A DNA stretch of 64,000 nucleotides from assembly GCA_025210805.1 (NCBI GenBank), contig JAOAQX010000006.1, positions 62,001-126,000 of the forward strand, read 5' to 3'. Positions 1 through 64,000 of this stretch are shown here, one piece after another (positions within the stretch are counted from its first letter, which is position 1; each line of letters begins with the position of its first letter). Both the position numbers and the translations under genes were made by a program. Below the pieces are notes generated by a model. It had not been told where the DNA came from and did no database searches. It worked only from the letters and a program-made list of their open reading frames with translations. The DNA is from Flavobacteriales bacterium (GTDB lineage Bacteria; Bacteroidota; Bacteroidia; Flavobacteriales; CAJXXR01).

Positions 1-1635
1 ATATACCGTATCTGGCAAATTGACCATTGGAGGAACTTTGGGCGTAATTGCGATACTGTCTCTGCTAGAACATCCTTGCTTAGTAATTTGCACCCAGTAA
101 TTCCCAGGACTTGAGATAGAAAGTGTTTCGGTGGTATCTCCTGTATTCCACAGATAGCCTTCTGTAGTTTGAAAATCGGGATTGAGTATTAAATTATTTC
201 CAAGACAAATACTGGTATCACTTCCTAAAGAAAAAGAAGGAGCAACAGAAGGAGCAACAGTAAACGTATCTCTAAATTCACAACCATTCAAAGTATTGAT
301 AAAGGAATAATTCCCAGGTGAATTTATGGTTCTCACGGCATTTGTTGTCCCATTTTCCCAAGAATAAGCCGTTTGAGAATTATTAAAACTAATATCTACA
401 GAAAGTGTTTCCCCTGGACATAAAAACAACGTATCCGCTATAGAAACAACAGGTTTTGGTCTTTCTGTTACAGAAAAAGTTTTACTAAAGCTACACCCAT
501 CATTAGACTGAGCCGTTACCGAGTAAAGACCAGGCGTTTTTGCATAAATCAAACTATCATTTGACCCTGTACTCCAAGTTACTGATGACAGACCTACATC
601 TGAACTTAATGCTAAAGACAATGCCACAGAATCTCCTGGGCAAAAAGAACCTACACTCGTAGAGATTCCATCTACAAACTGATTTAACGAGGTTTGAATA
701 AAGAATGTTGTATCGCTAAGTGCTTCAGAACATAAATCTGAAGTTGCCGTTATATAAGTGGTATTTGGGTTGAGATTAACCGTTGTACTAAAATTTCCTG
801 TATAAATATTCCCAAGGTTATCTTTCCATTCAATATTGTTTGCAGAAACGATGGGCATAAACTTCGTAGAAGTATAAATATAGTCTGAGTTTGTGTTATT
901 AGGGATAAAACGAGTTCCCTCAATAGAAGCGGTCCAAACACTACCATGATCACGGCTTACATTTTCATCGTTATCATAAACAATGGTCGTTTTACTACCC
1001 GAACTGTTAACCACTCCATGAATAGCTAATCCATTATACCAAGTACTACAAACGGGTTTGTTGATCAAATGGGTTTCTATAACATTTGAACCTTCTTTTA
1101 ATACAATGGCAGAACAAAATGTTAAGTTCGAACAGTTAAACATCGGCACCTCTAACCATCTCACAACAAAGGCTCGGTTTGGAGCAGTTCCTATGGTAGC
1201 ATACTCGAGTTTCCCTCCATTGAGCGGATTAATATCCTGAAAAGGCGCATGAATCGCATTTTTGAGATCTGAGTTTGAGCTTGGGCCGAGAGTGTTATTC
1301 GTAGTATAAGCACTGTAAGTATTGGCTTTTGAAGCATTAAACGTGATAAAATTATTTGAACTGATGACCACACTTGAATAGTTTACTCCATAAAATTTAA
1401 AATTAAATCCTAGGTTGATCAAAGAACTGAAATCATCATCTCCTAAACTCAAGCTATCAAAAGTGGCGTTACCCACCAAGTTCAAAAAAGCAAGCTCAGA
1501 GGTATTAAAACCCATAGAAACTTGTGTACTATTCTGCCCTTCACAGATATATTTTTCTTCTGGTAGTGCAAATTGAGCGTGAGCTGTATAGAAAAACAAA
1601 AAGAGAACGCTTAATAACGCAATAATTTTCTTCAT
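1..1635 (-). CDS. Secreted multi-domain repeat protein, probable T9SS cargo (5' part only)
   Basis: An open frame runs from an ATG at 1633-1635 off the left edge, so 545 N-terminal residues are visible and the C-terminus is missing. It begins with a clear signal peptide (MKKIIALLSVLFLFFYTAHA, then Q). Residues ~25-230 form one globular region with a conserved FNFKFYG-type motif, like the N-terminal domain of large Bacteroidota surface proteins. From ~residue 290 there are Ig/PKD-like units of about 80 residues, each with a pair of cysteines and patterns such as WNTGD, SPGNY and GCSSRDS. Proteins of this build in Flavobacteriia usually end in a type IX secretion or gliding-motility CTD, which would lie outside the window; that part is inference. 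The gene is monocistronic as far as can be seen. Confidence 0.8.
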   Translation of the reverse strand, partial: MKKIIALLSVLFLFFYTAHAQFALPEEKYICEGQNSTQVSMGFNTSELAFLNLVGNATFDSLSLGDDDFSSLINLGFNFKFYGVNYSSVVISSNNFITFNASKANTYSAYTTNNTLGPSSNSDLKNAIHAPFQDINPLNGGKLEYATIGTAPNRAFVVRWLEVPMFNCSNLTFCSAIVLKEGSNVIETHLINKPVCSTWYNGLAIHGVVNSSGSKTTIVYDNDENVSRDHGSVWTASIEGTRFIPNNTNSDYIYTSTKFMPIVSANNIEWKDNLGNIYTGNFSTTVNLNPNTTYITATSDLCSEALSDTTFFIQTSLNQFVDGISTSVGSFCPGDSVALSLALSSDVGLSSVTWSTGSNDSLIYAKTPGLYSVTAQSNDGCSFSKTFSVTERPKPVVSIADTLFLCPGETLSVDISFNNSQTAYSWENGTTNAVRTINSPGNYSFINTLNGCEFRDTFTVAPSVAPSFSLGSDTSICLGNNLILNPDFQTTEGYLWNTGDTTETLSISSPGNYWVQITKQGCSSRDSIAITPKVPPMVNLPDTVY

Positions 1636-2483
1636 TACCGAACTAATAGTTTAAAATTGCTACAAGACTTTTCATAAAACTGAAAAATGAATGTTTTTTT
1701 TGTTTCTAGAATGATACAATAACCTTTCCAAAAAAAATATTCCCTACCGCTAAAAAGCATTGAGGTAAATCTCTATTCTACAATCATTTCATAATTAAAA
1801 AAGTGATGCAACAGTCTTAGTTTGTGGCAAAGATAATCATTATCAAAGAGTTTTGAGCTAAGTTTTTAGAGGCTTCATTTCAGCTTTCTTCACAAAGTCT
1901 TATTTGTAGAAAAAAATAAAGCCTGAATGAGTGTTTTTTGATTTAAGTATAGAACACATTTAAGAAAACTATATCTAATACTGTTTATGGCATTATACCG
2001 ATTACGGTGTTAATCTACCCATAGAATTTAGTCTCTTTATCAGAGAAATTTGTTGCAGAACATCCCCCTTTCCCTCCCGAAAAACCGGGACAAGCTATTC
2101 AAAGGGGGATTTTATCCATTTTAATTTGTACTAAAACCAATATTCGCTTCGCAATAAGAATTTTCTTTCTTTACACTTCAGAAAATTCACTCGAGCTAAA
2201 GAGTGATAAAAATTATACGACTTATGTCAGTTCGAGTGGTTTTTGATGCAATGCAATGGAATCAAAAATTGCATCAAGAATAACGTATGATTGTCAAAAA
2301 ATTCTCGATAAAAATTTTCTTCCGTTTCTCTCCAGAAAATTCACTCGAACTGACAGAGAAGTAAAATTGCATCAAGAATAACGTATGATACCATTTACGA
2401 TATGAATAATCAATATAAAAAAACCAAGAACAGAAAATTTCCATTCTTGGTTTTTTAAAAAGAAAATACCTTTTGGGCAAAAA
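1636..2483. repeat. Repeat-rich intergenic region
   Basis: No convincing gene. The stretch holds several short repeats. A palindrome has arms ATCCCCCTTT (2062-2071) and AAAGGGGGAT (2101-2110), with a nested TCCCG/CGGGA (2075-2079/2086-2090). A 25-bp direct repeat lies at 2267-2291 and 2365-2389. A 16-bp direct repeat lies at 2179-2194 and 2333-2348. A 13-bp inverted repeat GTCAGTTCGAGTG lies at 2226-2238 and 2342-2354. The GTCAGTTCGAGTG-type motif resembles a degenerate copy of intergenic repeats common in Flavobacteriaceae genomes; that family link is from memory. Confidence 0.6.
2419..2452 (-). terminator. Rho-independent terminator of the S46 peptidase operon
   Basis: Inverted repeat AACCAAGA / TCTTGGTT around a short loop, followed on the minus strand by a run of T. 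It lies about 30 bp downstream of the peptidase stop codon. Confidence 0.75.
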
Positions 2484-4667
2484 TCAACGAATGATTTCCA
2501 TTTCATCTATTAGATGAGATGCACCAGCAAATTTATCGATGATAAAAAGGATATAACGGGTATCAACCATGATGTTTCTACAACGGGTAACATCATAATT
2601 GAGGTCGCTCATAGTTCCTTCCCAAATTCTATCGAAATTCAGACCTACCAATTCTCCCTTTCCATTGATGGCAGGAGAACCTGAGTTTCCTCCAGTGGTA
2701 TGATTACTGGCGATAAAACACACAGGCATTTTACCATTTTTATCGGCATATACTCCATAGTCTTTGTTCTCATATAGCTCAATCAGTCTTGTTGGAAGAT
2801 CAAACTCATAGTCTCCAGGAACATATTTTGCCATCAAACCTTCCATATAGGTATATGGAGCATAGGTTACGGCATCTTTTGGGGAAACTCCTTCTACTTT
2901 TCCGTAAGAAACACGCATCGTTCCATTGGCATCTGGATAAAATCTTTTTCCTGAGAACACCTCCATTTGAGCTTTCATATACGTACGCATCAACTTGTCT
3001 ATTTCTCTTTGAACTGCATTATATTTTGGTCCTATTTCATTGAGGTAAAAATCGCCACCCGCTTTTGCAATAAGATAAAGTGGGTCTTTTTGGAATTTTT
3101 TAATCGCTTTTACAGGATTCTTCTCCAAGGCTTTTCTAAACTTTTCCTCATTCATAAAATAAGATTTTGCATACGCTTTTCTAAGACCTTCTTTAAGGTT
3201 TCCATCATGTTTATCATACAATTCCTTAAAATAAGCAGGGTACTGTCCTTCTTTCAGATTCTTTACATTTAATGAAAGTACAGCAGCAAGAACTTCTCTA
3301 TCGGTACCGTTATCAAGATCTTTCCAGTATTTTTTATCAGAGAGCCAAGAATCAGCAAGTTTTTGAGCCTTTTCTTTCTTTTTGTCTTTATCCTCTAGCT
3401 TATTATATCCTTCTATTTGGCGGTATTTGCTCCATAATTTATTTTGAGAAGAAACGGTTACAATATTCGTCTCTATAAAATATCGTCTTGACAAAATGAG
3501 CGGTGCTTTTTGATCATACAATTTCTTTAGATCCGATAGAACATTTCGGTATTTATTAAACTCTTTCCCTCCTTTCACTTGGATCAAAAAGTCTTTTTCA
3601 TAAGCCATTTTTTTATCCAAGGCTCCCACGGCTTTCATTCCTTTACTTTCTCCAATCCATTTTTTATACCCGTTTGAAATACTCGATTGTTTAGCGGCGT
3701 ATTGAATTTTTATTTTTTGAGAAGAACGCATTTTATTATCAATAATTTCTAATGCCGTTTTTCTAATTTCTATTTTTGCAGGATTCAAAATATTCAAAAC
3801 TTGCTCAATCTCATAAGAGGGCAAATACTCATCTGTACGTCCTGGGAAACCAAAAACCATCGTAAAATCACCTTCTTTCAATCCTTTTATAGAAACTGGA
3901 AGACTATGGGCAGGTTTATAAGGAACATTGTCTTTACTGAAATCAGCAGGTTTATTGTCTTTATTGGCGTATATTCTAAAAATAGAAAAATCACCTGTAT
4001 GGCGTGGCCACATCCAGTTGTCTGTATCTGCACCATATTTTCCTATAGAACTTGGTGGAGCTCCTACTAATCTTATATCAGTAAATGTTTCTGTGAGAAA
4101 TAAATAATATTGATTTCCTTTATAAAAAGGTTTTATGGTCGCTCCAAAAGAAGTTCCTTCAGTAGCTTTTGCCTTTATTTTTTTGATGTTTTCACGGATA
4201 ATTTGGTTTCGTTTTGCTTCATCCATTCCATCGGTAACTCCTTCTAGAGCAGCTTGAGAAACATCTTCAATTTTTTTAATAAAAGTAGCCGATAGATGAT
4301 CGTTTGGCAATTCATCGGCACGAGTTTTTGCCCAGAAACCATCCTTAAGATAATCGTGTTCTACAGAGCTATGATTTTGGATTTGTCCATAACCACAGTG
4401 ATGATTGGTGAGTAGTAATCCTTCTTTAGAAATGATCTCGGAAGTACAACCACCATTAAAGTGCACAATGGCATCTTTTAGGCTCGATTTATTGATAGAA
4501 TAAATATCTTCGGCAGACAATTCCATCCCCATATCTTGCATTTCGGCCTCATTGAGCTTTTCTAGCAAAAGTGGTATCCACATTCCTTCATCGGCAAAAG
4601 AAGGTAGAGAAAAACCACAGGTAAGCATAGCCAGTACCAGCAGTTGTTTTAAAGAATTTTTCTTCAT
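2484..4667 (-). CDS. S46 family dipeptidyl-peptidase, DPP11-like (Asp/Glu-specific)
   Basis: 727 residues, the normal length for S46 dipeptidyl-peptidases, which release dipeptides from peptide N-termini in the periplasm. There is an N-terminal signal peptide ending near SFA. The chymotrypsin-fold motifs are present: catalytic His in TNHHCGYG (~residue 93) and catalytic Ser in TGGNSGSP near the C-terminus. Eighteen residues after that Ser is an Arg (FDRIWEGTMSD). In the Porphyromonas enzymes this position is Arg673 in DPP11 (acidic P1) and Gly in DPP7, so the sequence points to DPP11 specificity. The gene ends in TGA and its start overlaps the thioesterase stop by 4 bp (ATGA), so the two are one transcription unit. 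Confidence 0.9.
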   Translation of the reverse strand: MKKNSLKQLLVLAMLTCGFSLPSFADEGMWIPLLLEKLNEAEMQDMGMELSAEDIYSINKSSLKDAIVHFNGGCTSEIISKEGLLLTNHHCGYGQIQNHSSVEHDYLKDGFWAKTRADELPNDHLSATFIKKIEDVSQAALEGVTDGMDEAKRNQIIRENIKKIKAKATEGTSFGATIKPFYKGNQYYLFLTETFTDIRLVGAPPSSIGKYGADTDNWMWPRHTGDFSIFRIYANKDNKPADFSKDNVPYKPAHSLPVSIKGLKEGDFTMVFGFPGRTDEYLPSYEIEQVLNILNPAKIEIRKTALEIIDNKMRSSQKIKIQYAAKQSSISNGYKKWIGESKGMKAVGALDKKMAYEKDFLIQVKGGKEFNKYRNVLSDLKKLYDQKAPLILSRRYFIETNIVTVSSQNKLWSKYRQIEGYNKLEDKDKKKEKAQKLADSWLSDKKYWKDLDNGTDREVLAAVLSLNVKNLKEGQYPAYFKELYDKHDGNLKEGLRKAYAKSYFMNEEKFRKALEKNPVKAIKKFQKDPLYLIAKAGGDFYLNEIGPKYNAVQREIDKLMRTYMKAQMEVFSGKRFYPDANGTMRVSYGKVEGVSPKDAVTYAPYTYMEGLMAKYVPGDYEFDLPTRLIELYENKDYGVYADKNGKMPVCFIASNHTTGGNSGSPAINGKGELVGLNFDRIWEGTMSDLNYDVTRCRNIMVDTRYILFIIDKFAGASHLIDEMEIIR

Positions 4668-5068
4668 GTTATATAGTTTTTTATTTTTTCTAAAAAGGAT
4701 TCTTGAATGGCTGAGGGTCTTTTTGTTTTTGCATCTAAAAATACTAAAGTAGTATAAGCAGTAGTGAGCAATTGCTGATCCTCATATATTTCATAAGAAA
4801 AAGTAATCCTACTTCCTTTTACTTGTGAAATCCACGTTTTTACTTCCAAAACACGATCATATAAAGCAGGACGGAGGTATTTGATATAGAGATCCAAAAT
4901 AGGCGACATAATCCCCATAGATTCCATCTCTACATAAGGCAAACCTGCATCTCGCATCAGTTCTGTACGAGCTACTTCTAGGTATTTAACATAGGCAGAA
5001 TGATGCATCACTTGCATTTGATCTGTATCTGCATACATCACCCGAAAATGAGTTGAAAAACGTTCCAT
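4664..5068 (-). CDS. Acyl-CoA thioesterase, YbgC/4HBT hot-dog family
   Basis: 134 residues, the usual size of a single hot-dog fold thioesterase hydrolysing acyl-CoA in the cytoplasm. The N-terminus has the family pattern VMYADTDQMQVMHHSAYVKY with the catalytic Asp, followed by YLEVARTELMRD. It is the first gene of a two-gene unit with the S46 peptidase (4-bp overlap); the functional link is not obvious. It ends in TGA, showing that the host treats TGA as stop. Confidence 0.88.
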   Translation of the reverse strand: MERFSTHFRVMYADTDQMQVMHHSAYVKYLEVARTELMRDAGLPYVEMESMGIMSPILDLYIKYLRPALYDRVLEVKTWISQVKGSRITFSYEIYEDQQLLTTAYTTLVFLDAKTKRPSAIQESFLEKIKNYIT

Positions 5069-5221
5069 AAATGGGATAAAATTTGAAATTGCAAGTTAAG
5101 GTTTTCCTAAAAAAAAATCAAGGAATCTTGTATCTCATTCCCTATTGGGGTAAAATGTAAATCTCCTCTGTCAATTCAACAAAAAATGGTATAATTGTTT
5201 TATATTCAATTGAACAAAAAA

Positions 5222-5782
5222 ATGGAAAAACGATGCAAATGGGCTGGAAATGATCCGCTATATATTCAGTATCATGATGAAGAATGGGGTGTTCCTGTAA
5301 AAGAAGACCAAAAGCTTTTTGAATTTCTTCTGTTGGAGTCTTTTCAGGCAGGTCTTAGTTGGATAACTATTCTTAGAAAAAGAGAAAACTTTAGACGAGC
5401 TTTTGATGATTTTGATTATAAAAAGATCTCAAAATACTCCAATCAAAAAATTGAAGAGTTAATGCAAAACAAAGGAATTATTAGAAATAGATTGAAAATT
5501 AAATCGGCAATAAGCAATGCAGATGCTTTTATGAGTATTCAAAAGGAATTCGGTAGCTTTTCTTCCTATTATTGGGCATTTTCAAAAGGGGAAACGCTCT
5601 ATAACTCTCATGAGAATCAAGAATCTGTTCCTGCAACTACTCCATTATCCGATTCCTTATCTAAGGATTTGAAAAAACGTGGATTTAAATTTGTGGGTTC
5701 TACTATTGTTTATGCATTTATACAAGCCACAGGCATGGTGAATGATCATATTATTGATTGCTTTAAACATCCACAAAAATGA
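5222..5782 (+). CDS. tag: DNA-3-methyladenine glycosylase I
   Basis: 186 residues from the ATG at 5222, preferred over an upstream TTG because Tag proteins begin with a short M..RC.WA motif, and this choice gives the family length of about 187. The product removes N3-methyladenine from DNA in base-excision repair. The zinc ligands typical of Tag are visible: Cys5 and His18 near the start (RCKWAG, YHDEEWG) and an HxxxC pair near the end (NDHIIDC). The pocket segment LLLESFQAGLSW is conserved. The gene ends in TGA, overlapping the ATG of the channel gene by 4 bp. Confidence 0.93.
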   Translation: MEKRCKWAGNDPLYIQYHDEEWGVPVKEDQKLFEFLLLESFQAGLSWITILRKRENFRRAFDDFDYKKISKYSNQKIEELMQNKGIIRNRLKIKSAISNADAFMSIQKEFGSFSSYYWAFSKGETLYNSHENQESVPATTPLSDSLSKDLKKRGFKFVGSTIVYAFIQATGMVNDHIIDCFKHPQK

Positions 5783-6702
5783 GTGCAAAAAACACAAAAG
5801 ATCCTGGTTTTGGGTTTCAGTCCCACGAAAAAGTTAAAAGTATTATTGGTAAAAACGGACGTTCAAATGTTCAGCATATAAACCGCTCTTTTGGACTAGA
5901 TGATTTATACACTTTTTTTATAGAAATGTCTTGGGGAAAGTTTTTTCTTTTAATGATTCTTGGATATTTAATTCTAAATATCATTTTTGGTGGTCTTTAT
6001 TGGTTCGTGGGCATAGAACACATCACACAAGTATCTGGAAATGAATGGACAGATTTTCTCAATGCTTTTTTCTTTAGCACCCAAACACTTACCACTCTGG
6101 GTTATGGTGCCAGCTTTCCCTCTGGAAAATTAGCAAATATAATTGCGAGTTTCGAAGCTTTCTTCGGGCTTCTCAGTTTTGCTTTTATCACAGGATTACT
6201 CTATGCTCGTTTTTCTAAACCTAAAGCGGCTATCAACTTTAGTAAAAATATGATTCTACGCCCTCATAAAGAAGGTAGAGCTCTGATGTTTAGACTCATG
6301 AATAGCAGAAAAACAGTAATGATAGAACCCGAAGTAAATGTCACGATTTCTATTAATAAAAAAGACGATAAAGGACTGTTTCAAAGGAATTTTTATAGAC
6401 TACAGCTCGAAAGAGAAAAAATCATGTATCTACCCACCGTATGGACTGTTGTTCATGAGATAGATGAAAAAAGCCCACTATATACACTTTCTAATCAAGA
6501 AATTGCCAATCTCAATGCCGAATTATATATCCTTGCTCAATATCATGAAGAATCCTACGGACAGATTGTCTATCAAATAGGAACTTACCATTTTTCGGCA
6601 ATAGAATTGGAGGTCAAGTTCTCTCCTGCTTTTGAATACAATCTCGATGGTTTTGTCGTTTTGGATCATCATAAACTCAGCGATGTGGAGAAAATGGATT
6701 AA
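5779..6702 (+). CDS. KirBac-type inward-rectifier potassium channel
   Basis: 307 residues. Two transmembrane segments (~55-80 and ~125-150) flank a pore loop with the K+ selectivity filter TTLGYG. An amphipathic slide-helix region precedes TM1, and a C-terminal cytoplasmic immunoglobulin-like domain of about 150 residues (RLMNSRKTVMIEPEV and onwards) is the hallmark of Kir/KirBac channels. It is translationally coupled to tag by a 4-bp overlap. The biological reason for the pairing is unknown. Confidence 0.9.
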   Translation: MSAKNTKDPGFGFQSHEKVKSIIGKNGRSNVQHINRSFGLDDLYTFFIEMSWGKFFLLMILGYLILNIIFGGLYWFVGIEHITQVSGNEWTDFLNAFFFSTQTLTTLGYGASFPSGKLANIIASFEAFFGLLSFAFITGLLYARFSKPKAAINFSKNMILRPHKEGRALMFRLMNSRKTVMIEPEVNVTISINKKDDKGLFQRNFYRLQLEREKIMYLPTVWTVVHEIDEKSPLYTLSNQEIANLNAELYILAQYHEESYGQIVYQIGTYHFSAIELEVKFSPAFEYNLDGFVVLDHHKLSDVEKMD

Positions 6703-6717
6703 ACCAAAGAATTAAAA

Positions 6718-7057
6718 ATGCTATTCTTTTTTAAAAAAATATGAACTTAACAGAACACAGGCAAAGCAGATTATTGCACAAGTACACGATGACTTAAAGC
6801 TAGATCATAGCGATAAATATCCTATCACTGCAATTTTTTTTAAAAAAGACGACGAATATAAATATGATAATTGGCTAGGAGGTTATAAATACAATGACCC
6901 CGAAGCGGTAGGCGATGAATATTATGGTATGTACACAGAATGGATTATTACCATAGATGATAAGAAAGGAGAAGCCATACAATTCGCATATTATACAGGG
7001 CGTTGGGAAATAAAGTTAAATAAAAATGGCAAGTATGAACGAGTAAGAAAGTTATAA
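6718..7057 (+). pseudogene. Frameshifted orphan ORF, possible toxin tip
   Basis: An open frame of about 110 codons ends at 7057 (..KNGKYERVRKL) but has no start codon of its own. An ATG at 6718 lies in another frame and joins it if one A is removed from the run of seven A at about 6732-6740. The resulting protein would start MLFFFKKYELNRTQ. Its C-terminal half (EWIITIDDKKGEA..YYTGRWEIKLNKNGKYE) looks like a compact beta-rich domain. It sits 1 bp before the next gene, in the position of a toxin tip before its immunity gene. The function is not recognised; the toxin role is inferred from context. Confidence 0.5.
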
Positions 7058-7058
7058 A

Positions 7059-7469
7059 ATGAAACCAGTAATTAAGCAATTATTATCAGACATGATTTAC
7101 TTTGATGATAAAAGAGAATGTTCAGAAACAGATAAGTATATAAAAAACGCTTATGATAATTTGGGTTATGAAATTACTTTTACTAGGATAAGAAACCTAT
7201 TATCGTGGCTAAACCCCAAAATATTAACAGATGATGTAGAAAAATATCTTATTTATGAAGATTTTATGGAGCCTGAAATTTTTATGGAAGTATATGCTGA
7301 ATTTAAATCTCTACTTGACCATATTCCAGTATTTAAAGAGTTATTTCAGTTGAAAGAAAAACATATAGAATTTAATTCTTCACTTACAAAAGATGACATC
7401 CAAGAAATTAAAACTTATGTAGGAGAAAACAGTGTATTATATCAAAGAAGATACTATAAACCGAGATAA
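7059..7469 (+). CDS. Hypothetical protein, immunity-gene position
   Basis: 136 residues, helical, with no recognised family. It begins 1 bp after the broken ORF at 6718-7057 and is followed by a terminator module repeated after other immunity-type genes in this region. Immunity to the preceding toxin fragment is the simplest reading, but it rests only on position and size. Confidence 0.55.
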   Translation: MKPVIKQLLSDMIYFDDKRECSETDKYIKNAYDNLGYEITFTRIRNLLSWLNPKILTDDVEKYLIYEDFMEPEIFMEVYAEFKSLLDHIPVFKELFQLKEKHIEFNSSLTKDDIQEIKTYVGENSVLYQRRYYKPR

Positions 7470-7483
7470 TTACAACTTAGTAC

Positions 7484-7509
7484 AAACCACCTCTTCGGAG
7501 GAGGTTTTT
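7484..7509 (+). terminator. Terminator, repeated module copy 1
   Basis: AAACC-ACCTC-TTCG-GAGGA-GGTTT hairpin with one mismatch and a TTCG tetraloop, followed by T-rich sequence. The same hairpin plus downstream sequence recurs at 9922 and 11079. Confidence 0.75.
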
Positions 7510-7588
7510 GTTTTTGAGACAAATCTCTACCTTGAAATATAGAAATTACCCTAGCTTTAAGGAGTGCCATAAAGAAAAGTGCCGAGGA
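7503..7588 (+). repeat. Cassette-junction repeat, copy 1
   Basis: Sequence after the terminator (GTTTTTGAG..CTACCTTGAAATATAGAAATTACC..GCTTTAAGGAGTGCC..AAAGAAAAGTGCCGAGGAG) is nearly identical to 9942-10025. A shorter match is at 11099-11144. The second half reads ALRSAxKKSAEE in one frame, a remnant of pre-toxin coding sequence. It marks the seams between toxin/immunity units. Confidence 0.7.
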
Positions 7589-7611
7589 GAATGCCCCCAT
7601 TATCCGAAAAA

Positions 7612-8475
7612 ATGGATAGATTTATTTGGGCTTTCATCCATTTCGATTTTTCCACCTTTTTCCAAAAGTGCTGGAAGAAAATAGAACAAATTTTAGCAAA
7701 TGTAAACCATGCTCAAATAGCCTATTTAGGAGGACAAATGGCTGGACTTGTCCTGGAGGCCATTATAAGTATTGTGTTTACAGGCGGATCACTCACCGCC
7801 GCCAACATCCTTGCAGAAATGACTTCTGTGGCTACAGCGGTAGGTAAAGGAGCTAAAAAAGCCGCTCAGTTTTCTGCCCAAAAAGTAGAGGATCTTATAA
7901 GCTATCTAGATACCGCTACAAAAAAACTTCAGAAAGGCCCCGATGAACTAGCCAAAGTGGTGGATGACTTTAGTGAGGAGGTTCTGGTGAAGAAGAATTT
8001 GGATGCTCTAGCTACATGGGATGATCTACCCGTAAGAAAAAAAGGTATGTTAGGTGGTAAAACCTTGAGGAGAAAAGAAGTTAAGCTTTGGAAAGATAAA
8101 ATTGCTAAGATTAGTAATAATACCGCAGAGTTGATAATTTTACCTAAAGGCAATAAAATTCTAGGCGGAAAACAGGCAGGATTCAGTCCTTTTAGTCGAA
8201 AAATATATTTACAAAAAGGTTTAACAGAATATGAAATACTACACGAATACAAACACTTAGAGGAGTTTATGAAAATAGGTGAAAAAGAATACAAAAAAGG
8301 GCATAAATTATTAGGAGGAAGTCCAGAAGAACAATTAATACGCACTTACAAACGAGAAATGTATGTATATAAAGAAATTCTAAAACAAAAGCATAAATTT
8401 AATGCTAAGCAATTAGAACACGCTTATAAAAAAATATTCTTCCCCTTATTAATCAAGCAAAAAAAGACGGAATAG
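7612..8475 (+). CDS. Orphan polymorphic toxin tip with zinc metallopeptidase domain (Tox-MPTase4-like)
   Basis: Frame open from 7579; the ATG at 7612 gives 287 residues. Residues ~35-110 are a hydrophobic/alanine-rich pre-toxin region, then a conserved segment GPDELAKVVDDFSEEVLVKKNL (~120) that is shared at DNA level with the fragment at 8918. The C-terminal domain carries HEYKH (8242-8256), a classic HExxH zinc-protease motif, with a downstream Glu (EEF or PEE) as a candidate third ligand. This fits the zincin-like toxin class of polymorphic toxins. There is no signal or full-length N-terminus, so this is an orphan cassette or 5'-truncated toxin. The next gene is its likely immunity gene. 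Confidence 0.7.
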   Translation: MDRFIWAFIHFDFSTFFQKCWKKIEQILANVNHAQIAYLGGQMAGLVLEAIISIVFTGGSLTAANILAEMTSVATAVGKGAKKAAQFSAQKVEDLISYLDTATKKLQKGPDELAKVVDDFSEEVLVKKNLDALATWDDLPVRKKGMLGGKTLRRKEVKLWKDKIAKISNNTAELIILPKGNKILGGKQAGFSPFSRKIYLQKGLTEYEILHEYKHLEEFMKIGEKEYKKGHKLLGGSPEEQLIRTYKREMYVYKEILKQKHKFNAKQLEHAYKKIFFPLLIKQKKTE

Positions 8476-8500
8476 ATTTAACAAACATAAAAATAACAGA

Positions 8501-8809
8501 ATGATGACAAAAGAAGAAATAATAAAAATGGTAAAAAAACACATGAAAACCATTAACTTAGATTTCGATAAAGATTATGGTTTTGATTGCTGGGATAAAG
8601 ATAGGAAAGAGGACAGAACAGGGGTGATACGAAACTTATATAGAGTAATATTTGAATTCCCTGATTATGTAGAACGAGACCAACAAGGAAATATTATAGA
8701 ATGTGTAGAAGGACATATTGGTAGCTGTTATATAGATGCAGATACATATGAAATTTTATACTATTCATACCACCACGGCTATATAGAGGTAGATGGTACA
8801 TGGGGATAA
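8501..8809 (+). CDS. Probable immunity protein to the metallopeptidase toxin
   Basis: 102 residues, acidic, cytoplasmic, no recognised family. It lies 25 bp downstream of the HExxH toxin tip and before the start of the next toxin fragment, the standard place for an immunity gene. Sequence features (GHIGSCYIDADTYEILYYSYHHGYIEVDG) suggest a small beta sheet. Function is inferred from position. Confidence 0.6.
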   Translation: MMTKEEIIKMVKKHMKTINLDFDKDYGFDCWDKDRKEDRTGVIRNLYRVIFEFPDYVERDQQGNIIECVEGHIGSCYIDADTYEILYYSYHHGYIEVDGTWG

Positions 8810-8917
8810 TATAGGATCAGATCATGGGAATTGAAATTCCTTAATGGCTTACACATTCAATAGATATATACTTGACTAATTATTAGTTAGATAAAAAATT
8901 TAGTATAAATATATATA

Positions 8918-9564
8918 AGCTATCTAGAAGCCGCTACAAAAAAACTGCAAAAAGGCCCCGATGAACTAGCCAAAGTGGTGGATGACTTTAGTGAAGAGGT
9001 GTTGGTGAAGAAGAATTTGGAGGAGTTGACGGAATTAAAAAATATATTTAAATTTAAAGGCTTTAGCGTAAAATTTCATGACCATTTATTGTATGGAGAC
9101 ATAAAAATAAAGATTATACACAATCAAGATAAAACCAAGGTAAAAGAAGTATATGAATATGTATTAAGCAAAGGAGGTAAAAACAAAGATGAAATATTAC
9201 CACCTTGGCAGGTAAAGGCGGAAGCTAAAGGTGTACATATGCATGAAATTTTTAAAACTGATAATGTGAAAGTACTGAAAAAGACAACCAAAACCCTTCA
9301 TACACGCGAAAAGGTTGATATCGTAGAATTTCAATTCTATATAAAGGAATATGGTGAATATTGTAAAAAGAAAAAATCTACCCTTTGGCCAAAAGAATGG
9401 AGCCTAGAAAAAGTAAAACGAATTACTAAGAAGCCAGTGAGAATGTAATTAAACACGATAGGAGTAAATATGTAGGTAAATCTAAAGAAGGATACCAAGT
9501 AGAGTTCTTCTCGAGCCCAGATGGGAAAATTAATAACGCCTACTTAAATTTTGAAAACTTTTAA
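8918..9564 (+). pseudogene. Frameshifted orphan toxin, C-terminal nuclease-like tip
   Basis: The fragment starts abruptly inside the pre-toxin segment (SYLEAATKKLQKGPDELAKVVDD), which is nearly identical in DNA to 7895-8010. The frame has a stop at 8906 and no ATG. It runs to a stop at 9448 ending SLEKVKRITKKPVRM. Comparison with the copy at 10485-10730 shows one base lost near 9425-9431 (ATTACTCAAGAAG became ATTACTAAGAAG). In the next frame the sequence continues as EASENVIKH..KYVGKSKEGYQVEFF..GKINNAYLNF to a stop at 9564. The C-terminal pattern (basic strand, then NPDGKINNAYLNF) is reminiscent of bacterial EndoU-type toxin tips; that family link is tentative. Confidence 0.65.
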
Positions 9565-9576
9565 ATTAAAATTACA

Positions 9577-9915
9577 ATGAAAAATAGATTAAAATTTGAT
9601 GCTCAAGTAGGATGGGCTATGGGAATAGAAGATAAAGATGCGCTTTTAGGATACTTTGTCTCCGACACCAAATACAGCACAGCAGAAATTATAGAGTTAT
9701 TAGAGCTAGTTTATAGTAAAAAGAAGACTTTCGATGAAGCTTTAGACATATACGAATATGGAGGTTGGGATATAGGTTCTGGCAGCGGTACATTTTCTTG
9801 CGATGCAGAAACGGCATATTTTACATCCGATGTAAAAAGCCTAGAAAGCACAGAAATACCACTGAAAGAACTCATAGAAATCCTCTATGCTTGGAAGGAT
9901 TTTTTGGACGAATAA
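9577..9915 (+). CDS. Immunity-type protein, copy A
   Basis: 112 residues, acidic, with no recognised Pfam name. From residue ~28 (DTKYSTAEIIELLELVYSKK) it is almost identical in protein and DNA to the gene at 10737, while the first ~25 residues differ. Both copies directly follow the same type of toxin tip (YVGKSKEGYQVEFF..), which supports a cognate toxin/immunity pairing. It is followed at once by the repeated terminator. Confidence 0.65.
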   Translation: MKNRLKFDAQVGWAMGIEDKDALLGYFVSDTKYSTAEIIELLELVYSKKKTFDEALDIYEYGGWDIGSGSGTFSCDAETAYFTSDVKSLESTEIPLKELIEILYAWKDFLDE

Positions 9916-9921
9916 GTAATT

Positions 9922-9946
9922 AACCACCTCTTCGGAGGTGGTTTTT
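9922..9946 (+). terminator. Terminator, repeated module copy 2
   Basis: Perfect hairpin AACCACCTC-TTCG-GAGGTGGTT followed by T-rich DNA, 6 bp after the stop codon of the immunity gene. Confidence 0.85.
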
Positions 9947-10025
9947 GTTTTTGAAGCAAGTTCTACCTTGAAATATAGAAATTACCGTAGCTTTAAGGAG
10001 TGCCTTAAAGAAAAGTGCCGAGGAG
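9942..10025 (+). repeat. Cassette-junction repeat, copy 2
   Basis: Near-identical to 7503-7588. Its coding half is in frame with the following ORF: from 9990 it reads ALRSALKKSAEEIVAKPENL and continues to the ATG at 10101 without a stop. This is the tail of a lost pre-toxin gene. Confidence 0.7.
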
Positions 10026-10100
10026 ATTGTAGCCAAACCAGAAAACCTTAAAGCCCTCCATAAAAAACTAGACGATTTAGCCGATAAAAATTACATTAAC

Positions 10101-10469
10101 ATGGCAGACTTAACAGATATATTTTTGAATAAAGAATATATAACCAAAAAAGTATTCGAAAAAAAATTATTACAAGTATGTGATGATTTAAACTTAGAAG
10201 CAAAAAAAGAAAGTGATTATGAATATCTTATTAGAGAAAAAGGGAAATATGAATATATCAGTATAGATTTACCTAATCGTGAAGATTTTCGGGAAACTTT
10301 AGGTGATGATAATCTTGGAGCTATAAGTCAAATGGATTATAAATTATCTCATGCTTCAATAAGCTCTTTACTGATACCATTTACAAAGGCCATAATGGAA
10401 GCTTTTCCAGGTATGTTAGTAGACGGTTTAACCTTAGAAAAGTATCTAGAAATACAAGCACAAGAATAA
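10101..10469 (+). CDS. Hypothetical protein, possibly fused remnant or immunity protein
   Basis: 122 residues from the ATG; the frame is open upstream to 9972. The upstream extension (ALRSALKKSAEE..HKKLDDLADKNYIN) is pre-toxin sequence, so the ORF looks like a junction between a toxin remnant and a separate gene. The part after the ATG (MADLTDIFLNKEYITKK.. to ..LEKYLEIQAQE) is acidic and immunity-sized. No family is recognised. Either it is an orphan immunity gene or the tip of a truncated toxin. Confidence 0.5.
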   Translation: MADLTDIFLNKEYITKKVFEKKLLQVCDDLNLEAKKESDYEYLIREKGKYEYISIDLPNREDFRETLGDDNLGAISQMDYKLSHASISSLLIPFTKAIMEAFPGMLVDGLTLEKYLEIQAQE

Positions 10470-10484
10470 CTCTTTAAAAATTAA

Positions 10485-10730
10485 TCTAAACCGCTCAGTA
10501 AAACGGTAATTGTCACAAAAAAACCAAAATCTTCTACCCTTTGGCCAAAAGAATGGAGCCTAGAAAAAATAAAACAAATTACTCAAGAAGCCAGTGAGAA
10601 TGTAATTAAACATAAAAACAATGGTCGTAAATATGTAGGTAAGTCTAAAGAAGGATACCAAGTAGAGTTCTTCTCGAATCCAGATGGGAAAATTAATAAC
10701 GCCTACTTAAATTTTGAACCAATAAACTAA
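10485..10730 (+). pseudogene. Truncated toxin C-terminal tip, copy B
   Basis: An 82-codon frame without a start codon, opening after TAA at 10482. It reads WPKEWSLEKIKQITQEASEN.. through YVGKSKEGYQVEFFSNPDGK to INNAYLNFEPIN and stop. It is the intact-frame counterpart of the frameshifted end of 8918-9564 and shows where that copy lost a base. It lacks the N-terminal part of the toxin domain. The next gene, 6 bp downstream, is the matching immunity paralogue. Confidence 0.65.
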
Positions 10731-10736
10731 AAAATC

Positions 10737-11072
10737 ATGATAAAAATAAATTTTGACTCTAAAGTTGGCTGGGCAATACCAGAAAAAGATGAACATATAT
10801 TGTTGGGCTACTTCATAGACGACACCAAATACAGCACAGCAGAAATTATAGAGTTATTAGAGCTAGTTTATAGTAAAAAGAAGACTTTCGATGAAGCTTT
10901 AGACATATACGAATATGGAGGTTGGGATATAGGTGAAGGAAGCGGTACATTTTCTTGCGATGCAGAAACGGCATATTTTACATCCGATGTAAAAAGCCTA
11001 GAAAGCACAGAAATACCACTGAAAGAACTCATAGAAATACTCTATGCTTGGAAAGATTTCTTGGGCGAATAA
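10737..11072 (+). CDS. Immunity-type protein, copy B
   Basis: 111 residues; near-identical to the 9577 gene over residues ~27-111 (10823-11067 versus 9666-9910), with a divergent N-terminus (MIKINFDSKVGWAIPEKDEH). The sharp change in identity suggests recombination between cassettes, or selection on the toxin-contact face. It follows toxin remnant B. Confidence 0.65.
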   Translation: MIKINFDSKVGWAIPEKDEHILLGYFIDDTKYSTAEIIELLELVYSKKKTFDEALDIYEYGGWDIGEGSGTFSCDAETAYFTSDVKSLESTEIPLKELIEILYAWKDFLGE

Positions 11073-11078
11073 GTAATT

Positions 11079-11103
11079 AACCACCTCCGAAGAGGTGGTT
11101 TTT
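11079..11103 (+). terminator. Terminator, repeated module copy 3 (inverted loop)
   Basis: AACCACCTC-CGAA-GAGGTGGTT, the exact reverse complement of the hairpin at 9922, followed by the same downstream repeat (GTTTTTGAGGCAAGTTCTACC). The stem has flipped while its flank has not. Confidence 0.8.
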
Positions 11104-11180
11104 GTTTTTGAGGCAAGTTCTACCTTGAAGCATAGAAATTAGCGAAAAAAAGATACAAACAAAATAAAAAGAAATAAGTT

Positions 11181-11645
11181 ATGGAAATAAAGTATATGCA
11201 ACAGTTGAGAGATAATCCTAATTTGGCACCTAGTATTGGAAGAAGAAAAGGAATTAATTTATCTCAAATACAAGAACTAGAAACCAAGTACAATAATGGA
11301 AATAAATTTCCTAAAGCCTTTAGAGAGTATTTATTTTTAGCAGGAATAATGGGGAATACAGGCGTTGTAGATGAAGATTTTGACGACCTTTTTGAAGATT
11401 GCGAGGAGGATATGGAAACTTGGGGAAATAAATTAGAGCGACCTTTTTTTGTATTCGATCGATTAGATAGTCAGTACAGTATCTTCTTCTTAGATGAGCA
11501 AAATGAAGACCCAGATGTGTATATTTTTAATGCTTCATGGGATTCAGAGGATAGCGATCCTTTATTAAAAAAATCATTTACAGGTACCTTTAGTAATTTA
11601 ATAAATGAAGCCATCTATAGAATTAAAAATGATATTCCTTTTTAA
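11181..11645 (+). CDS. SMI1/KNR4 (SUKH) family immunity protein
   Basis: 154 residues. The pattern NLSQIQELETKYNNG..FPKAFREYLFLAG near the N-terminus, then an acidic central part and a C-terminal strand-helix (FDRLDSQYSIFFLDEQ..DVYIFN), fits the SUKH superfamily. These proteins are widespread immunity proteins against polymorphic nuclease toxins. It stands alone after the third terminator module, so its cognate toxin appears to have been lost. Confidence 0.75.
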   Translation: MEIKYMQQLRDNPNLAPSIGRRKGINLSQIQELETKYNNGNKFPKAFREYLFLAGIMGNTGVVDEDFDDLFEDCEEDMETWGNKLERPFFVFDRLDSQYSIFFLDEQNEDPDVYIFNASWDSEDSDPLLKKSFTGTFSNLINEAIYRIKNDIPF

Positions 11646-11691
11646 CTGAAAACTAAACCTATATGACTGCACTTTTAAAACAACGAGCATT

Positions 11692-12864
11692 TTGAATAAG
11701 ATAAAAATAATTAAAAACGAGAGTCTCCACTCAGCAACTATAAGCATTGATGGTCAAAACTTAGAAGATTTATTATATTCTTTATACCCTGAAATATATG
11801 AGTTTGAGTATGAATTATTCAGTTTCAACTATTATTATAAAGACCTCCAAACAGCACAAATATTGTGTACTCAAATTGATTCCGAAAAAAACGAACATTT
11901 CCCACTACTAATCTCCCCTCTTGACGACAATCTCCCACAGGTGTGGCTGAATATTGAAGTAGAAAAAACAGAGACTTTAGTTCTATGGAAAAGATTTGGG
12001 ACACCAGAAAAAGAAGATACTACATTCAATAATAATCATAAAAAAACAACAAACTGGTTAGTCCCAAATAAGTCTTTCGTTTTTCATAAGCCAGAATATG
12101 AGCAATGTATTAAACAGTTGAAAAGGCATATATTAAAGAATCATTTGCAAGAAGATTTAATTCTGTACTTCAAAAGTATTATCTCAGAAACCAAATTCCT
12201 TAACTATCAGATTGAGTTAACTTTAGATAACGAAAACTCAATAAATATTTTTTACAACTCTAAAACAGATGAAAATATAAATTGGGAATTTATGGGCACT
12301 TATTCGATCCATTCTTTTATAAAAAAACTAAATATTCAAGAAGAAAAATTCACAAAAGATGAGACAATAACCCTTGTAAAAAATGCTCTTACATTTCTTA
12401 TACTATATCCCGAGAATCCTAATATAAACCATCATCAAGCTGAAAATCTATTTATTAGGGGAAAAGATATTGATTCTATGGTTTTGAAGCCACATGAAAT
12501 GTACCTAAACAATATCTCAGATTATCTGAAAGAGTCTTTAAAACACGATATTTTAGAACTTAAAATAAAATGGGCGGTCCTAAAAAAACATTGTAAACAT
12601 TTTGGCATCACTAAATCGGAGGCGCAAAAAATTTATGACCAGGCGAAGATTGAACTCCGCTCTACGCTGATAAAAAGAGCGGCACTATACCTAATCCTGG
12701 GACTACTTGTGGGGGCATTGGGGGTTATTGGTCTTAAAAAGATGCATATCATTTTTTTCACAGTACTCTTTGTTCTTCTAGGAATAGGCGCAACGGTAAG
12801 TGGTTTTCTATATCTAAAAATCTATATTTCTAGTTTCTTTATAAAACAAAAAAACCTCATCTAG
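11692..12864 (+). CDS. Hypothetical membrane-anchored protein
   Basis: 390 residues if the TTG at 11692 is the start; no better ATG exists in frame nearby. A large N-terminal soluble region (~1-310), a lysine-rich helical stretch (~300-325) and two C-terminal transmembrane helices (~327-350 and ~355-380) are visible. No family is recognised. It ends the toxin/immunity region and has its own terminator. A membrane immunity protein is one possibility, without direct support. Confidence 0.6.
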   Translation: MNKIKIIKNESLHSATISIDGQNLEDLLYSLYPEIYEFEYELFSFNYYYKDLQTAQILCTQIDSEKNEHFPLLISPLDDNLPQVWLNIEVEKTETLVLWKRFGTPEKEDTTFNNNHKKTTNWLVPNKSFVFHKPEYEQCIKQLKRHILKNHLQEDLILYFKSIISETKFLNYQIELTLDNENSINIFYNSKTDENINWEFMGTYSIHSFIKKLNIQEEKFTKDETITLVKNALTFLILYPENPNINHHQAENLFIRGKDIDSMVLKPHEMYLNNISDYLKESLKHDILELKIKWAVLKKHCKHFGITKSEAQKIYDQAKIELRSTLIKRAALYLILGLLVGALGVIGLKKMHIIFFTVLFVLLGIGATVSGFLYLKIYISSFFIKQKNLI

Positions 12865-12883
12865 AAAATCTAAATGAGGTTTT
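12851..12883 (+). terminator. Rho-independent terminator
   Basis: AAAACCTCAT / ATGAGGTTTT inverted repeat around a 13-nt loop, overlapping the stop codon of the membrane protein gene. Confidence 0.7.
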
Positions 12884-12893
12884 AATTTTGGTA

Positions 12894-12998
12894 CCCTTCC
12901 GCAAACTAATTACGAACCAAGTCTATGTAGATTTAAAGAAACTATATGACTTAAAACCTATTCTAGAACGAGCAGGTTTATATCCAGTAAAAAATTAA
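12894..12998 (+). pseudogene. Short C-terminal gene remnant
   Basis: A frame with no start reads KLITNQVYVDLKKLYDLKPI then LERAGLYPVKN and stop. The codon pattern looks coding, but the rest of the gene is absent and no family can be assigned. It may be the broken end of a chromosomal gene at the left edge of the defence island. Confidence 0.3.
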
Positions 12999-13011
12999 AG
13001 AGATATAAACA

Positions 13012-13764
13012 ATGAAGCCGATCTACGCTAACATACCAATTGGTTTAATAGAATACTGTCGTAAAAATCGAAAGATTAACCACCTGTCACTGTTTGTATA
13101 TTTTAAATATATAGCCAGTGGTCATGTGCAGTATTCTAATGACAATATTAAAGTATGGGCAACAGATTTAAATAAATCTTCAAAGTGGATTAAATCGGCT
13201 CTTGATTGGATGATATCTAAAGGATGGATTACAGTTAACTCAAAAAGAAAATCATATAGAATAATCAGCTATAATCAACTTCATAGAAAACTAAGATTGA
13301 CCACTATGTCAGGGGTAGTTTTCGAAGAAGATGACTTCTCTAATTTCAAAGTGTTTTGTAATGCAGCTTTAATCGATTATGTAATACGTGTAAAGAAATA
13401 CTCAGATAAAAAGAATAAAAGGTCGGTATCATCCATGGGAGGTACCAGTATGAATCATAATATTTCTTTTCCTCGTGGGTTTTATCCTATGCCAATATCA
13501 TATTTAGCTGCATACTTAAACATTAGTACAACAACTGCATTTAACATGAAAAAAAGTGCTAGAGAGCATAATTATATTTCAGTTAAATATCAAGCTGAAA
13601 AATTGGAGTTTATTAAATCTAAATCCGATTTGTTAAATTATTTAAAATCATATCCTGATAATAAACCATATATCAGAAAAAGAGGGAGGAATGAGTATGT
13701 ATACATTTCTGCTGATCTTATTAAATCTGATTTATTCATCAAACGTAAACGCTTAAAAAACTAG
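13012..13764 (+). CDS. Helix-turn-helix protein of mobile-element type
   Basis: 250 residues, lysine-rich. The first half has a winged-helix-like pattern (DLNKSSKWIKSALDWMISKG, WITVNSKRKSYRI). A second HTH-like stretch occurs at ~150-175 (YLAAYLNISTTTAFNMKKSA). Such two-HTH proteins occur on Bacteroidota mobile elements, sometimes linked to replication or excision. The function is not known. A 585-bp gene-poor gap follows. Confidence 0.55.
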   Translation: MKPIYANIPIGLIEYCRKNRKINHLSLFVYFKYIASGHVQYSNDNIKVWATDLNKSSKWIKSALDWMISKGWITVNSKRKSYRIISYNQLHRKLRLTTMSGVVFEEDDFSNFKVFCNAALIDYVIRVKKYSDKKNKRSVSSMGGTSMNHNISFPRGFYPMPISYLAAYLNISTTTAFNMKKSAREHNYISVKYQAEKLEFIKSKSDLLNYLKSYPDNKPYIRKRGRNEYVYISADLIKSDLFIKRKRLKN

Positions 13765-14349
13765 GAAAAAATATGAATAGTAAATATGGGATTATAAAGG
13801 GAAAGGGAGGAAAGGGAAAGAAACTGAAAAAAGGAACAATAAATACATGTACTGATAATACAAACTACATTATAGAAGTAGGTAACTAAAACAGCTAGAT
13901 AAATCTGCTATGCACATTTACAATGCAAAAAAGTACTAGACTAGTAAATCAGAAAAAAGTAAATAATGATGCAATTACACAGTCTAGTGAACATACTAAT
14001 TTAGATAAAACATACCGTTTTGGTCTTTAATAGCTAGTGATTAGTACCATTTTTAAACAAAAAGTGACTAAAACATGCAAAAAAAAGCCAATTAGGGTAA
14101 CGAAAAGGTATTCTTTTAGTTTTCAATGGAGCATTAACTTATAATAAATGCCTGTTTATATAATCATTTTAGTTATCATATTTTGTTATTAGAGAAATTG
14201 TAGAAATGTATAAGGGGAAAAATAGATCAAATGTATTTTTTGCGGTATAAAGTTTTAGAATTAATACATTCTATAGCTTATTAAAAGAAGCTATTAATTA
14301 CACATAAAACAGAATAACTTTTGTTAAACCAACGTTTAATAAACGATAT
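13765..14349. other. Gene-poor AT-rich gap
   Basis: 585 bp with short, low-complexity reading frames only. No tRNA, strong terminator or long repeat was seen. The last 100 bp before 14350 may hold the recombinase promoter. Confidence 0.5.
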
Positions 14350-15033
14350 ATGAAGAAATACGTAGGGTATTATAGAGTTTCTACACAGAAACAAGGAAAT
14401 TCAGGATTGGGTTTAAAGGCTCAAAAATCAGCAGTAAAAAATTACCTAAAAGATGATGATGAGCTGATAGAAGAATTTCAAGAAATAGAAAGTGGTAAAA
14501 AGAACAATAGACCTCAACTACATAAGGCAATTGATTACTGTAAAGAGCATAACGCTATTCTGTTAATTGCTAAATTAGATAGGTTATCGAGGAATGTGGG
14601 CTTTATATACACTTTACGGGACAGCAACGTCGATTTTGTATGTGCAGATATGCCTGATGCTTCTAAAGTCACTATAGGTATCATGGCTGTACTTGCTCAA
14701 GAAGAAAGAGAAAGAATATCACAAAGAACAAAAGTAGCTTTAGGAGAATTAAAACGTAAAGGTGCTAAATTGGGTAATCCTCAAAACTTGACCGATTTGT
14801 CCCGTCAAAAAAGTATTATTACAAGGAGACAAAACGCAGTAGATAATAAAGCTAATAAAAGAGCCTCTATATTCATTCAATCTTTACGTAAAGAAGGGAA
14901 AACATTTCAGGCTATTGCCAATACCCTAAATGAGAATAGTTTTCTTACTCGTAGAGGTAAACAATTCACTGCAATGGCTGTAAAAAGATTGTTTGACAGA
15001 TATCAAAGCCAAAATTTAGAATATCACACCTAA
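14350..15033 (+). CDS. Small serine recombinase (resolvase/invertase family)
   Basis: 227 residues. An N-terminal catalytic domain with the nucleophile Ser11 in YYRVSTQKQG and the arginine-rich motif AKLDRLSRN (~80) is followed by QEERERISQRTKVAL (the E helix). A C-terminal HTH region (GKTFQAIANTLNENSFLTRRGK) binds DNA. The length fits a resolvase/invertase rather than a large integrase. Together with the large serine recombinase at 28149 it brackets the defence island; the substrate site is unknown. Confidence 0.85.
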   Translation: MKKYVGYYRVSTQKQGNSGLGLKAQKSAVKNYLKDDDELIEEFQEIESGKKNNRPQLHKAIDYCKEHNAILLIAKLDRLSRNVGFIYTLRDSNVDFVCADMPDASKVTIGIMAVLAQEERERISQRTKVALGELKRKGAKLGNPQNLTDLSRQKSIITRRQNAVDNKANKRASIFIQSLRKEGKTFQAIANTLNENSFLTRRGKQFTAMAVKRLFDRYQSQNLEYHT

Positions 15034-15125
15034 TTAATTAGATTTGCACTAAACAGAAAAATTATACGGAAGAAAAAAACTAAAAACATAGTAAAAATAT
15101 AAGATAGCGTTAGCTATTTAATCTT

Positions 15126-15240
15126 GTAACTGAAAATTCGCCAAATTTTAAAACACCACAAGACTAAATGGACTACCGCTCACGCTATGGCGTGGGCTTG
15201 GTTTATTTGTGGTGTGGGTGTTTGGCGATACCTCAGTTAC
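15126..15240. repeat. 115-nt nested palindrome (four concentric stems)
   Basis: Four perfect arm pairs are nested: GTAACTGA/TCAGTTAC (15126-15133/15233-15240), TCGCCAAA/TTTGGCGA (15138-15145/15221-15228), CACCACAA/TTGTGGTG (15154-15161/15207-15214), and CTCACGC/GCGTGGG (15179-15185/15190-15196, one G-T pair) around a TATG loop. It lies between the resolvase and a membrane protein. It could fold as RNA or as single-stranded DNA. Its role is unknown: structured RNA, recombination site or transfer origin are all possible. Confidence 0.65.
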
Positions 15241-15326
15241 GGTAAGCTACAGTACCCACGCTATTTTATTTCATATCAAAATACACAAGCTTTTTTGGGA
15301 CTGAAAAGCAAAAGAAAATAAGTCAC

Positions 15327-16274
15327 ATGAAAAAAGGTTTAAAGTATTTTATTAGCATTGCTCTAATTTTAAGTTGTCTTGGTATGTTTATGCAAGGACA
15401 AGTATTACAAGGTTTGATATCAGGGTTACTAGGAGCAATGATTTTACCTCCACTAGTTGAAATTATTAAAGACAAAGTTCCGCTTTGGAACAAGAATGGT
15501 GTTCGTTACATTACTTACTTTATGATGTTAATGCTTATCGGTATTTCTACAGGTATACACGAGCAGAGAAAGAGTAAAACACCTAAATCTATAATAACAC
15601 AGTACATCAAATCAAATCCTCAAGATAAACACATGAAAAATGTGATTGACTTGGTTGAGGTAAGTAACCTGTTTGGAGGTAATAACCAGTCTTTAGTTTA
15701 TCCACAACAGGATGGAGAGTTTAAAGATCAAAAAATGGAAGGAGTAAGTTTTAAACGCTATTATTTCAATCCCAAAATTGATTTTACAAAAGCTCAAGAA
15801 TTTTTAATCTATGATAAAGAGAAAGGTTATATGGATGATTATCTAATCATGTTTGAAATAGATAGCTTAGGAACTATATTTAACATTCAATCAATAATTA
15901 AGTACAACAATACGGTACGAACTTTATATGGTGATGATGTTGTACCTGATATCTCACAGATAATGGATTTAAAAATTGTAGAAAATCAAAGAGTTAAACG
16001 TAAACAGGAATTACAAGAAATAGCAGAGCGTAAAAAGATGAATGAAATCATGGGAGACGGTGATTTTTGGAATCTATATGATCCAATGGTAAAAACTAGA
16101 GTTTATAAACTCATTATAGAAAAAGATTGTAAAAAACTCCAAGTAGAATTTAATACAGCTGCTGATATGCAGGAAAGAAAACATAAAAGCGGTATGAGTG
16201 CATCAAAAGAGGTTGATTTAATGGATTTCATTAATAATAAGATGAGTGATATTGGGTGTTATAATGGGTATTGA
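15327..16274 (+). CDS. Hypothetical membrane protein
   Basis: 315 residues with two N-terminal hydrophobic segments (~7-45 and ~62-80), then a soluble domain of about 220 residues including a charged coiled-coil-like stretch (KRKQELQEIAERKKMNEIMG). No family is recognised. The orientation and distance to neighbours do not show an operon. Confidence 0.6.
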   Translation: MKKGLKYFISIALILSCLGMFMQGQVLQGLISGLLGAMILPPLVEIIKDKVPLWNKNGVRYITYFMMLMLIGISTGIHEQRKSKTPKSIITQYIKSNPQDKHMKNVIDLVEVSNLFGGNNQSLVYPQQDGEFKDQKMEGVSFKRYYFNPKIDFTKAQEFLIYDKEKGYMDDYLIMFEIDSLGTIFNIQSIIKYNNTVRTLYGDDVVPDISQIMDLKIVENQRVKRKQELQEIAERKKMNEIMGDGDFWNLYDPMVKTRVYKLIIEKDCKKLQVEFNTAADMQERKHKSGMSASKEVDLMDFINNKMSDIGCYNGY

Positions 16275-16332
16275 TTATTCTTGTTGAATTAACTATATAG
16301 CCTTTACAGGGTGATATTAACCAATTTTTTAT

Positions 16333-16344
16333 AGGGAAAACCCT
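16333..16344. promoter_or_regulatory. 12-bp palindrome AGGGAAAACCCT, copy 1
   Basis: Perfect AGGG/CCCT dyad, 95 bp upstream of the ATG at 16439 and about 35 bp upstream of a matching promoter. An exact inverted copy lies at 19787-19798 upstream of the caspase gene. It is a candidate operator for the LuxR-type regulator encoded between the two copies. Confidence 0.45.
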
Positions 16345-16379
16345 TTAATAATAGATTAAATATTTAGGATAAATAGGAC

Positions 16380-16410
16380 TTGAATTAAGTTTAATTCTAA
16401 TCTAATTTTG
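16380..16410 (+). promoter_or_regulatory. Bacteroidota-type promoter
   Basis: TTG at 16380-16382 and TAATTTTG at 16403-16410 with a 20-bp spacer match the TTG-N19/20-TAnnTTTG consensus. It lies 28 bp upstream of the ATG at 16439. Confidence 0.6.
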
Positions 16411-16438
16411 TGGTATTATTAATTTAAAATAAAGTTTT

Positions 16439-16792
16439 ATGTCACAGACTACTACAGATTTTTTCTTAACATATCAAGAAAAAACAAATCCAAAGCATTA
16501 TGGTATGACTATTTTGTTGAATAATGCAGATGAAAATAAACACCCTCAGGTTTATTTGGAAAATAACGGGGAGGTTACAGTGCAAAATTTAGTGTATACT
16601 TCAATTGTAAACATTAATGAATTTAAAGATAACCCAACTATTATAAAAATAGATTTAAAGGAAATTGAAATTGATCCAATTCAAGGTGAAATAGAAATGA
16701 TATTAATGGATGGAGATGATGAAAAGAGAAGAAAAAAAGTTAAAGTTAAAGATGCTCAAGCAGAATCTCGACCTGTTAAATTCAATAGTTAA
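16439..16792 (+). CDS. Small acidic hypothetical protein
   Basis: 117 residues, no signal peptide or membrane segment. It looks like a single beta-sandwich (MTILLNNADE.., QVYLENNGEVTVQN, IDPIQGEIEMILMDGDD) with a lysine-rich tail (EKRRKKVKVKDAQ). No family is recognised. It has its own promoter and is followed by a long inverted repeat, so it is probably transcribed alone. Confidence 0.55.
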   Translation: MSQTTTDFFLTYQEKTNPKHYGMTILLNNADENKHPQVYLENNGEVTVQNLVYTSIVNINEFKDNPTIIKIDLKEIEIDPIQGEIEMILMDGDDEKRRKKVKVKDAQAESRPVKFNS

Positions 16793-16798
16793 TTAACT

Positions 16799-16864
16799 GT
16801 ATACTGCTTTCAACTTTTGTAAGTTGAAAATACTAACTTTATATTTAAGGAGGAAGCAGTATAC
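16799..16864. repeat. Inverted repeat pair around a hairpin
   Basis: An 11-bp perfect inverted repeat GTATACTGCTT/AAGCAGTATAC (16799-16809/16854-16864) encloses a hairpin TTCAACTT-TTGT-AAGTTGAA (16809-16828). It lies between the small protein and the kinase genes. It may act as a terminator or regulator site, but there is no long T run. Confidence 0.5.
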
Positions 16865-16945
16865 GTTTCTAGGTAAAATATTTAATTTTATTAATTTCGA
16901 GCTTGATAGAATGAAGTAAACTATTCTAGTATTATAATATATTTT

Positions 16946-19051
16946 ATGAGGTTTTTTTTGTTAATAATTTTGATTTCTACAGTATATCCTCTTGCTGCGC
17001 AGAAGAAGGTGTCAAAGCTTTCTAACCTTACTATTAAGGAAAAAGCCACAAGAGCATCCGAAAAGGCATGGAGTTTAAGAAATGTAAATCCAGACTCATC
17101 ATTATATTTTGCTACAGAAGCTCTTAATTATGCGAGGGATTGCTCTGATCAAAAAATTGAAGCATATAGTCTTTCAGATATTGGTAATTATTATAAAAGA
17201 AAGGAGGAATACTCTAAGGCATTACATCATTATATCAAGAGCTTAGAAATTCGTAAAAAGATAAATAACAAACAACTTGTAGGAGGTGCTTATAATCAAA
17301 TAGGATTATTATATCATCAGCAAGAGAAATATGATTCTGCTATTTTTAATTTTGAAAATGGCATACATTATTTAGATACAAGTAAAAACTCAAATAATGA
17401 ACGTTTAAAGTTATTGAGTGGATACTCAATGTCTTTATATCGAAGTGGAAATTATAAAAAAGCCTTAGCATACATTGATACAGCATTTGCTTTATCAGAG
17501 AAAATTCAAGATTCATTACTCACAGCTATAATATTACAAAATAAAGGAAATATTCATCAAGACTTAGGGCAAAATGCTCTAGCATTGAATCTATATAATA
17601 AAGCTCAATTTTATTATGAACAAATAGATGATGTGAATGGGTTAATAGATCTTCAGATTAATATGGCTTCATTATATATTTTGGAGGGAAATTATAGTAA
17701 AGCTGAAAAGATGTTAAAGGATGCGAGTAATAAAAGTTCTGAAGTTGGGTTAGATAACAATTTATCAACTATATATTTTGACTTAGCAGAGCTTTATTCA
17801 GATACAGATAAAAGAAAAGCTATAATATATTATAAAAAGGCTTATGATAATGCTTATACTTTTGGTAAATCAATTCTTGGAATAGAAAGCGGGATTGAAT
17901 TAGCTCATTCTATGCTTAAATTAAATCAATTGGAAGCTGTGTTTGAGTTAATACAAAAATTAGAAATAGACCTTAATAATGAGAGTAATTTAAGCTTATT
18001 GATAGATTTTCATCAATTAAAATCAAGTTATTATCATCAATTAGGAGATTATAAAAAGGCTTATAAATTCAATAAAATTTCATTGTCAACAAAAGATAGT
18101 TTATATGAAAGTATTAATAATGTCAGGGAGTTATCAGCACTTTTAGAAGTATCAAGACAAGAAAAAAAAGCTGCTTTAGAAAAATATAAACGTAAAGAGG
18201 CTGAAAATAATAGTTATATGCTTGAAGATAAAATGGATCAAATGTTAATTAGAGGTCTTATAGCTCTTGTAATTATATTAATTCTGGGGATTTGGCTATT
18301 AATAAAGAATTATAGGAATAAGACCAAAGCAAGTCAAATTGAACTTGAGAAAATACAACAAGAGCAATTGTTTAAAAATCAGATAAGTCAAATGACCTAT
18401 GAAGCGGATATGAAGTTTTTTGAGGATAGGTTAAAGATAGATGATGAAATTAGGAAAAGTATAGGAAAAGATCTTCATGATCAACTTGCTAGTAAACTAG
18501 CTGTTATTCAAATTAATCTTGATTCTTTGACAGAACAGGAAAAAAATGAAGAGAAACAAAGTGAAATGAATAAGCTTATAGACTTGGTTGAAGAATCATG
18601 TGGTGATGTTAGAACCATTGCACACAATTTAATAGGACATGACCGATTGAGAGAAAGTTTAGCAGATTCTATTGAAAAACATTGTCAATTTATTAATAAT
18701 AGCGGAAAGATACATATTGATTTTCATAGAATTGGAGAGCCTTACGATGTTAATCTAGAGGTGAAAAAGAATTTATTATCAACTATAATTTTACTCATAG
18801 ATAACATAGTGAGACATGCTAAGGCTAAAGATGTTAGTATAGAATTATTTTATCACGATGATAGTATAAATATTGCCTTGAATGATGATGGAGTTGGATT
18901 TGATATGGAAAAAGATAGCTCTAACAAAGGTGTTGGTTTAATAAACGCACAAGAACGAATAAAACAAATTAACGGAGAAATCGAAATATATTCTCGAATT
19001 AAACATGGGACAACAGTTTCTATTTCAATACCTATATACAATGAAAGATAG
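16946..19051 (+). CDS. TPR-containing sensor histidine kinase (HisKA_3/NarL type)
   Basis: 701 residues. Order: signal peptide (MRFFLLIILISTVYPLAAQ), TPR repeats over ~40-400 (patterns such as ALHHYIKSLEIRKK, ALAYIDTAFALSEK), coiled coil, one TM segment (~432-452), a second coiled coil, the HisKA_3 dimerisation helix with phosphoacceptor His ~511 (GKDLHDQLASKL), and a C-terminal HATPase (N box DNIVRHAKA, G boxes DDGVGFD and KGVGLINAQERI). It is a periplasmic-sensing kinase of the type paired with LuxR-family regulators. Its stop overlaps the regulator start by 11 bp. Confidence 0.88.
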   Translation: MRFFLLIILISTVYPLAAQKKVSKLSNLTIKEKATRASEKAWSLRNVNPDSSLYFATEALNYARDCSDQKIEAYSLSDIGNYYKRKEEYSKALHHYIKSLEIRKKINNKQLVGGAYNQIGLLYHQQEKYDSAIFNFENGIHYLDTSKNSNNERLKLLSGYSMSLYRSGNYKKALAYIDTAFALSEKIQDSLLTAIILQNKGNIHQDLGQNALALNLYNKAQFYYEQIDDVNGLIDLQINMASLYILEGNYSKAEKMLKDASNKSSEVGLDNNLSTIYFDLAELYSDTDKRKAIIYYKKAYDNAYTFGKSILGIESGIELAHSMLKLNQLEAVFELIQKLEIDLNNESNLSLLIDFHQLKSSYYHQLGDYKKAYKFNKISLSTKDSLYESINNVRELSALLEVSRQEKKAALEKYKRKEAENNSYMLEDKMDQMLIRGLIALVIILILGIWLLIKNYRNKTKASQIELEKIQQEQLFKNQISQMTYEADMKFFEDRLKIDDEIRKSIGKDLHDQLASKLAVIQINLDSLTEQEKNEEKQSEMNKLIDLVEESCGDVRTIAHNLIGHDRLRESLADSIEKHCQFINNSGKIHIDFHRIGEPYDVNLEVKKNLLSTIILLIDNIVRHAKAKDVSIELFYHDDSINIALNDDGVGFDMEKDSSNKGVGLINAQERIKQINGEIEIYSRIKHGTTVSISIPIYNER

Positions 19052-19715
19052 TAAGACAAAAATTTTTATAGCAGAAGATTATCCATTGTTTATTGAAGCA
19101 TTAATGTCTAAATTAAAAATATACTCAGATGAATTTGAATGTATTGGCTATGCTTTGAATGGTGAAGATGCTATTAAAAAAATGGAAAACAAAACAATTG
19201 ACATTCTTATTCTTGATATTGGAATGCCAAAAATGAATGGTTTAGAAGTGCTAAAATATATATCAATTAATTTCCCTGAAATAAAGGTACTAGTACTTAC
19301 AATGTATGATGATTTAAAACATATTCGAGAGATGCTTAGTGCTGGAGCTAAAGGGTATATACTTAAAAATACAATTGGTAAAAATGTGATTGAGGCTCTT
19401 CGAAATTTGAGAGATGGAAGAGACTATTTACAGGAAGAAGTTGCTCAAGTTGGAGCAAGAAGTCTAATGAAAAATCATGATGAAAAATATGTTGATATAG
19501 AGTATATTAAAAAATCACTGCGAAATGATGAAGTAAAATTATTACAATTACTAACGTTAGAATTCACAGCCAAAGAATTGGCAGATAGAATGTGTGTATC
19601 ATCAAAGACAATTGAAACTTATAAAAAGAATCTAGCAAAAAAACTAAATGTTAAAGGTGGTTTAGGCTTAGTTCGTTTTGCAGTGGAAAATGGATTTACT
19701 ATGGATAAAGATTAA
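19041..19715 (+). CDS. LuxR/NarL-family response regulator
   Basis: 224 residues from the ATG at 19041; an upstream start in the same frame would add 12 residues lying in the kinase gene and is unlikely. The receiver domain has the phosphoacceptor Asp ~59 (LILDIGMPKMNG), Thr and Lys switch residues (VLTMYDD, YILKNTIG). The C-terminal LuxR-type HTH is present (LEFTAKELADRMCVSSKTIE then TYKKNLAKKLNV). It is coupled to the kinase and ended by a terminator. The palindrome pair at 16333 and 19787 is a candidate binding site. Confidence 0.88.
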   Translation: MKDSKTKIFIAEDYPLFIEALMSKLKIYSDEFECIGYALNGEDAIKKMENKTIDILILDIGMPKMNGLEVLKYISINFPEIKVLVLTMYDDLKHIREMLSAGAKGYILKNTIGKNVIEALRNLRDGRDYLQEEVAQVGARSLMKNHDEKYVDIEYIKKSLRNDEVKLLQLLTLEFTAKELADRMCVSSKTIETYKKNLAKKLNVKGGLGLVRFAVENGFTMDKD

Positions 19716-19736
19716 AAAATACAATTATAATGATAA

Positions 19737-19769
19737 AGAGGTGTCAAGTGAAAGACATCTCTTTTTTTT
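19737..19769 (+). terminator. Terminator after the two-component operon
   Basis: AGAGGTGTC / GACATCTCT stem (one G-T pair) followed by eight T. It separates the kinase/regulator unit from the caspase operon. Confidence 0.85.
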
Positions 19770-19786
19770 GCATAAAATTATAAAAT

Positions 19787-19798
19787 AGGGTTTTCCCT
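19787..19798. promoter_or_regulatory. 12-bp palindrome AGGGTTTTCCCT, copy 2
   Basis: Exact reverse complement of the site at 16333-16344, here 107 bp upstream of the caspase gene start. Its spacing to the start is close to that of copy 1. It may be a shared operator, or the pair may be terminal repeats of a small inserted module. Confidence 0.45.
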
Positions 19799-19904
19799 AA
19801 TTATATAGGTAGTAAAAAATGTATTTACCCTATGATTGATTGTCAGGTTTTTATATCGTGTATATATGCTGTATTCTTGCTGTGAATATTAGAAGAGAAA
19901 CACA

Positions 19905-20858
19905 ATGATGAATGATAGAGTAGCTTTAATTATAGGTAACGATAATTACTCTAATGTAAGTAAGCTTAGAGGATGTGAAAACGATTGTAATGCAATAAAA
20001 AAATTACTGAGGAAGAATGATGACGGGAGTCATAATTTTACTCTAGATAAACATATCAATGTTACCAACCAAAGTATGAAAAGGCTCTTAGCTGAACATT
20101 TAAATAAAGAATATGCACACCTTGTATTTTATTTTTCAGGACATGGATACATTGATAATGAAGGAGGGTATATATGTGGAGTAGATACATCGAGAGATGA
20201 TTATGGTGTATCAATGGAGTGGTTAAGTATACTGATAAATGAATCTGATATTAGAGAGGTCACGGTAATCTTAGATTGTTGTCATGCAGGTCAGATGTTT
20301 AATATAGAATCAGGAAAAGGAAATTTTGCAACATTAAGACAAGGTGTATCATTTTTAGCAGCAACAAAAAAGGAAGATTTAGCCGAAGAATTTCTAGGTC
20401 GAGGAATATTTACATCAATTATTGAAGAAGGTTTAAAGGGAGCTGCAAAGGATATTTTTGGTTATGTATCTATTGCAGGATTATACGGATGCGCTGATAA
20501 AATGCTATCTCCAATACAGCAACGACCAGTATACAAATCCTTTATTGATAGAATTACTCCAATCCGAAAATGTACACCTATTATAGGAAGAGACTTAGTA
20601 GAAGAATTAAATACCATCTTTCCTAAGGAAAACCATAGAATACGAATTAACCGAGACATTCTAGATAGAAAGAAGACTGAATTTGATATAGATTTTGAAA
20701 CTTTTATGAAGTTACAATCTTTTGAAAATGCTAGTATGTTAGAAGGTGATACAAGTAAATCATTACTTGAAACGGCTTTATATTCTAGAGGGTTTTGTCA
20801 ATTAAATACCTATGGTAGATATATTTGGAGACTAGTAAAAAAAAGAGAAATATATTAA
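19905..20858 (+). CDS. Caspase-like protease (peptidase C14 fold), CBASS-associated
   Basis: 317 residues. Residues 1-200 are a caspase/metacaspase p20-like domain: strand RVALIIGNDNYSNV, the GC.NDC motif, catalytic His80 in FYFSGHGY and catalytic Cys126 in ILDCCHAG. The C-terminal ~100 residues (from PIIGRDLVEELNTIF) are a helical region of unknown role, possibly for partner binding. It has no signal peptide, so it acts in the cytoplasm. The SAVED-domain gene starts 18 bp downstream, which suggests that a nucleotide signal sensed by SAVED controls the protease, or that the SAVED protein is its substrate. Confidence 0.85.
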   Translation: MMNDRVALIIGNDNYSNVSKLRGCENDCNAIKKLLRKNDDGSHNFTLDKHINVTNQSMKRLLAEHLNKEYAHLVFYFSGHGYIDNEGGYICGVDTSRDDYGVSMEWLSILINESDIREVTVILDCCHAGQMFNIESGKGNFATLRQGVSFLAATKKEDLAEEFLGRGIFTSIIEEGLKGAAKDIFGYVSIAGLYGCADKMLSPIQQRPVYKSFIDRITPIRKCTPIIGRDLVEELNTIFPKENHRIRINRDILDRKKTEFDIDFETFMKLQSFENASMLEGDTSKSLLETALYSRGFCQLNTYGRYIWRLVKKREIY

Positions 20859-20876
20859 GAGAAAATATTAACACGT

Positions 20877-22670
20877 ATGGCTATGAAAGAAATACCAAAT
20901 GGACTAATATTAATTTTTCATGAGGGTTTTGCTAAAATTGATGAACAGAAATGTTTAGATGCTTTACCTAATGAATGGGTAAGGATTCCACAAGAAAAAA
21001 TTCGATTAAAATATTCAGAAATAATTGATTTAGGAGAAGGTTATGATTTAAACTTTTCTCAATTAGCATTTGATCATAGAAATCAATATAGAGAAAAAAT
21101 TAAACCAATTTTGAATCAATATAGCTCATATCAAATTGTATATTTTGGTCTAGCACATATTCCATTAGCTATTGATTTTGGAAGCTTGTTTGATGAAGAC
21201 AGATCCATAGAAGTTTATAACTACAATAGACATAAAGGAATATGGTTTCAAAATTTAGAAAGTGAGGAAAATATTGAAGACAATAAAATAAATTGCTCTA
21301 ATATTCCTAGCATAGATCAAAAAGGAATAAGGACAGCTTTGATAAGACTAAGTGTTTCTTATGAAATTGATACAGCAGATACAAACGATATTTTACCCAA
21401 TTCTACTGAAGTTGATATACGATTAGAAAAAACAGGTCTACACGCTATTGAATCCATCAAAAAGATGGAGGAAATAGGAGAATTAATAGAAGATATATTC
21501 ACAAAACTATCTGAGAATAAAAGTGATTTAAATGAAATTAATTTATTCGCCGCTGTGCCATGTGGTTTAGCTTTTTTGATTGGTACTAAAATTTCAAAGA
21601 ATAATCATCTTCATATTCAAACATATCAATTCGATAAAAATAAAAAGCCTCGTCATAAAAAAGCTCTTTTAATAAAAAAGAAAATTGAACATGTGCAAAT
21701 CTTGACAAGTAAAGAAAGAACAAATTCAACTAGGCTTAGAGAACTTGCTCATGATACTTTAAGAGGAGATATCATTAGATTTTCAAATAAAAATAAAAGA
21801 GATTCAAATGGAAGAAATTGGCCAAATGATGTTATTTATTATGAAAATGGACTTATGAAGTCTAGTTTTTGGAGTGAACTTCCTGCTATTAGTAAAACAG
21901 GTATAGAAGAAGATGTATGTAAAAAGGATGTAAAGAATGTAAATGGGGGATTCCAACGATTGAATCGGGAGTGGCATATAGGAGATTATTTTCTAACGGC
22001 TCTATTAAAAAGGTTAAAAAAGAATACAGTTGTAGAAGAAGTGGATATAAAAATTAAACAAGCCTTTAGACAACTTTTCTTTAGTGGAATACTGCATGCA
22101 AAAAAACATAATATGGGAGATGGTAAGCATGAAGGTATTGAGCGATTTTCAAAAGTGTTGGAAGTCGCCGATTATCAAGCTGATGTATATTCTATTTTAA
22201 ATGAATATGGTTTTCAAAATATGGATAATTCTGGGATTGAAAATAAAAAGGATTTTTTTACAAAATCCATAAAGATACTAATTGAGACTATTTGGAGTAC
22301 TGATGATAAGGGGTTTGAGCTTAATCAAATAGCGATAAGAAGATTTAATAGACTTCTTATTTGGCAATGGCAACTAATATTAATAATTGCATCAAATGGA
22401 TGTACTGAAGAAATACTCAAAATCTTAGAGTCAGTACCTATTATAGAATTAACAGGTTTAAAAGTACGGGAAGAAAATGGAGATTTTTATTATGAGTTTA
22501 AAAAAACATCTACTGATCAACTTGAACTTGCTGTGTTTTATAACAATGAAGTTATTCGTAAAGGAAGTGCAGGAAACTTTAGTTTAGATAATCTTATTGA
22601 CGGATTTGTGAAAATGCATACAGAAAGAATTCAAGAAGAATTAGTACGTTTTATTCCTTATTCGAGTTAA
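20877..22670 (+). CDS. SAVED-domain protein with novel C-terminal region
   Basis: 597 residues. Residues ~85-265 show the two CARF-like halves of a SAVED domain: IVYFGLAHIPLAIDFG with EVYNYNRHKGIWFQ, and LFAAVPCGLAFLIG with HIQTYQF. SAVED domains bind cyclic oligonucleotides made by CD-NTases. Residues ~270-597 are unlike any effector I recognise: a basic segment with a conserved-looking WPNDVIYY, then helices including FFSGILHAKKHNMGDGKHE and ADYQADVYSIL. No protease, nuclease or TM motif is evident. As it is paired with a caspase, it may be the sensor subunit or the activated substrate of the protease. Confidence 0.72.
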   Translation: MAMKEIPNGLILIFHEGFAKIDEQKCLDALPNEWVRIPQEKIRLKYSEIIDLGEGYDLNFSQLAFDHRNQYREKIKPILNQYSSYQIVYFGLAHIPLAIDFGSLFDEDRSIEVYNYNRHKGIWFQNLESEENIEDNKINCSNIPSIDQKGIRTALIRLSVSYEIDTADTNDILPNSTEVDIRLEKTGLHAIESIKKMEEIGELIEDIFTKLSENKSDLNEINLFAAVPCGLAFLIGTKISKNNHLHIQTYQFDKNKKPRHKKALLIKKKIEHVQILTSKERTNSTRLRELAHDTLRGDIIRFSNKNKRDSNGRNWPNDVIYYENGLMKSSFWSELPAISKTGIEEDVCKKDVKNVNGGFQRLNREWHIGDYFLTALLKRLKKNTVVEEVDIKIKQAFRQLFFSGILHAKKHNMGDGKHEGIERFSKVLEVADYQADVYSILNEYGFQNMDNSGIENKKDFFTKSIKILIETIWSTDDKGFELNQIAIRRFNRLLIWQWQLILIIASNGCTEEILKILESVPIIELTGLKVREENGDFYYEFKKTSTDQLELAVFYNNEVIRKGSAGNFSLDNLIDGFVKMHTERIQEELVRFIPYSS

Positions 22671-22789
22671 TAACTGAATTTATTGATTAAAGGTTTGAGT
22701 TGGATTTCAAAGGTAATTAAGTGAATGCAATTAAATTATAGTAGAATGATTATTTGTGAAATGAAATTAACGATACAAATACGATTATA

Positions 22790-23920
22790 ATGAGGGCAAG
22801 AAGAAAAGCAATATCAAGTATAACCAAATTACATTTATGGACAAAGTCGGCGGGAAGATGTCAATTTAAGGGATGCAACGATAATTTATTAAAAGATGAA
22901 TTAACCTATGCTGAATTAAATAAATCTAATATTGCACATATTATAGATGTCAACAAAAAAACACATAGGTATACTGATAACTATACAGAAGAGCAGAAAA
23001 ATGAGTTATGGAATTTAATGTTATTATGTCCTACTCACCATCGTTTAATAGATAATGAAGAGGAAAAAAAATATACCGTAGAAATTCTTCAACGATATAA
23101 ACGGGAGCATGAAAATAGAATACTTAATTTAACTTCGATAAAAGGAAATGTAAAAACCGAAGTAATTTGTTTCATGTCTAAGGTAGGGAGATTTTTACCA
23201 AAAATTTCCTTAGAAGAAATTAAAGAAGAATTATCAAAAAAGGATTTATATCTTCTTTCAGAACCTATTGAGATAGGAATGAAGAATTCAACATTAGAAG
23301 ATAATGAAGAAATTCATTGGATTGTAGAGGAAAAGAATCTTATTAAAGATTTTGAGCAAAAAGTACTTAAAAAACTCACGTCTTCAGAGAGAAATCATTT
23401 TTCACTTTTTGCTTTTGCACCTCAACCTTTACTTATAAAATTTGGAACGTTAATACCAGATATATATACAGTTGATGTATACCAGAAACATCGTGAACCA
23501 GATACATGGGGATGGCAGAATAACAAAGGTGATTTTTCTCAATATACAATTAAAGAGCCTATCAATAAAGGAGGAATTCCTGTATTAAATATATCCTTAA
23601 GTGCTGATATAAGCAACGACAGAATAACAACCTTATTTAAAGAAAACGTATCTATTTGGACACTTACAATCGATAGTCCTAGTAATAATTTTTTAATACA
23701 TCCAGATATCCTATTGGAGTTTAGATTAAAGATAAGGTTTATTCTTAATAAAATAAAACTTGAACATGGACACGATTCTACGTTAAAGGTTTTTCCATGT
23801 ATGCCTAATTCTGCATGTGTAGAATTTGGTAGAGTTTGGATGCCAAAGGCTGATTTAACATTGGAAATTTATGATGAACGAAATGGCTTTAAGAAAGCAA
23901 TAACTATAAACAGAGAATAG
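22790..23920 (+). CDS. HNH endonuclease-SAVED fusion, Cap5-type CBASS effector
   Basis: 376 residues. The N-terminal HNH nuclease (~10-110) has zinc-type Cys24/Cys29 (GRCQFKGC), His50 (NIAHIID) and the LMLLCPTHHRLID core with Cys80 and His83. The C-terminal SAVED domain (~165-376) has LFAFAPQPLLIKFG, VDVYQKHREPDTWGWQ and a second half FPCMPNSACVEFG with LEIYD. In this family cyclic nucleotide binding makes the protein oligomerise and degrade DNA. It is 1 bp from the CD-NTase gene, and so is the canonical effector of this locus. Confidence 0.9.
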   Translation: MRARRKAISSITKLHLWTKSAGRCQFKGCNDNLLKDELTYAELNKSNIAHIIDVNKKTHRYTDNYTEEQKNELWNLMLLCPTHHRLIDNEEEKKYTVEILQRYKREHENRILNLTSIKGNVKTEVICFMSKVGRFLPKISLEEIKEELSKKDLYLLSEPIEIGMKNSTLEDNEEIHWIVEEKNLIKDFEQKVLKKLTSSERNHFSLFAFAPQPLLIKFGTLIPDIYTVDVYQKHREPDTWGWQNNKGDFSQYTIKEPINKGGIPVLNISLSADISNDRITTLFKENVSIWTLTIDSPSNNFLIHPDILLEFRLKIRFILNKIKLEHGHDSTLKVFPCMPNSACVEFGRVWMPKADLTLEIYDERNGFKKAITINRE

Positions 23921-23921
23921 A

Positions 23922-25160
23922 ATGATAAACAATTACTCAAATTTTTTAAATGCTCAAGAATTAAATGAAAGACTTAAGCAACTTACAGAAGTATTAGATT
24001 TAACAACTACGCAGTATAAAGATGCTGTTGCAAAATATGAAGCAATTGCAAAGTATCTTAAAAACGATGATACGATAGCTTTATTAGAGCCAGATATGTA
24101 TCCACAAGGATCATTTAGTTTAGGTACGGTAATTAAACCATTGTCAGATAAAGAAGAATATGATATTGATTTGGTTTGTGAACTGAAAAAAGGAAATGCT
24201 CTATTGCATTCTCAATACTATTATAAAGAGTTAATAGGTGATCGACTTAAGTCTGGCATATATAAAGATAAACTTAAAGATAAAAATGGAGGGAAAAGAT
24301 GTTGGACTATTGAATATGCTGAAGCTACTCAACTACATCTAGATATTTTACCTGCAATTCCTGATAGTTACAGTAGATTGATATTCGAAAGTGTTAATAA
24401 TTATGGAGATACCGCCATTAGTATTACAGATAAAGAGCATCATGGTTTTTATAGAGTTAATGATGATTGGGTAAAATCTAATCCACGAGGATATCAAAAA
24501 TGGTTCAAAGATCAGATGTTGCTAATGCTTAATGAAAGTAAAAAACTTTTCGCTAAGAGTATGAATGCAAATATAGATGATGTTCCTGATTATGAAGTGA
24601 AGACACCTCTACAAAGAGCTGTACAGCTTTTAAAGCGGCATAGAGATACAACTTGTGATGATAATGATGATAAGCCTATTTCCATAATCATTACAACGCT
24701 TTCAGCAAAAGCATATGGAAATGAAGACAACCTATTAGATGCATTAATAAATATATTAAATGGCATGGAAAACCATATAAAATATGAAAATAAACAAGGT
24801 AAAACTATTGCTGTAATTGAGAACCCAGTTGATTCTAGAGAGAATTTTGCTGATAAATGGGAGAAATTTCCAATTAGACAAAAAGTGTTTTTTGAATGGC
24901 TACGTAATGCAAAAAAATACTTTAAAGAATTAGTTAGTGCAAACGATGATATTCAATGGATAAATGAGCATTTAAGCAAAGGATTTGGTAAAGATATTGT
25001 TAGTCGATCTTTGGTTTCTATTGGAAATAATACAAGAGAAAAACGAGAGGGTGGAAAGTTGAAAATGGCTTTAGGATCTGGTATAATTAATTCTACAGTA
25101 TCTGCTGAAAATACAAAGGAGATTAAAAATCATAACTTTTATGGTAATGAGAGACAATAG
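23922..25160 (+). CDS. CD-NTase, CBASS cyclic oligonucleotide synthase
   Basis: 412 residues with the Pol-beta nucleotidyltransferase core: PQGSFSLGTV (G63-S64), the metal-binding D81-x-D83 in EEYDIDLVCEL, and the third Asp141 in LHLDILPA. An OAS-like helical C-terminal domain follows. It would sense infection and make a cyclic di- or trinucleotide for the SAVED effectors. The flexible C-terminal tail ends NHNFYG-NERQ; type II CBASS cyclases are conjugated through a C-terminal residue, and the FYG may be that site. It overlaps the E2-like gene by 20 bp. Confidence 0.92.
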   Translation: MINNYSNFLNAQELNERLKQLTEVLDLTTTQYKDAVAKYEAIAKYLKNDDTIALLEPDMYPQGSFSLGTVIKPLSDKEEYDIDLVCELKKGNALLHSQYYYKELIGDRLKSGIYKDKLKDKNGGKRCWTIEYAEATQLHLDILPAIPDSYSRLIFESVNNYGDTAISITDKEHHGFYRVNDDWVKSNPRGYQKWFKDQMLLMLNESKKLFAKSMNANIDDVPDYEVKTPLQRAVQLLKRHRDTTCDDNDDKPISIIITTLSAKAYGNEDNLLDALINILNGMENHIKYENKQGKTIAVIENPVDSRENFADKWEKFPIRQKVFFEWLRNAKKYFKELVSANDDIQWINEHLSKGFGKDIVSRSLVSIGNNTREKREGGKLKMALGSGIINSTVSAENTKEIKNHNFYGNERQ

Positions 25161-25578
25161 GGAAATAAAAAAAATCTCTTTAATTGTCCAAGAAAAGACT
25201 TTGTTAAAGGCTTTTCCAGAAAGTAAAACTAAACGCAGTAGGTTCAAATTATCGTGGAAAGGTAATTTAAAACCTACGGCGCTTAGCCGAGAATATACAG
25301 TTGAAGTAATATTGAATGATAACAATACTGTAGAAATTTTTGTTAAAGAACCTAAAAAATTAAGACTATATAAAGATGAAAAGCAATTACCACATACATA
25401 TTCAACAACTAAGCAGAAGTTATGTCTTTTTTATCCAAATAATAAAGAATGGTCTAAAAGAACATTATTAGTTGATACCATAATTCCTTGGGCAAGCGAA
25501 TGGTTATTTTTTTATGAAATTTGGTTATTTACTGGAGAATGGTTGGGAGGAGGAATAGAACACAATGTTAAACAATGA
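25141..25578 (+). CDS. E2-like protein of type II-short CBASS
   Basis: 145 residues (142 if the second ATG at 25147 is used). A ubiquitin-conjugating-like core is suggested by LPHTYSTTKQKLCLFYP, with a candidate catalytic Cys95 and an upstream His85, then KEWS..TIIPWASEWLFFYEI and TGEWLGGGIEH. This C-terminal WASEWL..YE.W..TG.W.G pattern is typical of small proteins next to CD-NTases that are classed as stand-alone E2s. No E1 or JAB deconjugase lies nearby, so the locus would be the short type II form. The 20-bp overlap with the cyclase shows tight coupling. Confidence 0.75.
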   Translation: MVMRDNREIKKISLIVQEKTLLKAFPESKTKRSRFKLSWKGNLKPTALSREYTVEVILNDNNTVEIFVKEPKKLRLYKDEKQLPHTYSTTKQKLCLFYPNNKEWSKRTLLVDTIIPWASEWLFFYEIWLFTGEWLGGGIEHNVKQ

Positions 25579-26010
25579 GTAATATTGGATATTGTTTAAT
25601 AAATATTTATTAATCTTGTCTTTTGGAACTTTTGATTTGAAAGACATTTTTCTGTTATTCTATCTTTAATTAACTAAAGTTTGTCTCCTATTTGTATCTT
25701 TAATGTTTCACTATTAATATAATAACTTGATGAATAAGTGGTTGTGTGTATTTATTACTTTCTGTATAGTAGTAAGTTAAAAAAGTTAGAACTATATATA
25801 AAGAAACTATATTGCGTTAGAGATTTTTGTATAGGTCAAAAAGGTGTTTAGGATAACCAAAGTAAAATTTTTGACTTTAAAATTCAGAGGGTAAAAAATT
25901 ATAAATCTCCTTATTCTACAGATTTGCTACAAAATTTTATGACCTATTTATCGATAAATGCTTTTAATCATGATTTTACGAATAATTAAACATAGAAAAA
26001 GTAATATCGA
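25579..26010. other. AT-rich intergenic gap
   Basis: 432 bp with no credible gene on either strand. No tRNA, long palindrome or repeat was found. The end of the stretch presumably holds the promoter for the HNH gene at 26011. Confidence 0.5.
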
Positions 26011-26970
26011 ATGAGCAAAGAAGACCAAAATATAAATTCATTTTTTGAAAAATATCACTTAATAGGAAGTTCAAATTCTCTAAATTCTATTAAACCTAAA
26101 GTTAGGATGTGTAGATTTTGTAAAAAGGATGAGAATAATACGGAGTTCAAAAAAACTGCTCATGCATGTCCAGAGCTTTTAGGCAGAAATAATTACATTA
26201 TTTATGATGAGTGTGATAGGTGCAACGAAATAGCAAGTAGATATGAAAGCCATTTGTCTAAGTTTTTCTTGCCATATTTGTCATTATTTAGTGTCAAAGG
26301 AAAAAAAAGAGTACCTAAGTTTCAGTCTAGGACAACTGATAGAGATGAAGAAACTAGAACCAAATTAAATCTAGATAGTAAAGGAAAAGTATTTATTCAA
26401 TTAGGAAATAAATCGCATGATGATTATAAAATTAATAAAGATGAAAAGTCTGTTACTTTTAATTTTAGAAATCCTCCCTTAAAACCATTATATGTGTACA
26501 AGGCTCTAGTTAAAATTGCTTTATCATTTTTGCCTGTCGAAAAGTTGGAAAAATATGATTTACTTTTTGACTGGCTAATGGGAAAAACAGATGAAGCGGT
26601 ATATTTTTCTTCATTATTTACAGTAGCTATGATAAATAAGCGTTGGGAAAAGCCAAATGTATTGCTTTATGAAACAAAAAATAACTTTGAAAACAATCAT
26701 TTCTACCCTGAATTAACTCTAATTGTAGGTTTTGGAAATTTAAATATTCAAATATTTCTACCACTTTCGAAATCATTTGATTTTGAAAAATCCAGGGGTA
26801 TGTCACCAACATTAGAACTTTATCCTTTGTTTATTCATGATATTCCAACTGATAAACCTTCACAAGGGTATAAAACGACAATAAAGGTTATGGATCTTTC
26901 CTCTAATGAGAGTATGACATTTGATGAATATTTATCCTTTAATTATGAAAAAGGTGATTTCAATGTTTAG
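26011..26970 (+). CDS. HNH-type zinc-finger protein, putative defence nuclease
   Basis: 319 residues. The N-terminus has a treble-clef/HNH-like cluster: CRFCKKDENNTEFKKTAHA (CxxC, then His), CPELLGRNNYIIYDECDRCN (second CxxC). Residues ~70-319 form an alpha/beta region without a recognised family. HNH proteins of this layout are frequent in phage-defence islands. It has its own upstream region and is not in the CBASS operon, so its link with CBASS is only by location. Confidence 0.65.
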   Translation: MSKEDQNINSFFEKYHLIGSSNSLNSIKPKVRMCRFCKKDENNTEFKKTAHACPELLGRNNYIIYDECDRCNEIASRYESHLSKFFLPYLSLFSVKGKKRVPKFQSRTTDRDEETRTKLNLDSKGKVFIQLGNKSHDDYKINKDEKSVTFNFRNPPLKPLYVYKALVKIALSFLPVEKLEKYDLLFDWLMGKTDEAVYFSSLFTVAMINKRWEKPNVLLYETKNNFENNHFYPELTLIVGFGNLNIQIFLPLSKSFDFEKSRGMSPTLELYPLFIHDIPTDKPSQGYKTTIKVMDLSSNESMTFDEYLSFNYEKGDFNV

Positions 26971-27166
26971 TTTCCTTCAGCCAAATTTCATGTTATTAAA
27001 AAGTTTAAAATATACTTTTCGATGAAATTTTCATTCTAACCTTTTTCCTGTTTTAACAGTAGATATTTTTAGGATGAATGGTAAAATATTCGACTATTTT
27101 ACGACTAAATACTTTACTTTAATGTAAAACAATATACTAAAAACTATTCTTCAATGTATTTTATTT

Positions 27167-27195
27167 CTATATTTGCTTTATCAAAGTAAATATAG
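27167..27195. promoter_or_regulatory. Operator-like inverted repeat over a -7 box
   Basis: CTATATTTGCTTT and AAAGTAAATATAG are inverted copies with one mismatch. The left arm overlaps TATATTTG (27168-27175), a Bacteroidota -7 box, 27 bp upstream of the MerR-like gene. It fits an autoregulatory operator. Confidence 0.55.
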
Positions 27196-27201
27196 AAAAC
27201 C

Positions 27202-27987
27202 ATGTTGGATATAAACAAGCTCAAAGAATTAACTCCATCCATTCAAAACAATGCAATTGTAGATGTATTGGATAGTACGAATATCAATATTCTAAATTTA
27301 TCTAAGAATAAAATAATCAATAAGAGTCTTAATTTAAAATCTAAGGGAAGCGATAACGTTTCTTCTAGAGTAATTAATAATTGGATAGAAAAAGGTGTAG
27401 TTCAAATTGATAAAAATGACTCAGCCAAAAACAACAGATTTAATAAGGTTGAAAGTATTTGGATGGAAGTACTCATTGAACTTAGAGAATATGGTTTACC
27501 ATTAAAAATAATTAAAAGAGTTAGAGAAGTCTTATTTAACATTGTTATCAACGATTTCTATTTGTTTAAGTATTGTATAATACATTCCATAATTGGTGAC
27601 GAAAAAATACTAATGGTACAAAAGGATGGTTATACTAAGTTTGAATCTAAAGTAACCTATCAAAAACAACTGCCAAACGGTTCACATATTCATATACCAT
27701 TCACACAGATATTAGCGTATTGTTTTCCTAAAAACACCTTGTATTTTGATTATAAAATTAAGGATGTATACTCTGATATTGAAAAGCTAAAACTGCTTTT
27801 CTTTTTAAGAACAGGATCATTTATTTATATGAAAATATTTGTCAATGATTCAGATGTTCGATACATCGAAGAACCGAGTTCTCTTGTTAAGAACAAACCT
27901 CTACTAAAGATTATACGAAATTGGGAGTTCTCTAAAATTCAAATCGGTATTGATGATAATACAGATACTTTTATAAAAGGTTGCTAA
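27202..27987 (+). CDS. MerR-like HTH regulator
   Basis: 261 residues. Residues ~45-115 resemble a MerR-type winged helix (SSRVINNWIEKGVV, then FNKVESIWMEVLIELREYGL and IKRVREVL). The rest is an uncharacterised ligand or partner domain. It is encoded 1 bp before a small ORF and the large serine recombinase, so it probably controls island excision. A palindrome over its own promoter supports autoregulation. Confidence 0.65.
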   Translation: MLDINKLKELTPSIQNNAIVDVLDSTNINILNLSKNKIINKSLNLKSKGSDNVSSRVINNWIEKGVVQIDKNDSAKNNRFNKVESIWMEVLIELREYGLPLKIIKRVREVLFNIVINDFYLFKYCIIHSIIGDEKILMVQKDGYTKFESKVTYQKQLPNGSHIHIPFTQILAYCFPKNTLYFDYKIKDVYSDIEKLKLLFFLRTGSFIYMKIFVNDSDVRYIEEPSSLVKNKPLLKIIRNWEFSKIQIGIDDNTDTFIKGC

Positions 27988-27988
27988 T

Positions 27989-28189
27989 ATGGGGGTAAGA
28001 AAAATATCAAAAACCAAGGCTAAAGAAATACTTGTTGAATTTGATGGGAACAACTACACTGATGATGAAACTGAACAAATTCTTCAATTTCTTACCAATG
28101 AAGCTAAAAATACTATAAAAGGATTTGAGGAGTTAAAATCTCAGAAATATGAAGAAGGAAAGAATAGCAGTAGCATACATAAGGGTTAG
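27989..28189 (+). CDS. Small hypothetical protein
   Basis: 66 residues, charged, helical (KTKAKEILVEFDG.., DDETEQILQFLTNEAKNTI). It lies 1 bp after the regulator gene, and its 3' end overlaps the start of the serine recombinase by 41 bp in another frame. Its size and position are those of small regulators or directionality factors, but nothing in the sequence proves it. Confidence 0.55.
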   Translation: MGVRKISKTKAKEILVEFDGNNYTDDETEQILQFLTNEAKNTIKGFEELKSQKYEEGKNSSSIHKG

Positions 28190-29762
28190 TACAAATAGAC
28201 AGAGAGAAGAAGGTACTTCACTAGCATCACAAAAGGAAAGAATAGAATCCTATTGTGCTAATAATAACATTCTATTAAAAGAAATATTTTCTGATCAAGA
28301 ATCAGCTAAAGATTTTAATAGAAATGGATATCAAAAAGCTCTCAAATACATTAAAGAAAATAAGCCTGAAATAAATTTATTAATCGCTACAAATATTGAC
28401 CGATTCAGTAGGCATGTAGCAAAAGGGTTAACAGAAATTGAACAGCTTGAGAAGATTGGAGTAGAAGTAAATTTCACAGAAGAGTGGAATGATTCTATCA
28501 ATTCCCCAAGCAGTAAATTAATGACTAATTTTAAAATGGGCTTCGCTGAATATGAAAGAAACAAGATTGGAGAAAGAACAAAATTAGGTATAGAGACTGC
28601 TTTAAGACAAGGACGTTATACTTATACACCACCAAAAGGTTATTCTAAACAAAAATTAGTTAGTGATAATCCGTATGCAAACGGGAAAATAGGTTTAGTT
28701 CCTAATGAGGATGCCAAACTAATCAAACAATTATTTATTGATTTCTCAACTGGAGAATACCTGCAAAAAGAAATTATTGCAAAATACAAATCCAAGGGAT
28801 TGAAACTATCAAAATCAACCTTAAGTAAACTTTTGTCAAATATTCTTTATATAGGAAAATTAGATTTAAGTAATTATGATGTTTCTGAAAATGATATTAT
28901 TGATGCAGTACATCAACCAATAGTTCCTACAGATGTTTTTTATAAAGTTCAAGATATAAAAAATGGTAGAAATAATAAGGTTAAAACGACAAGACCAAAA
29001 AACGAGAAATTTCCTTTAAGTGGATTTGTTTATTGCACAAAGTGTGATAGTCCATTTTATGGCTCTACTAGCTCAAATGGAAAGAAAAAGAACAAAAAGT
29101 ATTATGATTATTATTCGTGTAAAAATAATTGCTTACACCAAAGTTATAGAGCCGAATATGTTCATGATAGATTCAAAGACTTATTAAGGTTGATTAGACC
29201 CTCTAAGGGCGTTATAGAGCTTTACAAAGAAGTTCTAAAGACCGAGTATGAAAATGCTCTTGATCAGGCTAAAAAGTCGAAAAAAGAAGTCAAAAAGGAA
29301 ATCAAGAAATTAGAAGAAAAACTTACTAAATTAACAGATAAGTACATTGATGACGACATCACTAAAGATGCATATGATTTATCATCAAGCAAAATAACTA
29401 GAGAATTACAAGAGTTTAAATCAAGTTTAAAGAACCTTGACTCTAATACTGATGGTTTAACTTCATTAATTGATTTTGGATTATCTTTTCTAGGAAACCT
29501 CTATAAATCATATGATTCTGCACCAAGAGCTATTAAAGAAAAGCTATTGGGTTCGTACTTTAAAGAACATTTATATTTTGGAAATGGAAAATTCCGAACC
29601 CCAAAGTTTAATGATTTCATTTTACTTATATGTGGGAAAAACAAGGAGTTACATACGGAAATAAAAAAAACGGAAACTGATTTTGGAATCAATTCCCGTT
29701 TAGTACCTTGGGCGGGAATCGAACCCGCACTCCCGAAAGAACTGGATTTTGAATCCCTTTGA
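28149..29762 (+). CDS. Large serine recombinase (site-specific integrase)
   Basis: 537 residues. N-terminal resolvase domain with nucleophile Ser14 (AYIRVSTNRQ) and the arginine motif IDRFSRH; a recombinase domain; a zinc beta-ribbon (CTKCDSPF..YYSCKNNC); and a long coiled coil (~370-440) typical of large serine integrases. The C-terminal ~35 residues are odd: from about KKTETDFGINS onward the codons run antisense through the terminator and 3' half of a tRNA-Leu, and the stop (TGA, 29760) lies in the first bases of the neighbouring element. The natural C-terminus has probably been replaced by chromosomal sequence at the island edge. Confidence 0.88.
   Translation: MKKERIAVAYIRVSTNRQREEGTSLASQKERIESYCANNNILLKEIFSDQESAKDFNRNGYQKALKYIKENKPEINLLIATNIDRFSRHVAKGLTEIEQLEKIGVEVNFTEEWNDSINSPSSKLMTNFKMGFAEYERNKIGERTKLGIETALRQGRYTYTPPKGYSKQKLVSDNPYANGKIGLVPNEDAKLIKQLFIDFSTGEYLQKEIIAKYKSKGLKLSKSTLSKLLSNILYIGKLDLSNYDVSENDIIDAVHQPIVPTDVFYKVQDIKNGRNNKVKTTRPKNEKFPLSGFVYCTKCDSPFYGSTSSNGKKKNKKYYDYYSCKNNCLHQSYRAEYVHDRFKDLLRLIRPSKGVIELYKEVLKTEYENALDQAKKSKKEVKKEIKKLEEKLTKLTDKYIDDDITKDAYDLSSSKITRELQEFKSSLKNLDSNTDGLTSLIDFGLSFLGNLYKSYDSAPRAIKEKLLGSYFKEHLYFGNGKFRTPKFNDFILLICGKNKELHTEIKKTETDFGINSRLVPWAGIEPALPKELDFESL
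29704..29756 (-). pseudogene. 3' half of split tRNA-Leu(CAA) (attL side)
   Basis: On the minus strand the sequence gives the 3' side of the anticodon arm, variable arm, T arm (GCGGGTTCGATTCCCGC) and acceptor strand CCAAGGT plus discriminator A. It pairs perfectly with the 5' strand GCCTTGG found 24.8 kb away at 54558-54564. Joining the halves at the shared 14-bp core gives a complete 82-nt tRNA-Leu with anticodon CAA. A terminator hairpin (AAACGG/CCGTTT then T-run on the minus strand, ~29665-29702) follows it. Confidence 0.9.
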
Positions 29763-29788
29763 CCTTGATTTTTAATATTTTAAAATTA

Positions 29789-29832
29789 TGATAATCAACG
29801 AATTAACATTTTTATTAATTCGTAAATTATCA
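29789..29832. promoter_or_regulatory. Inverted repeat before the tyrosine recombinase start
   Basis: TGATAAT/ATTATCA (29789-29795/29826-29832) encloses ACGAATTAA/TTAATTCGT (29798-29806/29815-29823). It ends 4 bp before the ATG at 29837 and could hide the ribosome binding site or bind a regulator or the integrase. Confidence 0.5.
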
Positions 29833-29836
29833 TCAA

Positions 29837-31093
29837 ATGGCTACAATGTTTGTCACTAGGTTGCAAAAAATTGATTCTGTAAAACAAAAAGACGGAAGAT
29901 ATCCAATTGTTTTGCAAGTAACATTTAACAGAAAAGTAAGAAGAAAGCGTACAGGCTTAAATGCTCTAATAGAACAATGGGATTTTACCAACCATGAGTT
30001 CAAAAAAGGAGTTCATGGAAGACGAGAACTCAATAAGAAATTAGAAGATATCCAAAAGAAAGCTATCAAAATATATGAAAAGCATTTTGAGGATAAGCCT
30101 TTTGACTATAAAGTGTTTTTAGAATTATTTGAAGAGAAGCCTATTGAAAAAAGAGGTGTTTCGGCTTTTTGTATGGAAGTAAGTAAAGGATTTATCAAAA
30201 CAGGACAAATACATTCAGCAAACTATTATAAACATACGGCAAGTGCAGTTCTCAAAGTTGCACCTAAAGATTTGCCCTTCGAAGATTTTACAGAAGATTG
30301 GTTAAGAAAGTTTGAAGAATATCATATCAGTAAAGGAACAAAGTGTCACAATTATATGGTTCATCTTAGGTCTGTATTTAACAAAGCCGTACAAAAGAAA
30401 TTGGCAGACTTTAATAGAAACCCTTTTAAGAATCCATATACCAATCCATACGGTTATGATTTTTCACATTTGAAGAAGCTCAAACTCAAGAAGACGAAAA
30501 GAATAAAAGACTTGGATAGAGAGCAATTGATAAAGCTTAAAAACTTTGATAATATGACCGAAAAAGAAAGAAAGTATATGGCTATTTGGTTCTTTTCATT
30601 CTACTGTTTTGGTGTAAATCTCATTGATATTGCTAGAATGAAATACAAGCATATTAAAAATGACCGTTGGTACTACGACAGGAATAAAACAGGAACTGGA
30701 TTAAAAAATGGAAAACCTCTTATTGATGAAGCTTTAAATATTATTCAAAAGTTTGGAACAAGTGGTCTAAAAGGTAAAAAAGATGATTATGTTTTTGATA
30801 TCTTGGTGGGATATGATGAAAATGAAGAAAGCATAAACAAAAGAGTAAATTATTACGCAAATTTTATCCGAAATGCTTGTAAAAGAGTAGCAACAAGAAT
30901 GGGGTTTGATGGGCATTTCTCTTATTATTCCGCAAGATATTCTAGTGCTACATTGGCACTAAATGAAGGAGCAGATAGAAACACGGTTAGTCACTTATTA
31001 GACCATGAAAACTTTAGTACCATTGACAACTACGCAGGTAGGGCAGATGATTCTAAAGTATTAAAAGCTATGGAAATATTGAAGTTAACTTAA
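29837..31093 (+). CDS. Tyrosine recombinase (phage integrase family)
   Basis: 418 residues, typical of Bacteroidota integrases: N-terminal arm-binding region, SAM-like core-binding domain (~105-215), C-terminal catalytic domain. Catalytic residues: Arg267 (IARMKY), Arg367 in YYSARYSSAT (the usual HxxR His is Tyr here), His390 in LLDHEN, and the nucleophile Tyr399 in DNYAG. It lies at the left end beside the core site in tRNA-Leu, so it is the enzyme that inserted the element. It has no in-frame TGA and so is readable in the present host. Confidence 0.9.
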   Translation: MATMFVTRLQKIDSVKQKDGRYPIVLQVTFNRKVRRKRTGLNALIEQWDFTNHEFKKGVHGRRELNKKLEDIQKKAIKIYEKHFEDKPFDYKVFLELFEEKPIEKRGVSAFCMEVSKGFIKTGQIHSANYYKHTASAVLKVAPKDLPFEDFTEDWLRKFEEYHISKGTKCHNYMVHLRSVFNKAVQKKLADFNRNPFKNPYTNPYGYDFSHLKKLKLKKTKRIKDLDREQLIKLKNFDNMTEKERKYMAIWFFSFYCFGVNLIDIARMKYKHIKNDRWYYDRNKTGTGLKNGKPLIDEALNIIQKFGTSGLKGKKDDYVFDILVGYDENEESINKRVNYYANFIRNACKRVATRMGFDGHFSYYSARYSSATLALNEGADRNTVSHLLDHENFSTIDNYAGRADDSKVLKAMEILKLT

Positions 31094-31180
31094 AATTGAG
31101 AATGAAAATTTGTTTACACAAAAACATTTGCATTTAAAATTTCTATCCATATACTAAGAGTACAAATGTCCTTCGGGAAC

Positions 31181-31199
31181 TCCTCCAACTTTGTTGGAG
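31181..31199. terminator. Hairpin between convergent genes
   Basis: CTCCAAC-TTT-GTTGGAG stem-loop between the recombinase end and the MazF-like gene end; probably a bidirectional terminator although T runs are short. Confidence 0.5.
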
Positions 31200-31215
31200 A
31201 GAATAAGCAAAAGGT

Positions 31216-31635
31216 TTAGAACAATAATGTTTTAAGCCTTTTTTTGATTTTTAAAAACTCTTCCTCTTCGACTACTCATATTTTTCTAATAAGTCTTTTT
31301 CTATCTACTATTCTTGCTTGAGAAAGCATTAAGCTAGAGTCTTTATCAAAATAGGAATACGGGAGTGAATAATAAAAAGGGCTATCTTCTTTCCCTTTCG
31401 TAGTCATTGGCACAACAAAAAACAAATTTCCAATTTTTTTGATAACCAAAACGGGTCTTAGGAAAACTTCATCTTTTCCATCGGCTTCTGAACCAATGTT
31501 TACCCCTAAATGGGCATTATATATTTCCCTTGGTTTAAAATAAATTCTTTCACGTTCTGAATGATGAATTTCTTGTTTTAAAATACTCCAATTATCAAAA
31601 TCTTTAATGTATTCTTCTTCGTTATTGTTATCCAT
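31216..31635 (-). CDS. MazF/PemK-like toxin with one in-frame UGA
   Basis: In the standard code the frame stops at TGA (31276-31278) after 119 residues, ending DRKRLIRKI. Reading on, it continues VVEEEEFLKIKKRLKTLLF to TAA at 31216, for 139 codons. MazF/PemK proteins usually end with a pattern like RLIRKIG..(E)EF..IKK.L..LL, so the UGA sits where glycine is expected and the extension is the missing C-terminal helix. The core shows RPVLVIKK, FFVVPMTTKGK and LSQARIVD, typical of this mRNA-interferase family. No antitoxin gene is evident next to it. In the present host the product would lack its last helix. Confidence 0.8.
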
Positions 31636-31727
31636 TTTGTCACTCGAAATAAAAAATCAGAATTACTATATTCATTCTATTTTTAGATTCAAACTGAAAA
31701 CCGCAAAGGAAACCCTTTGCAGTACGA

Positions 31728-32027
31728 TTAATACTCACTTGAATACATGAGTGTACAATGATTGTCTTCGGTTCTGTAATTACCGCTTTCAATCATTTCT
31801 TTGTTTAGTTGGTCGATAAAGAAAAGCTTTTGTTCGGTTTCGGTATTTACAAAGACTTGCAAATAATCTAAACCGCCTTTTTCTTTTACCAATTCTTGAA
31901 TTTTGAGATACATAGATGCTATGGTATCTACAGGAATAGTTCGGTTTACCCTACTGGTAACCAAAAACGTACCCGAAAACTGGTACGTCCCTTCGGTTTC
32001 TTGTTGTTTTAAAACCCAATTGCTCAT
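31728..32027 (-). CDS. Hypothetical protein
   Basis: 99 residues, soluble, mixed alpha/beta (GTYQFSGTFLVTSRVNRTIP, LDYLQVFVNTETEQKLFFID). No family is recognised. It is upstream of the MazF-like gene on the same strand, 92 bp away. The usual antitoxin place makes it a candidate, but the sequence does not look like a MazE-type antitoxin. Confidence 0.55.
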   Translation of the reverse strand: MSNWVLKQQETEGTYQFSGTFLVTSRVNRTIPVDTIASMYLKIQELVKEKGGLDYLQVFVNTETEQKLFFIDQLNKEMIESGNYRTEDNHCTLMYSSEY

Positions 32028-32175
32028 AGGTAAAGGTATTTTGATTAGAGTTAAGTTTTATTAATTACTACAACTATGTAAATGGCATTTAATGTTTTCT
32101 TGATTTGTAATTTACATATCATATAAATCAGTAGTTAAAAAACTATATTTGTAGCTCTATAATCTATATCACACA

Positions 32176-35100
32176 ATGAAAAAAACATTTGACCAAACAC
32201 TGGAGGAGTATCGTGAAATTTCATTTTCAGAAAGAGATAAAGGAGACAGGTTTGAAAGATTAATGCAAGCATATTTGCAAACAGACCCAACATACACAAG
32301 TCTTTTTCAATACGTTTGGTTATGGAATGAGTTCCCTAATAAAGATGAATTTGGAGGGAAAGATACGGGTATAGATTTAGTAGCTCTTACCTATGAAGGT
32401 GATTACTGGGCTATACAATGTAAGTGTTATCAAGAAAATTCAACTATTGATAAAAAATCCGTAGATTCATTCTTATCTACTTCAAGTAGAGAATTTAAAG
32501 ATTCTCATTCTAATACAATTGGTTTTTCTCAAAGGTTATGGATATCTACAACTAATAAATGGGGAGCAAATGCACAGGAAGCAATCAGAAATCAAAATCC
32601 TCCTGTAACAAGAATTAATTTAACAGATTTACAAAATGCACCTGTAGATTGGGAGAAATTAGAATCTGGAATTACAGGAGAACTGGCAAGAACAAGCAAA
32701 AAAGAATTATACGAACATCAAAAAGAAGCTTTAAACAATACTGAAAAGCATTTTAGCAAGCACAATAGAGGGAAGCTTATAATGGCTTGTGGAACTGGTA
32801 AAACGTTTACTTCCTTACGTATTGCAGAAAATGAAACTAAAGACAAGGGTTTAGTATTATTCTTAGTCCCATCTATTGCGTTGTTAGGGCAAACTTTAAG
32901 AGAATGGTCTGCAAATTCAAAAGAACCAATAAATCCTATATGTATTTGCTCTGATAGTAAAATTACAAGACAACAAGCCAATGCAGATTTTGGAGATTCA
33001 AGTGCTATTGACTTAGCTCTTCCAGCCTCTACAGATGTCAAAAATATTGTGAGACAATTTCAAGCCATAGATTTAAGAAAAAAGAGCGGTATGACAGTTG
33101 TTTTTTCAACTTATCAATCTATTGAAGTAATTGCAAAAGCTCAAAATGAATTAAGTAAAATAAACCCTAATAAATCTGAATTTGATTTAATTATTTGTGA
33201 TGAAGCCCACAGAACAACAGGAGTTTCAATAAGCAAAGAAGATTCTTCGGCTTTTGTAAAAGTTCATGATAATGATTTTATAAAGTCTAAGAAAAGACTT
33301 TATATGACGGCTACACCTAGACTATTTAGCGATGATTCGAAATCTAAAGCAACTCAAAATGATGCTATTCTTTGCTCTATGGATGATGAAAGTCTATATG
33401 GACAAGAAATGTTTAGAATAGGCTTTGGTGAAGCAGTTGAAAAAGGAATGTTGACAGATTATAAAGTTCTTATTTTAACATTAAATGATACTGATGTTCC
33501 TGCATCAATCCAAAGAATGATAGCTAATTCAGAAGAAGAAATTACGGCTGATGATGCTTCGAAATTAATCGGTTGTGTTAACGCTCTTTCAAAACAGGTT
33601 TTAGGAGATGAAGGACTTATTAAAAATAGCGACCCTGAACCAATGAAAAGAGCCGTTGCTTTTTGTCAAAATATTAGTGTTTCAAAAAAAATAACTAATA
33701 ACTTTAATGATACTACGGATATTTACTTAGATGATTTAGAACAAAAAGCAAAAGAAAAAATGGTTTCTGTTTCATCAAATCATATAGATGGAAGTATGTC
33801 TGCCCCAGAAAGAGATGAATTATTAAACTGGTTGAAATCTACTTCTGCTGATGCAAACGAATGTAGAGTACTGACTAACGTAAGATGTTTAAGTGAAGGA
33901 GTTGATGTTCCTTCCTTAGATGCTGTATTGTTTTTATCTGCAAGAAATTCTCAAGTAGACGTTGTTCAGTCTGTAGGAAGAGTAATGCGTAAAGCAAAAG
34001 GTAAAAAATATGGATATATCATAATCCCAGTTGTTGTTCCTACAAATGTAGAAGCTTCGAAAGCTTTAGATAATAATGATAGATTTAAAGTCGTTTGGAG
34101 TGTTTTAAACGCACTTAGAGCCCACGATGATAGATTCAATGCAACAATTAATAAAATTGATTTAAACAAAAAGAAACCTAATCAAATATTGGTTGGTGGT
34201 GCTTCTCATGGAAAGGAAGACTTTTCGGGAGATGGCGTTAATGAACCTGCTGAGGAATACGGGCAAATGAGCAAGCAATTAGCATTACAGTTTGAGGAAC
34301 TACAAGGAGTAATGTACGCTAAAATGGTTAAAAAAGTTGGTGATAGGGTTTATTGGGAAAAATGGGCTAAAGATGTAGCCATTATTGCAGAAAATCAAAT
34401 TGCGAGAATTACTCATTTAGTAGAAGAAGATTCTCAGCACCAAAAAGCGTTTAATAATTTTTTATTAGGTCTGCAAAAAAATATAAACCCTAGTATTTCG
34501 AAAGATCAAGCAATAGAAATGCTCTCTCAACATATAATCACCAAACCTGTTTTTGAAGCTTTATTTGAGGGTTATTCCTTCGTAGAAAACAACGCCGTTT
34601 CGAAAGCTATGCAGTCTATGATGAATATTTTAGAAAACTCAAGAATAGAAAAAGATACTCAAGCATTAGATAAATTTTATAAGTCAGTAAAAAAGAGAGC
34701 TTCAGGGATTGATAATGCGGAAGGAAAACAAAAAATTATAATTGAGCTATATGATAAATTCTTTAAAACTGCTTTTCCTAAAATGGTGGAACAATTAGGA
34801 ATTGTTTATACACCAGTAGAGGTTGTTGATTTTATTATTCATTCTGTAAATGATGTATTAAAAAAAGAATTTAACAGAACTGTATCTGATGAAAATGTAC
34901 ATATTTTAGACCCATTTACAGGAACAGGGACTTTTATAACAAGGCTTTTACAAAGCGGATTAATCAAGCAAAAAGACTTATTTAGAAAATATACTAAAGA
35001 ATTACATGCTAATGAAATAGTATTATTGGCTTACTATATAGCTGCTGTTAATATAGAAAATGCCTATCATGATGCAACAGAAGACCCAAATGATGGAATA

Positions 35101-37092
35101 GGTAAAGAAAAATTTACTCCTTTTGATGGTATCGTACTTACAGACACTTTTCAATTAGCAGAAACTCAAAAAAGTGAAAAGCTTTTTTCGGAAATGTTTC
35201 CTCAGAATTCAGAAAGAGTACAAAAACAAAAAGATGCACCTATACAGGTAATAATGGGGAATCCACCTTACTCAATTGGGCAAAAATCCGCTAATGATAA
35301 TGCTCAAAATCAGGAGTACACCAAATTAAATAGTAGAATAGAAAACACCTATGCAAAAGCTAGTGATGCTGGGTTAAGTAAATCTTTATATGATGCTTAT
35401 ATAAAAGCCTTTAGATGGAGTACAGATAGATTAAGCAAAGAGCATGGTGGGGTTATTGCTTTTGTGAGTAATGGTGCTTGGTTAGATGGAAATAGCACTG
35501 ATGGTTTTAGAAAAACTATAGAAGAAGAATTTAGCTCTATATATGTATTTAATCTAAGAGGAAACCAAAGAACTTCTGGTGAATTAAGTAGAAAAGAAGG
35601 TGGTAAAATATTTGGTAGTGGTAGTAGAACACCTATATCTATTACCTTATTAATTAAACAACCAAACCATTCAGAAAAAGCAACTATTTATTATCATGAT
35701 ATTGGAGATTATTTAAGCCAAAAAGAAAAACTGCAAATTATAGCAGATTTTAAGAGTGTTGATAATTTACCTATAAAAACTTTAAAACCTAATATAGAGG
35801 GAGATTGGATAAACCAAAGAAATACCATCTTTGACACTTTTATTCCTATTGAACCTGAAAAGAAATTCGATACTAAAACTCAATCTTTCTTTAATACTTA
35901 TGCTGTAGGAATATCTACATCAAGAGATTATTGGATTTACAACTTTTCAAGAAAAAGGGTTCTTCACAATATGAAATCTTTGATTGAGTTTTACAACAAT
36001 CAGAGATTTTTATTCCACAATCAAAAAGACAATGAAGTTTCTGATGTAAGAGTTTTTTTAGATAATAATCCTAATAAAATTAGCTGGTCTAGAGCTTTAA
36101 GAAATGATGTAAAGAAAAATAAACCTCATCAATTTAAAGAAAATGTATTAACAACTTCTTTATACAGACCATTTAATAAAATTACACTATACAATGATAG
36201 AAATTTAATAGAAAGTCCAGGTTTAAACAATTCATTTTTTCCTAGTAATCATGATACAAAAAATGTAGTAATTAGTATAACGGGAAAGGGTAGTTTAGGA
36301 TTTTCATTTATAATAACAAATGTAATACCAGATGTTTGCTTATCTAAAATGGGAAATGGTGGTAATCAAACATTTCCATTGTATTACTATGAAAAAAATG
36401 AAAACAAGCAAAACACTTTGTTTGATGCTAATACAGAAGATGAATTCATAAGAAAAGATGGTGTTAGTGATTTTATTTTAAAAAGAGCTATAAAGCAGTA
36501 TGGTAAATCAGTAAGCAAAGAAGATATATTTTATTATGTATATGGTATTTTACACAGTTCTGAGTACAGAGCAACATTTGCCAATGATTTAAAGAAAATG
36601 TTACCAAGAATACCATTAGTCGATAAGCCCAAAGATTTTTGGGCATTTAGTAAAGCAGGTAGATCCTTAGCAGATTTACATCTAAATTACGAAGAAATTA
36701 AAGCTTTTGAAGATGTGAAAATTGTAGGAATGGAATTCAAGTTCTTTAAAGTTGAAAAAATGCGATTTGGGAAGAAAAAAATAGATATTGATGGTAAAAA
36801 GAAAAGTGTTAACGATAAATCAATCATTAATTTCAATAGTAAAATAACCATTACTAATATTCCTGAAAAAGCCTATGAATATAAAGTAAACGGTAAGTCT
36901 GCTATAGAATGGATAATGGAACGTTATCAAGTGAAAACAGACAAAAAATCAGGTATTACAAACAATCCAAATGATTGGGCTGATGAAGTTGGAAATCCTA
37001 AATACATCCTCAACTTATTACTTAGTATAATTAATCTAAGTGTTCAAACCGTTGAAATCGTCGATAATCTTCCAAAATTGAAATTTGATTAA
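32176..37092 (+). CDS. Type ISP restriction-modification enzyme (single polypeptide)
   Basis: 1638 residues, close to the ~1,570 of LlaGI/LlaBIII. Order: Mrr-like nuclease (Asp67 and QCK at 81-83), SF2 translocase with Walker A ACGTGKT (~204) and DEAH (~342), helicase motif VI (QSVGRVMRKAKG, ~595), N6-adenine methyltransferase with motif I DPFTGTGTF (~912) and NPPY (~1029), then a C-terminal target-recognition region (~1150-1638). It methylates host DNA and cleaves unmodified DNA after translocation. It has no in-frame TGA in 1638 codons and a terminator follows at once, so it looks like standard-code cargo. Confidence 0.9.
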   Translation: MKKTFDQTLEEYREISFSERDKGDRFERLMQAYLQTDPTYTSLFQYVWLWNEFPNKDEFGGKDTGIDLVALTYEGDYWAIQCKCYQENSTIDKKSVDSFLSTSSREFKDSHSNTIGFSQRLWISTTNKWGANAQEAIRNQNPPVTRINLTDLQNAPVDWEKLESGITGELARTSKKELYEHQKEALNNTEKHFSKHNRGKLIMACGTGKTFTSLRIAENETKDKGLVLFLVPSIALLGQTLREWSANSKEPINPICICSDSKITRQQANADFGDSSAIDLALPASTDVKNIVRQFQAIDLRKKSGMTVVFSTYQSIEVIAKAQNELSKINPNKSEFDLIICDEAHRTTGVSISKEDSSAFVKVHDNDFIKSKKRLYMTATPRLFSDDSKSKATQNDAILCSMDDESLYGQEMFRIGFGEAVEKGMLTDYKVLILTLNDTDVPASIQRMIANSEEEITADDASKLIGCVNALSKQVLGDEGLIKNSDPEPMKRAVAFCQNISVSKKITNNFNDTTDIYLDDLEQKAKEKMVSVSSNHIDGSMSAPERDELLNWLKSTSADANECRVLTNVRCLSEGVDVPSLDAVLFLSARNSQVDVVQSVGRVMRKAKGKKYGYIIIPVVVPTNVEASKALDNNDRFKVVWSVLNALRAHDDRFNATINKIDLNKKKPNQILVGGASHGKEDFSGDGVNEPAEEYGQMSKQLALQFEELQGVMYAKMVKKVGDRVYWEKWAKDVAIIAENQIARITHLVEEDSQHQKAFNNFLLGLQKNINPSISKDQAIEMLSQHIITKPVFEALFEGYSFVENNAVSKAMQSMMNILENSRIEKDTQALDKFYKSVKKRASGIDNAEGKQKIIIELYDKFFKTAFPKMVEQLGIVYTPVEVVDFIIHSVNDVLKKEFNRTVSDENVHILDPFTGTGTFITRLLQSGLIKQKDLFRKYTKELHANEIVLLAYYIAAVNIENAYHDATEDPNDGIGKEKFTPFDGIVLTDTFQLAETQKSEKLFSEMFPQNSERVQKQKDAPIQVIMGNPPYSIGQKSANDNAQNQEYTKLNSRIENTYAKASDAGLSKSLYDAYIKAFRWSTDRLSKEHGGVIAFVSNGAWLDGNSTDGFRKTIEEEFSSIYVFNLRGNQRTSGELSRKEGGKIFGSGSRTPISITLLIKQPNHSEKATIYYHDIGDYLSQKEKLQIIADFKSVDNLPIKTLKPNIEGDWINQRNTIFDTFIPIEPEKKFDTKTQSFFNTYAVGISTSRDYWIYNFSRKRVLHNMKSLIEFYNNQRFLFHNQKDNEVSDVRVFLDNNPNKISWSRALRNDVKKNKPHQFKENVLTTSLYRPFNKITLYNDRNLIESPGLNNSFFPSNHDTKNVVISITGKGSLGFSFIITNVIPDVCLSKMGNGGNQTFPLYYYEKNENKQNTLFDANTEDEFIRKDGVSDFILKRAIKQYGKSVSKEDIFYYVYGILHSSEYRATFANDLKKMLPRIPLVDKPKDFWAFSKAGRSLADLHLNYEEIKAFEDVKIVGMEFKFFKVEKMRFGKKKIDIDGKKKSVNDKSIINFNSKITITNIPEKAYEYKVNGKSAIEWIMERYQVKTDKKSGITNNPNDWADEVGNPKYILNLLLSIINLSVQTVEIVDNLPKLKFD

Positions 37093-37101
37093 TCTCCAAT
37101 A

Positions 37102-37132
37102 AGCACTACCCAATTGAGTAGTGCTTTTTTTC
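37102..37132 (+). terminator. Terminator of the type ISP gene
   Basis: AGCACTAC-CCAATTGA-GTAGTGCT stem followed by a T run, 10 bp after the stop codon. Confidence 0.85.
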
Positions 37133-37189
37133 TTGAATTTATCAATCACCTATTTAAGGTCTACAAAAGTTTATTTGGAAAATGTCATT

Positions 37190-37513
37190 ATGCTAATTTG
37201 CAAAGAATGTAAGTGAGAAATTCTTGTTATTGAATGAACATGCCAAAATTGTTTAAGAAAATGAGATAACTCTATTGTCCAGAAAGTTAAAAATACTTAT
37301 GCCCAACAATGATATTACAAATGTGATGATTGTAAGCATGAATGAAAAACCAAAAATAAAGCATGAGGGTCTGCAAAAGTTTGGATTCTATGACTTGGAT
37401 TTCGACAGCCTTTAATTCTTTTACTAGCTATAATAATGACAATTATTTATTTTATCAGATATAAAAAATGTTGTGATCGCTGTAAATCAACAAATATTTG
37501 GAAAATCCAGTAA
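37190..37513 (+). CDS. Hidden zinc-ribbon membrane protein with seven in-frame UGA codons
   Basis: In the standard code this stretch looks empty. Read with UGA as an amino acid, it is one frame of 107 codons from ATG 37190 to TAA 37511. TGA codons are at 37214, 37235, 37262, 37310, 37343, 37364 and 37391. The product has a first zinc ribbon (CKEC and CQNC), a second CxxC (KCDDC), one TM helix (~74-89, PLILLLAIIMTIIYFI), and a last CDRC near the end. With glycine at UGA the text is protein-like (CKECKGEI, EGTCQNC, GYYKCDDCKHEG, AGGSAKVWILGLG). Trp is written TGG at codons 65 and 104. The function is unknown; it converges with the coiled-coil gene 9 bp away. Confidence 0.8.
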
Positions 37514-37522
37514 ACATAGAGC

Positions 37523-39505
37523 TTAATAACCAAGTTCATCATGATGCCCTAATTTTCTTTCACGAGAAATATCGTCTAAAATCCATTTTTTTTGTTCGAA
37601 ATATTCTTTACTAAGGAATGATTCTAACTGTTTTACATTGGCTTCAACAATATTTAATCTTTCCTTCTTAACCTCTCCATAAACTTTTATCATTTGCTCC
37701 AAATATTTCAATTTACTTTCATTTTCCTTATGGAACTGAACTTCCTGATTAAGGAGAACCTTATCATTTTGTAAATCTGTCACTTGTTTGGTAATTCGTC
37801 TTAAATTGTCGGTTTGCTTGTGTACCATACCTGCAATTTCTTTTTCTTTTTGAGCATTATAAACAAGTTGTTGGGTTTGTTCTTTTGCCAATACTTCTTG
37901 AGCAACCAACCGTTCTTGCTTGTTTATATGTTGAAGATTTTCTATTTGTTGCTTATGCAATGTTCCTCTATTGGTTTCAATTAATTTTAATAATTGCATC
38001 TTGTTTTCCATAAATTCAATGGTAGCATCATATTTTTCACGGATACTGGTAATTTGTCCTTGTTGTTCATCAAACGCTAATCTCAAACGCTCTTTTTCAA
38101 CTAAATGTAGCGTTTCTTTATTTTCAATACCCTGTTTAAGTGCTTTTTGATTCATTTTTTCATGGTCAATCTGTATTTGAAGACGTTCTTTATCTATAGA
38201 ATGTAAAACAGTTTTGTTTTTGTTCTCTTGGTTAAGTATATCAATAATACCTTTGAATTGTTTAGAATCTATTTGATGTAAGAATTTTACTTGATGTAAT
38301 TCTTGTTCAAGTTTATCCTTATCCATTTTATTTTGAAGTTCTAATTCATTTTTGTCTATTTTATACTGCATTTCCAGCTCTTTCTTTTCTGTTTTATGCA
38401 ATATTTCTTTATTTTGATGAAGCTTATTTTGAACCTCTAAATAGATTTCAGATTTTTTATTCTCAATTTCTTGAGCTTGTTGTTTGAGTAGGATAGACTG
38501 CTTTTCTTTCTCAAGTTTTTCTTGATTAGATTTTAGCTCCTCTTTTTCTTTGTTAATTTTATCTCTTTCCCTTCTTAAAAGAAATTTATCCTTGGTTGCT
38601 TCTTTACTATTTACAGATATATCAAACGGTAATTCATTGAGTACATAATTTGCCCCTAATCGCTCTAATTCTTCAGCAATTCGTTCTGCATTTTCTTGCT
38701 CTAACTCATTTTTTCTCCTTTTAATCTGTCTATCCGCTAAATTCTTTTTTCGAGTCAATTCACTTTTAGTATTTTTCACTAAAAGATCCAATTCTCTTTT
38801 TACTATATCCTCTTGGTCTTTTCGTTCCTTCTTAGCTCGATAATCTAAAGAACGTGTTTTAGATATTACTTTACTTTTAATTGCTTCAACTTCTTCTAAA
38901 TGCTCTTTTTCTAACCTATTAAGTTCCTTTTTGTGGATTCGATTTAGTTTGGCAATTTCTTTAGAGTTTTTATCTATCAATAATCCTACTTCCATATTGT
39001 TACCAAGTATTAGTTCATCTTTTTCAGTTAAAAATTTAGTTTTTAAATTTCTTATGGTCGATAAACTACGTTGATACTTCTTTTCTAAATCTTCTAGTGC
39101 TTTACTTTCTAAAAGAGTATTTTTTTCCTTTATGCTTTTTTCTAAATTCTGAATAGTTTTTTGGTATTCTTCATTTTCTGTGTTTGATGTAAGAAGCTTT
39201 AAATCCAAATTTCGTACAGCTTGTTCATTTTGGGTACTTATATCTTTCAATTTCCGATATTCCTGTTCCTTGTCTTGTAAGCTATTCCTTAACTCCTCAG
39301 TTTTCTCAGATATATTTTGTTCATGTTTCTTTTCCATGATTTTTATACGTCTTTTCAACTTTTTATTATCTATACTGTACGAATTAATCTCATTAATCAA
39401 ATCTTCATTTTCAAGTGCCAAATTATTGTTCTTCTCTTTCAATAAAAATTGCTTTATGACTAAAATAATGAGTAGTAGATAAACGATAATGTTAAAATAA
39501 ATCAT
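37523..39505 (-). CDS. Membrane-anchored long coiled-coil protein
   Basis: 660 residues: an N-terminal TM helix (MIYFNIIVYLLLIILVIKQF) followed by nearly continuous coiled coil to residue ~640, rich in Glu, Lys and Gln. Near-periodic segments such as LHKTEKKELEMQYKIDKNEL recur. There are very few glycines, so the absence of in-frame TGA says little about its code. Its start is only 15 bp from the divergent TraD-like ATPase start, which hints at a joint role at the membrane, for example as a transfer or partition scaffold. No family is assigned. Confidence 0.65.
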   Translation of the reverse strand: MIYFNIIVYLLLIILVIKQFLLKEKNNNLALENEDLINEINSYSIDNKKLKRRIKIMEKKHEQNISEKTEELRNSLQDKEQEYRKLKDISTQNEQAVRNLDLKLLTSNTENEEYQKTIQNLEKSIKEKNTLLESKALEDLEKKYQRSLSTIRNLKTKFLTEKDELILGNNMEVGLLIDKNSKEIAKLNRIHKKELNRLEKEHLEEVEAIKSKVISKTRSLDYRAKKERKDQEDIVKRELDLLVKNTKSELTRKKNLADRQIKRRKNELEQENAERIAEELERLGANYVLNELPFDISVNSKEATKDKFLLRRERDKINKEKEELKSNQEKLEKEKQSILLKQQAQEIENKKSEIYLEVQNKLHQNKEILHKTEKKELEMQYKIDKNELELQNKMDKDKLEQELHQVKFLHQIDSKQFKGIIDILNQENKNKTVLHSIDKERLQIQIDHEKMNQKALKQGIENKETLHLVEKERLRLAFDEQQGQITSIREKYDATIEFMENKMQLLKLIETNRGTLHKQQIENLQHINKQERLVAQEVLAKEQTQQLVYNAQKEKEIAGMVHKQTDNLRRITKQVTDLQNDKVLLNQEVQFHKENESKLKYLEQMIKVYGEVKKERLNIVEANVKQLESFLSKEYFEQKKWILDDISRERKLGHHDELGY

Positions 39506-39520
39506 GCTATATTTGGTAAT

Positions 39521-41146
39521 ATGTTAGTTGAATTCAATCCATACAAAGTAATCTCCCAAAAAGACTTATCTGAAATTGTGGGAAATAGCCCTATAAAATT
39601 AGGGAAAATTGTTAAATTAAGTAACGAAAAATTTAATTGGGTTTTACAATCTTGGGTAAAACAGATAGAAGTCTTTTTATCTAAATCCGAAAAAATCCCT
39701 GAATTATATTATGAGCTATTACAACAACGGTTTATAACTTTTGAAGAATATACACAGTTATTTTCTTCAATAGACGTTGAGGATTATGCTTATTTTCCTC
39801 CATATAGATGTTTTAATATAAAAGACAAAACTGAACTTTCTATTTTCACATCCAATAAGCAACCAACCTTTGAAAGTTTCTTACAAACATTTTCTAAAGA
39901 AATTAAAAACAATAATCTAAATGGGTTAGATATTCTACTAAGCGATATTGATGCAACATTAAAGAAAGAAAACCTTAATAGGCATAGTTATATTGTAGGG
40001 AAAACTGGTAGTGGAAAATCGGAACTATTGAAGCTTTTGTTTACCAATATCACAAGAAAATCAGAAGACTGTTTAATCTTGGTTGACCCTCATGGAGATT
40101 TAGCAAAGCAATTTGCACAAGTTGTACAAGACGAACAACCGCAAAGACTCCTCTACTTCGATCCGTTCTTACATTCAAAAGAAGAGAAATATCCAATTAT
40201 CAATCCTTTGTTTAGCGAAGGAAAAAGTGAACAAGAAATAGACTTATTGGCTCAAAACTTAACAGCCGTATTTGAAGAACTTCTTCCGAATGAATTAAGT
40301 ACAAATATGAAAGCCGTTTTAGAGCCTTGTATTTCTGTTTTATTGAAGCAAGGAAATTGTTCCTTATCAGATTTACAACAATTGATAAAAGGAGATAAAA
40401 AACTATTGAGCGAAGCCAAAAAAAATGCAAAGCATCATAGGTTGTTTTTTGAGAATTTCAATGATGGTTTGTACACTCAAACCAAAAGTGCCATTTTCAC
40501 AAAGATACAATCGCTCTTAAATTCACGAGTTTTCTATAATTGTGTAACAGGCACAAATACGATTAATCTTTCTCAAGCTATTAAAGAAAAGAAAATTATC
40601 ATTTTCAATTTGAATAAAGGTCTATTTGGAGAAGAACACGCTCAAGCTTTCGGGAAATTACTTATTTCACAAATCAAAAATTTTGCACTCAAGCAAAATG
40701 AAAAAGAAAGAAAACAAATATACTTAGCCGTAGATGAATGCCACAATTTTATTTCTAAAAGTATGGAAACCATACTTACAGAAGCAAGAAAGTATCGTTT
40801 AAGCCTTATTTTATCTAACCAAATGAGCAAACAGCTTGGTGGCATAGAAGAAACAACACTTAGTAACGTTGGGGCATTTTTTGTTGGAAACTCGAACAGT
40901 AAAGAAACCCTACAAAAAATCAGTAGTATTTCTGATATTCCTATGATGGATTTAAAAGCTACACCTAATTATCATTTTTGGTTTAACTCCAATAATCAAT
41001 CCTTCCAATTTAAAGTTTCGGATGAATTGTTGGATGTACCAAATAATTTTGAAACCATCAAAACTGCTTCATTGTCTTATTATGGTAAGCATGAAGAAGA
41101 AAACAATGATGCTCAAAAGAAAGAAAAGCCGAAGTTTGGACTTTAG
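39521..41146 (+). CDS. TraD/VirD4-like DNA transfer ATPase, copy 1 (standard code)
   Basis: 541 residues. P-loop VGKTGSGKSELL (~165), LVDPHGDLA as in VirD4/TraG-type proteins, Walker B YLAVDECHNFIS (~405), then LTEARKYRLSLILSNQ and VGNSNSKETLQ. It would couple DNA to export or move DNA at the membrane. No in-frame TGA occurs. At matched positions its glycines (KQGNCSL, FVGNSN) correspond to UGA codons in the second ATPase at 47826-49130. The last 321 bp are duplicated at 45812-46132. Confidence 0.82.
   Translation: MLVEFNPYKVISQKDLSEIVGNSPIKLGKIVKLSNEKFNWVLQSWVKQIEVFLSKSEKIPELYYELLQQRFITFEEYTQLFSSIDVEDYAYFPPYRCFNIKDKTELSIFTSNKQPTFESFLQTFSKEIKNNNLNGLDILLSDIDATLKKENLNRHSYIVGKTGSGKSELLKLLFTNITRKSEDCLILVDPHGDLAKQFAQVVQDEQPQRLLYFDPFLHSKEEKYPIINPLFSEGKSEQEIDLLAQNLTAVFEELLPNELSTNMKAVLEPCISVLLKQGNCSLSDLQQLIKGDKKLLSEAKKNAKHHRLFFENFNDGLYTQTKSAIFTKIQSLLNSRVFYNCVTGTNTINLSQAIKEKKIIIFNLNKGLFGEEHAQAFGKLLISQIKNFALKQNEKERKQIYLAVDECHNFISKSMETILTEARKYRLSLILSNQMSKQLGGIEETTLSNVGAFFVGNSNSKETLQKISSISDIPMMDLKATPNYHFWFNSNNQSFQFKVSDELLDVPNNFETIKTASLSYYGKHEEENNDAQKKEKPKFGL
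40826..41146 (+). repeat. 321-bp direct repeat, copy 1 (3' end of ATPase gene)
   Basis: Starts at AGCAAACAGCTTGG and runs to the stop codon. It is nearly identical to 45812-46132. The two copies flank the 4.7-kb kinase/LytTR module. Confidence 0.9.
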
Positions 41147-41259
41147 ATAATTTCCTATGGTCGTTTACTTGATTCAAGTATGTTTTTAATAACTCTTAAT
41201 ATATTGATGAAAGATAATGTATGATTTCCTTTAAATTGCAATTTAAAGAAATCGATAAC

Positions 41260-43281
41260 ATGAAATACTTGTTCCTAATTATTAGTCTTTTATATGGCTA
41301 TATTGCTTTTTCTCAAAATACCGAGATAGATAGCCTAAAAAATGAATTATCTAAAACCAATATCGATTCTGTAAAAATCAAACTCAACAACCGAATAGGG
41401 AAAACACTGTTATCTAATGATTTTTTAGAAGCAAGAAAATACTACCTCAAAAGCCTTGATCTTGATGGTGAAAATATTGAAAGTCATCAAAACCTTGCTT
41501 TAACTTACTACTTAGAGGGAAACAAAGATAAGTTCAAAAGCATTTATGTATATCTTTTACAAAATGTACTCGATACGCTAAATACCAACCATTTTAAGTC
41601 CATAGGTAGTATTAATCATAATTTAGGAATCTATTACTATCAGGCTGGCGTTATGGATAGTAGTTTGGCACACTATAAAAAAGCAATAGCCTATAATGAA
41701 AAAATCAATAATACAGCAACATTATTAAAATCATACGCTGCAATTGCTGGACCATTGAGACGACTGGGAGATTACGAAACCTGTAATGATTACTTGTTCA
41801 AAGGAATAGAATTGCTAAAAGATGATAAAGAAAATGAAACATTAGGAGTGTTGTATTCAAATTTGGCTATTAGTTTTGAAGAAGTAAAAGACTTTGAAAA
41901 AGCAGAACAGTATTACTTACAAGGACTGAATATTGTAGAACAATTTGGAGACAAAAGAACCTACTTTCAAACTGCAACCAATGTGACTGATTTCTATATC
42001 CAATCCAACCAAATAGAAAAGGCTGATGCATTCAATCAGAAACTTTTAGACAGAACCGATATCTTCATCCATTCTTTACCCTTTGTGTATTCTCAAACAG
42101 CCAATATTAATAAAAGAAAAGGACGCTATACAAAAGCTATTAAGTATGCAAACAAAGCTATCGAGTTGGAGAAAGAAAACGAAAATGATAGAGGCATAGC
42201 TATAAACTATATGATTTTAGGAGATGTATATGTTGCTACTAAAAATAACGTTCAAGCAAAAACCTATTATGAAAAAGCATACCACATTTTCCAATTGTCT
42301 AAAGATGTATTTTCAGAAGCAGATGTCGTAGAAAAACTGTTGAGAATAGCACTTACTAACAAAGAAAAGGACGAACTACTATTTGAAAAATATAAAACCC
42401 TACAGGATTCTATCAACAAATCAGAATACTTAACGAAAATTAGCGATGCTGAAACCAAATACCAAACAGCTCAAAAAGAAAACGATATCCAACAATTAAC
42501 AATAGAAAACCAAAAATCAGAATTAAACATCCAAAAACAACGACATTATACCTATTCGGCAATAGGTGGTTTAATCATAGTGGCATTAGGTAGTTTATTC
42601 CTCCTCTATCGAAAAAAACAAAAGGAGAAAATAGATAAAATAAAACATCAACAAGAAATAGATTCTTTTAAAAGAGGTATTACCAAAATGGAACTTTCCA
42701 ATATTATTGGACAACTAGAACCACATGAAATAAAAAATATTTTAAGTGGAATAAGTACTGATATCCAAGACAAAGAACCGAAAACATACAACAATCTAAT
42801 AAAGCTTTTACAGATTACACAGAGTTCATTGGATAACGACAAAGCAACTGAAAATATTAAAGTTCAACTGGAACAAGCAAAGAATTTGCTAACATTAAAA
42901 CAGCAAAATCTGTTTGAGCCATTAACTTTTAGAATAGATAATCATGTAGATGGGAAAATACCTTTACCCAAATTGTTACTTTTAAATATGGTTCAAAATG
43001 CCATAAAACATGGTATAAAAGGGAAAAAAGATGGAGGAGATATTTGTATAAGCTTGTTTGAAGAAAATAATACTATAAACGTGCAAATTAAAGATACAGG
43101 AAAAGGATTTGTAAATTCATCTAATAATGATACTGGAATAGGTATCTCTGCTTATCAAAAATTGTTTACTCAATTAAACGCACACAACTCAAAAAAAGCG
43201 ATATTTGAAGTAAAGAGTGAAAAAGAAAAAGGAACAAAAGTGAGCATACAAATTCCTAAAAATTACAATTATGAGATATAA
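41260..43281 (+). CDS. TPR sensor histidine kinase, LytS/YehU type
   Basis: 673 residues from the ATG at 41260, chosen because it exposes a signal peptide (MKYLFLIISLLYGYIAFS); an upstream ATG at 41221 gives a charged extension. TPR repeats at ~45-360, coiled coil, TM (~432-452), then a His_kinase-like region in which LEPHEIKNIL replaces the usual NPHFLFN, and HATPase motifs NMVQNAIKHG and DTGKGF. It overlaps the LytTR regulator by 11 bp. No in-frame TGA. Confidence 0.85.
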   Translation: MKYLFLIISLLYGYIAFSQNTEIDSLKNELSKTNIDSVKIKLNNRIGKTLLSNDFLEARKYYLKSLDLDGENIESHQNLALTYYLEGNKDKFKSIYVYLLQNVLDTLNTNHFKSIGSINHNLGIYYYQAGVMDSSLAHYKKAIAYNEKINNTATLLKSYAAIAGPLRRLGDYETCNDYLFKGIELLKDDKENETLGVLYSNLAISFEEVKDFEKAEQYYLQGLNIVEQFGDKRTYFQTATNVTDFYIQSNQIEKADAFNQKLLDRTDIFIHSLPFVYSQTANINKRKGRYTKAIKYANKAIELEKENENDRGIAINYMILGDVYVATKNNVQAKTYYEKAYHIFQLSKDVFSEADVVEKLLRIALTNKEKDELLFEKYKTLQDSINKSEYLTKISDAETKYQTAQKENDIQQLTIENQKSELNIQKQRHYTYSAIGGLIIVALGSLFLLYRKKQKEKIDKIKHQQEIDSFKRGITKMELSNIIGQLEPHEIKNILSGISTDIQDKEPKTYNNLIKLLQITQSSLDNDKATENIKVQLEQAKNLLTLKQQNLFEPLTFRIDNHVDGKIPLPKLLLLNMVQNAIKHGIKGKKDGGDICISLFEENNTINVQIKDTGKGFVNSSNNDTGIGISAYQKLFTQLNAHNSKKAIFEVKSEKEKGTKVSIQIPKNYNYEI

Positions 43282-43975
43282 TTATGTGATTATTGAAGAT
43301 GAAAAAGGGGCATTTAAAAATCTACAAAATGCTTTGAAGAAGCACAATAATTATTGTTTTGTTGGACACTCTACGAATATTGAAGACGGTATTTCTTGTA
43401 TCATTGAAAAGAAACCACACCTTCTTTTTTTAGATATAGAATTAGCAGAAGAAAATAGTTTTGATTTAGTTACTGAATTACGAAAGCTATACCATCAATT
43501 ACCACCTATTATAGTTACTACAGCACACAGTAACTATGCTATAGATGCCGTTAATAATGATGTTTTGTATTTTATACAAAAGCCAATAAATGCCTTAGAA
43601 CTACAGAAAGCTTTATCACGATTTGAGCAAAAGCACCTTGAAACTAGTAAACAATTAAAAATCAAAACCAGTCCTGATACTCATTTCTTAGATTATGATA
43701 AAATAGCCTATATAGAAGCATCTGATAATTATTCTAATTTTATAAAAAACGATGGTACAAGTTTGTTGAGTTCCAAAAACTTGGGATTTTATGAGCCATT
43801 ACTACCCACTAATTTTGTTAAAATTCACAGAAAATTTATTATCAATATCAATTACTTGCTTAGATATGTGCCACGAAATAATGAAGTTGTTTTAGAGGTT
43901 AATTCTATAGAAAAACCGCTTAAAATAGGTAAAACACACCTCAAAAAAATAGCTATTTTGGCAAATGAAGGGTAG
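43271..43975 (+). CDS. LytTR-family response regulator
   Basis: 234 residues: receiver with Asp55 (LLFLDIELAEE), TTAHSNYA and the conserved Lys (FIQKPI), then a LytTR DNA-binding domain (IAYIEASDNYSNFI, FVKIHRKFIIN). It is coupled to the TPR kinase. Targets are unknown; the TonB-like and outer genes downstream are candidates. Confidence 0.88.
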   Translation: MRYNYVIIEDEKGAFKNLQNALKKHNNYCFVGHSTNIEDGISCIIEKKPHLLFLDIELAEENSFDLVTELRKLYHQLPPIIVTTAHSNYAIDAVNNDVLYFIQKPINALELQKALSRFEQKHLETSKQLKIKTSPDTHFLDYDKIAYIEASDNYSNFIKNDGTSLLSSKNLGFYEPLLPTNFVKIHRKFIININYLLRYVPRNNEVVLEVNSIEKPLKIGKTHLKKIAILANEG

Positions 43976-44127
43976 TATTTATATCTCTTTTTAGAACTTA
44001 TGATTTCCCTTCACACTAATTCTTCTTACCTTCAATAAACGATTCTTACCTTTCACGAATACCTACTAAATAGGTGCATAAACATTTTGATATAACCTTT
44101 AATTTTGAATGGATTTAAAGAGTTCGT

Positions 44128-44553
44128 ATGATGAGGAAAGCTTATGTAATTTCAGTGAGTATTATAACTTGTTTATTTTCATTAAAAGTTCAAGCTCAGG
44201 AGAAAGTTATTCCTTTTTCCGTTATTGAAGAGAAACCTTATGTTTCCCAATGTAAAAATGCAAGTGATAGAGATAAATGTTTTAATCAATTCATTATGTC
44301 ACATGTTAGGGAAAATATTATTTACCCAAAAAAGGCAATAGATTTAAAGCTTCAAGAGAGGATTATAATCCAGTTTGAAATAAGTAAATATGGATATGTT
44401 GAGAATATAAAAGTGCTAAGAGGTAATCACGGTGTTTTAAAAGAAGAAGCTATACGTATTGTCTCCTTATTACCAAAGATGATACCAGGAAAACAAAGAA
44501 ATGTTCCTGTTCGAATAAACTACTCTCTTCCAATTACCTTTAAATTAAAATAA
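44128..44553 (+). CDS. TonB C-terminal domain-like exported protein
   Basis: 141 residues with an N-terminal signal peptide ending VQAQ. The C-terminal ~85 residues have the TonB fold signature: YPKKAIDLKLQERIIIQFEI, YGYVENIKVLRGNHGVLKEE, then LPKMIPGKQRNVPVRINYSL. It lacks a TM anchor and a proline-rich linker, so it is a periplasmic TonB_C protein rather than a full energy transducer. It belongs to the inserted kinase module. Confidence 0.75.
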   Translation: MMRKAYVISVSIITCLFSLKVQAQEKVIPFSVIEEKPYVSQCKNASDRDKCFNQFIMSHVRENIIYPKKAIDLKLQERIIIQFEISKYGYVENIKVLRGNHGVLKEEAIRIVSLLPKMIPGKQRNVPVRINYSLPITFKLK

Positions 44554-44585
44554 CCTATTGTTTTTCCATATTTAAGAAAAAAACC

Positions 44586-45779
44586 ATGAGCAATATATTT
44601 TCAAAGATACTTTTATTGAGCCTTTTTACAGCTTTAAATAGTTTTTTGTTATCAGCTCAAGACCATACCAAAAAGGAAATTAAAGAAAATCATTTTAACA
44701 ATCTTATTAAAGCATTAACTCACAAAGATTATAACTCAATTTCACATTCAAAAATAATTTTAAGATATTATTATCCCAATAACAAAGTGCAGGCCTTAAA
44801 AGAGATGTATTGGACAGGCAGTATTGTAAATGGAAAACCTAATGGAAAAGGTGAAGGTTTGGAGATAATAGACAATAAACTCTATCTCTTACAAGGAACA
44901 TATAATGAGGGCATTCCTTTAGGAGATTTTATATTTGCTCAATTTGAAATGAAAAATAACTTCTATAATGCAAAATTATTTAAGGGTATAAATGTTTCAT
45001 TTGGTAAATTATCAGAAAACAGGCAATCAATAAAATTCGACAATGGATTTTTTGCTTTTGTAGATAAGGATGGTAGAAGAGTCACGGAGCATCTATTTAA
45101 AGAAGTTATTTCTCCATTTAACAATAAACAAGCTACTGTTATCAATAAAGATAATCAAGAAATTATTATTAACCACTTAGGTGAATTTATATCCTATTCT
45201 GATAAACAAAAAGCTATTTTAGAGAAAGAAGAACAAGAAAATGAACGATTTTTGAAACAAAATGGATATCCAAAAATTGTATCAACAAAATCGTCTAAAG
45301 TTTTTTTAGATACAGAATATACTCATACATATTCTGATGGTATTGTAGCTCGTTATTACAAAGGTGGTTTATCAGGTAAATTTAATATTTTAGAAAGAGG
45401 AAAAAGAAGATACTATTATAGGGAAGAGGCTATTAAAAAATCAGCATGGTATATTACCAAGAAAGGATATTATCCTGAAGATGATGAAGGGTTCTATCCT
45501 GCTACAGATAATTCAAACGATTATTCATATCAAGAAACACCATGCGATTGTAATATCAATCTTGAAAAATCAACAATGCCTAAAACGGCAAAAGACTGGT
45601 TAGGCTCTTATAATAAAGAAGGTAGAATTGTTATGGAAAACGGAGATCAATTTGTGTTTTTTTATAATGGAAATAAAGATATCTTTTATCGATACAGTGG
45701 TTTTGATAAAATTAAATATAATGACTTAAATGATATCATAAAATATTTTAAGGATGAATGTAGCAAAAGGTGTCAATAA
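44586..45779 (+). CDS. Exported hypothetical protein with MORN/WG-like strands
   Basis: 397 residues. A signal peptide (to LLSAQ) is followed by segments like MYWTGSIVNGKPNGKGEGLE and GTYNEGIPLGDFIFAQ, reminiscent of MORN repeats, and by FFAFVDKDGRRVTE, like WG repeats. The C-terminal part has a CDCN motif. No function is known. It is the last gene of the module, just before the duplicated ATPase 3' end. Confidence 0.6.
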   Translation: MSNIFSKILLLSLFTALNSFLLSAQDHTKKEIKENHFNNLIKALTHKDYNSISHSKIILRYYYPNNKVQALKEMYWTGSIVNGKPNGKGEGLEIIDNKLYLLQGTYNEGIPLGDFIFAQFEMKNNFYNAKLFKGINVSFGKLSENRQSIKFDNGFFAFVDKDGRRVTEHLFKEVISPFNNKQATVINKDNQEIIINHLGEFISYSDKQKAILEKEEQENERFLKQNGYPKIVSTKSSKVFLDTEYTHTYSDGIVARYYKGGLSGKFNILERGKRRYYYREEAIKKSAWYITKKGYYPEDDEGFYPATDNSNDYSYQETPCDCNINLEKSTMPKTAKDWLGSYNKEGRIVMENGDQFVFFYNGNKDIFYRYSGFDKIKYNDLNDIIKYFKDECSKRCQ

Positions 45780-45811
45780 AGGAAAATTCAGAAAGTTATT
45801 CACGCTCTTAT

Positions 45812-46132
45812 AGCAAACAACTTGGTAGCATAGAAGAAACAACACTTAGTAACGTTGGGGCATTTTTTGTTGGAAACTCGAACAGCAAAGAAACCCTACA
45901 AATAGTTAGTAGTATTTCGGATATTCCTATGATGGACTTAAAAGCTACACCTAATTATCATTTTTGGTTTAACTCCAATGATCAATTCTTACAATTTAAA
46001 GTTTCGGATGAATTGTTGGATGTACCAAATAATTTTGAAACCATCAAAACTGCTTCATTGTCTTATTATGGTAAGCATGGAGAAGAAAATAATGATGCTC
46101 AAAAGAAAGAAAAGCCTAGATTTGGGTTGTAA
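45812..46132 (+). pseudogene. 321-bp duplicated 3' end of the TraD-like ATPase
   Basis: Encodes the last 106 residues of the ATPase at 39521 (from SKQLGSIEETTLSN to KKEKPRFGL) with a few substitutions, preceded by unrelated sequence; a GTG at 45770 gives a short spurious ORF. It is a direct repeat of 40826-41146. It could be a scar of a tandem duplication or of an insertion that rebuilt the gene end. Confidence 0.85.
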
Positions 46133-47017
46133 TTATTCCATATACTGCTCCAAATCGGATTCATGTTTCGCAAATATTTGTTCTTGATGATGATTATGTA
46201 TTTTATCATTTAAGAACCTTATTTTCGATTCTTCTGTTATACACACTTTTCGCTCTTTTATATCTTTATTTTGAATGTACAGAGCTTTGCTTGGAGATAT
46301 AGGATAGTATAATTCAAATCCCATAGGGATTCCTTTTTCGTCTTTATCACTTTTAACATTTATTACAGGTTGGTCTCCTGTAATAAAATTTATATCAGTA
46401 CAGTTATTTATTATTTGTACATAACCATTTGAAAAAATCCAATTACCAATGATATCAGATTGAAATAACAAAATAACATCAGCAATCCCTTGAAAATTCA
46501 AGCTATGATAATAATCTGGCATTGATACATTTGATGTTTTTTTAAAGGAATCAAGGCTTCCTAAAATGGCTTTTTTCATTTTATTGGTTCGCATATATTG
46601 ACACCCTATGAAAAAACTAAATTGATTCAAATCTTCCGTATTTTTTAAGAATGATAAATCGTCTTTATATATCTTATCTAGTAAAGGGATAAAATTGGTT
46701 TCAACTATTCCATGAAAATCTTCTAATCCACACTTTTGCAAATATTCATCCCAATTTGTAGTCTTATCATACATCGAGATTAATCGGTTTAAACTTTGGA
46801 AAGCAGAAGGATGATATTGTTTTAAGTGACCTTCAATAAATTTATTATCAATATCAGTTAACTTTGTAGACTCATAAAAAAACTTTCGAACTGCTACATT
46901 TTTGCTATTTGTTGTAAATAAAAATTTATTGTTTCGTAAACAACAAATTTGTTCATTGTTAGTCCATGGTTTTAAATAATGTTTCCAAACATAATGCTGA
47001 TTTTTCTTTAGTTTCAT
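46133..47017 (-). CDS. DUF4238-family protein
   Basis: 294 residues. N-terminal KKNQHYVWKHYLKPWT and a later NFITGDQPVINV match the DUF4238 pattern (QHYVxxxYLxxF..., SDxPV). Members are common in mobile elements and some phage-defence loci; the molecular role is unknown. It lies 3 bp from the end of the replication-relaxation gene and ends next to the duplicated ATPase end. No in-frame TGA. Confidence 0.75.
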   Translation of the reverse strand: MKLKKNQHYVWKHYLKPWTNNEQICCLRNNKFLFTTNSKNVAVRKFFYESTKLTDIDNKFIEGHLKQYHPSAFQSLNRLISMYDKTTNWDEYLQKCGLEDFHGIVETNFIPLLDKIYKDDLSFLKNTEDLNQFSFFIGCQYMRTNKMKKAILGSLDSFKKTSNVSMPDYYHSLNFQGIADVILLFQSDIIGNWIFSNGYVQIINNCTDINFITGDQPVINVKSDKDEKGIPMGFELYYPISPSKALYIQNKDIKERKVCITEESKIRFLNDKIHNHHQEQIFAKHESDLEQYME

Positions 47018-47020
47018 AAC

Positions 47021-47797
47021 TTATATACTTTGCCAATTCTCAAAAACAAAATACACTCTAAAACCCTCAAAATCTTCATCCTGTTCAAATTTTTCTTTAA
47101 CAGATTTTAAAACACTTTCGTGTTCAAAAACACAAAGCACCCTGTTTGCTTTATCGAAATTGTATTTGATACTTGCCGAACCTTCAATAAGAGCTTCACG
47201 ATGTTTAAGTAAAGTTTCATAAGGGCGTTTTATTCCTTTGTCGCAAAACATTTCAAAAAGCCAAAGCCTTTTTTCTCCTTTTGCAGTTTCTGTCATAAAA
47301 ATAGCATCGGGAATCATATAATTACCATTCTTTAAATTGACTTTGTTTTTTGCCCTAGTTCCATTTTGAGATTTTACCAATTTGTCAAAATAATAGTCAA
47401 ACCACAATAGCGAACCACCTTCTTTTTGAAGTTGTAAGTATTGGTTTATTATACAACCAATAGTATATTTTCTATGAAAATAATCACGAGTAAAAACCGT
47501 AGTAGAACCTTTAGGAACTTTTATTTTATCTTCCTCTAATATATACTCCTCTACCAATAATTCTTTGGCTTTTGGTTTAAGGAAATACAAGGTTTCGGCT
47601 CTACCATGATTTGGCACAAAAGGAAAAGGAATTTCTCCGATTAAAGCTCCTCTACCATTTTTAAGTTTTGTTAAGTTGGTATTTATGTTTGTTCTTTGAG
47701 TAGCAACCTTTAGTTGAACCATTTGAGAAATGGTCAAGAATTTGAACTTCGCAAGAGCAATAAGAATGTTGGTTTTTGTAGGCGATAAAGACTGCAT
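47021..47797 (-). CDS. Replication-relaxation family protein
   Basis: 258 residues. The N-terminal winged helix (ILIALAKFKFLTISQMVQLK), then LKNGRGALIGEIPF and LYFLKPKAKELL, and a restriction-like C-terminal half (IPDAIFM..KRLWLFEMFCD) match the 'replication-relaxation' family, often encoded beside TraD/VirD4-like ATPases on plasmids. Here it is downstream of the UGA-containing ATPase. No in-frame TGA itself. Confidence 0.7.
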   Translation of the reverse strand: MQSLSPTKTNILIALAKFKFLTISQMVQLKVATQRTNINTNLTKLKNGRGALIGEIPFPFVPNHGRAETLYFLKPKAKELLVEEYILEEDKIKVPKGSTTVFTRDYFHRKYTIGCIINQYLQLQKEGGSLLWFDYYFDKLVKSQNGTRAKNKVNLKNGNYMIPDAIFMTETAKGEKRLWLFEMFCDKGIKRPYETLLKHREALIEGSASIKYNFDKANRVLCVFEHESVLKSVKEKFEQDEDFEGFRVYFVFENWQSI

Positions 47798-47825
47798 AAG
47801 TTTTGTTTTCGATTTTTAAAAGTAC

Positions 47826-49130
47826 TTAATTAAGTGGGAATTTTGGCTTTTCTTTTTGATGTTTCTTTCTTATTTGCGGAATTTCTATCTTCCTATAAAA
47901 ACGCTTCAATATGCGTTTTTTAAGTTTATTAACCCCCTCTCTTGTTAACCTTAAAAAAGGTTTATTAAGTGCCATTGTCCCCTTAAATCTTAATGGTGTT
48001 CCATCTCCAATTTTATACATAAATTCAAAACTTTTCATGGCTTCTAATTCATGAGATTTTACTCCAATTTCTTTTGACAGGATTGATAACGATTTGTTTC
48101 CATTCCTTCAAATAACTTTTATATCCGTATTATTCAATAAACTTTGCAACAATCTACTAGGCTCTATATCTGTTACATTCTGATTAGCTAAAACTAGATA
48201 AACCCCAAACTTTCTTGCTTCCTTTAAAATGATATCAATACTAGGACTGATGTAGTTTTGAGCTTCATCAATAAACAAATAACATTTTTTTCTAAATCTC
48301 TTAGGTTGCTTAATTCTATTTTGGGCGATACTTTGAATAATGGCAACTACAAAGCGACCAAAAATTTGAGAAGTTTCTGTTCCCAAATAACCTTTAGCAA
48401 GGTTGAAGATAAGAATGCTTCATTTTTGCATTTCTTTCTGAATGGAAAGCGTATTTTCTCCTGTTACCAAACGATAGAAGCTTGGCTTATTAAGAATACT
48501 TTGCAATTTGGTTTGTAAACTGGCTTTGGTAATATTGTAAATACTGTTATGAAATTCGGTTGCAAAGAATTGTGATTCTTGTGGATTGTTACTTTGAACT
48601 CCCCATTGAACCAAATCTTTATTGGCTTCATCATTCATAAAACGTTGTAAATCTCACAAAGAAGCATCTCATTTTTTGAGTAAAACTGATATACAAGGAT
48701 AAAGCACCGCTTCCATATTATGAGAGAATTGAGCAGATGGTAATAATTCCTTAAAAACGGCTACCAAATACTGGGTAGTAATATCAATACTATGTTCATC
48801 CGTTTTCTCTATCTGAAACGGATTTATTACAGGTGTATATTCAGAATCTAAAAAAGGGTCTATATACACTACCCTATTATTATCGTCATTGGCATAAAAA
48901 TTTCTTATTTCTTTGGCTACGTCTCCATGTGGGTCGATAAACACTAAACTAAGATTTTTCTTCTTGGCACTCCTCTTTTGCAATAGATAAAAGAAAGCCT
49001 TTAGAAACTCACTTTTACCACTTCCACTTTTCCCAGTTACATAAATATGCTTTCCTAAATCATTTCTAAAAAATCATTTAAAACGGTTGGATAATTTCCA
49101 ATTTCCGTAGGCACGAAATAATGTATTCAT
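47826..49130 (-). CDS. TraD/VirD4-like ATPase, copy 2, with five in-frame UGA codons
   Basis: One uninterrupted frame of 434 codons from ATG 49128-49130 to TAA 47826-47828, broken only by TGA at 49074-49076, 48669-48671, 48654-48656, 48420-48422 and 48108-48110. Motifs span the breaks: P-loop VTGKSGSGKSEF, FIDPHGDVAKE, IFNLAKGYLGTE, Walker B LFIDEAQNYIS, LANQNVTDIEPS. Aligned with the ATPase at 39521, the UGA in LLKK-x-DASL matches G of LLKQGNCSL, the UGA in IKVI-x-RNGNK matches G of FFVGNSNSK, and the UGA in QK-x-SILIF falls where this family normally has Gly-Lys; another matches Ser. No frameshift or TAA/TAG occurs, which is not what random decay gives. Confidence 0.85.
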
Positions 49131-49283
49131 TTTTTGTTTTGGTTGAATTTTAAATTGCAACGTCTAAGATATTTGTGTGTAAGAAAAATGCAACAAATTT
49201 TCTCTTTATGCTCAACCTTTGTTATGTATTATTGGTATATTTAGGGTCGATATATCTTTATAATTCTATTCTCATAAATCCTA

Positions 49284-51515
49284 ATGATAACAAAAATAAA
49301 ACTAGACAATGTTGCTTCGTATAACAATTCAGTTGAAATTCTAGACCTTAAAAAGGTAAACTTCTTCTTTGGTTACAATGGAACTGGTAAATCTACAATT
49401 GGGAGATTATTTTATAACGAAAGTTTAGAAGATGATAATAAATCAGATATATTTTCGAATTGTTTAATAGAAGGTTTTAATAAAGACACACATGATATTT
49501 TAGTGTATAACCAAGAATTTATTTCAAGAAATTTCATAGAAAAAGATAAATTAAAAGGAATATTCTCATTGAACGAGCAAAATGATGAGATTGAACAACA
49601 AATACAATTGATTAATGATAAAAAAACTGCTAAAGAAATTTTCCTAAATGAAACTTTAGTAAAATTATTAGATAAAAATCAACAAAGAATAAAATCGAAA
49701 GAGAACGAATTATTACAATTTTGTTTTACAAAAAGACTTCTTTTTAAGGATTTCCATAAAATTCCACTAAAGCATAGTGGAAGTAAAAAAAGATTTGTTG
49801 AAGAAATAAGAAATTTATTATCTCAAGTTAATGAAAATGACATTACTATTTCTGAATTAACTCAAGGATATGAAAGATACTTTGAAAACGAAATAACTAA
49901 AATAACTAAAGAAATAGGTTTTGAATATTTTTTTCAAATTCTAAAAATTGAAAGTAAAATAAACACTCTACTTTCAGAAATAATAATTGGAAATAATGAT
50001 GTTGATATAGCCAATTTGATAGATGAACTAAATATAAGTTCTTGGGTTGATGAAGGAAGAAAAACAATTAAAGAAGATATTTGTCCATTTTGTCAAAAGA
50101 AAACTATAGATCAGTCTTTTAAATCGAAACTTGAGCAATATTTCGACAAAACCTATTTAGAGAAAAAGAATGAGATTTCAAATATCCTTACACAATATAA
50201 TCAGCTAAAAACCGCTTTAATTAGCAAGTTGCAGGAGTTGACATCTGATTATAACATAGATAATTCAGTAAGTAATTTACACGCTGATTTAACAACATTC
50301 TTTAATAATAACATTAAAGAAATAGAAGAAAAACTGCTAAAGACTAATGAACGTAAAAGTATAACCTCAATTAAGAATTTTTACATTAGATTCTTAAAAA
50401 TCAATTATAACTTAATAACTCATAATCAGGAAGTTGATAATATTGAAAGTCATAGAAATGAATTAATTGATAAGATTTGGTTGTATATGGCAAAAGAATG
50501 TCTTTCTGAAATAGCAGATTCTGACAATGAAATATTGAAAATAAATAAATTAGTAGAACGTATAAATAATTCTAAAGAGAGAACCATTGCTAAAATTAGT
50601 ACATTTAATTCAAATATTGTCGAATTAAGACAAACTACCATTAATACAAGTGATGCTGTAGAAAGTATAAATAATACACTAGAATTAAGTGGGTTTACAG
50701 GTTTTACTATTAAAGAAACAGTAGGCTCAGAAAACACATACTATTTAGATAGAGAAGGTTCAAATAATGTATTCAAATCACTAAGTGAAGGAGAAAAAAA
50801 TTTTATAGCATTTTTGTATTTTTCGGAAACTTGTAAAGGAAATTTTGAAACCGAAAACAATAAGAAAAAAATATTAATTATAGATGACCCTGTATCCAGT
50901 ATGGATAATCAAATTCTATTTATTGTTTCTACTTTAATACAAAAATTAATAAGACAAAAAGGCTCTAGTAGACCTGAAAAAAGAGAATTAGAAAATCAGT
51001 ACTTAGAACAGATATTTATTCTTTCTCATAATGTTTATTTCTACAAAGAGGTTTCCCTTGATTTCAGACCAATTTGCTTAGAAAGGAATCATTATCATAT
51101 AACAAAACTTGGGAACGATTCCCATATCGAGACAAAAGGGCAAAAATGCTTTATTAAAAATGATTATTTTATGTTATGGGATTCATTAAAAAATCTTAAA
51201 AATGAAAATAACTCATTGCATAAAATTACAATCTATAACACAATGAGAAGAATCCTAGAATCGTATGCCAGTTTTATTGGTCACGGTTCTGATAGTTGGA
51301 GTTCAATCTCAGATATAGACTCATCGACTCCAAGTTTTAATATTACAAGTGCTTTAATTTCTGAAATTAATGATGCAAGTCATGGGGTATATCCATTAGA
51401 TAATTTATATTATCAAAGGATTCATAACGCCTCCAATCAAGATTTATTTGATTCATTTGAAATCATATTTAACACACTCAATCAAGAACATTATAATAAA
51501 ATGATGATTGATTAA
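49284..51515 (+). CDS. RloC-like AAA ATPase (AAA_13), putative anticodon nuclease
   Basis: 743 residues. N-terminal ABC/SMC-type P-loop (FGYNGTGKST, ~30), long coiled coil with a zinc-hook-like CPFC (~270), signature SLSEGEKNF (~500) and Walker B ILIIDDPVSSMD (~535). The C-terminal domain has RRILE (RxxxE) and a downstream His (INDASHG), the order of the Arg-Glu-His triad of PrrC/RloC anticodon nucleases. Such proteins cut host tRNA in response to DNA damage or phage. It has its own upstream region and no in-frame TGA. Another AAA_13 defence ATPase is an alternative. Confidence 0.72.
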   Translation: MITKIKLDNVASYNNSVEILDLKKVNFFFGYNGTGKSTIGRLFYNESLEDDNKSDIFSNCLIEGFNKDTHDILVYNQEFISRNFIEKDKLKGIFSLNEQNDEIEQQIQLINDKKTAKEIFLNETLVKLLDKNQQRIKSKENELLQFCFTKRLLFKDFHKIPLKHSGSKKRFVEEIRNLLSQVNENDITISELTQGYERYFENEITKITKEIGFEYFFQILKIESKINTLLSEIIIGNNDVDIANLIDELNISSWVDEGRKTIKEDICPFCQKKTIDQSFKSKLEQYFDKTYLEKKNEISNILTQYNQLKTALISKLQELTSDYNIDNSVSNLHADLTTFFNNNIKEIEEKLLKTNERKSITSIKNFYIRFLKINYNLITHNQEVDNIESHRNELIDKIWLYMAKECLSEIADSDNEILKINKLVERINNSKERTIAKISTFNSNIVELRQTTINTSDAVESINNTLELSGFTGFTIKETVGSENTYYLDREGSNNVFKSLSEGEKNFIAFLYFSETCKGNFETENNKKKILIIDDPVSSMDNQILFIVSTLIQKLIRQKGSSRPEKRELENQYLEQIFILSHNVYFYKEVSLDFRPICLERNHYHITKLGNDSHIETKGQKCFIKNDYFMLWDSLKNLKNENNSLHKITIYNTMRRILESYASFIGHGSDSWSSISDIDSSTPSFNITSALISEINDASHGVYPLDNLYYQRIHNASNQDLFDSFEIIFNTLNQEHYNKMMID

Positions 51516-52058
51516 GAATTCTTTAAAAGAAAAGACTCCTCTCTTTTCGTTAAAGAAAGAAAAATAATATTTAATTATATTATTTAGGTTACGAGTCATT
51601 GCATACCCCTTATCATTACTGGGTTTGTTGTTTATCTAAGTATATAACCAAAGTATAGAGTAAAGTATAGATATACAACACTCCTCTACTTAATAAATGG
51701 TTAATAAATACTTGAAAAAAGATTAATTAATATTTATAAAGATTAAAACTCCTCTACTATGACTTATATAGGCAAAATACATTAGGTGTTTATAAATCAT
51801 TTATTAATCTTTAATAAAGAAATAATGGTATTTAAGTAACCCTTAATAATAGCTTTATAAAGAAAAATTAACTCTAAAAACCACTTGAATATTACTTATT
51901 ACTTAGTATTCTAAGTATAGTTAATTAAGTTGGCATCATTTTCTTATTAAGCTTTAATTAACCGTTTAATAAACAAAATAAAGTATTAAAAAGGTTAAAA
52001 AAGTATCGAAAAGAACAGAGCGATATCTTTATGGAAGTTTTTATTTTTTAGGGTAAAA
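51516..52058. other. AT-rich region upstream of the replication genes
   Basis: 543 bp without a credible gene, even when TGA is allowed as a sense codon. It starts with a terminator-like hairpin (GAAAAGA/TCTTTTC, ~51529-51549) after the RloC-like gene. It contains ACTCCTCTACT twice (51680-51690, 51748-51758) and many TTAATAAA-type motifs. It may belong to the origin. Confidence 0.5.
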
Positions 52059-52586
52059 ATGATACGTGTTACCGAAGCAATCTCTATGCTTAAAACATCT
52101 GCACCTACCTTTTATAAGCGGATAAAAAAAGAAGGGATTCAGCTACATTCTAAAATGAATAAAAATGGAAAGGGGAGTTATATTCTATTAAATGATTTGG
52201 AGTTATTAGCCAATAGAATGGGGAAAAAACTTGATGATGATAATGAAGAAGAAGAGGAGTCTCAATTGGATGAAAAAACAAAACAAAGCACCAAAAGTAT
52301 TGAAGAGAATCAAATGCTCTTAAAAGAAAATTATGAGTTACAAATTCAAAACAAAACCTTAGAGTGAAAAATAGAGGAGTTTACAGGTTATGTTGAAATC
52401 TATAAACAACAATCAAAGGTTAACGAATTAAAGGTTGTAGAATTAGAAAATTCGAGAGTAGGGATGTATGGAGAACTTCTAAAAGTAAAAGTAGCTCTTT
52501 CTACCTATCAGGTATTATTCTACGCCATTCTCATTTTAGTAGCTGTTGCTATTCTGTTATTTTCTTTTGGTGTGATTCGTGTTTAG
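52059..52586 (+). CDS. HTH-membrane plasmid protein with one in-frame UGA
   Basis: 175 codons from ATG 52059 to TAG 52584, with one TGA at 52365-52367 (TLE-x-KIEEFTGYVE). N-terminal MerR-like HTH (RVTEAISMLKTSAPTFYKRI), acidic linker, coiled coil and a C-terminal TM helix (~153-172, VLFYAILILVAVAILLFSF). The layout recalls plasmid replication-associated DUF536-type proteins. In the standard code the coiled coil and TM anchor would be lost. It lies just before the iterons and rep. Confidence 0.75.
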
Positions 52587-52816
52587 TTAATAAAGGCTTA
52601 ATAAAGCAACCCTAAAATTGTAGTTTTTCGGGCGGAGGAGTCCCAATAAAAATTAAAAAATCTTTGAAATAAAGGGAAAAATATCACAACAACAAGAAAA
52701 TAGAGACTTTATTAACCCTTTATTAAGTTAGAATTGAAGTGTTGTGTATACTTATAAAGCTTAAATACTTACAGGTAAGCAAAAGTAGCTTGATATAAGG
52801 GTTTTAAGATAATGAA

Positions 52817-52979
52817 AACTACAAAAATAGGGTCAAAAACTACATATTTAGGGTAGATAACTACATTTTAATACCTGAATAACTACATTTCTAGGGTTAA
52901 TAGCTACAATTATAAGGTTTTGTGAAAATTATATTGAAAAACTACTTCAAAAAACTACAATTGTTTTAGGATGTAGTTT
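52817..52979. repeat. Iteron array (replication origin)
   Basis: AACTACA-type direct repeats begin at 52817, 52838, 52859, 52881 and 52902 (variant AGCTACA), spaced 21-22 bp, two helical turns; several continue with TTTAGGGT-like sequence. More copies start at 52940 and 52953, and an inverted copy (TGTAGTT, ~52973-52979) lies 20 bp before the rep start, a likely autoregulation site. This is a classic iteron origin for a Rep_3-type initiator. Confidence 0.8.
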
Positions 52980-52999
52980 TTATATACCAAAAATAAAAA

Positions 53000-54262
53000 A
53001 TGTCAAAAACAAAAAACATTGTAAAAAAGAGTCATTATTTAGTAAATGCGAGATTGGATTTCTCGATAACAGAAATAAGATTGTTTACAATAATGGTTTC
53101 TTGAATTTCTAACGATGATGAAGATTTTAAAACCTATAAGATACCCTTAAAAGACTTTATTGACACATTCAATATAAAGAATAAAAACATCTATAAAGAG
53201 CTCGAATTAACGACGGATAGGTTACTCAAAAAGGTAGTGAAAATTCCACTAGAGGAGGAAGGGAAGCAAAAAATATTCAAGACTTCTTTAGTAAGCTCCT
53301 TTAAATATAATATTGATGGAACTGGAGTTGTAGAAGCAACTTTTCATCCCGATTTAAAGCCTTATTTATTAAGACTAAAGAACCGTTTTCTAATGTACGA
53401 TATGAAAAACGTTCTTAATATCAGTAGTGCAAATTCTATTCGTATGTATGAACTTCTTAAATCTTTTGAAGGAATAAGAGAAAGAACTTTCTATGTAGAG
53501 GAGTTAAAAGAGATTTTGGGTGTAGAGCAAAAATATGATCGTTATTATAATTTTAAAAAGAGAATTATTGAGCAAGCTCAAAAAGACTTATTTAAGCATA
53601 CAGATATTGCTTTTACGTTTGATGAAATAAAGAAACCTTGAAAGAAAACTGTAGAAAAAATCAGATTTTATATATCAACCAACTTGAGCAATAAACCAAA
53701 GGTATCACAAGCAAAACAATTATTACAATTGGATGATAGCGAAAAGGTATTGCCTAAATGGGTTGATAAATTGAAAAAATATAACATTACTACAGAAATG
53801 ATTGAAACCAACCTTTTAAAGAAATACGAACCCCAATACATCGAAGAAAGTTTAAAGTATTGTGAAAACTACTTTAATCAATCTAATGTAAAAAATCAGG
53901 CTTGATATATCTTAAAGGCATTAGAAAATTGATATTTCAAAGAGCAAATAGAAAATGACAAACAAAAGAACAAACAGAAAAGCGATAATCAGAAGAAAGT
54001 AGAGGAGTTAAATCAACGTAAAAAGGCTTTTTCAAGGTATTTAAATGAACTTTCTGATGAAAGATATACCAAACTAGGTATTGAACAAAAAGAGGAGTTT
54101 AAAAATGAGTTTGATACCCTAATTGTAAAAAACACAATATTCTCAAAAGTTTATAGAGAGAAAGGCTTTGAACATCCCGTTATAGAAAGTCAGCGAAAGA
54201 GCTTTTTGCAGAAAAAATTATTAACCGATTTAGAACGCAATATTGACAATTTCAAAAAATAA
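53000..54262 (+). CDS. Rep_3-type replication initiator with four in-frame UGA codons
   Basis: One frame of 420 codons from ATG 53000 to TAA 54260 with TGA at 53102, 53639, 53903 and 53930 only. Content fits a two-winged-helix plasmid initiator: SHYLVNARLDFSITEIRLFT, IPLKDFIDTFNIKNKNIYKE, SANSIRMYELLKSFEGIRER, KKRIIEQAQKDLF, then IAFTFDEIKKP-x-KKTVEKIRF, where related proteins usually have KKG(R/K). NQA-x-YILKALEN-x-YF near the C-terminus resembles the N.AGYL..AI pattern. In the present host it would stop after 34 residues, so the origin is probably silent and the element maintained only by integration. Confidence 0.85.
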
Positions 54263-54306
54263 TGTTTTGTATCTTTGTAACAAACATTCGTTCTTTATCA
54301 TAATTT

Positions 54307-54358
54307 GTTTGTCAGAAAATTGAGGAAGTTTGTCACTGTTTGTCATAATTGTTTGTCA
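54307..54358. repeat. Four GTTTGTCA repeats near the right end
   Basis: Copies at 54307, 54328, 54338 and 54351, between rep and the tRNA genes, 165-215 bp inside the right core site. The same octamer occurs in the first codons of the recombinase (29849). They could be arm-type integrase or excisionase sites. Confidence 0.45.
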
Positions 54359-54371
54359 CTTCCAAAAAAAT

Positions 54372-54402
54372 AACCTCAAATTCTAAGAGAAAATGAGGTT
54401 AA
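54372..54402 (-). terminator. Terminator of the element-borne tRNA-Leu
   Basis: TAACCTCA / TGAGGTTA stem followed on the minus strand by a T run, 12 nt after the tRNA 3' end. Confidence 0.8.
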
Positions 54403-54413
54403 TTAAAAGTGAG

Positions 54414-54495
54414 TACCGAAGGCGGGACTCGAACCCGCACGCCCGAAAGCAAAGGATTTTGAATCCTTCGTGTCTACCAATTCCACCACTTCGGC
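54414..54495 (-). tRNA. tRNA-Leu(CAA), intact, carried by the element
   Basis: 82 nt. Acceptor GCCGAAG pairs with CTTCGGT (one G-U), D arm with AATTGGTAGAC, anticodon arm AAGGA-TTCAAAA-TCCTT giving anticodon CAA, class II variable arm, T arm GCGGG-TTCGAGT-CCCGC, discriminator A; CCA is not encoded. It lies 26 bp inside the right core site and on the inner side of the 5' half of the split tRNA, so it belongs to the element. It would replace the leucine tRNA that the integration breaks. Confidence 0.92.
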
Positions 54496-54521
54496 AAGTG
54501 ATTATTTCAAACGGACTCAAA

Positions 54522-54564
54522 TGGATTTTGAATCCAGCGCGTCTACCAATTCCGCCACCAAGGC
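54522..54564 (-). pseudogene. 5' half of split tRNA-Leu(CAA) (attR side)
   Basis: On the minus strand: GCCTTGG acceptor strand, D arm and the anticodon arm up to GGATTCAAAATCCA, after which tRNA sequence stops and element sequence begins. Its partner is at 29704-29756. Confidence 0.9.
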
Positions 54565-54693
54565 ATACTTTGAGAGTGGTGCAAATATAAAGGCTTTTTT
54601 GAAAATGGAGGATAGTTTTATAGAAAAAATAATGACTCCAAAGTGTTTTTTTTGAGAAGAAAAATTATCTTTTTGAAACAGAGAATGTTTGTT

Positions 54694-55029
54694 TTAAGAG
54701 ATTTCCACATTTGGATCCCAAAAAACCGTTTTAAAATCCTGTATTTGATCCTCCACTACTGTGATTCCTTCGTTTTCAAGCTTTTTTTGCATTTCATCGG
54801 GGGTAGAAAAATGGTGTTTTCCAGTGAGCAAACCATTTCTATTGACCACTCGGTGGGCAGGAATTTCGGGTTTATTATGTGCCTGATTCATAGCAAAACC
54901 CACCATTCTAGAAGATCTTGGAGCTCCCAAACATCGGGCAATAGCACCATAAGAAGTAGCTCTTCCTTGGGGTATTTGCTTCACAATTTCATAAACTTTT
55001 TCGGGGAAGGTTTTTTCCATTCTACTCAA
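54694..55029 (-). CDS. Alkyltransferase-like protein (ATL, MGMT family)
   Basis: 111 residues, DNA-binding domain of the MGMT family only (IPQGRATSYGAIARCLGAPR). The active-site motif is PAHRV instead of PCHRV, so it cannot accept alkyl groups; ATL proteins bind O6-alkylguanine and hand it to nucleotide-excision repair. It is translationally coupled to trmB by a 4-bp overlap. Confidence 0.88.
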   Translation of the reverse strand: MSRMEKTFPEKVYEIVKQIPQGRATSYGAIARCLGAPRSSRMVGFAMNQAHNKPEIPAHRVVNRNGLLTGKHHFSTPDEMQKKLENEGITVVEDQIQDFKTVFWDPNVEIS

Positions 55030-55706
55030 TAATTCAACCTAAATTGTACATAAGTAATAGGAAAACCTTTACTGTGAAAAAGCTCTTCATAATAGGTTTT
55101 GATATTCATCAAAAGCTCATTATCTTTTCTCATTTTGTAAACATCATGTGATGCATCAATCACTTCATGATTTTCAAGCTCTATCACTCCCATAGTAAAT
55201 CCATGTAAAAACGCAGAATCAGTTTTTAGATGTATGCGTCCATCTTTTTGGAGAAATTGGTGGTATTTCTTCAAAAAATCAGGATGTGTAAGTCGTTTGG
55301 AACGTCTTCTAAACTTAATCTGAGGATCAGGAAAGGTAATCCAAATCTCGCTCACCTCTCCACTTCCAAAACAATAGGCAATATCTTCAATTTTTATTCT
55401 AAGAAATGCCACATTATCTAGTTTTTTATCAATGGCTTGAGTAGCACCTTGCCACATTCTAGAACCTTTGATATCAATTCCGATAAAGTTTTTTTCTGGA
55501 AAGCGTTCTGCCAAAGCAACAGAATACTCGCCCCGCCCACAACCTAATTCAAGAACAATCGGATGATCGTTTTTAAACATTTTCTTCAGCCAATTTCCTT
55601 TAAAATCAAATCTCCCTTCGGTGAGCTCTTCTCTACTTGGCTGTACTACATGCGGAAATGTTTCCATTTCTGCAAATTTTTTTAGTTTGTTTTTTCCCAT
55701 TTTCAA
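55026..55706 (-). CDS. trmB: tRNA (guanine-N7)-methyltransferase
   Basis: 226 residues (224 if the second Met is used). SAM-binding motif VLELGCGRGEYSVALAERFP, FIGIDIKGSRMW, and the TrmB signatures ITFPDPQIKFRRRSKRLTHP and HLKTDS. It makes m7G46 in the tRNA variable loop. It ends in TGA, overlapping the ATL start. A bidirectional-looking hairpin lies upstream. Confidence 0.93.
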   Translation of the reverse strand: MKMGKNKLKKFAEMETFPHVVQPSREELTEGRFDFKGNWLKKMFKNDHPIVLELGCGRGEYSVALAERFPEKNFIGIDIKGSRMWQGATQAIDKKLDNVAFLRIKIEDIAYCFGSGEVSEIWITFPDPQIKFRRRSKRLTHPDFLKKYHQFLQKDGRIHLKTDSAFLHGFTMGVIELENHEVIDASHDVYKMRKDNELLMNIKTYYEELFHSKGFPITYVQFRLNY

Positions 55707-55718
55707 GTTTCCTCAAAA

Positions 55719-55757
55719 AAAACCACTTAAAAATAAATGTTGATTTTTAAGTGGTTT
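55719..55757 (-). terminator. Terminator after the DUF3127 gene
   Basis: AAACCACTTAAAAAT / ATTTTTAAGTGGTTT with a 9-nt loop and a T run on the minus strand, about 95 bp after the DUF3127 stop codon. Confidence 0.8.
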
Positions 55758-55851
55758 AAATGTGTTTTTTGATATCTAGAATACCAATAAAAATCTCAAT
55801 AAGCCTTGAATAGCAAATGTTTACCACTCATAACTCATGAAAAGTTAGTTA

Positions 55852-56217
55852 TTAAAACGGTAAATCGTCATCTACATCATTACTAGCCTCTCCTTGTGGT
55901 GCACTTGATGGTGCAGCTGCTGGAGCACCTGTTTGCACTTTTTGGATTCTCCAAGCAGTAAGCGTATTAAATACTTTAATTTCCGAATTTGAATCTTTTT
56001 GCCACTCACGACCTCTTAGGTTGAAAAATACTTCAATGATTTCTCCTTCCTTAAATTCGTCAATCAAGGTTACTTTATCCTGTACAAGCTCTATTCCAAT
56101 AGTTTGTGGATATTGCTCATCTGTTACGATTACAAATTCTCTCTTTTTAAATGTATCAGTAATCTGTTGTACATTATTAATTCTTTTAAGTTTACCAATT
56201 ACTTTTAATGGTTCCAT
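55852..56217 (-). CDS. DUF3127 OB-fold protein with SSB-like acidic tail
   Basis: 121 residues. The N-terminal ~90 residues fit DUF3127, an OB-fold family of Bacteroidota (GKLKRINNVQQITDTFKKRE, TIGIELVQDKVTLID). A flexible Ala/Pro linker leads to a C-terminal DDDLPF, very like the DDDIPF protein-docking tip of single-stranded DNA-binding protein. Binding of DNA and SSB partners is inferred. Confidence 0.8.
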   Translation of the reverse strand: MEPLKVIGKLKRINNVQQITDTFKKREFVIVTDEQYPQTIGIELVQDKVTLIDEFKEGEIIEVFFNLRGREWQKDSNSEIKVFNTLTAWRIQKVQTGAPAAAPSSAPQGEASNDVDDDLPF

Positions 56218-56233
56218 ATTTCGTTGTTTTTAG

Positions 56234-57097
56234 TTACAAATTTTTAAGTAGCGTGTACCAAGCATCTTGCACATTGTTTCCTGCAAGGAGCTCTTTGGCA
56301 AGCAAATGCGCTTCTTCTGTTGAAAGCGAACCGCTAATTTCCGAATTTTTTTCCCATTGAGCAAGTTCTTCTTGGGAAGGAATCGCCTCAACATTAGCAA
56401 GACGAGCAAGATCATTTCCTGTTAAAAATCCAGATTCTTTTATTTCTTTTGGTAATTGATCGATCCCTATTCCTTTGGAAGCAATGGGTTTTTCAATTTC
56501 AAAAAGGGCTTCATCATTGGCTCTACAATACCAATTTCCTCCCATTCTAGCTACAAGATCGATTTTAAATGGATCAATTTTTCCATTTTCATCCAGTACT
56601 CGGTCATCCACATGAATAGTGGTTACTTCACAGATAATCAGATTTCCTGCTCCTGCATTTTGACCCAGTTCTTTCACTTCTATCACCTTACATTCTATTT
56701 GCATAGGCGATTCTGCTACTCTAAGAGGTTGTACCGTTTCAGATTCGATAGCCGTAAATCCTGCTTTTTCAAATTCGTTTACGCCTTTTCCATACTCGGT
56801 ACTAGAGAGCGACATTTGTTCTACAACAGCATGATTTACAATATTGATTACCACTTCTGGGTGTTCTAACACATTTTCTAAGGTGTGTTTTATGGTATTA
56901 TCTCTTACTCTTCGGGCAGGAGAAAATATCAATATTGGCGGATTGGCACTAAATACATTGAAAAAACTAAATGGACTTAAATTGGGCGTTCCATCAGCAT
57001 CTACGGTACTAGCTAAGGCAATAGGACGAGGACCCACACCTCCAAGAAGGAGTCCGTGTAGTTCTTTTGTCGAGACTTCTTTGGCGTTTATTTTCAT
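56234..57097 (-). CDS. Flavin reductase-like FMN-binding protein
   Basis: 287 residues from the ATG at 57095-57097; a longer frame from 57154 would overlap the lipoprotein gene and lacks family sequence. The flavin-reductase core is clear (GVGPRPIALASTVDADGTPN, LSPFSFFNVFSANPPILIFS, VVINIVNHAVVEQM, CKVIEVKELG). It would bind FMN and act as an oxidoreductase; the substrate is unknown. It follows the lipoprotein gene by 7 bp. Confidence 0.85.
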   Translation of the reverse strand: MKINAKEVSTKELHGLLLGGVGPRPIALASTVDADGTPNLSPFSFFNVFSANPPILIFSPARRVRDNTIKHTLENVLEHPEVVINIVNHAVVEQMSLSSTEYGKGVNEFEKAGFTAIESETVQPLRVAESPMQIECKVIEVKELGQNAGAGNLIICEVTTIHVDDRVLDENGKIDPFKIDLVARMGGNWYCRANDEALFEIEKPIASKGIGIDQLPKEIKESGFLTGNDLARLANVEAIPSQEELAQWEKNSEISGSLSTEEAHLLAKELLAGNNVQDAWYTLLKNL

Positions 57098-57104
57098 AAT
57101 GAAA

Positions 57105-57698
57105 TTACGGATTGATCGTGATATATGTAGGATGTTGTTGTACCATTCCTCCAATATTATACGAAGGTCTTAGTTTGAAACTCAATTTTGATGATTGAGC
57201 ACTTTGTCCATTATTCGCTGGCACTCCAAGAAGTGTTAGGGCAGTTTCTAAAATTTTAGTTCCACTTTCTCCAGAAAATACCTTAAATAAATCGGCCTTT
57301 ACGGTCAATGGAATCTGTCCGTGTCCGTTAGCAGGAATATGTACTGGCTGATCAATCACTCCATTTATCATTTCTTTTCCATCTATAAGTGCAATCCAGT
57401 CTAAACCACTTATTGTGGAAGCACTACCTTTATTATCAACTCCTACATTTACGACCATTTCTATAGGCAATTCTTTGGTTACCAATAATGACGTAAGCTT
57501 AATTCCGTCCATAATACCAAAATCCTTAACAGATCTTTTATTTCCTACGTCTAAACCTGCAATCTTATATCCTTTTACATTGTCTACTTTATAAGAACAA
57601 TTTGTAGCAAGGTTTGCAATAGATTTAAGTTCCTCACAAGAATTAAATGAGAATAAGATGGCTACTAGCCAACCGAATAGGGTTATTTTTCTAAGCAT
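57105..57698 (-). CDS. LEA/WHy-like lipoprotein
   Basis: 197 residues. Lipoprotein signal with lipobox-like FSFNSC, Cys ~21. The rest is a beta-sandwich of the LEA14/WHy type (LTSLLVTKELPIEMVVNVGV, IPANGHGQIPLTVKADL). It is likely anchored to the cell envelope. The role is unknown. Confidence 0.7.
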   Translation of the reverse strand: MLRKITLFGWLVAILFSFNSCEELKSIANLATNCSYKVDNVKGYKIAGLDVGNKRSVKDFGIMDGIKLTSLLVTKELPIEMVVNVGVDNKGSASTISGLDWIALIDGKEMINGVIDQPVHIPANGHGQIPLTVKADLFKVFSGESGTKILETALTLLGVPANNGQSAQSSKLSFKLRPSYNIGGMVQQHPTYITINP

Positions 57699-57902
57699 AA
57701 TATATTTCTTTTATTTTTCCAAAATTAAGGCAATTATACCGATTACTTACTAATTGTACACTTATTTCATTGGGTTCATCATTAAACTTTCGTAATGTAT
57801 CGGCATCAGACAAAAAGAATCGTCTAATTTCCCTATGCTTACAATTGATTTTTAGCAATGTGTCGATATAATCCCGAATGGTAAATTTACGCTAGAAATG
57901 TT

Positions 57903-59330
57903 CTATTTGGAATTTTCTATTTGCCATTTTAGGTATTTTGCACTTCCTTCAATATCTTTTTGATAAGAATAGTGGTTATAGTTTTCTAATTCTTCCAATA
58001 ATTTCAAAGATTTTTTCGGCTCTTTTTTATACAAAGCTTGCGCTAAAATCAAGATTCCTTTGGGTTTATAATACCAATTCCTAGGATTATCGGGAAATTT
58101 TGATGCCCAATTTTTTAAGATTTTTTCGGCTGTTGCCAAATCATTTTTTTCGACGAATGACCTTAGGTAGTAATAGAATTGTCGCTCGTCTGTAATATCC
58201 ATCTCCTCTGATGAGTATTCCAAAATAATTCGATTCGCATTTCCTTGATCAAACCAATTCCTAAGAATAATGGTTGTTTTATCCAAAGGGTAAGAAATTT
58301 CATTTCGAGCCCATCGGTCTTTTCCATTTTGATAAGGTCTTTTTGTTAAAGTTTTTTCTTTATAAAACGTTTGATTCTTGTCTTGATTCTCTACAATAGA
58401 AATTTGATAAAGCAGATAATATGCCATCGTTTTATTTGATGGAGACTCAGAAATTTCGATAAATTTTTGCAAATATTTTTTAGCCTCAGTATAATTTCCC
58501 AAAACAAAATAACTTTTCCCCATCAGTAAATGGCTTAGTTTCATGTTTTCGCATTTTTTTAAATACTCCAAAGCTTTCAAAGGTTTTCTATTACTCAAAA
58601 GAACCTGCCCTTTGAGTAAATGATATACGGGGTAATTCAATTTTTCGGTTATGGGAGGCAGTCCAAATTTATTTTTTGAATACAGGTGAAGCATTTCATA
58701 TTCAAACTTTGTTTGTGCATCTATTTGTTGATGCTCATAAATATTTTTGAGTGCTTCTATCGCTTGTTTTTCATTAGGCTTAAAGCCAAATATTTTTAAA
58801 ATACTTTGTAATGATTTTGGCAAAAAACTCAAAGTAAGATTAATATTATGGTATCCAAACTGGGAAGGAAGGTAATTAGGATACTGTTTTCTATTGGCTT
58901 CCATCTTTTTATAAGCTCTATACAAGGATTTGATAGAGGCAAAATCTTGGCTTTGTTCAGTATGAATAATTCCCAAAAAAGCATGATGCTCTGCTAGGGT
59001 TTGTCTATACAATGCTTGATGGTTAGAAAAAGGAGTATTTTCTAGTGTTTCAATGCGATTTTCAATTTTATTAATCTGTTTTTCAGATTTAGAAGATTCA
59101 TTAAAAATCCACTGGATAAGCTCAAATTTATTGGTCCAATACACACTATCCAAAGTATGTTCAAATGGTCCTCTTGGTCTTTCTACTTTTTGAATTTTAC
59201 CTGTATAATTTTGAGCATTAACGCTTTGAAAGCTAACAATAAATAATATTAAAATCATTAGAGAAAAAAAAAGAGGATACCATACATCCTCTTTTTTCCA
59301 AACATCAATATGTTTTTTATTTTTGATCAT
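57903..59330 (-). CDS. TPR-repeat exported protein
   Basis: 475 residues from Met6 at 59330; a start at 59345 would extend the overlap with the zinc-ribbon gene from 14 to 29 bp. N-terminal hydrophobic segment (YPLFFSLMILILFIVSFQSV, ending NAQ) as signal or anchor. TPR-type helices span ~200-470 (LLSNRKPLKALEYLKKCENM, YFVLGNYTEAKKYLQKFIE). No enzymatic motif; probably an envelope scaffold. Confidence 0.7.
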   Translation of the reverse strand: MIKNKKHIDVWKKEDVWYPLFFSLMILILFIVSFQSVNAQNYTGKIQKVERPRGPFEHTLDSVYWTNKFELIQWIFNESSKSEKQINKIENRIETLENTPFSNHQALYRQTLAEHHAFLGIIHTEQSQDFASIKSLYRAYKKMEANRKQYPNYLPSQFGYHNINLTLSFLPKSLQSILKIFGFKPNEKQAIEALKNIYEHQQIDAQTKFEYEMLHLYSKNKFGLPPITEKLNYPVYHLLKGQVLLSNRKPLKALEYLKKCENMKLSHLLMGKSYFVLGNYTEAKKYLQKFIEISESPSNKTMAYYLLYQISIVENQDKNQTFYKEKTLTKRPYQNGKDRWARNEISYPLDKTTIILRNWFDQGNANRIILEYSSEEMDITDERQFYYYLRSFVEKNDLATAEKILKNWASKFPDNPRNWYYKPKGILILAQALYKKEPKKSLKLLEELENYNHYSYQKDIEGSAKYLKWQIENSK

Positions 59331-60072
59331 CAGAAATTGCCTCATCTATCAAAACACGTCCACAGTGCTCACATACAATAATTTTTTTGTGAGTAGCAAT
59401 GTCTAGTTGACGCTGAGGGGGAATTTTACTATAACATCCTCCACAAGCATCACGCTCTACCTTTACAACTGCCATGCGATTTGTGAGATTATCTCTTAGT
59501 CTTTTATAAGCTTTAAGTAATCTGTCATCAATTACTTTTTCAGCTTTTGCAAGCTCTCTATTAAGCTTTTTCTCGTCTTTTTCTGTTTCTAAAACAATTG
59601 TCTCTAGTTCAGATTTCTTTTGTTTTAGATCCAATTCTCTTTCGCCAGCAGCTCCTTCAGAATTGGTAATGGTATCTTTAATACGATCAATAGAAGCTTT
59701 AAATTCTTTGATATGCTTTTCTGCTAGTTGAATCTCCAATTCTTGGAATTCAATTTCTTTACTAAGCGCTTCGTATTCACGGTTATTTCTAACGTTCTTC
59801 TGCTGGTTGGTATATTTTTCAATGGCAGATTTAGAAGTGTTTATCTTGTCTTGTCTGTCCATGATAGACATTTCAACATTACGAATCTCCGTCTTAAAAT
59901 TCTCTACTCGTGTAGCAAGTCCTTCGATTTCGTCTTCAAGGTTACGAACTTCTTCTGGAAGTGCTCCTCTTAATATTCTAATTTCATCCAACTGCGAATC
60001 AATAGTTTGCAATTTATGAAGTGCTGCAAGCTTTTCTTCTACGGTATAGTTTGATTGTGATTTCTTTGCCAT
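59317..60072 (-). CDS. C4-type zinc-ribbon coiled-coil protein
   Basis: 251 residues: long N-terminal coiled coil (~20-190) and C-terminal zinc ribbon with CGGC and CEHC pairs (ACGGCYSKIPPQRQ, IIVCEHCGRVL). This is the CT398/zf-RING_7 family, often next to Nif3-like proteins as here (6 bp apart). The function is unknown, perhaps scaffolding. Confidence 0.88.
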   Translation of the reverse strand: MAKKSQSNYTVEEKLAALHKLQTIDSQLDEIRILRGALPEEVRNLEDEIEGLATRVENFKTEIRNVEMSIMDRQDKINTSKSAIEKYTNQQKNVRNNREYEALSKEIEFQELEIQLAEKHIKEFKASIDRIKDTITNSEGAAGERELDLKQKKSELETIVLETEKDEKKLNRELAKAEKVIDDRLLKAYKRLRDNLTNRMAVVKVERDACGGCYSKIPPQRQLDIATHKKIIVCEHCGRVLIDEAISDDQK

Positions 60073-60078
60073 ATTTTA

Positions 60079-61173
60079 CTAAAAAAATGAGATCGGATTT
60101 GTATTTTGCTCAGATCTGTAAATGGCAAAAGTACAATTTTTTTCGCGAATAAATTCGTCTATTAATTCAATTGTTAAATGCTCACTTTCATAGTGTCCGA
60201 TATCGGCAATCATTATTTGGTCTTCAGCATCAAAAAACTCATGGTATTTAAAGTCTCCTGTAACAAAAACATCTGCCTGTATCCCTTTGGCTTTCGCCAA
60301 TAAAAAAGAGCCTGAACCTCCACAAAGTGCAATTTTCTGTACCTCTTGCTTAATGGGTTTAGTGTGTTTGATAGCCTCTACTCCAAAAGTGGTTTTAATA
60401 TGATTAAAGAATGTTTGCCAAGGCATCGGTTCTGGCAACATTCCTACCATTCCACTCCCCACTTGAGTATGACTATTTTCTAAACTCAAGATATAATATG
60501 CAACTTCTTCGTAAGGATGTGTTTGCTTCAATGCTTGTACTAACGAATATTCTTGGTGTTTTTCAAAAATTACTTCAATCTTCACCTCATGCTCTTCGTG
60601 TCTTTCATCTATATTTCCCACAAAAGGTTTGGCTTGGTCTTTCGCCCGAAAAGTTCCTTGTCCTTGGGTATTAAAAGAGCATTGATCATAATTACCAATA
60701 TTCCCTGCTCCTGCTTCAAAAAGGGCATTTTGAACCTCTTTTGCATGGGTTTTAGGCACAAAAACTTCCATTTTCTTGAGCAAAGACGATTTAGGAGCTA
60801 AAATTTGATAATTCTCTAGTCCTAGCTTTTGGGCAAACTTGGCATTTACTCCAGTCATCACAGCATCCAGATTGGTATGAATAGCATAAAGTGCAATATC
60901 ATTTTTTATTGCTTTGAGAACCGTACGTTCTACATAGTTTTTACCGGTAAGACTTTTTAATCCTTTAAACACAATAGGATGATGAGAGACCACAAGATTG
61001 CAGCCTTTTTGAATAGCTTCTTCCACAACATCTTCTACACAGTCTAAAGAAATAATCACTCCTGTAATTTCTGCTTGAGGATTCCCAACAATCAAACGGG
61101 CATTGTCATAAGATTCTTGGTAGCTCGGTGGTGCCCATTGCTCCAGTAAATGGGTAAGTTCTTTTATTTTCAT
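60079..61173 (-). CDS. Nif3-like dinuclear metal-centre protein (YqfO type)
   Basis: 364 residues, the longer YqfO-like form with an inserted PII/CutA-like domain (~130-230). Metal ligands are visible in VVSHHPIVFKG (His pair), AIHTNLDAV, and near the C-terminus DIGHYESE. It is the first gene of an operon with the zinc-ribbon protein. The enzyme activity is not established for the family. Confidence 0.9.
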   Translation of the reverse strand: MKIKELTHLLEQWAPPSYQESYDNARLIVGNPQAEITGVIISLDCVEDVVEEAIQKGCNLVVSHHPIVFKGLKSLTGKNYVERTVLKAIKNDIALYAIHTNLDAVMTGVNAKFAQKLGLENYQILAPKSSLLKKMEVFVPKTHAKEVQNALFEAGAGNIGNYDQCSFNTQGQGTFRAKDQAKPFVGNIDERHEEHEVKIEVIFEKHQEYSLVQALKQTHPYEEVAYYILSLENSHTQVGSGMVGMLPEPMPWQTFFNHIKTTFGVEAIKHTKPIKQEVQKIALCGGSGSFLLAKAKGIQADVFVTGDFKYHEFFDAEDQIMIADIGHYESEHLTIELIDEFIREKNCTFAIYRSEQNTNPISFF

Positions 61174-61357
61174 TCCTTTTGGGTTTTATTTGGAAAGATG
61201 ATCAAAGGTAAAAAAAGAAAAGTGATCAAAATTTAAAACGACTATTCAAATTTTATTTTTAAAAAACTATCTTGCCATATTTTTCACTGTAAGATTGGTT
61301 ACTGTATGGCTTGGATGCCCCTATTATCTTTGCCGCAAACTAAAGAAACATAAGAAA

Positions 61358-62158
61358 ATGATGCAAATTTTGGTATGGATTGCAGCACTTGCCATAGGGC
61401 TGTCTCTAGGAATTATTGGTGGTGGAGGATCTATTCTCACGGTTCCAGTTATGACTTATATGATGGGAGTAGAGCCTACAATGGCTACAGGTTACTCTCT
61501 ATTTGTTGTGGGTATTTCGGCACTTTTTGGTGCAATCGGAAAATACCGTCAAGGCTTAGTGGATGTAAAAACAGGGGTTATTTTTGCCATTCCTTCGTTT
61601 ATTGCAGTGTACCTTACTCGTGCCTACCTAATTCCTCTTTTACCTGATACTTTTTTTAGTGTAGGTGATTTTGTCTTTACAAAAGATGTCTTCTTAATGG
61701 TGTTTTTTGCCGTTATTATGGTTTTAGCTGCCTTTTCGATGATAAAAGGACGTAAAGACGATGGTAAAAACGAGGACTCTGCTCCTACTTACAATTATCC
61801 TTTGATTTTAGTAGAAGGATTTGTGGTGGGTATCGTAACGGGAATCGTGGGTGCAGGTGGAGGATTTTTAATTATTCCTGCCTTAGTCCTATTGGCTAAA
61901 CTTCCGATGAAAAAAGCTGTGGGAACTTCTTTGATGATTATTACTGCTAAATCTCTTTTTGGATTCATTGGGGAAGTGCAAACCAATGGAGATAAAATGG
62001 ACTGGAATATGCTTCTGATTTTCTCTTCTATTGCCGTTGTAGGAATCCTTTTGGGTACTTATTTAAGCAAATTTATCTCTGCAGGAAATCTCAAAAAAGG
62101 TTTCGGATACTTTGTTCTTATCATGGCAGTGTATATTTTAGCTAAAGAACTACTTTAA
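61358..62158 (+). CDS. TauE/SafE (TSUP) family membrane transporter
   Basis: 266 residues from ATG 61358; the frame upstream to 61295 is not protein-like. Eight TM helices with GIIGGGGSILTVPVMTYMMG and the repeat VGIVTGIVGAGGGFLIIPAL, the signature of sulfite/sulfonate exporters. A -7 box TATCTTTG lies at 61325-61332. The rhodanese gene follows, which fits a role in sulfur-compound transport. Confidence 0.88.
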   Translation: MMQILVWIAALAIGLSLGIIGGGGSILTVPVMTYMMGVEPTMATGYSLFVVGISALFGAIGKYRQGLVDVKTGVIFAIPSFIAVYLTRAYLIPLLPDTFFSVGDFVFTKDVFLMVFFAVIMVLAAFSMIKGRKDDGKNEDSAPTYNYPLILVEGFVVGIVTGIVGAGGGFLIIPALVLLAKLPMKKAVGTSLMIITAKSLFGFIGEVQTNGDKMDWNMLLIFSSIAVVGILLGTYLSKFISAGNLKKGFGYFVLIMAVYILAKELL

Positions 62159-62256
62159 TTTAAACCAAATCATCCCTATCAAATCATAAAATGTTTTAAG
62201 GATCATTTAAAATTAAAATGATTGTTGGGTAAATTAACACAGAAACAACTCAGATT

Positions 62257-62556
62257 ATGAATATCGAAAACTTAACAAAAGATCCATTTTGGAGTGCTTA
62301 CCAAGCCGATGAAAATGCGGTACTTATTGATGTAAGAACGGCTCCTGAAATTGCAGAAAAAAACATTGAAGGGCATTTGGCAATCGACTTTTTTGCCTCA
62401 GATTTTCAAACCAAAATCAACGAACTTGATAAATCTAAAAATTACTATATGTATTGCCGCTCTGGAAACAGAAGTATGCAAGCTTGTTATATGATGAATC
62501 AAATGGGATTTACCGGTAAACTGATAAACCTAGCTGGTGGAATGCTTGCTTGGTAA
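62257..62556 (+). CDS. Single-domain rhodanese
   Basis: 99 residues with the active-site loop CRSGNRS and the N-terminal VLIDVRTAPE. It moves sulfane sulfur. It follows the TauE/SafE gene, a common pairing in sulfur metabolism, and is closed by a strong terminator. Confidence 0.92.
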   Translation: MNIENLTKDPFWSAYQADENAVLIDVRTAPEIAEKNIEGHLAIDFFASDFQTKINELDKSKNYYMYCRSGNRSMQACYMMNQMGFTGKLINLAGGMLAW

Positions 62557-62573
62557 TGCTCATAAACACTCCA

Positions 62574-62612
62574 AAAAAGGCTGTTCGAAATCATTTCGAA
62601 CAGCCTTTTTTT
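62574..62612 (+). terminator. Strong terminator, convergent genes
   Basis: AAAAAGGCTGTTCGAAA / TTTCGAACAGCCTTTTT with a short loop, serving the rhodanese gene and possibly panD from the other side. Confidence 0.9.
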
Positions 62613-62639
62613 ATGAGAATGATTGATCAAACACAGTGT

Positions 62640-62990
62640 TTAATCCAATAAGTTCGTTTCTTCGTTTGGAAAAACAATACTTGGGCTAAAGTTTTTAGCT
62701 TCTTCCATGCTCATTTGTCCGTAGGCAATAAGAATGAGTACGTCTCCTTTTTGTACCCTTCTGGCAGCAGCACCATTTAGGCATATTTCACCAGAATTTC
62801 TTTTCCCTGCGATGGCATAAGTCTCAAGTCGTTCTCCATTGTTTACATTTACAATCTGGATTTTTTCTCCTACTACTAAATTAGCAGCTTCGAGCAAGGC
62901 TTCATCTATGGTGATACTTCCAATATAGTTGAGGTCTGCATTGGTTACCTTTACTCTATGAATTTTTGATTTTACTACAGTAATTGTCAT
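62640..62990 (-). CDS. panD: Aspartate 1-decarboxylase
   Basis: 116 residues, proenzyme of the pyruvoyl-dependent decarboxylase that makes beta-alanine. The self-cleavage site YIGSIT (Gly24-Ser25) is present, as are INGAA-like CLNGAAARR and DVLILIAYG. It lies 4 bp downstream of panC, giving two steps of pantothenate synthesis. Confidence 0.95.
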
Positions 62991-62994
62991 TTCC

Positions 62995-63852
62995 TTAGGG
63001 TTTCACTTTCATATTGTCTATCAATCGAACAGCGCCTACATAAACAGCAATACAGCAAATGATTTCTGCTGCCTGATTCCAATGGGTACAGTTTTCAAGT
63101 GTTTGGGCATCTATCGCTCTCAAATATTCTACACGTGTATTAGGGAGTTGATTAAGTACCGCAATTTTATCTTTCAATACCTGCTGTAAATCAGTAGTTT
63201 TATCTGTTTTTTGAATAGATTTCAAAGTTTGGGACAAATGTAAGGCTTCTTTTCGATGTTCTAAAGACAATCTTCTATTTCTTGAGCTCATTGCTAATCC
63301 ATCTTCTTCTCTCACAATAGGACAACCCACAATACTCACTGGAATTTCTTCCTTTCTCACAAAATAACGTATAATCGCCAGCTGTTGATAGTCTTTTTCA
63401 CCAAAATAGGCAATATGTGGTTTTACAATCAATAATAATTTCCTTACAACATCAACCATGCCATCAAAATGACCTGGTCTAAATTCTCCTTCTAAGCTTT
63501 GAGTAAGTACACCGTAATCTATTTTTTCTACCACAGGCTCTTCTGGATATACATCTAAAACAGCAGGTGCATAAATCACCAATTTATCTGCCAAATCTTT
63601 CAATAATTCTTGATCTTCGGCTAAAGTTCTTGGATACTTTTCTAGGTCAGATGGATCATCAAACTGTGTAGGATTTACAAAAATACTCACTACTACAATA
63701 TCATTTTCCTCGTAGGCTCGGTGTACTAAAGAATAATGACCTTGGTGCAAAGCACCCATTGTAGGGACAAAACCTATAGACTTTGCTGCTTCCTTTTGTT
63801 TCGAAATAAAACTATTGAGTTCTTGTTTGGTATGAAAAACGATCATATACAA
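62995..63852 (-). CDS. panC: Pantothenate synthetase
   Basis: 285 residues (283 if the second ATG is used). It joins pantoate and beta-alanine with ATP. Nucleotide-binding HQGHYSLV (HxGH), [25 protein letters not shown] and MSSRNRRL are all in place. First gene of the panC-panD pair. Confidence 0.95.
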
Positions 63853-64000
63853 ATTGTTTTAATAGACTGCGAATTTACTAAATAACGTGAGTTCGACATA
63901 ATACCATTTATGGTGTAATTACTCATAGGTATAATACCGATACATTGCTAAAGATCAGTTATGAACACAGTGAAGTTAGTGAGTAATTGTAGCAAGTAGT
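63853..64000. other. Intergenic end of window
   Basis: No gene. It contains an imperfect ATACC..GGTAT repeat and ATAATACCGAT, close to ATTATACCGATTAC found at ~1992-2005 and ~57734-57747, suggesting a short genome-wide intergenic repeat. Confidence 0.4.

Follow-up and report, generated by a model that had tools for sequence, protein, structure and literature searches.

Gene content of the integrated element

The window analyzed here (a stretch of 64,000 nucleotides, G000:C6:62001-126000, where G000 is its own genome) contains an element spanning 29.8–54.5 kb (Table 1). The element combines the integrase and tRNA-linked site of integrative elements (a tyrosine integrase and tRNA-Leu-like sequence at both ends) with the Rep3 winged-helix initiator of Rep_3 plasmids. 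It also encodes a coupling protein recognized by Pfam and a sub-threshold Replic_Relax-like protein. The two tRNA-Leu-like pieces differ from each other, and the att core is therefore putative. The zinc-ribbon and HTH-membrane proteins had no match in the Pfam search; the gene for the latter lies upstream of Rep in all eight elements aligned.

Five of these genes had been described, from the sequence alone, as open frames interrupted only by 18 TGA codons, and read-through translation confirmed this, with no internal TAA or TAG. Since the frames had been cut at TAA/TAG, that absence is partly a product of construction; the weight of the case rests on homologues. The companion observation, that element genes never end in TGA whereas flanking genes do, also held up (0 of the 18 listed element genes vs. 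3 of 22 flanking genes of at least 200 aa).

Table 1. Features of the element, in window coordinates
Feature	Position	Strand	Evidence and remarks
tRNA-Leu-like remnant, left end of element	29706..29762	.	By-eye reading of the sequence; overlaps 3' end of adjoining serine recombinase gene
Tyrosine integrase, standard code	29837..31093	+	Pfam Arm-DNA-bind_5, Phage_int_SAM_5, Phage_integrase; 0 TGA, 21 GGN, stop TAA
MazF/PemK-like protein, alternative code	31216..31635	-	Pfam PemK PF02452, 50.1 bits; 1 TGA (31276-31278)
Zinc-ribbon membrane protein	37121..37513	+	7 TGA (37214, 37235, 37262, 37310, 37343, 37364, 37391); one CGA (37403)
Coupling-protein ATPase T4CP1, standard code	39521..41146	+	PF10412, 52.8 bits; 0 TGA; belongs to the control set of 13 genes in the codon analysis
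Replic_Relax-like protein	47021..47797	-	PF13814, 23.6 bits, under the 25.3 cut-off; 0 TGA; adjoins T4CP2
T4CP2 (ATPase 2, TraD/TrwB-like coupling protein), alternative code	47826..49160	-	TrwB_AAD_bind PF10412, 39.6 bits; 5 TGA; paralogue and relatives aligned
T4CP2 TGA positions	49074, 48669, 48654, 48420, 48108	-	Read-through translation
HTH-membrane protein, alternative code	52059..52586	+	1 TGA (52365), CGG at 52119; eight-way alignment
Rep_3-type replication initiator, alternative code	53000..54262	+	Rep3_N PF01051, 121 bits; Rep3_C PF21205, 49.3 bits; 4 TGA
Rep TGA positions	53102, 53639, 53903, 53930	+	Read-through translation and alignment; CGA at 54194
tRNA-Leu(caa), right end of element	54413..54495	-	ARAGORN; Rfam 59.3 bits

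Codon assignment

Within the window, the five UGAs of T4CP2 fall, relative to its relatives, three times on Gly columns, once on a variable column and once in a poorly aligned N-terminal stretch. The MazF/PemK-like protein is 53% identical to the copy at L023, which has Gly opposite the window UGA; the L023 copy in turn contains two UGAs, and a Gly of the window copy faces one of these. Among distant homologues, only 2/9 scorable window UGAs have Gly as their single most frequent residue, and two UGAs of the zinc-ribbon protein, after HE and after QQ, lie at sites where Trp would be expected in zinc ribbons. CGA and CGG amount to only three codons in the alternative-code genes of the window, too few for an assignment from the window itself. 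This CGA/CGG evidence is thin; the code assignment rests on the wider family.

We compared 62 alternative-code genes with standard-coded homologues. TGA was assigned to Gly (+372.0 bits, runner-up residue −203.7, 208 sites), CGA to Trp (+152.6 bits, Arg −84.4, 58 sites) and CGG to Trp (+161.2 bits, Arg −74.5, 52 sites), with the remaining 59 codons scoring as standard; because the sites come partly from related gene copies, these sums exceed the independent evidence. A smaller gene set gave the identical outcome, and TGA again came out as Gly in a TGA-only inference. Trp itself scores −384.3 bits at the UGA sites, which rules out UGA=Trp. When CGA/CGG positions were paired within the family, the partners were TGG (27), Phe (22), Leu (19), Tyr (12) and other Arg codons (8). 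As a control, we used 13 coupling-protein and replication-relaxation genes of the same elements, picked as free of in-frame TGA, in which all 61 codons scored as standard: CGA as Arg (+16.6 bits, 10 sites, albeit with Lys commonest at 4 and Arg at 2) and CGG as Arg (+25.5 bits, 14 sites, Arg commonest at 9). The coupling-protein genes of the standard set thus keep CGA/CGG as Arg.

The original prediction that UGA apparently stands for glycine is strongly supported by this family-wide result. According to PMC8629427, Absconditabacteria combine UGA=Gly with CGA and CGG=Trp; the alternative-code genes carry this published code, which is more specific than NCBI table 25. The lineage first proposed, of Absconditabacteria/Gracilibacteria type, was therefore right in kind; table 25 was not the full code, and is incomplete for these genes because CGA and CGG, Arg in that table, score as Trp. 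If a second host reads these genes, it might instead belong to the Gracilibacteria or to some undescribed lineage that shares the code, given that both groups read UGA as Gly, that a CGG=Trp reading was predicted for some Gracilibacteria (PMC8629427) and that the source of many metagenomic relatives is unnamed. However, CGA→Trp is as strong here as CGG→Trp, and the passages of that study considered here give CGA→Trp to Absconditabacteria only; we regard such a host as distinctly unlikely and prefer the Absconditabacteria.

Two gene sets side by side in related elements

Other Bacteroidota, such as Chryseobacterium and Flavobacterium, also carry related elements, and one carrier is a named isolate, Chryseobacterium limigenitum. 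The same arrangement was found repeatedly across genomes of a single genus, probably Chryseobacterium; the window element is a divergent member of this family. Four small cassette genes (c1–c4) directly precede the methyltransferase, HTH and Rep genes in 11 elements, mostly with a gap of 0.1–0.2 kb. By homology, 45 copies of c1–c4 have 0 TGA vs. 320 GGN codons (copies matching c2 as well as c4 being counted once), whereas all 37 copies of the Dam, C5, HTH and Rep genes contain TGA, with 152 TGA vs. 404 GGN. The frames of the latter four families align over approximately the whole family length, with the exception of one C5 fragment. Further, c1 occurs in 7/296 genomes of the G277 family, and alternative-code genes adjoin a c1 copy in 7/7. 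The presence of the two codes, and their physical linkage in these 11 elements, is thus evident at the sequence level. The initial view of a single foreign plasmid backbone now in one Bacteroidota chromosome was not supported: the arrangement recurs in several genomes, with standard-code genes in the same conserved elements.

The division of genes between the codes is not the same throughout. In three elements, RR and T4CP use the alternative code, and so does a serine recombinase with 11–15 UGAs that occurs in four genomes. The G783 copy of this recombinase is decayed, with one TAA near the start and a probable frameshift near the end, and a truncated relic is found in G800. A tyrosine integrase also adjoins the G783 element; a similarity search with five query recombinases turned up none near the other type I elements.

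Such decayed copies, along with the failure to find a decoding tRNA in two carrier genomes (see below), are what might be expected of one-way capture, whereby Absconditabacteria plasmids repeatedly enter Bacteroidota, for example through bursting of the predator or through conjugation, and become integrated dead DNA whose alternative-code genes are roleless and decaying. This is unlikely in light of the cassette genes: their neighbors use TGA for 27% of Gly, and the absence of TGA from c1–c4 would have a probability near 10^-44 if sites were independent. Hence, UGA=Gly is not the only code under which c1–c4 evolve. Purifying selection acts on them as well, and their order beside the alternative-code genes is kept.

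Beyond these elements, plasmid records yielded Rep matches in 3323 cases, every one below 60% identity. In the viral contigs searched, no relatives of Rep, the zinc-ribbon protein or the serine recombinase were found, and the phage records likewise held no zinc-ribbon homologue. The viral contigs did contain six Dam relatives, the five close ones without TGA, and two standard-coded enzymes 69–70% identical to the C5 enzyme.

Selection and upstream signals

The dN/dS ratio is 0.06–0.17 in nine alternative-code pairs, a tenth being saturated, and 0.07–0.26 in 10 standard-code pairs. Both gene sets are therefore under strong purifying selection in the pairs tested, for which values so far below 1 rule out pseudogene decay. 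The outcome named beforehand as speaking against recoding, that of ordinary relatives with other inactivating mutations, was accordingly not seen in these pairs. The same values weigh against chimeric assembly, contamination or ordinary pseudogenes as the source of the pattern, as do its recurrence in several genomes, the TGA usage common to 37/37 copies of four gene families, and the long carrier contigs (3.46 Mb in one case), on which a single stretch holds both gene sets. Although earlier code screens were misled by contaminating Absconditabacteria contigs (PMC8629427), we give an artefact next to no credence.

The two gene sets do not differ in Shine–Dalgarno sequences (1/42 and 0/33). An upstream TTTA[CT] signal was observed in 25/36 vs. 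8/34 and 6/68, for a motif picked post hoc and with six uncertain-start genes left out. The idea that standard-code genes are readable in both codes through avoidance of CGA/CGG as well was not clearly supported.

Decoding machinery in the carriers

Among the called tRNAs of the carrier genomes G000 and G296, none has a UCA anticodon; both genomes have tRNA-Arg(tcg), and RF2 is present in G000 (490.7 bits). The lack of a called tRNA(UCA) and the presence of RF2 indicate, therefore, that the present carriers are not the decoding host. Scanning the window element and further element stretches with ARAGORN gave no suppressor tRNA, and tRNA-Leu was the only match in an Rfam gathering search of window positions 28–56 kb. 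We also considered a Sec or suppressor tRNA, and neither pattern nor tRNA searches found one: in the pattern search of nine genomes, only 30 matches were taken as loci (4/8 in G000), and L201 and L214 gave three weak tRNA-like hits, one with a loop reading GUC, none of them called by ARAGORN.

These results bear on a code switch inside Bacteroidota, in which the element, by means of a suppressor tRNA or another factor, would at some stage impose UGA=Gly on its host. Comparable switching has been described for phages (PMC10746230), and the alternative-code recombinase does occur in integrated copies. The tRNA results argue against it; moreover, CGA and CGG would also need removal from the host tRNA-Arg. 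We regard such a switch as very unlikely.

A bilingual element with two proposed hosts

Absconditabacteria are tiny bacteria living off other bacteria. The elements are bilingual, combining the standard and the Absconditabacteria codes, and we propose, with a probability of roughly 70%, that they alternate between Bacteroidota and Absconditabacteria cells that would be attached to these. As gene sets in both codes stand side by side, the elements likely shuttle between both kinds of cell. A point against this two-host life is that, in a genome-collection scan, the 80 Rep loci listed of 123 included no Absconditabacteria or Gracilibacteria records: the seven closest genes outside the window were all in Bacteroidota records, and the 73 more distant loci had 0 or at most 1 in-frame TGA in the matched part (about five with one). 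A moderate degree of coverage-correlation support for an association between Absconditabacteria and Bacteroidetes has been reported from mats (PMC8406219).

In Bacteroidota, the element would be integrated, the window copy having a standard-code tyrosine integrase, and its standard-code genes, including the coupling-protein ATPase, would be expressed and mobilize it. Rep, the HTH protein and the methyltransferases would be cut short at the first UGA and hence silent. After transfer into an Absconditabacteria cell, UGA would be read as Gly and CGR as Trp, Rep would start replication, and the DNA methyltransferases (with ArdC in one element) would shield the DNA from restriction. Whether the second gene set is on or off would thus be switched by the genetic code of the cell itself. 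These elements probably represent a class in which the code difference serves as a life-cycle switch, with mobilization genes written in the Bacteroidota code and those for replication and anti-restriction in the Absconditabacteria code, the second set being turned on by the step from host to epibiont.

The usual view of an altered genetic code is that it isolates its bearer from genetic exchange with others. The present elements seem to breach this barrier as a matter of routine, since they bring along genes in each of the two codes. If this is true, Chryseobacterium, Flavobacterium and Saprospiraceae would be likely partners of the mostly uncultured Absconditabacteria, and the elements would offer both a vector by which the latter might be reached and a natural expression switch depending on the genetic code itself. 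There is also a warning for annotation: standard procedures miss or truncate such genes, and databases may translate UGA as Trp, as several metagenomic relatives are indeed printed.

Comparison with known systems

Rep_3 plasmids and integrative elements of Bacteroidota resemble the present element in their Rep3_N/Rep3_C initiator, TrwB-like coupling protein and tyrosine integrase at a tRNA gene; unlike it, they have their own genes in the standard code. Stop-recoded phages with suppressor tRNAs were reportedly described by Borges et al. in 2022. Such phages, as treated in PMC10746230, share a gene subset unreadable in the standard code and a possible expression switch. The present element differs in that no suppressor tRNA was found, two sense codons are also reassigned and the second code belongs to a different cell. 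The Absconditabacteria (SR1) code of Shulgina and Eddy 2021 (PMC8629427) is an exact match in UGA=Gly and CGA and CGG=Trp, but there it is the code of a cell with its own tRNA, whereas here it is that of half of a mobile element in Bacteroidota in which such a tRNA was not found. Finally, Liu et al. 2023 (PMC10746230) proposed a crossing of the UGA=Gly border for phages that Gracilibacteria/Absconditabacteria and bacteria with the standard code both target; those phages cross by avoiding in-frame UGA, whereas the present element has a separate gene set for each code.

Codon Assignments of the Alternative-Code Genes

The five frames of the window's element that the original prediction had described as broken only by TGA were indeed open once TGA was read through, with 1, 7, 5, 1 and 4 such codons (18 in total) in the MazF/PemK, zinc-ribbon, T4CP2 (TrwB-type coupling-protein ATPase), HTH-membrane and Rep genes, and no internal TAA or TAG. 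Pfam matches identified PemK, the TrwB-type coupling protein (T4CP) and the Rep_3 initiator. The reported absence of TGA as a terminator was likewise borne out: none of the 18 listed element genes ends in it, versus 3 of the 22 flank genes of at least 200 aa. The proposed reading of UGA as glycine was also supported: among 128 TGA codons in 35 genes, 53 were scorable, with +60 bits for Gly and negative scores for every other residue, and Gly was the commonest residue of non-redundant standard-coded homologues at 21 of these 53 sites.

During inspection of Arg codons, CGA and CGG were noticed on Trp columns, and full codon tables were built on 42 and then 62 genes. In the 62-gene table TGA scored as Gly (+372.0 bits, 208 sites), CGA as Trp (+152.6 bits, 58 sites) and CGG as Trp (+161.2 bits, 52 sites); these sums exceed the independent evidence, since related copies do not contribute independent sites, but the smaller gene sets agree. 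The other 59 codons were standard, with CGT, CGC, AGA and AGG coding for Arg. Within the family, TGA was partnered by Gly (178), TGA (152) and, less often, other residues (next Glu, 34); CGA/CGG was partnered by CGA/CGG (124), TGG (27), Phe (22), Leu (19), Tyr (12), Gln (9) and other Arg codons (8). Reciprocal codon swaps were seen by eye in alignments of the C5 and Dam (D12) DNA methyltransferases and MazF. The code described for Absconditabacteria in PMC8629427 has exactly these three reassignments; for Gracilibacteria that paper gives UGA = Gly with varying CGG. Several metagenomic database proteins (P0002-P0010, P0079-P0082, P0199-P0206), in which Trp is printed where other members have UGA or Gly, the Walker A motif included, look mistranslated.

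Distribution and Architecture

This is a family of elements resident in Bacteroidota. A Rep alignment run against the genome collection recovered 123 loci; among the best 80 of these, the seven closest outside the window were all from Bacteroidota (a Tenacibaculum MAG, two Saprospiraceae MAGs, two Flavobacterium MAGs, a Bacteroidetes MAG and the isolate Chryseobacterium limigenitum SUR2). All seven carry 1-5 in-frame TGA codons in Rep, compared to 4 in the window; the remaining 73 have 0 or at most 1 within the matched part. Of 395 genomes of the order, 9 gave a Rep match, and TGA was present only in that of the window's own genome. T4CP2 matched 15 of the 296 sampled Bacteroidota genomes, the window's own included, with TGA only there and in genome G277. 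The G277 serine recombinase, itself with 15 TGA codons, was matched in 102 of 296 family genomes; among the matches listed, TGA codons numbered 14 in G867, 11 in G396 and 12 (plus one TAA) in G783, while the G800 copy is a relic and G820 and G353 gave weak matches with a single TGA each.

The elements also hold a coupling protein, a Replic_Relax-like protein (RR) and the small cassette genes c1-c4 beside the alternative-code genes. We found c1 at 12 places in 7 of 296 family genomes, and alternative-code genes lay beside a c1 copy in all seven (11 of the 12 places were fetched). Both gene sets, with cassette genes and Dam, occur in 11 distinct elements: those of loci L025, L026, L027 and L039, those of genomes G277, G396, G793, G855 (two) and G783, and a second C. 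limigenitum element (in G867, inferred to be the genome of that isolate). The G793 and G783 copies lie within contigs of 3.46 Mb and 797 kb. The usual order is RR-T4CP and c1-c4 (standard) followed by Dam-C5-HTH-Rep (alternative), with a c4-Dam gap of ~0.1-0.2 kb in most elements; RR and T4CP are alternative-coded in three elements (G277, G396 and the second of C. limigenitum), yet c1-c4 are still standard there. Many elements have a TTTA[CT] signal 26 bases upstream of alternative-code genes; this motif, picked after inspection, precedes 25/36 alternative-code, 8/34 standard-code and 6/68 host genes.

Within the family the window's element is divergent, and c1-c4 were not seen in it. Its integrase and T4CP1, the other coupling-protein ATPase, use the standard code; in-frame UGA occurs in its T4CP2, HTH, Rep, MazF and zinc-ribbon genes. 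Its cargo block is arranged as if inserted via duplication of the T4CP1 3' end, and the tRNA-Leu pieces probably reflect a tandem array of elements at one tRNA-Leu.

Features located in the window and in other loci
Feature	Position
T4CP1 3' end, duplicated, flanking the cargo block	window 40842-41130; 45828-46116
Cargo block (histidine kinase / LytTR regulator / TonB)	window 41221-45779
Neighbouring element's serine recombinase, terminating in tRNA-Leu remnant	window 28149-29762
5' piece of another tRNA-Leu, after the element's right end	window 54510-54570
Long direct duplication left of the element (exact blocks of 28-115 bases)	window 9377-9954; 10533-11111
Third release-factor-like match in the window's genome (L308), two TAA inside	G000:C32:31647-32294
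Tight, phage- or plasmid-like five-tRNA cluster (Pro, His, Glu, Arg, Arg), Saprospiraceae MAG (L195)	G297:C37:65900-66300
ArdC anti-restriction gene (9 TGA) and RelBE-like pair (5 TGA), adjoining alternative-code Rep	L024:11749-13144

Two Codes in One Element

By homology, 45 copies of c1-c4 contain no TGA and 320 GGN codons (c2 and c4 weakly match each other, and copies were counted once; the GGN sum is 346 if some are taken twice), whereas 37 copies of Dam, C5, HTH and Rep contain 152 TGA and 404 GGN, with at least one TGA in every copy. In 13 control T4CP/RR genes, picked for being TGA-free, all 61 codons were standard, including CGA = Arg (+16.6, 10 sites) and CGG = Arg (+25.5, 14 sites). 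Apparent TGA terminators occur in the standard-code set: in c3 of L367 and L371, perhaps in c4 of L368, probably in the integrase beside the G783 element, and in the second T4CP operon of L023, the other T4CP operon there having in-frame TGA. Within an element the two sets have similar third-position GC.

Decoding in the Present Hosts

The window's genome (3.12 Mb, 34 contigs) has an RF2 match of 490.7 bits. Stretches surrounding all 44 tRNA matches in this genome and all 56 in C. limigenitum were fetched for ARAGORN; a UCA anticodon was absent from the called tRNAs, three weak matches being uncalled, and tRNA-Arg(tcg) was present in both. The scanned element stretches likewise gave no ARAGORN-called UCA tRNA. 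In Bacteroidota, translation of the alternative-code genes should halt at the first UGA. Y-RNA-like (YrlA) matches under the gathering score adjoin tRNA-like sequences in two carrier genomes (L202, L214).

Selection, Function and a Proposed Two-Host Reading

With each set translated in its own code, dN/dS was 0.06-0.17 in nine alternative-code pairs (dS was saturated in a tenth) and 0.07-0.26 in ten standard-code pairs. These low values indicate that, across the same divergence, both sets have been maintained as proteins. This is the principal argument that the elements are not dead captured DNA but reside in both cell types.

The alternative-code set comprises Rep_3, the HTH-membrane protein, D12 and C5 DNA methyltransferases, ArdC (one element), the serine recombinase and toxin-antitoxin-like pairs (RelBE-like labels were assigned by reading of sequence), genes of use to an element that has just entered a new cell. 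Two standard-coded viral-contig enzymes share 69-70% identity with the C5 enzyme, and 87 of 88 matches in the 80 retained viral loci lack TGA, the other having one. Genes therefore move between the pool in standard code and the alternative code.

Linkage, selection and code together lead us to infer that these elements probably alternate between two hosts, Bacteroidota and Absconditabacteria, a reading that leaves the alternative-code recombinase within integrated copies unaccounted for. Independently of the present work, coverage correlations in PMC8406219 moderately support an association of Absconditabacteria with Bacteroidetes in mats; PMC11452946 describes no clear host for groundwater Gracilibacteria. 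No element whose gene sets are written in two codes was described in the literature searched, which covered few subscription papers and no bioRxiv preprints; PMC10746230 comes closest.
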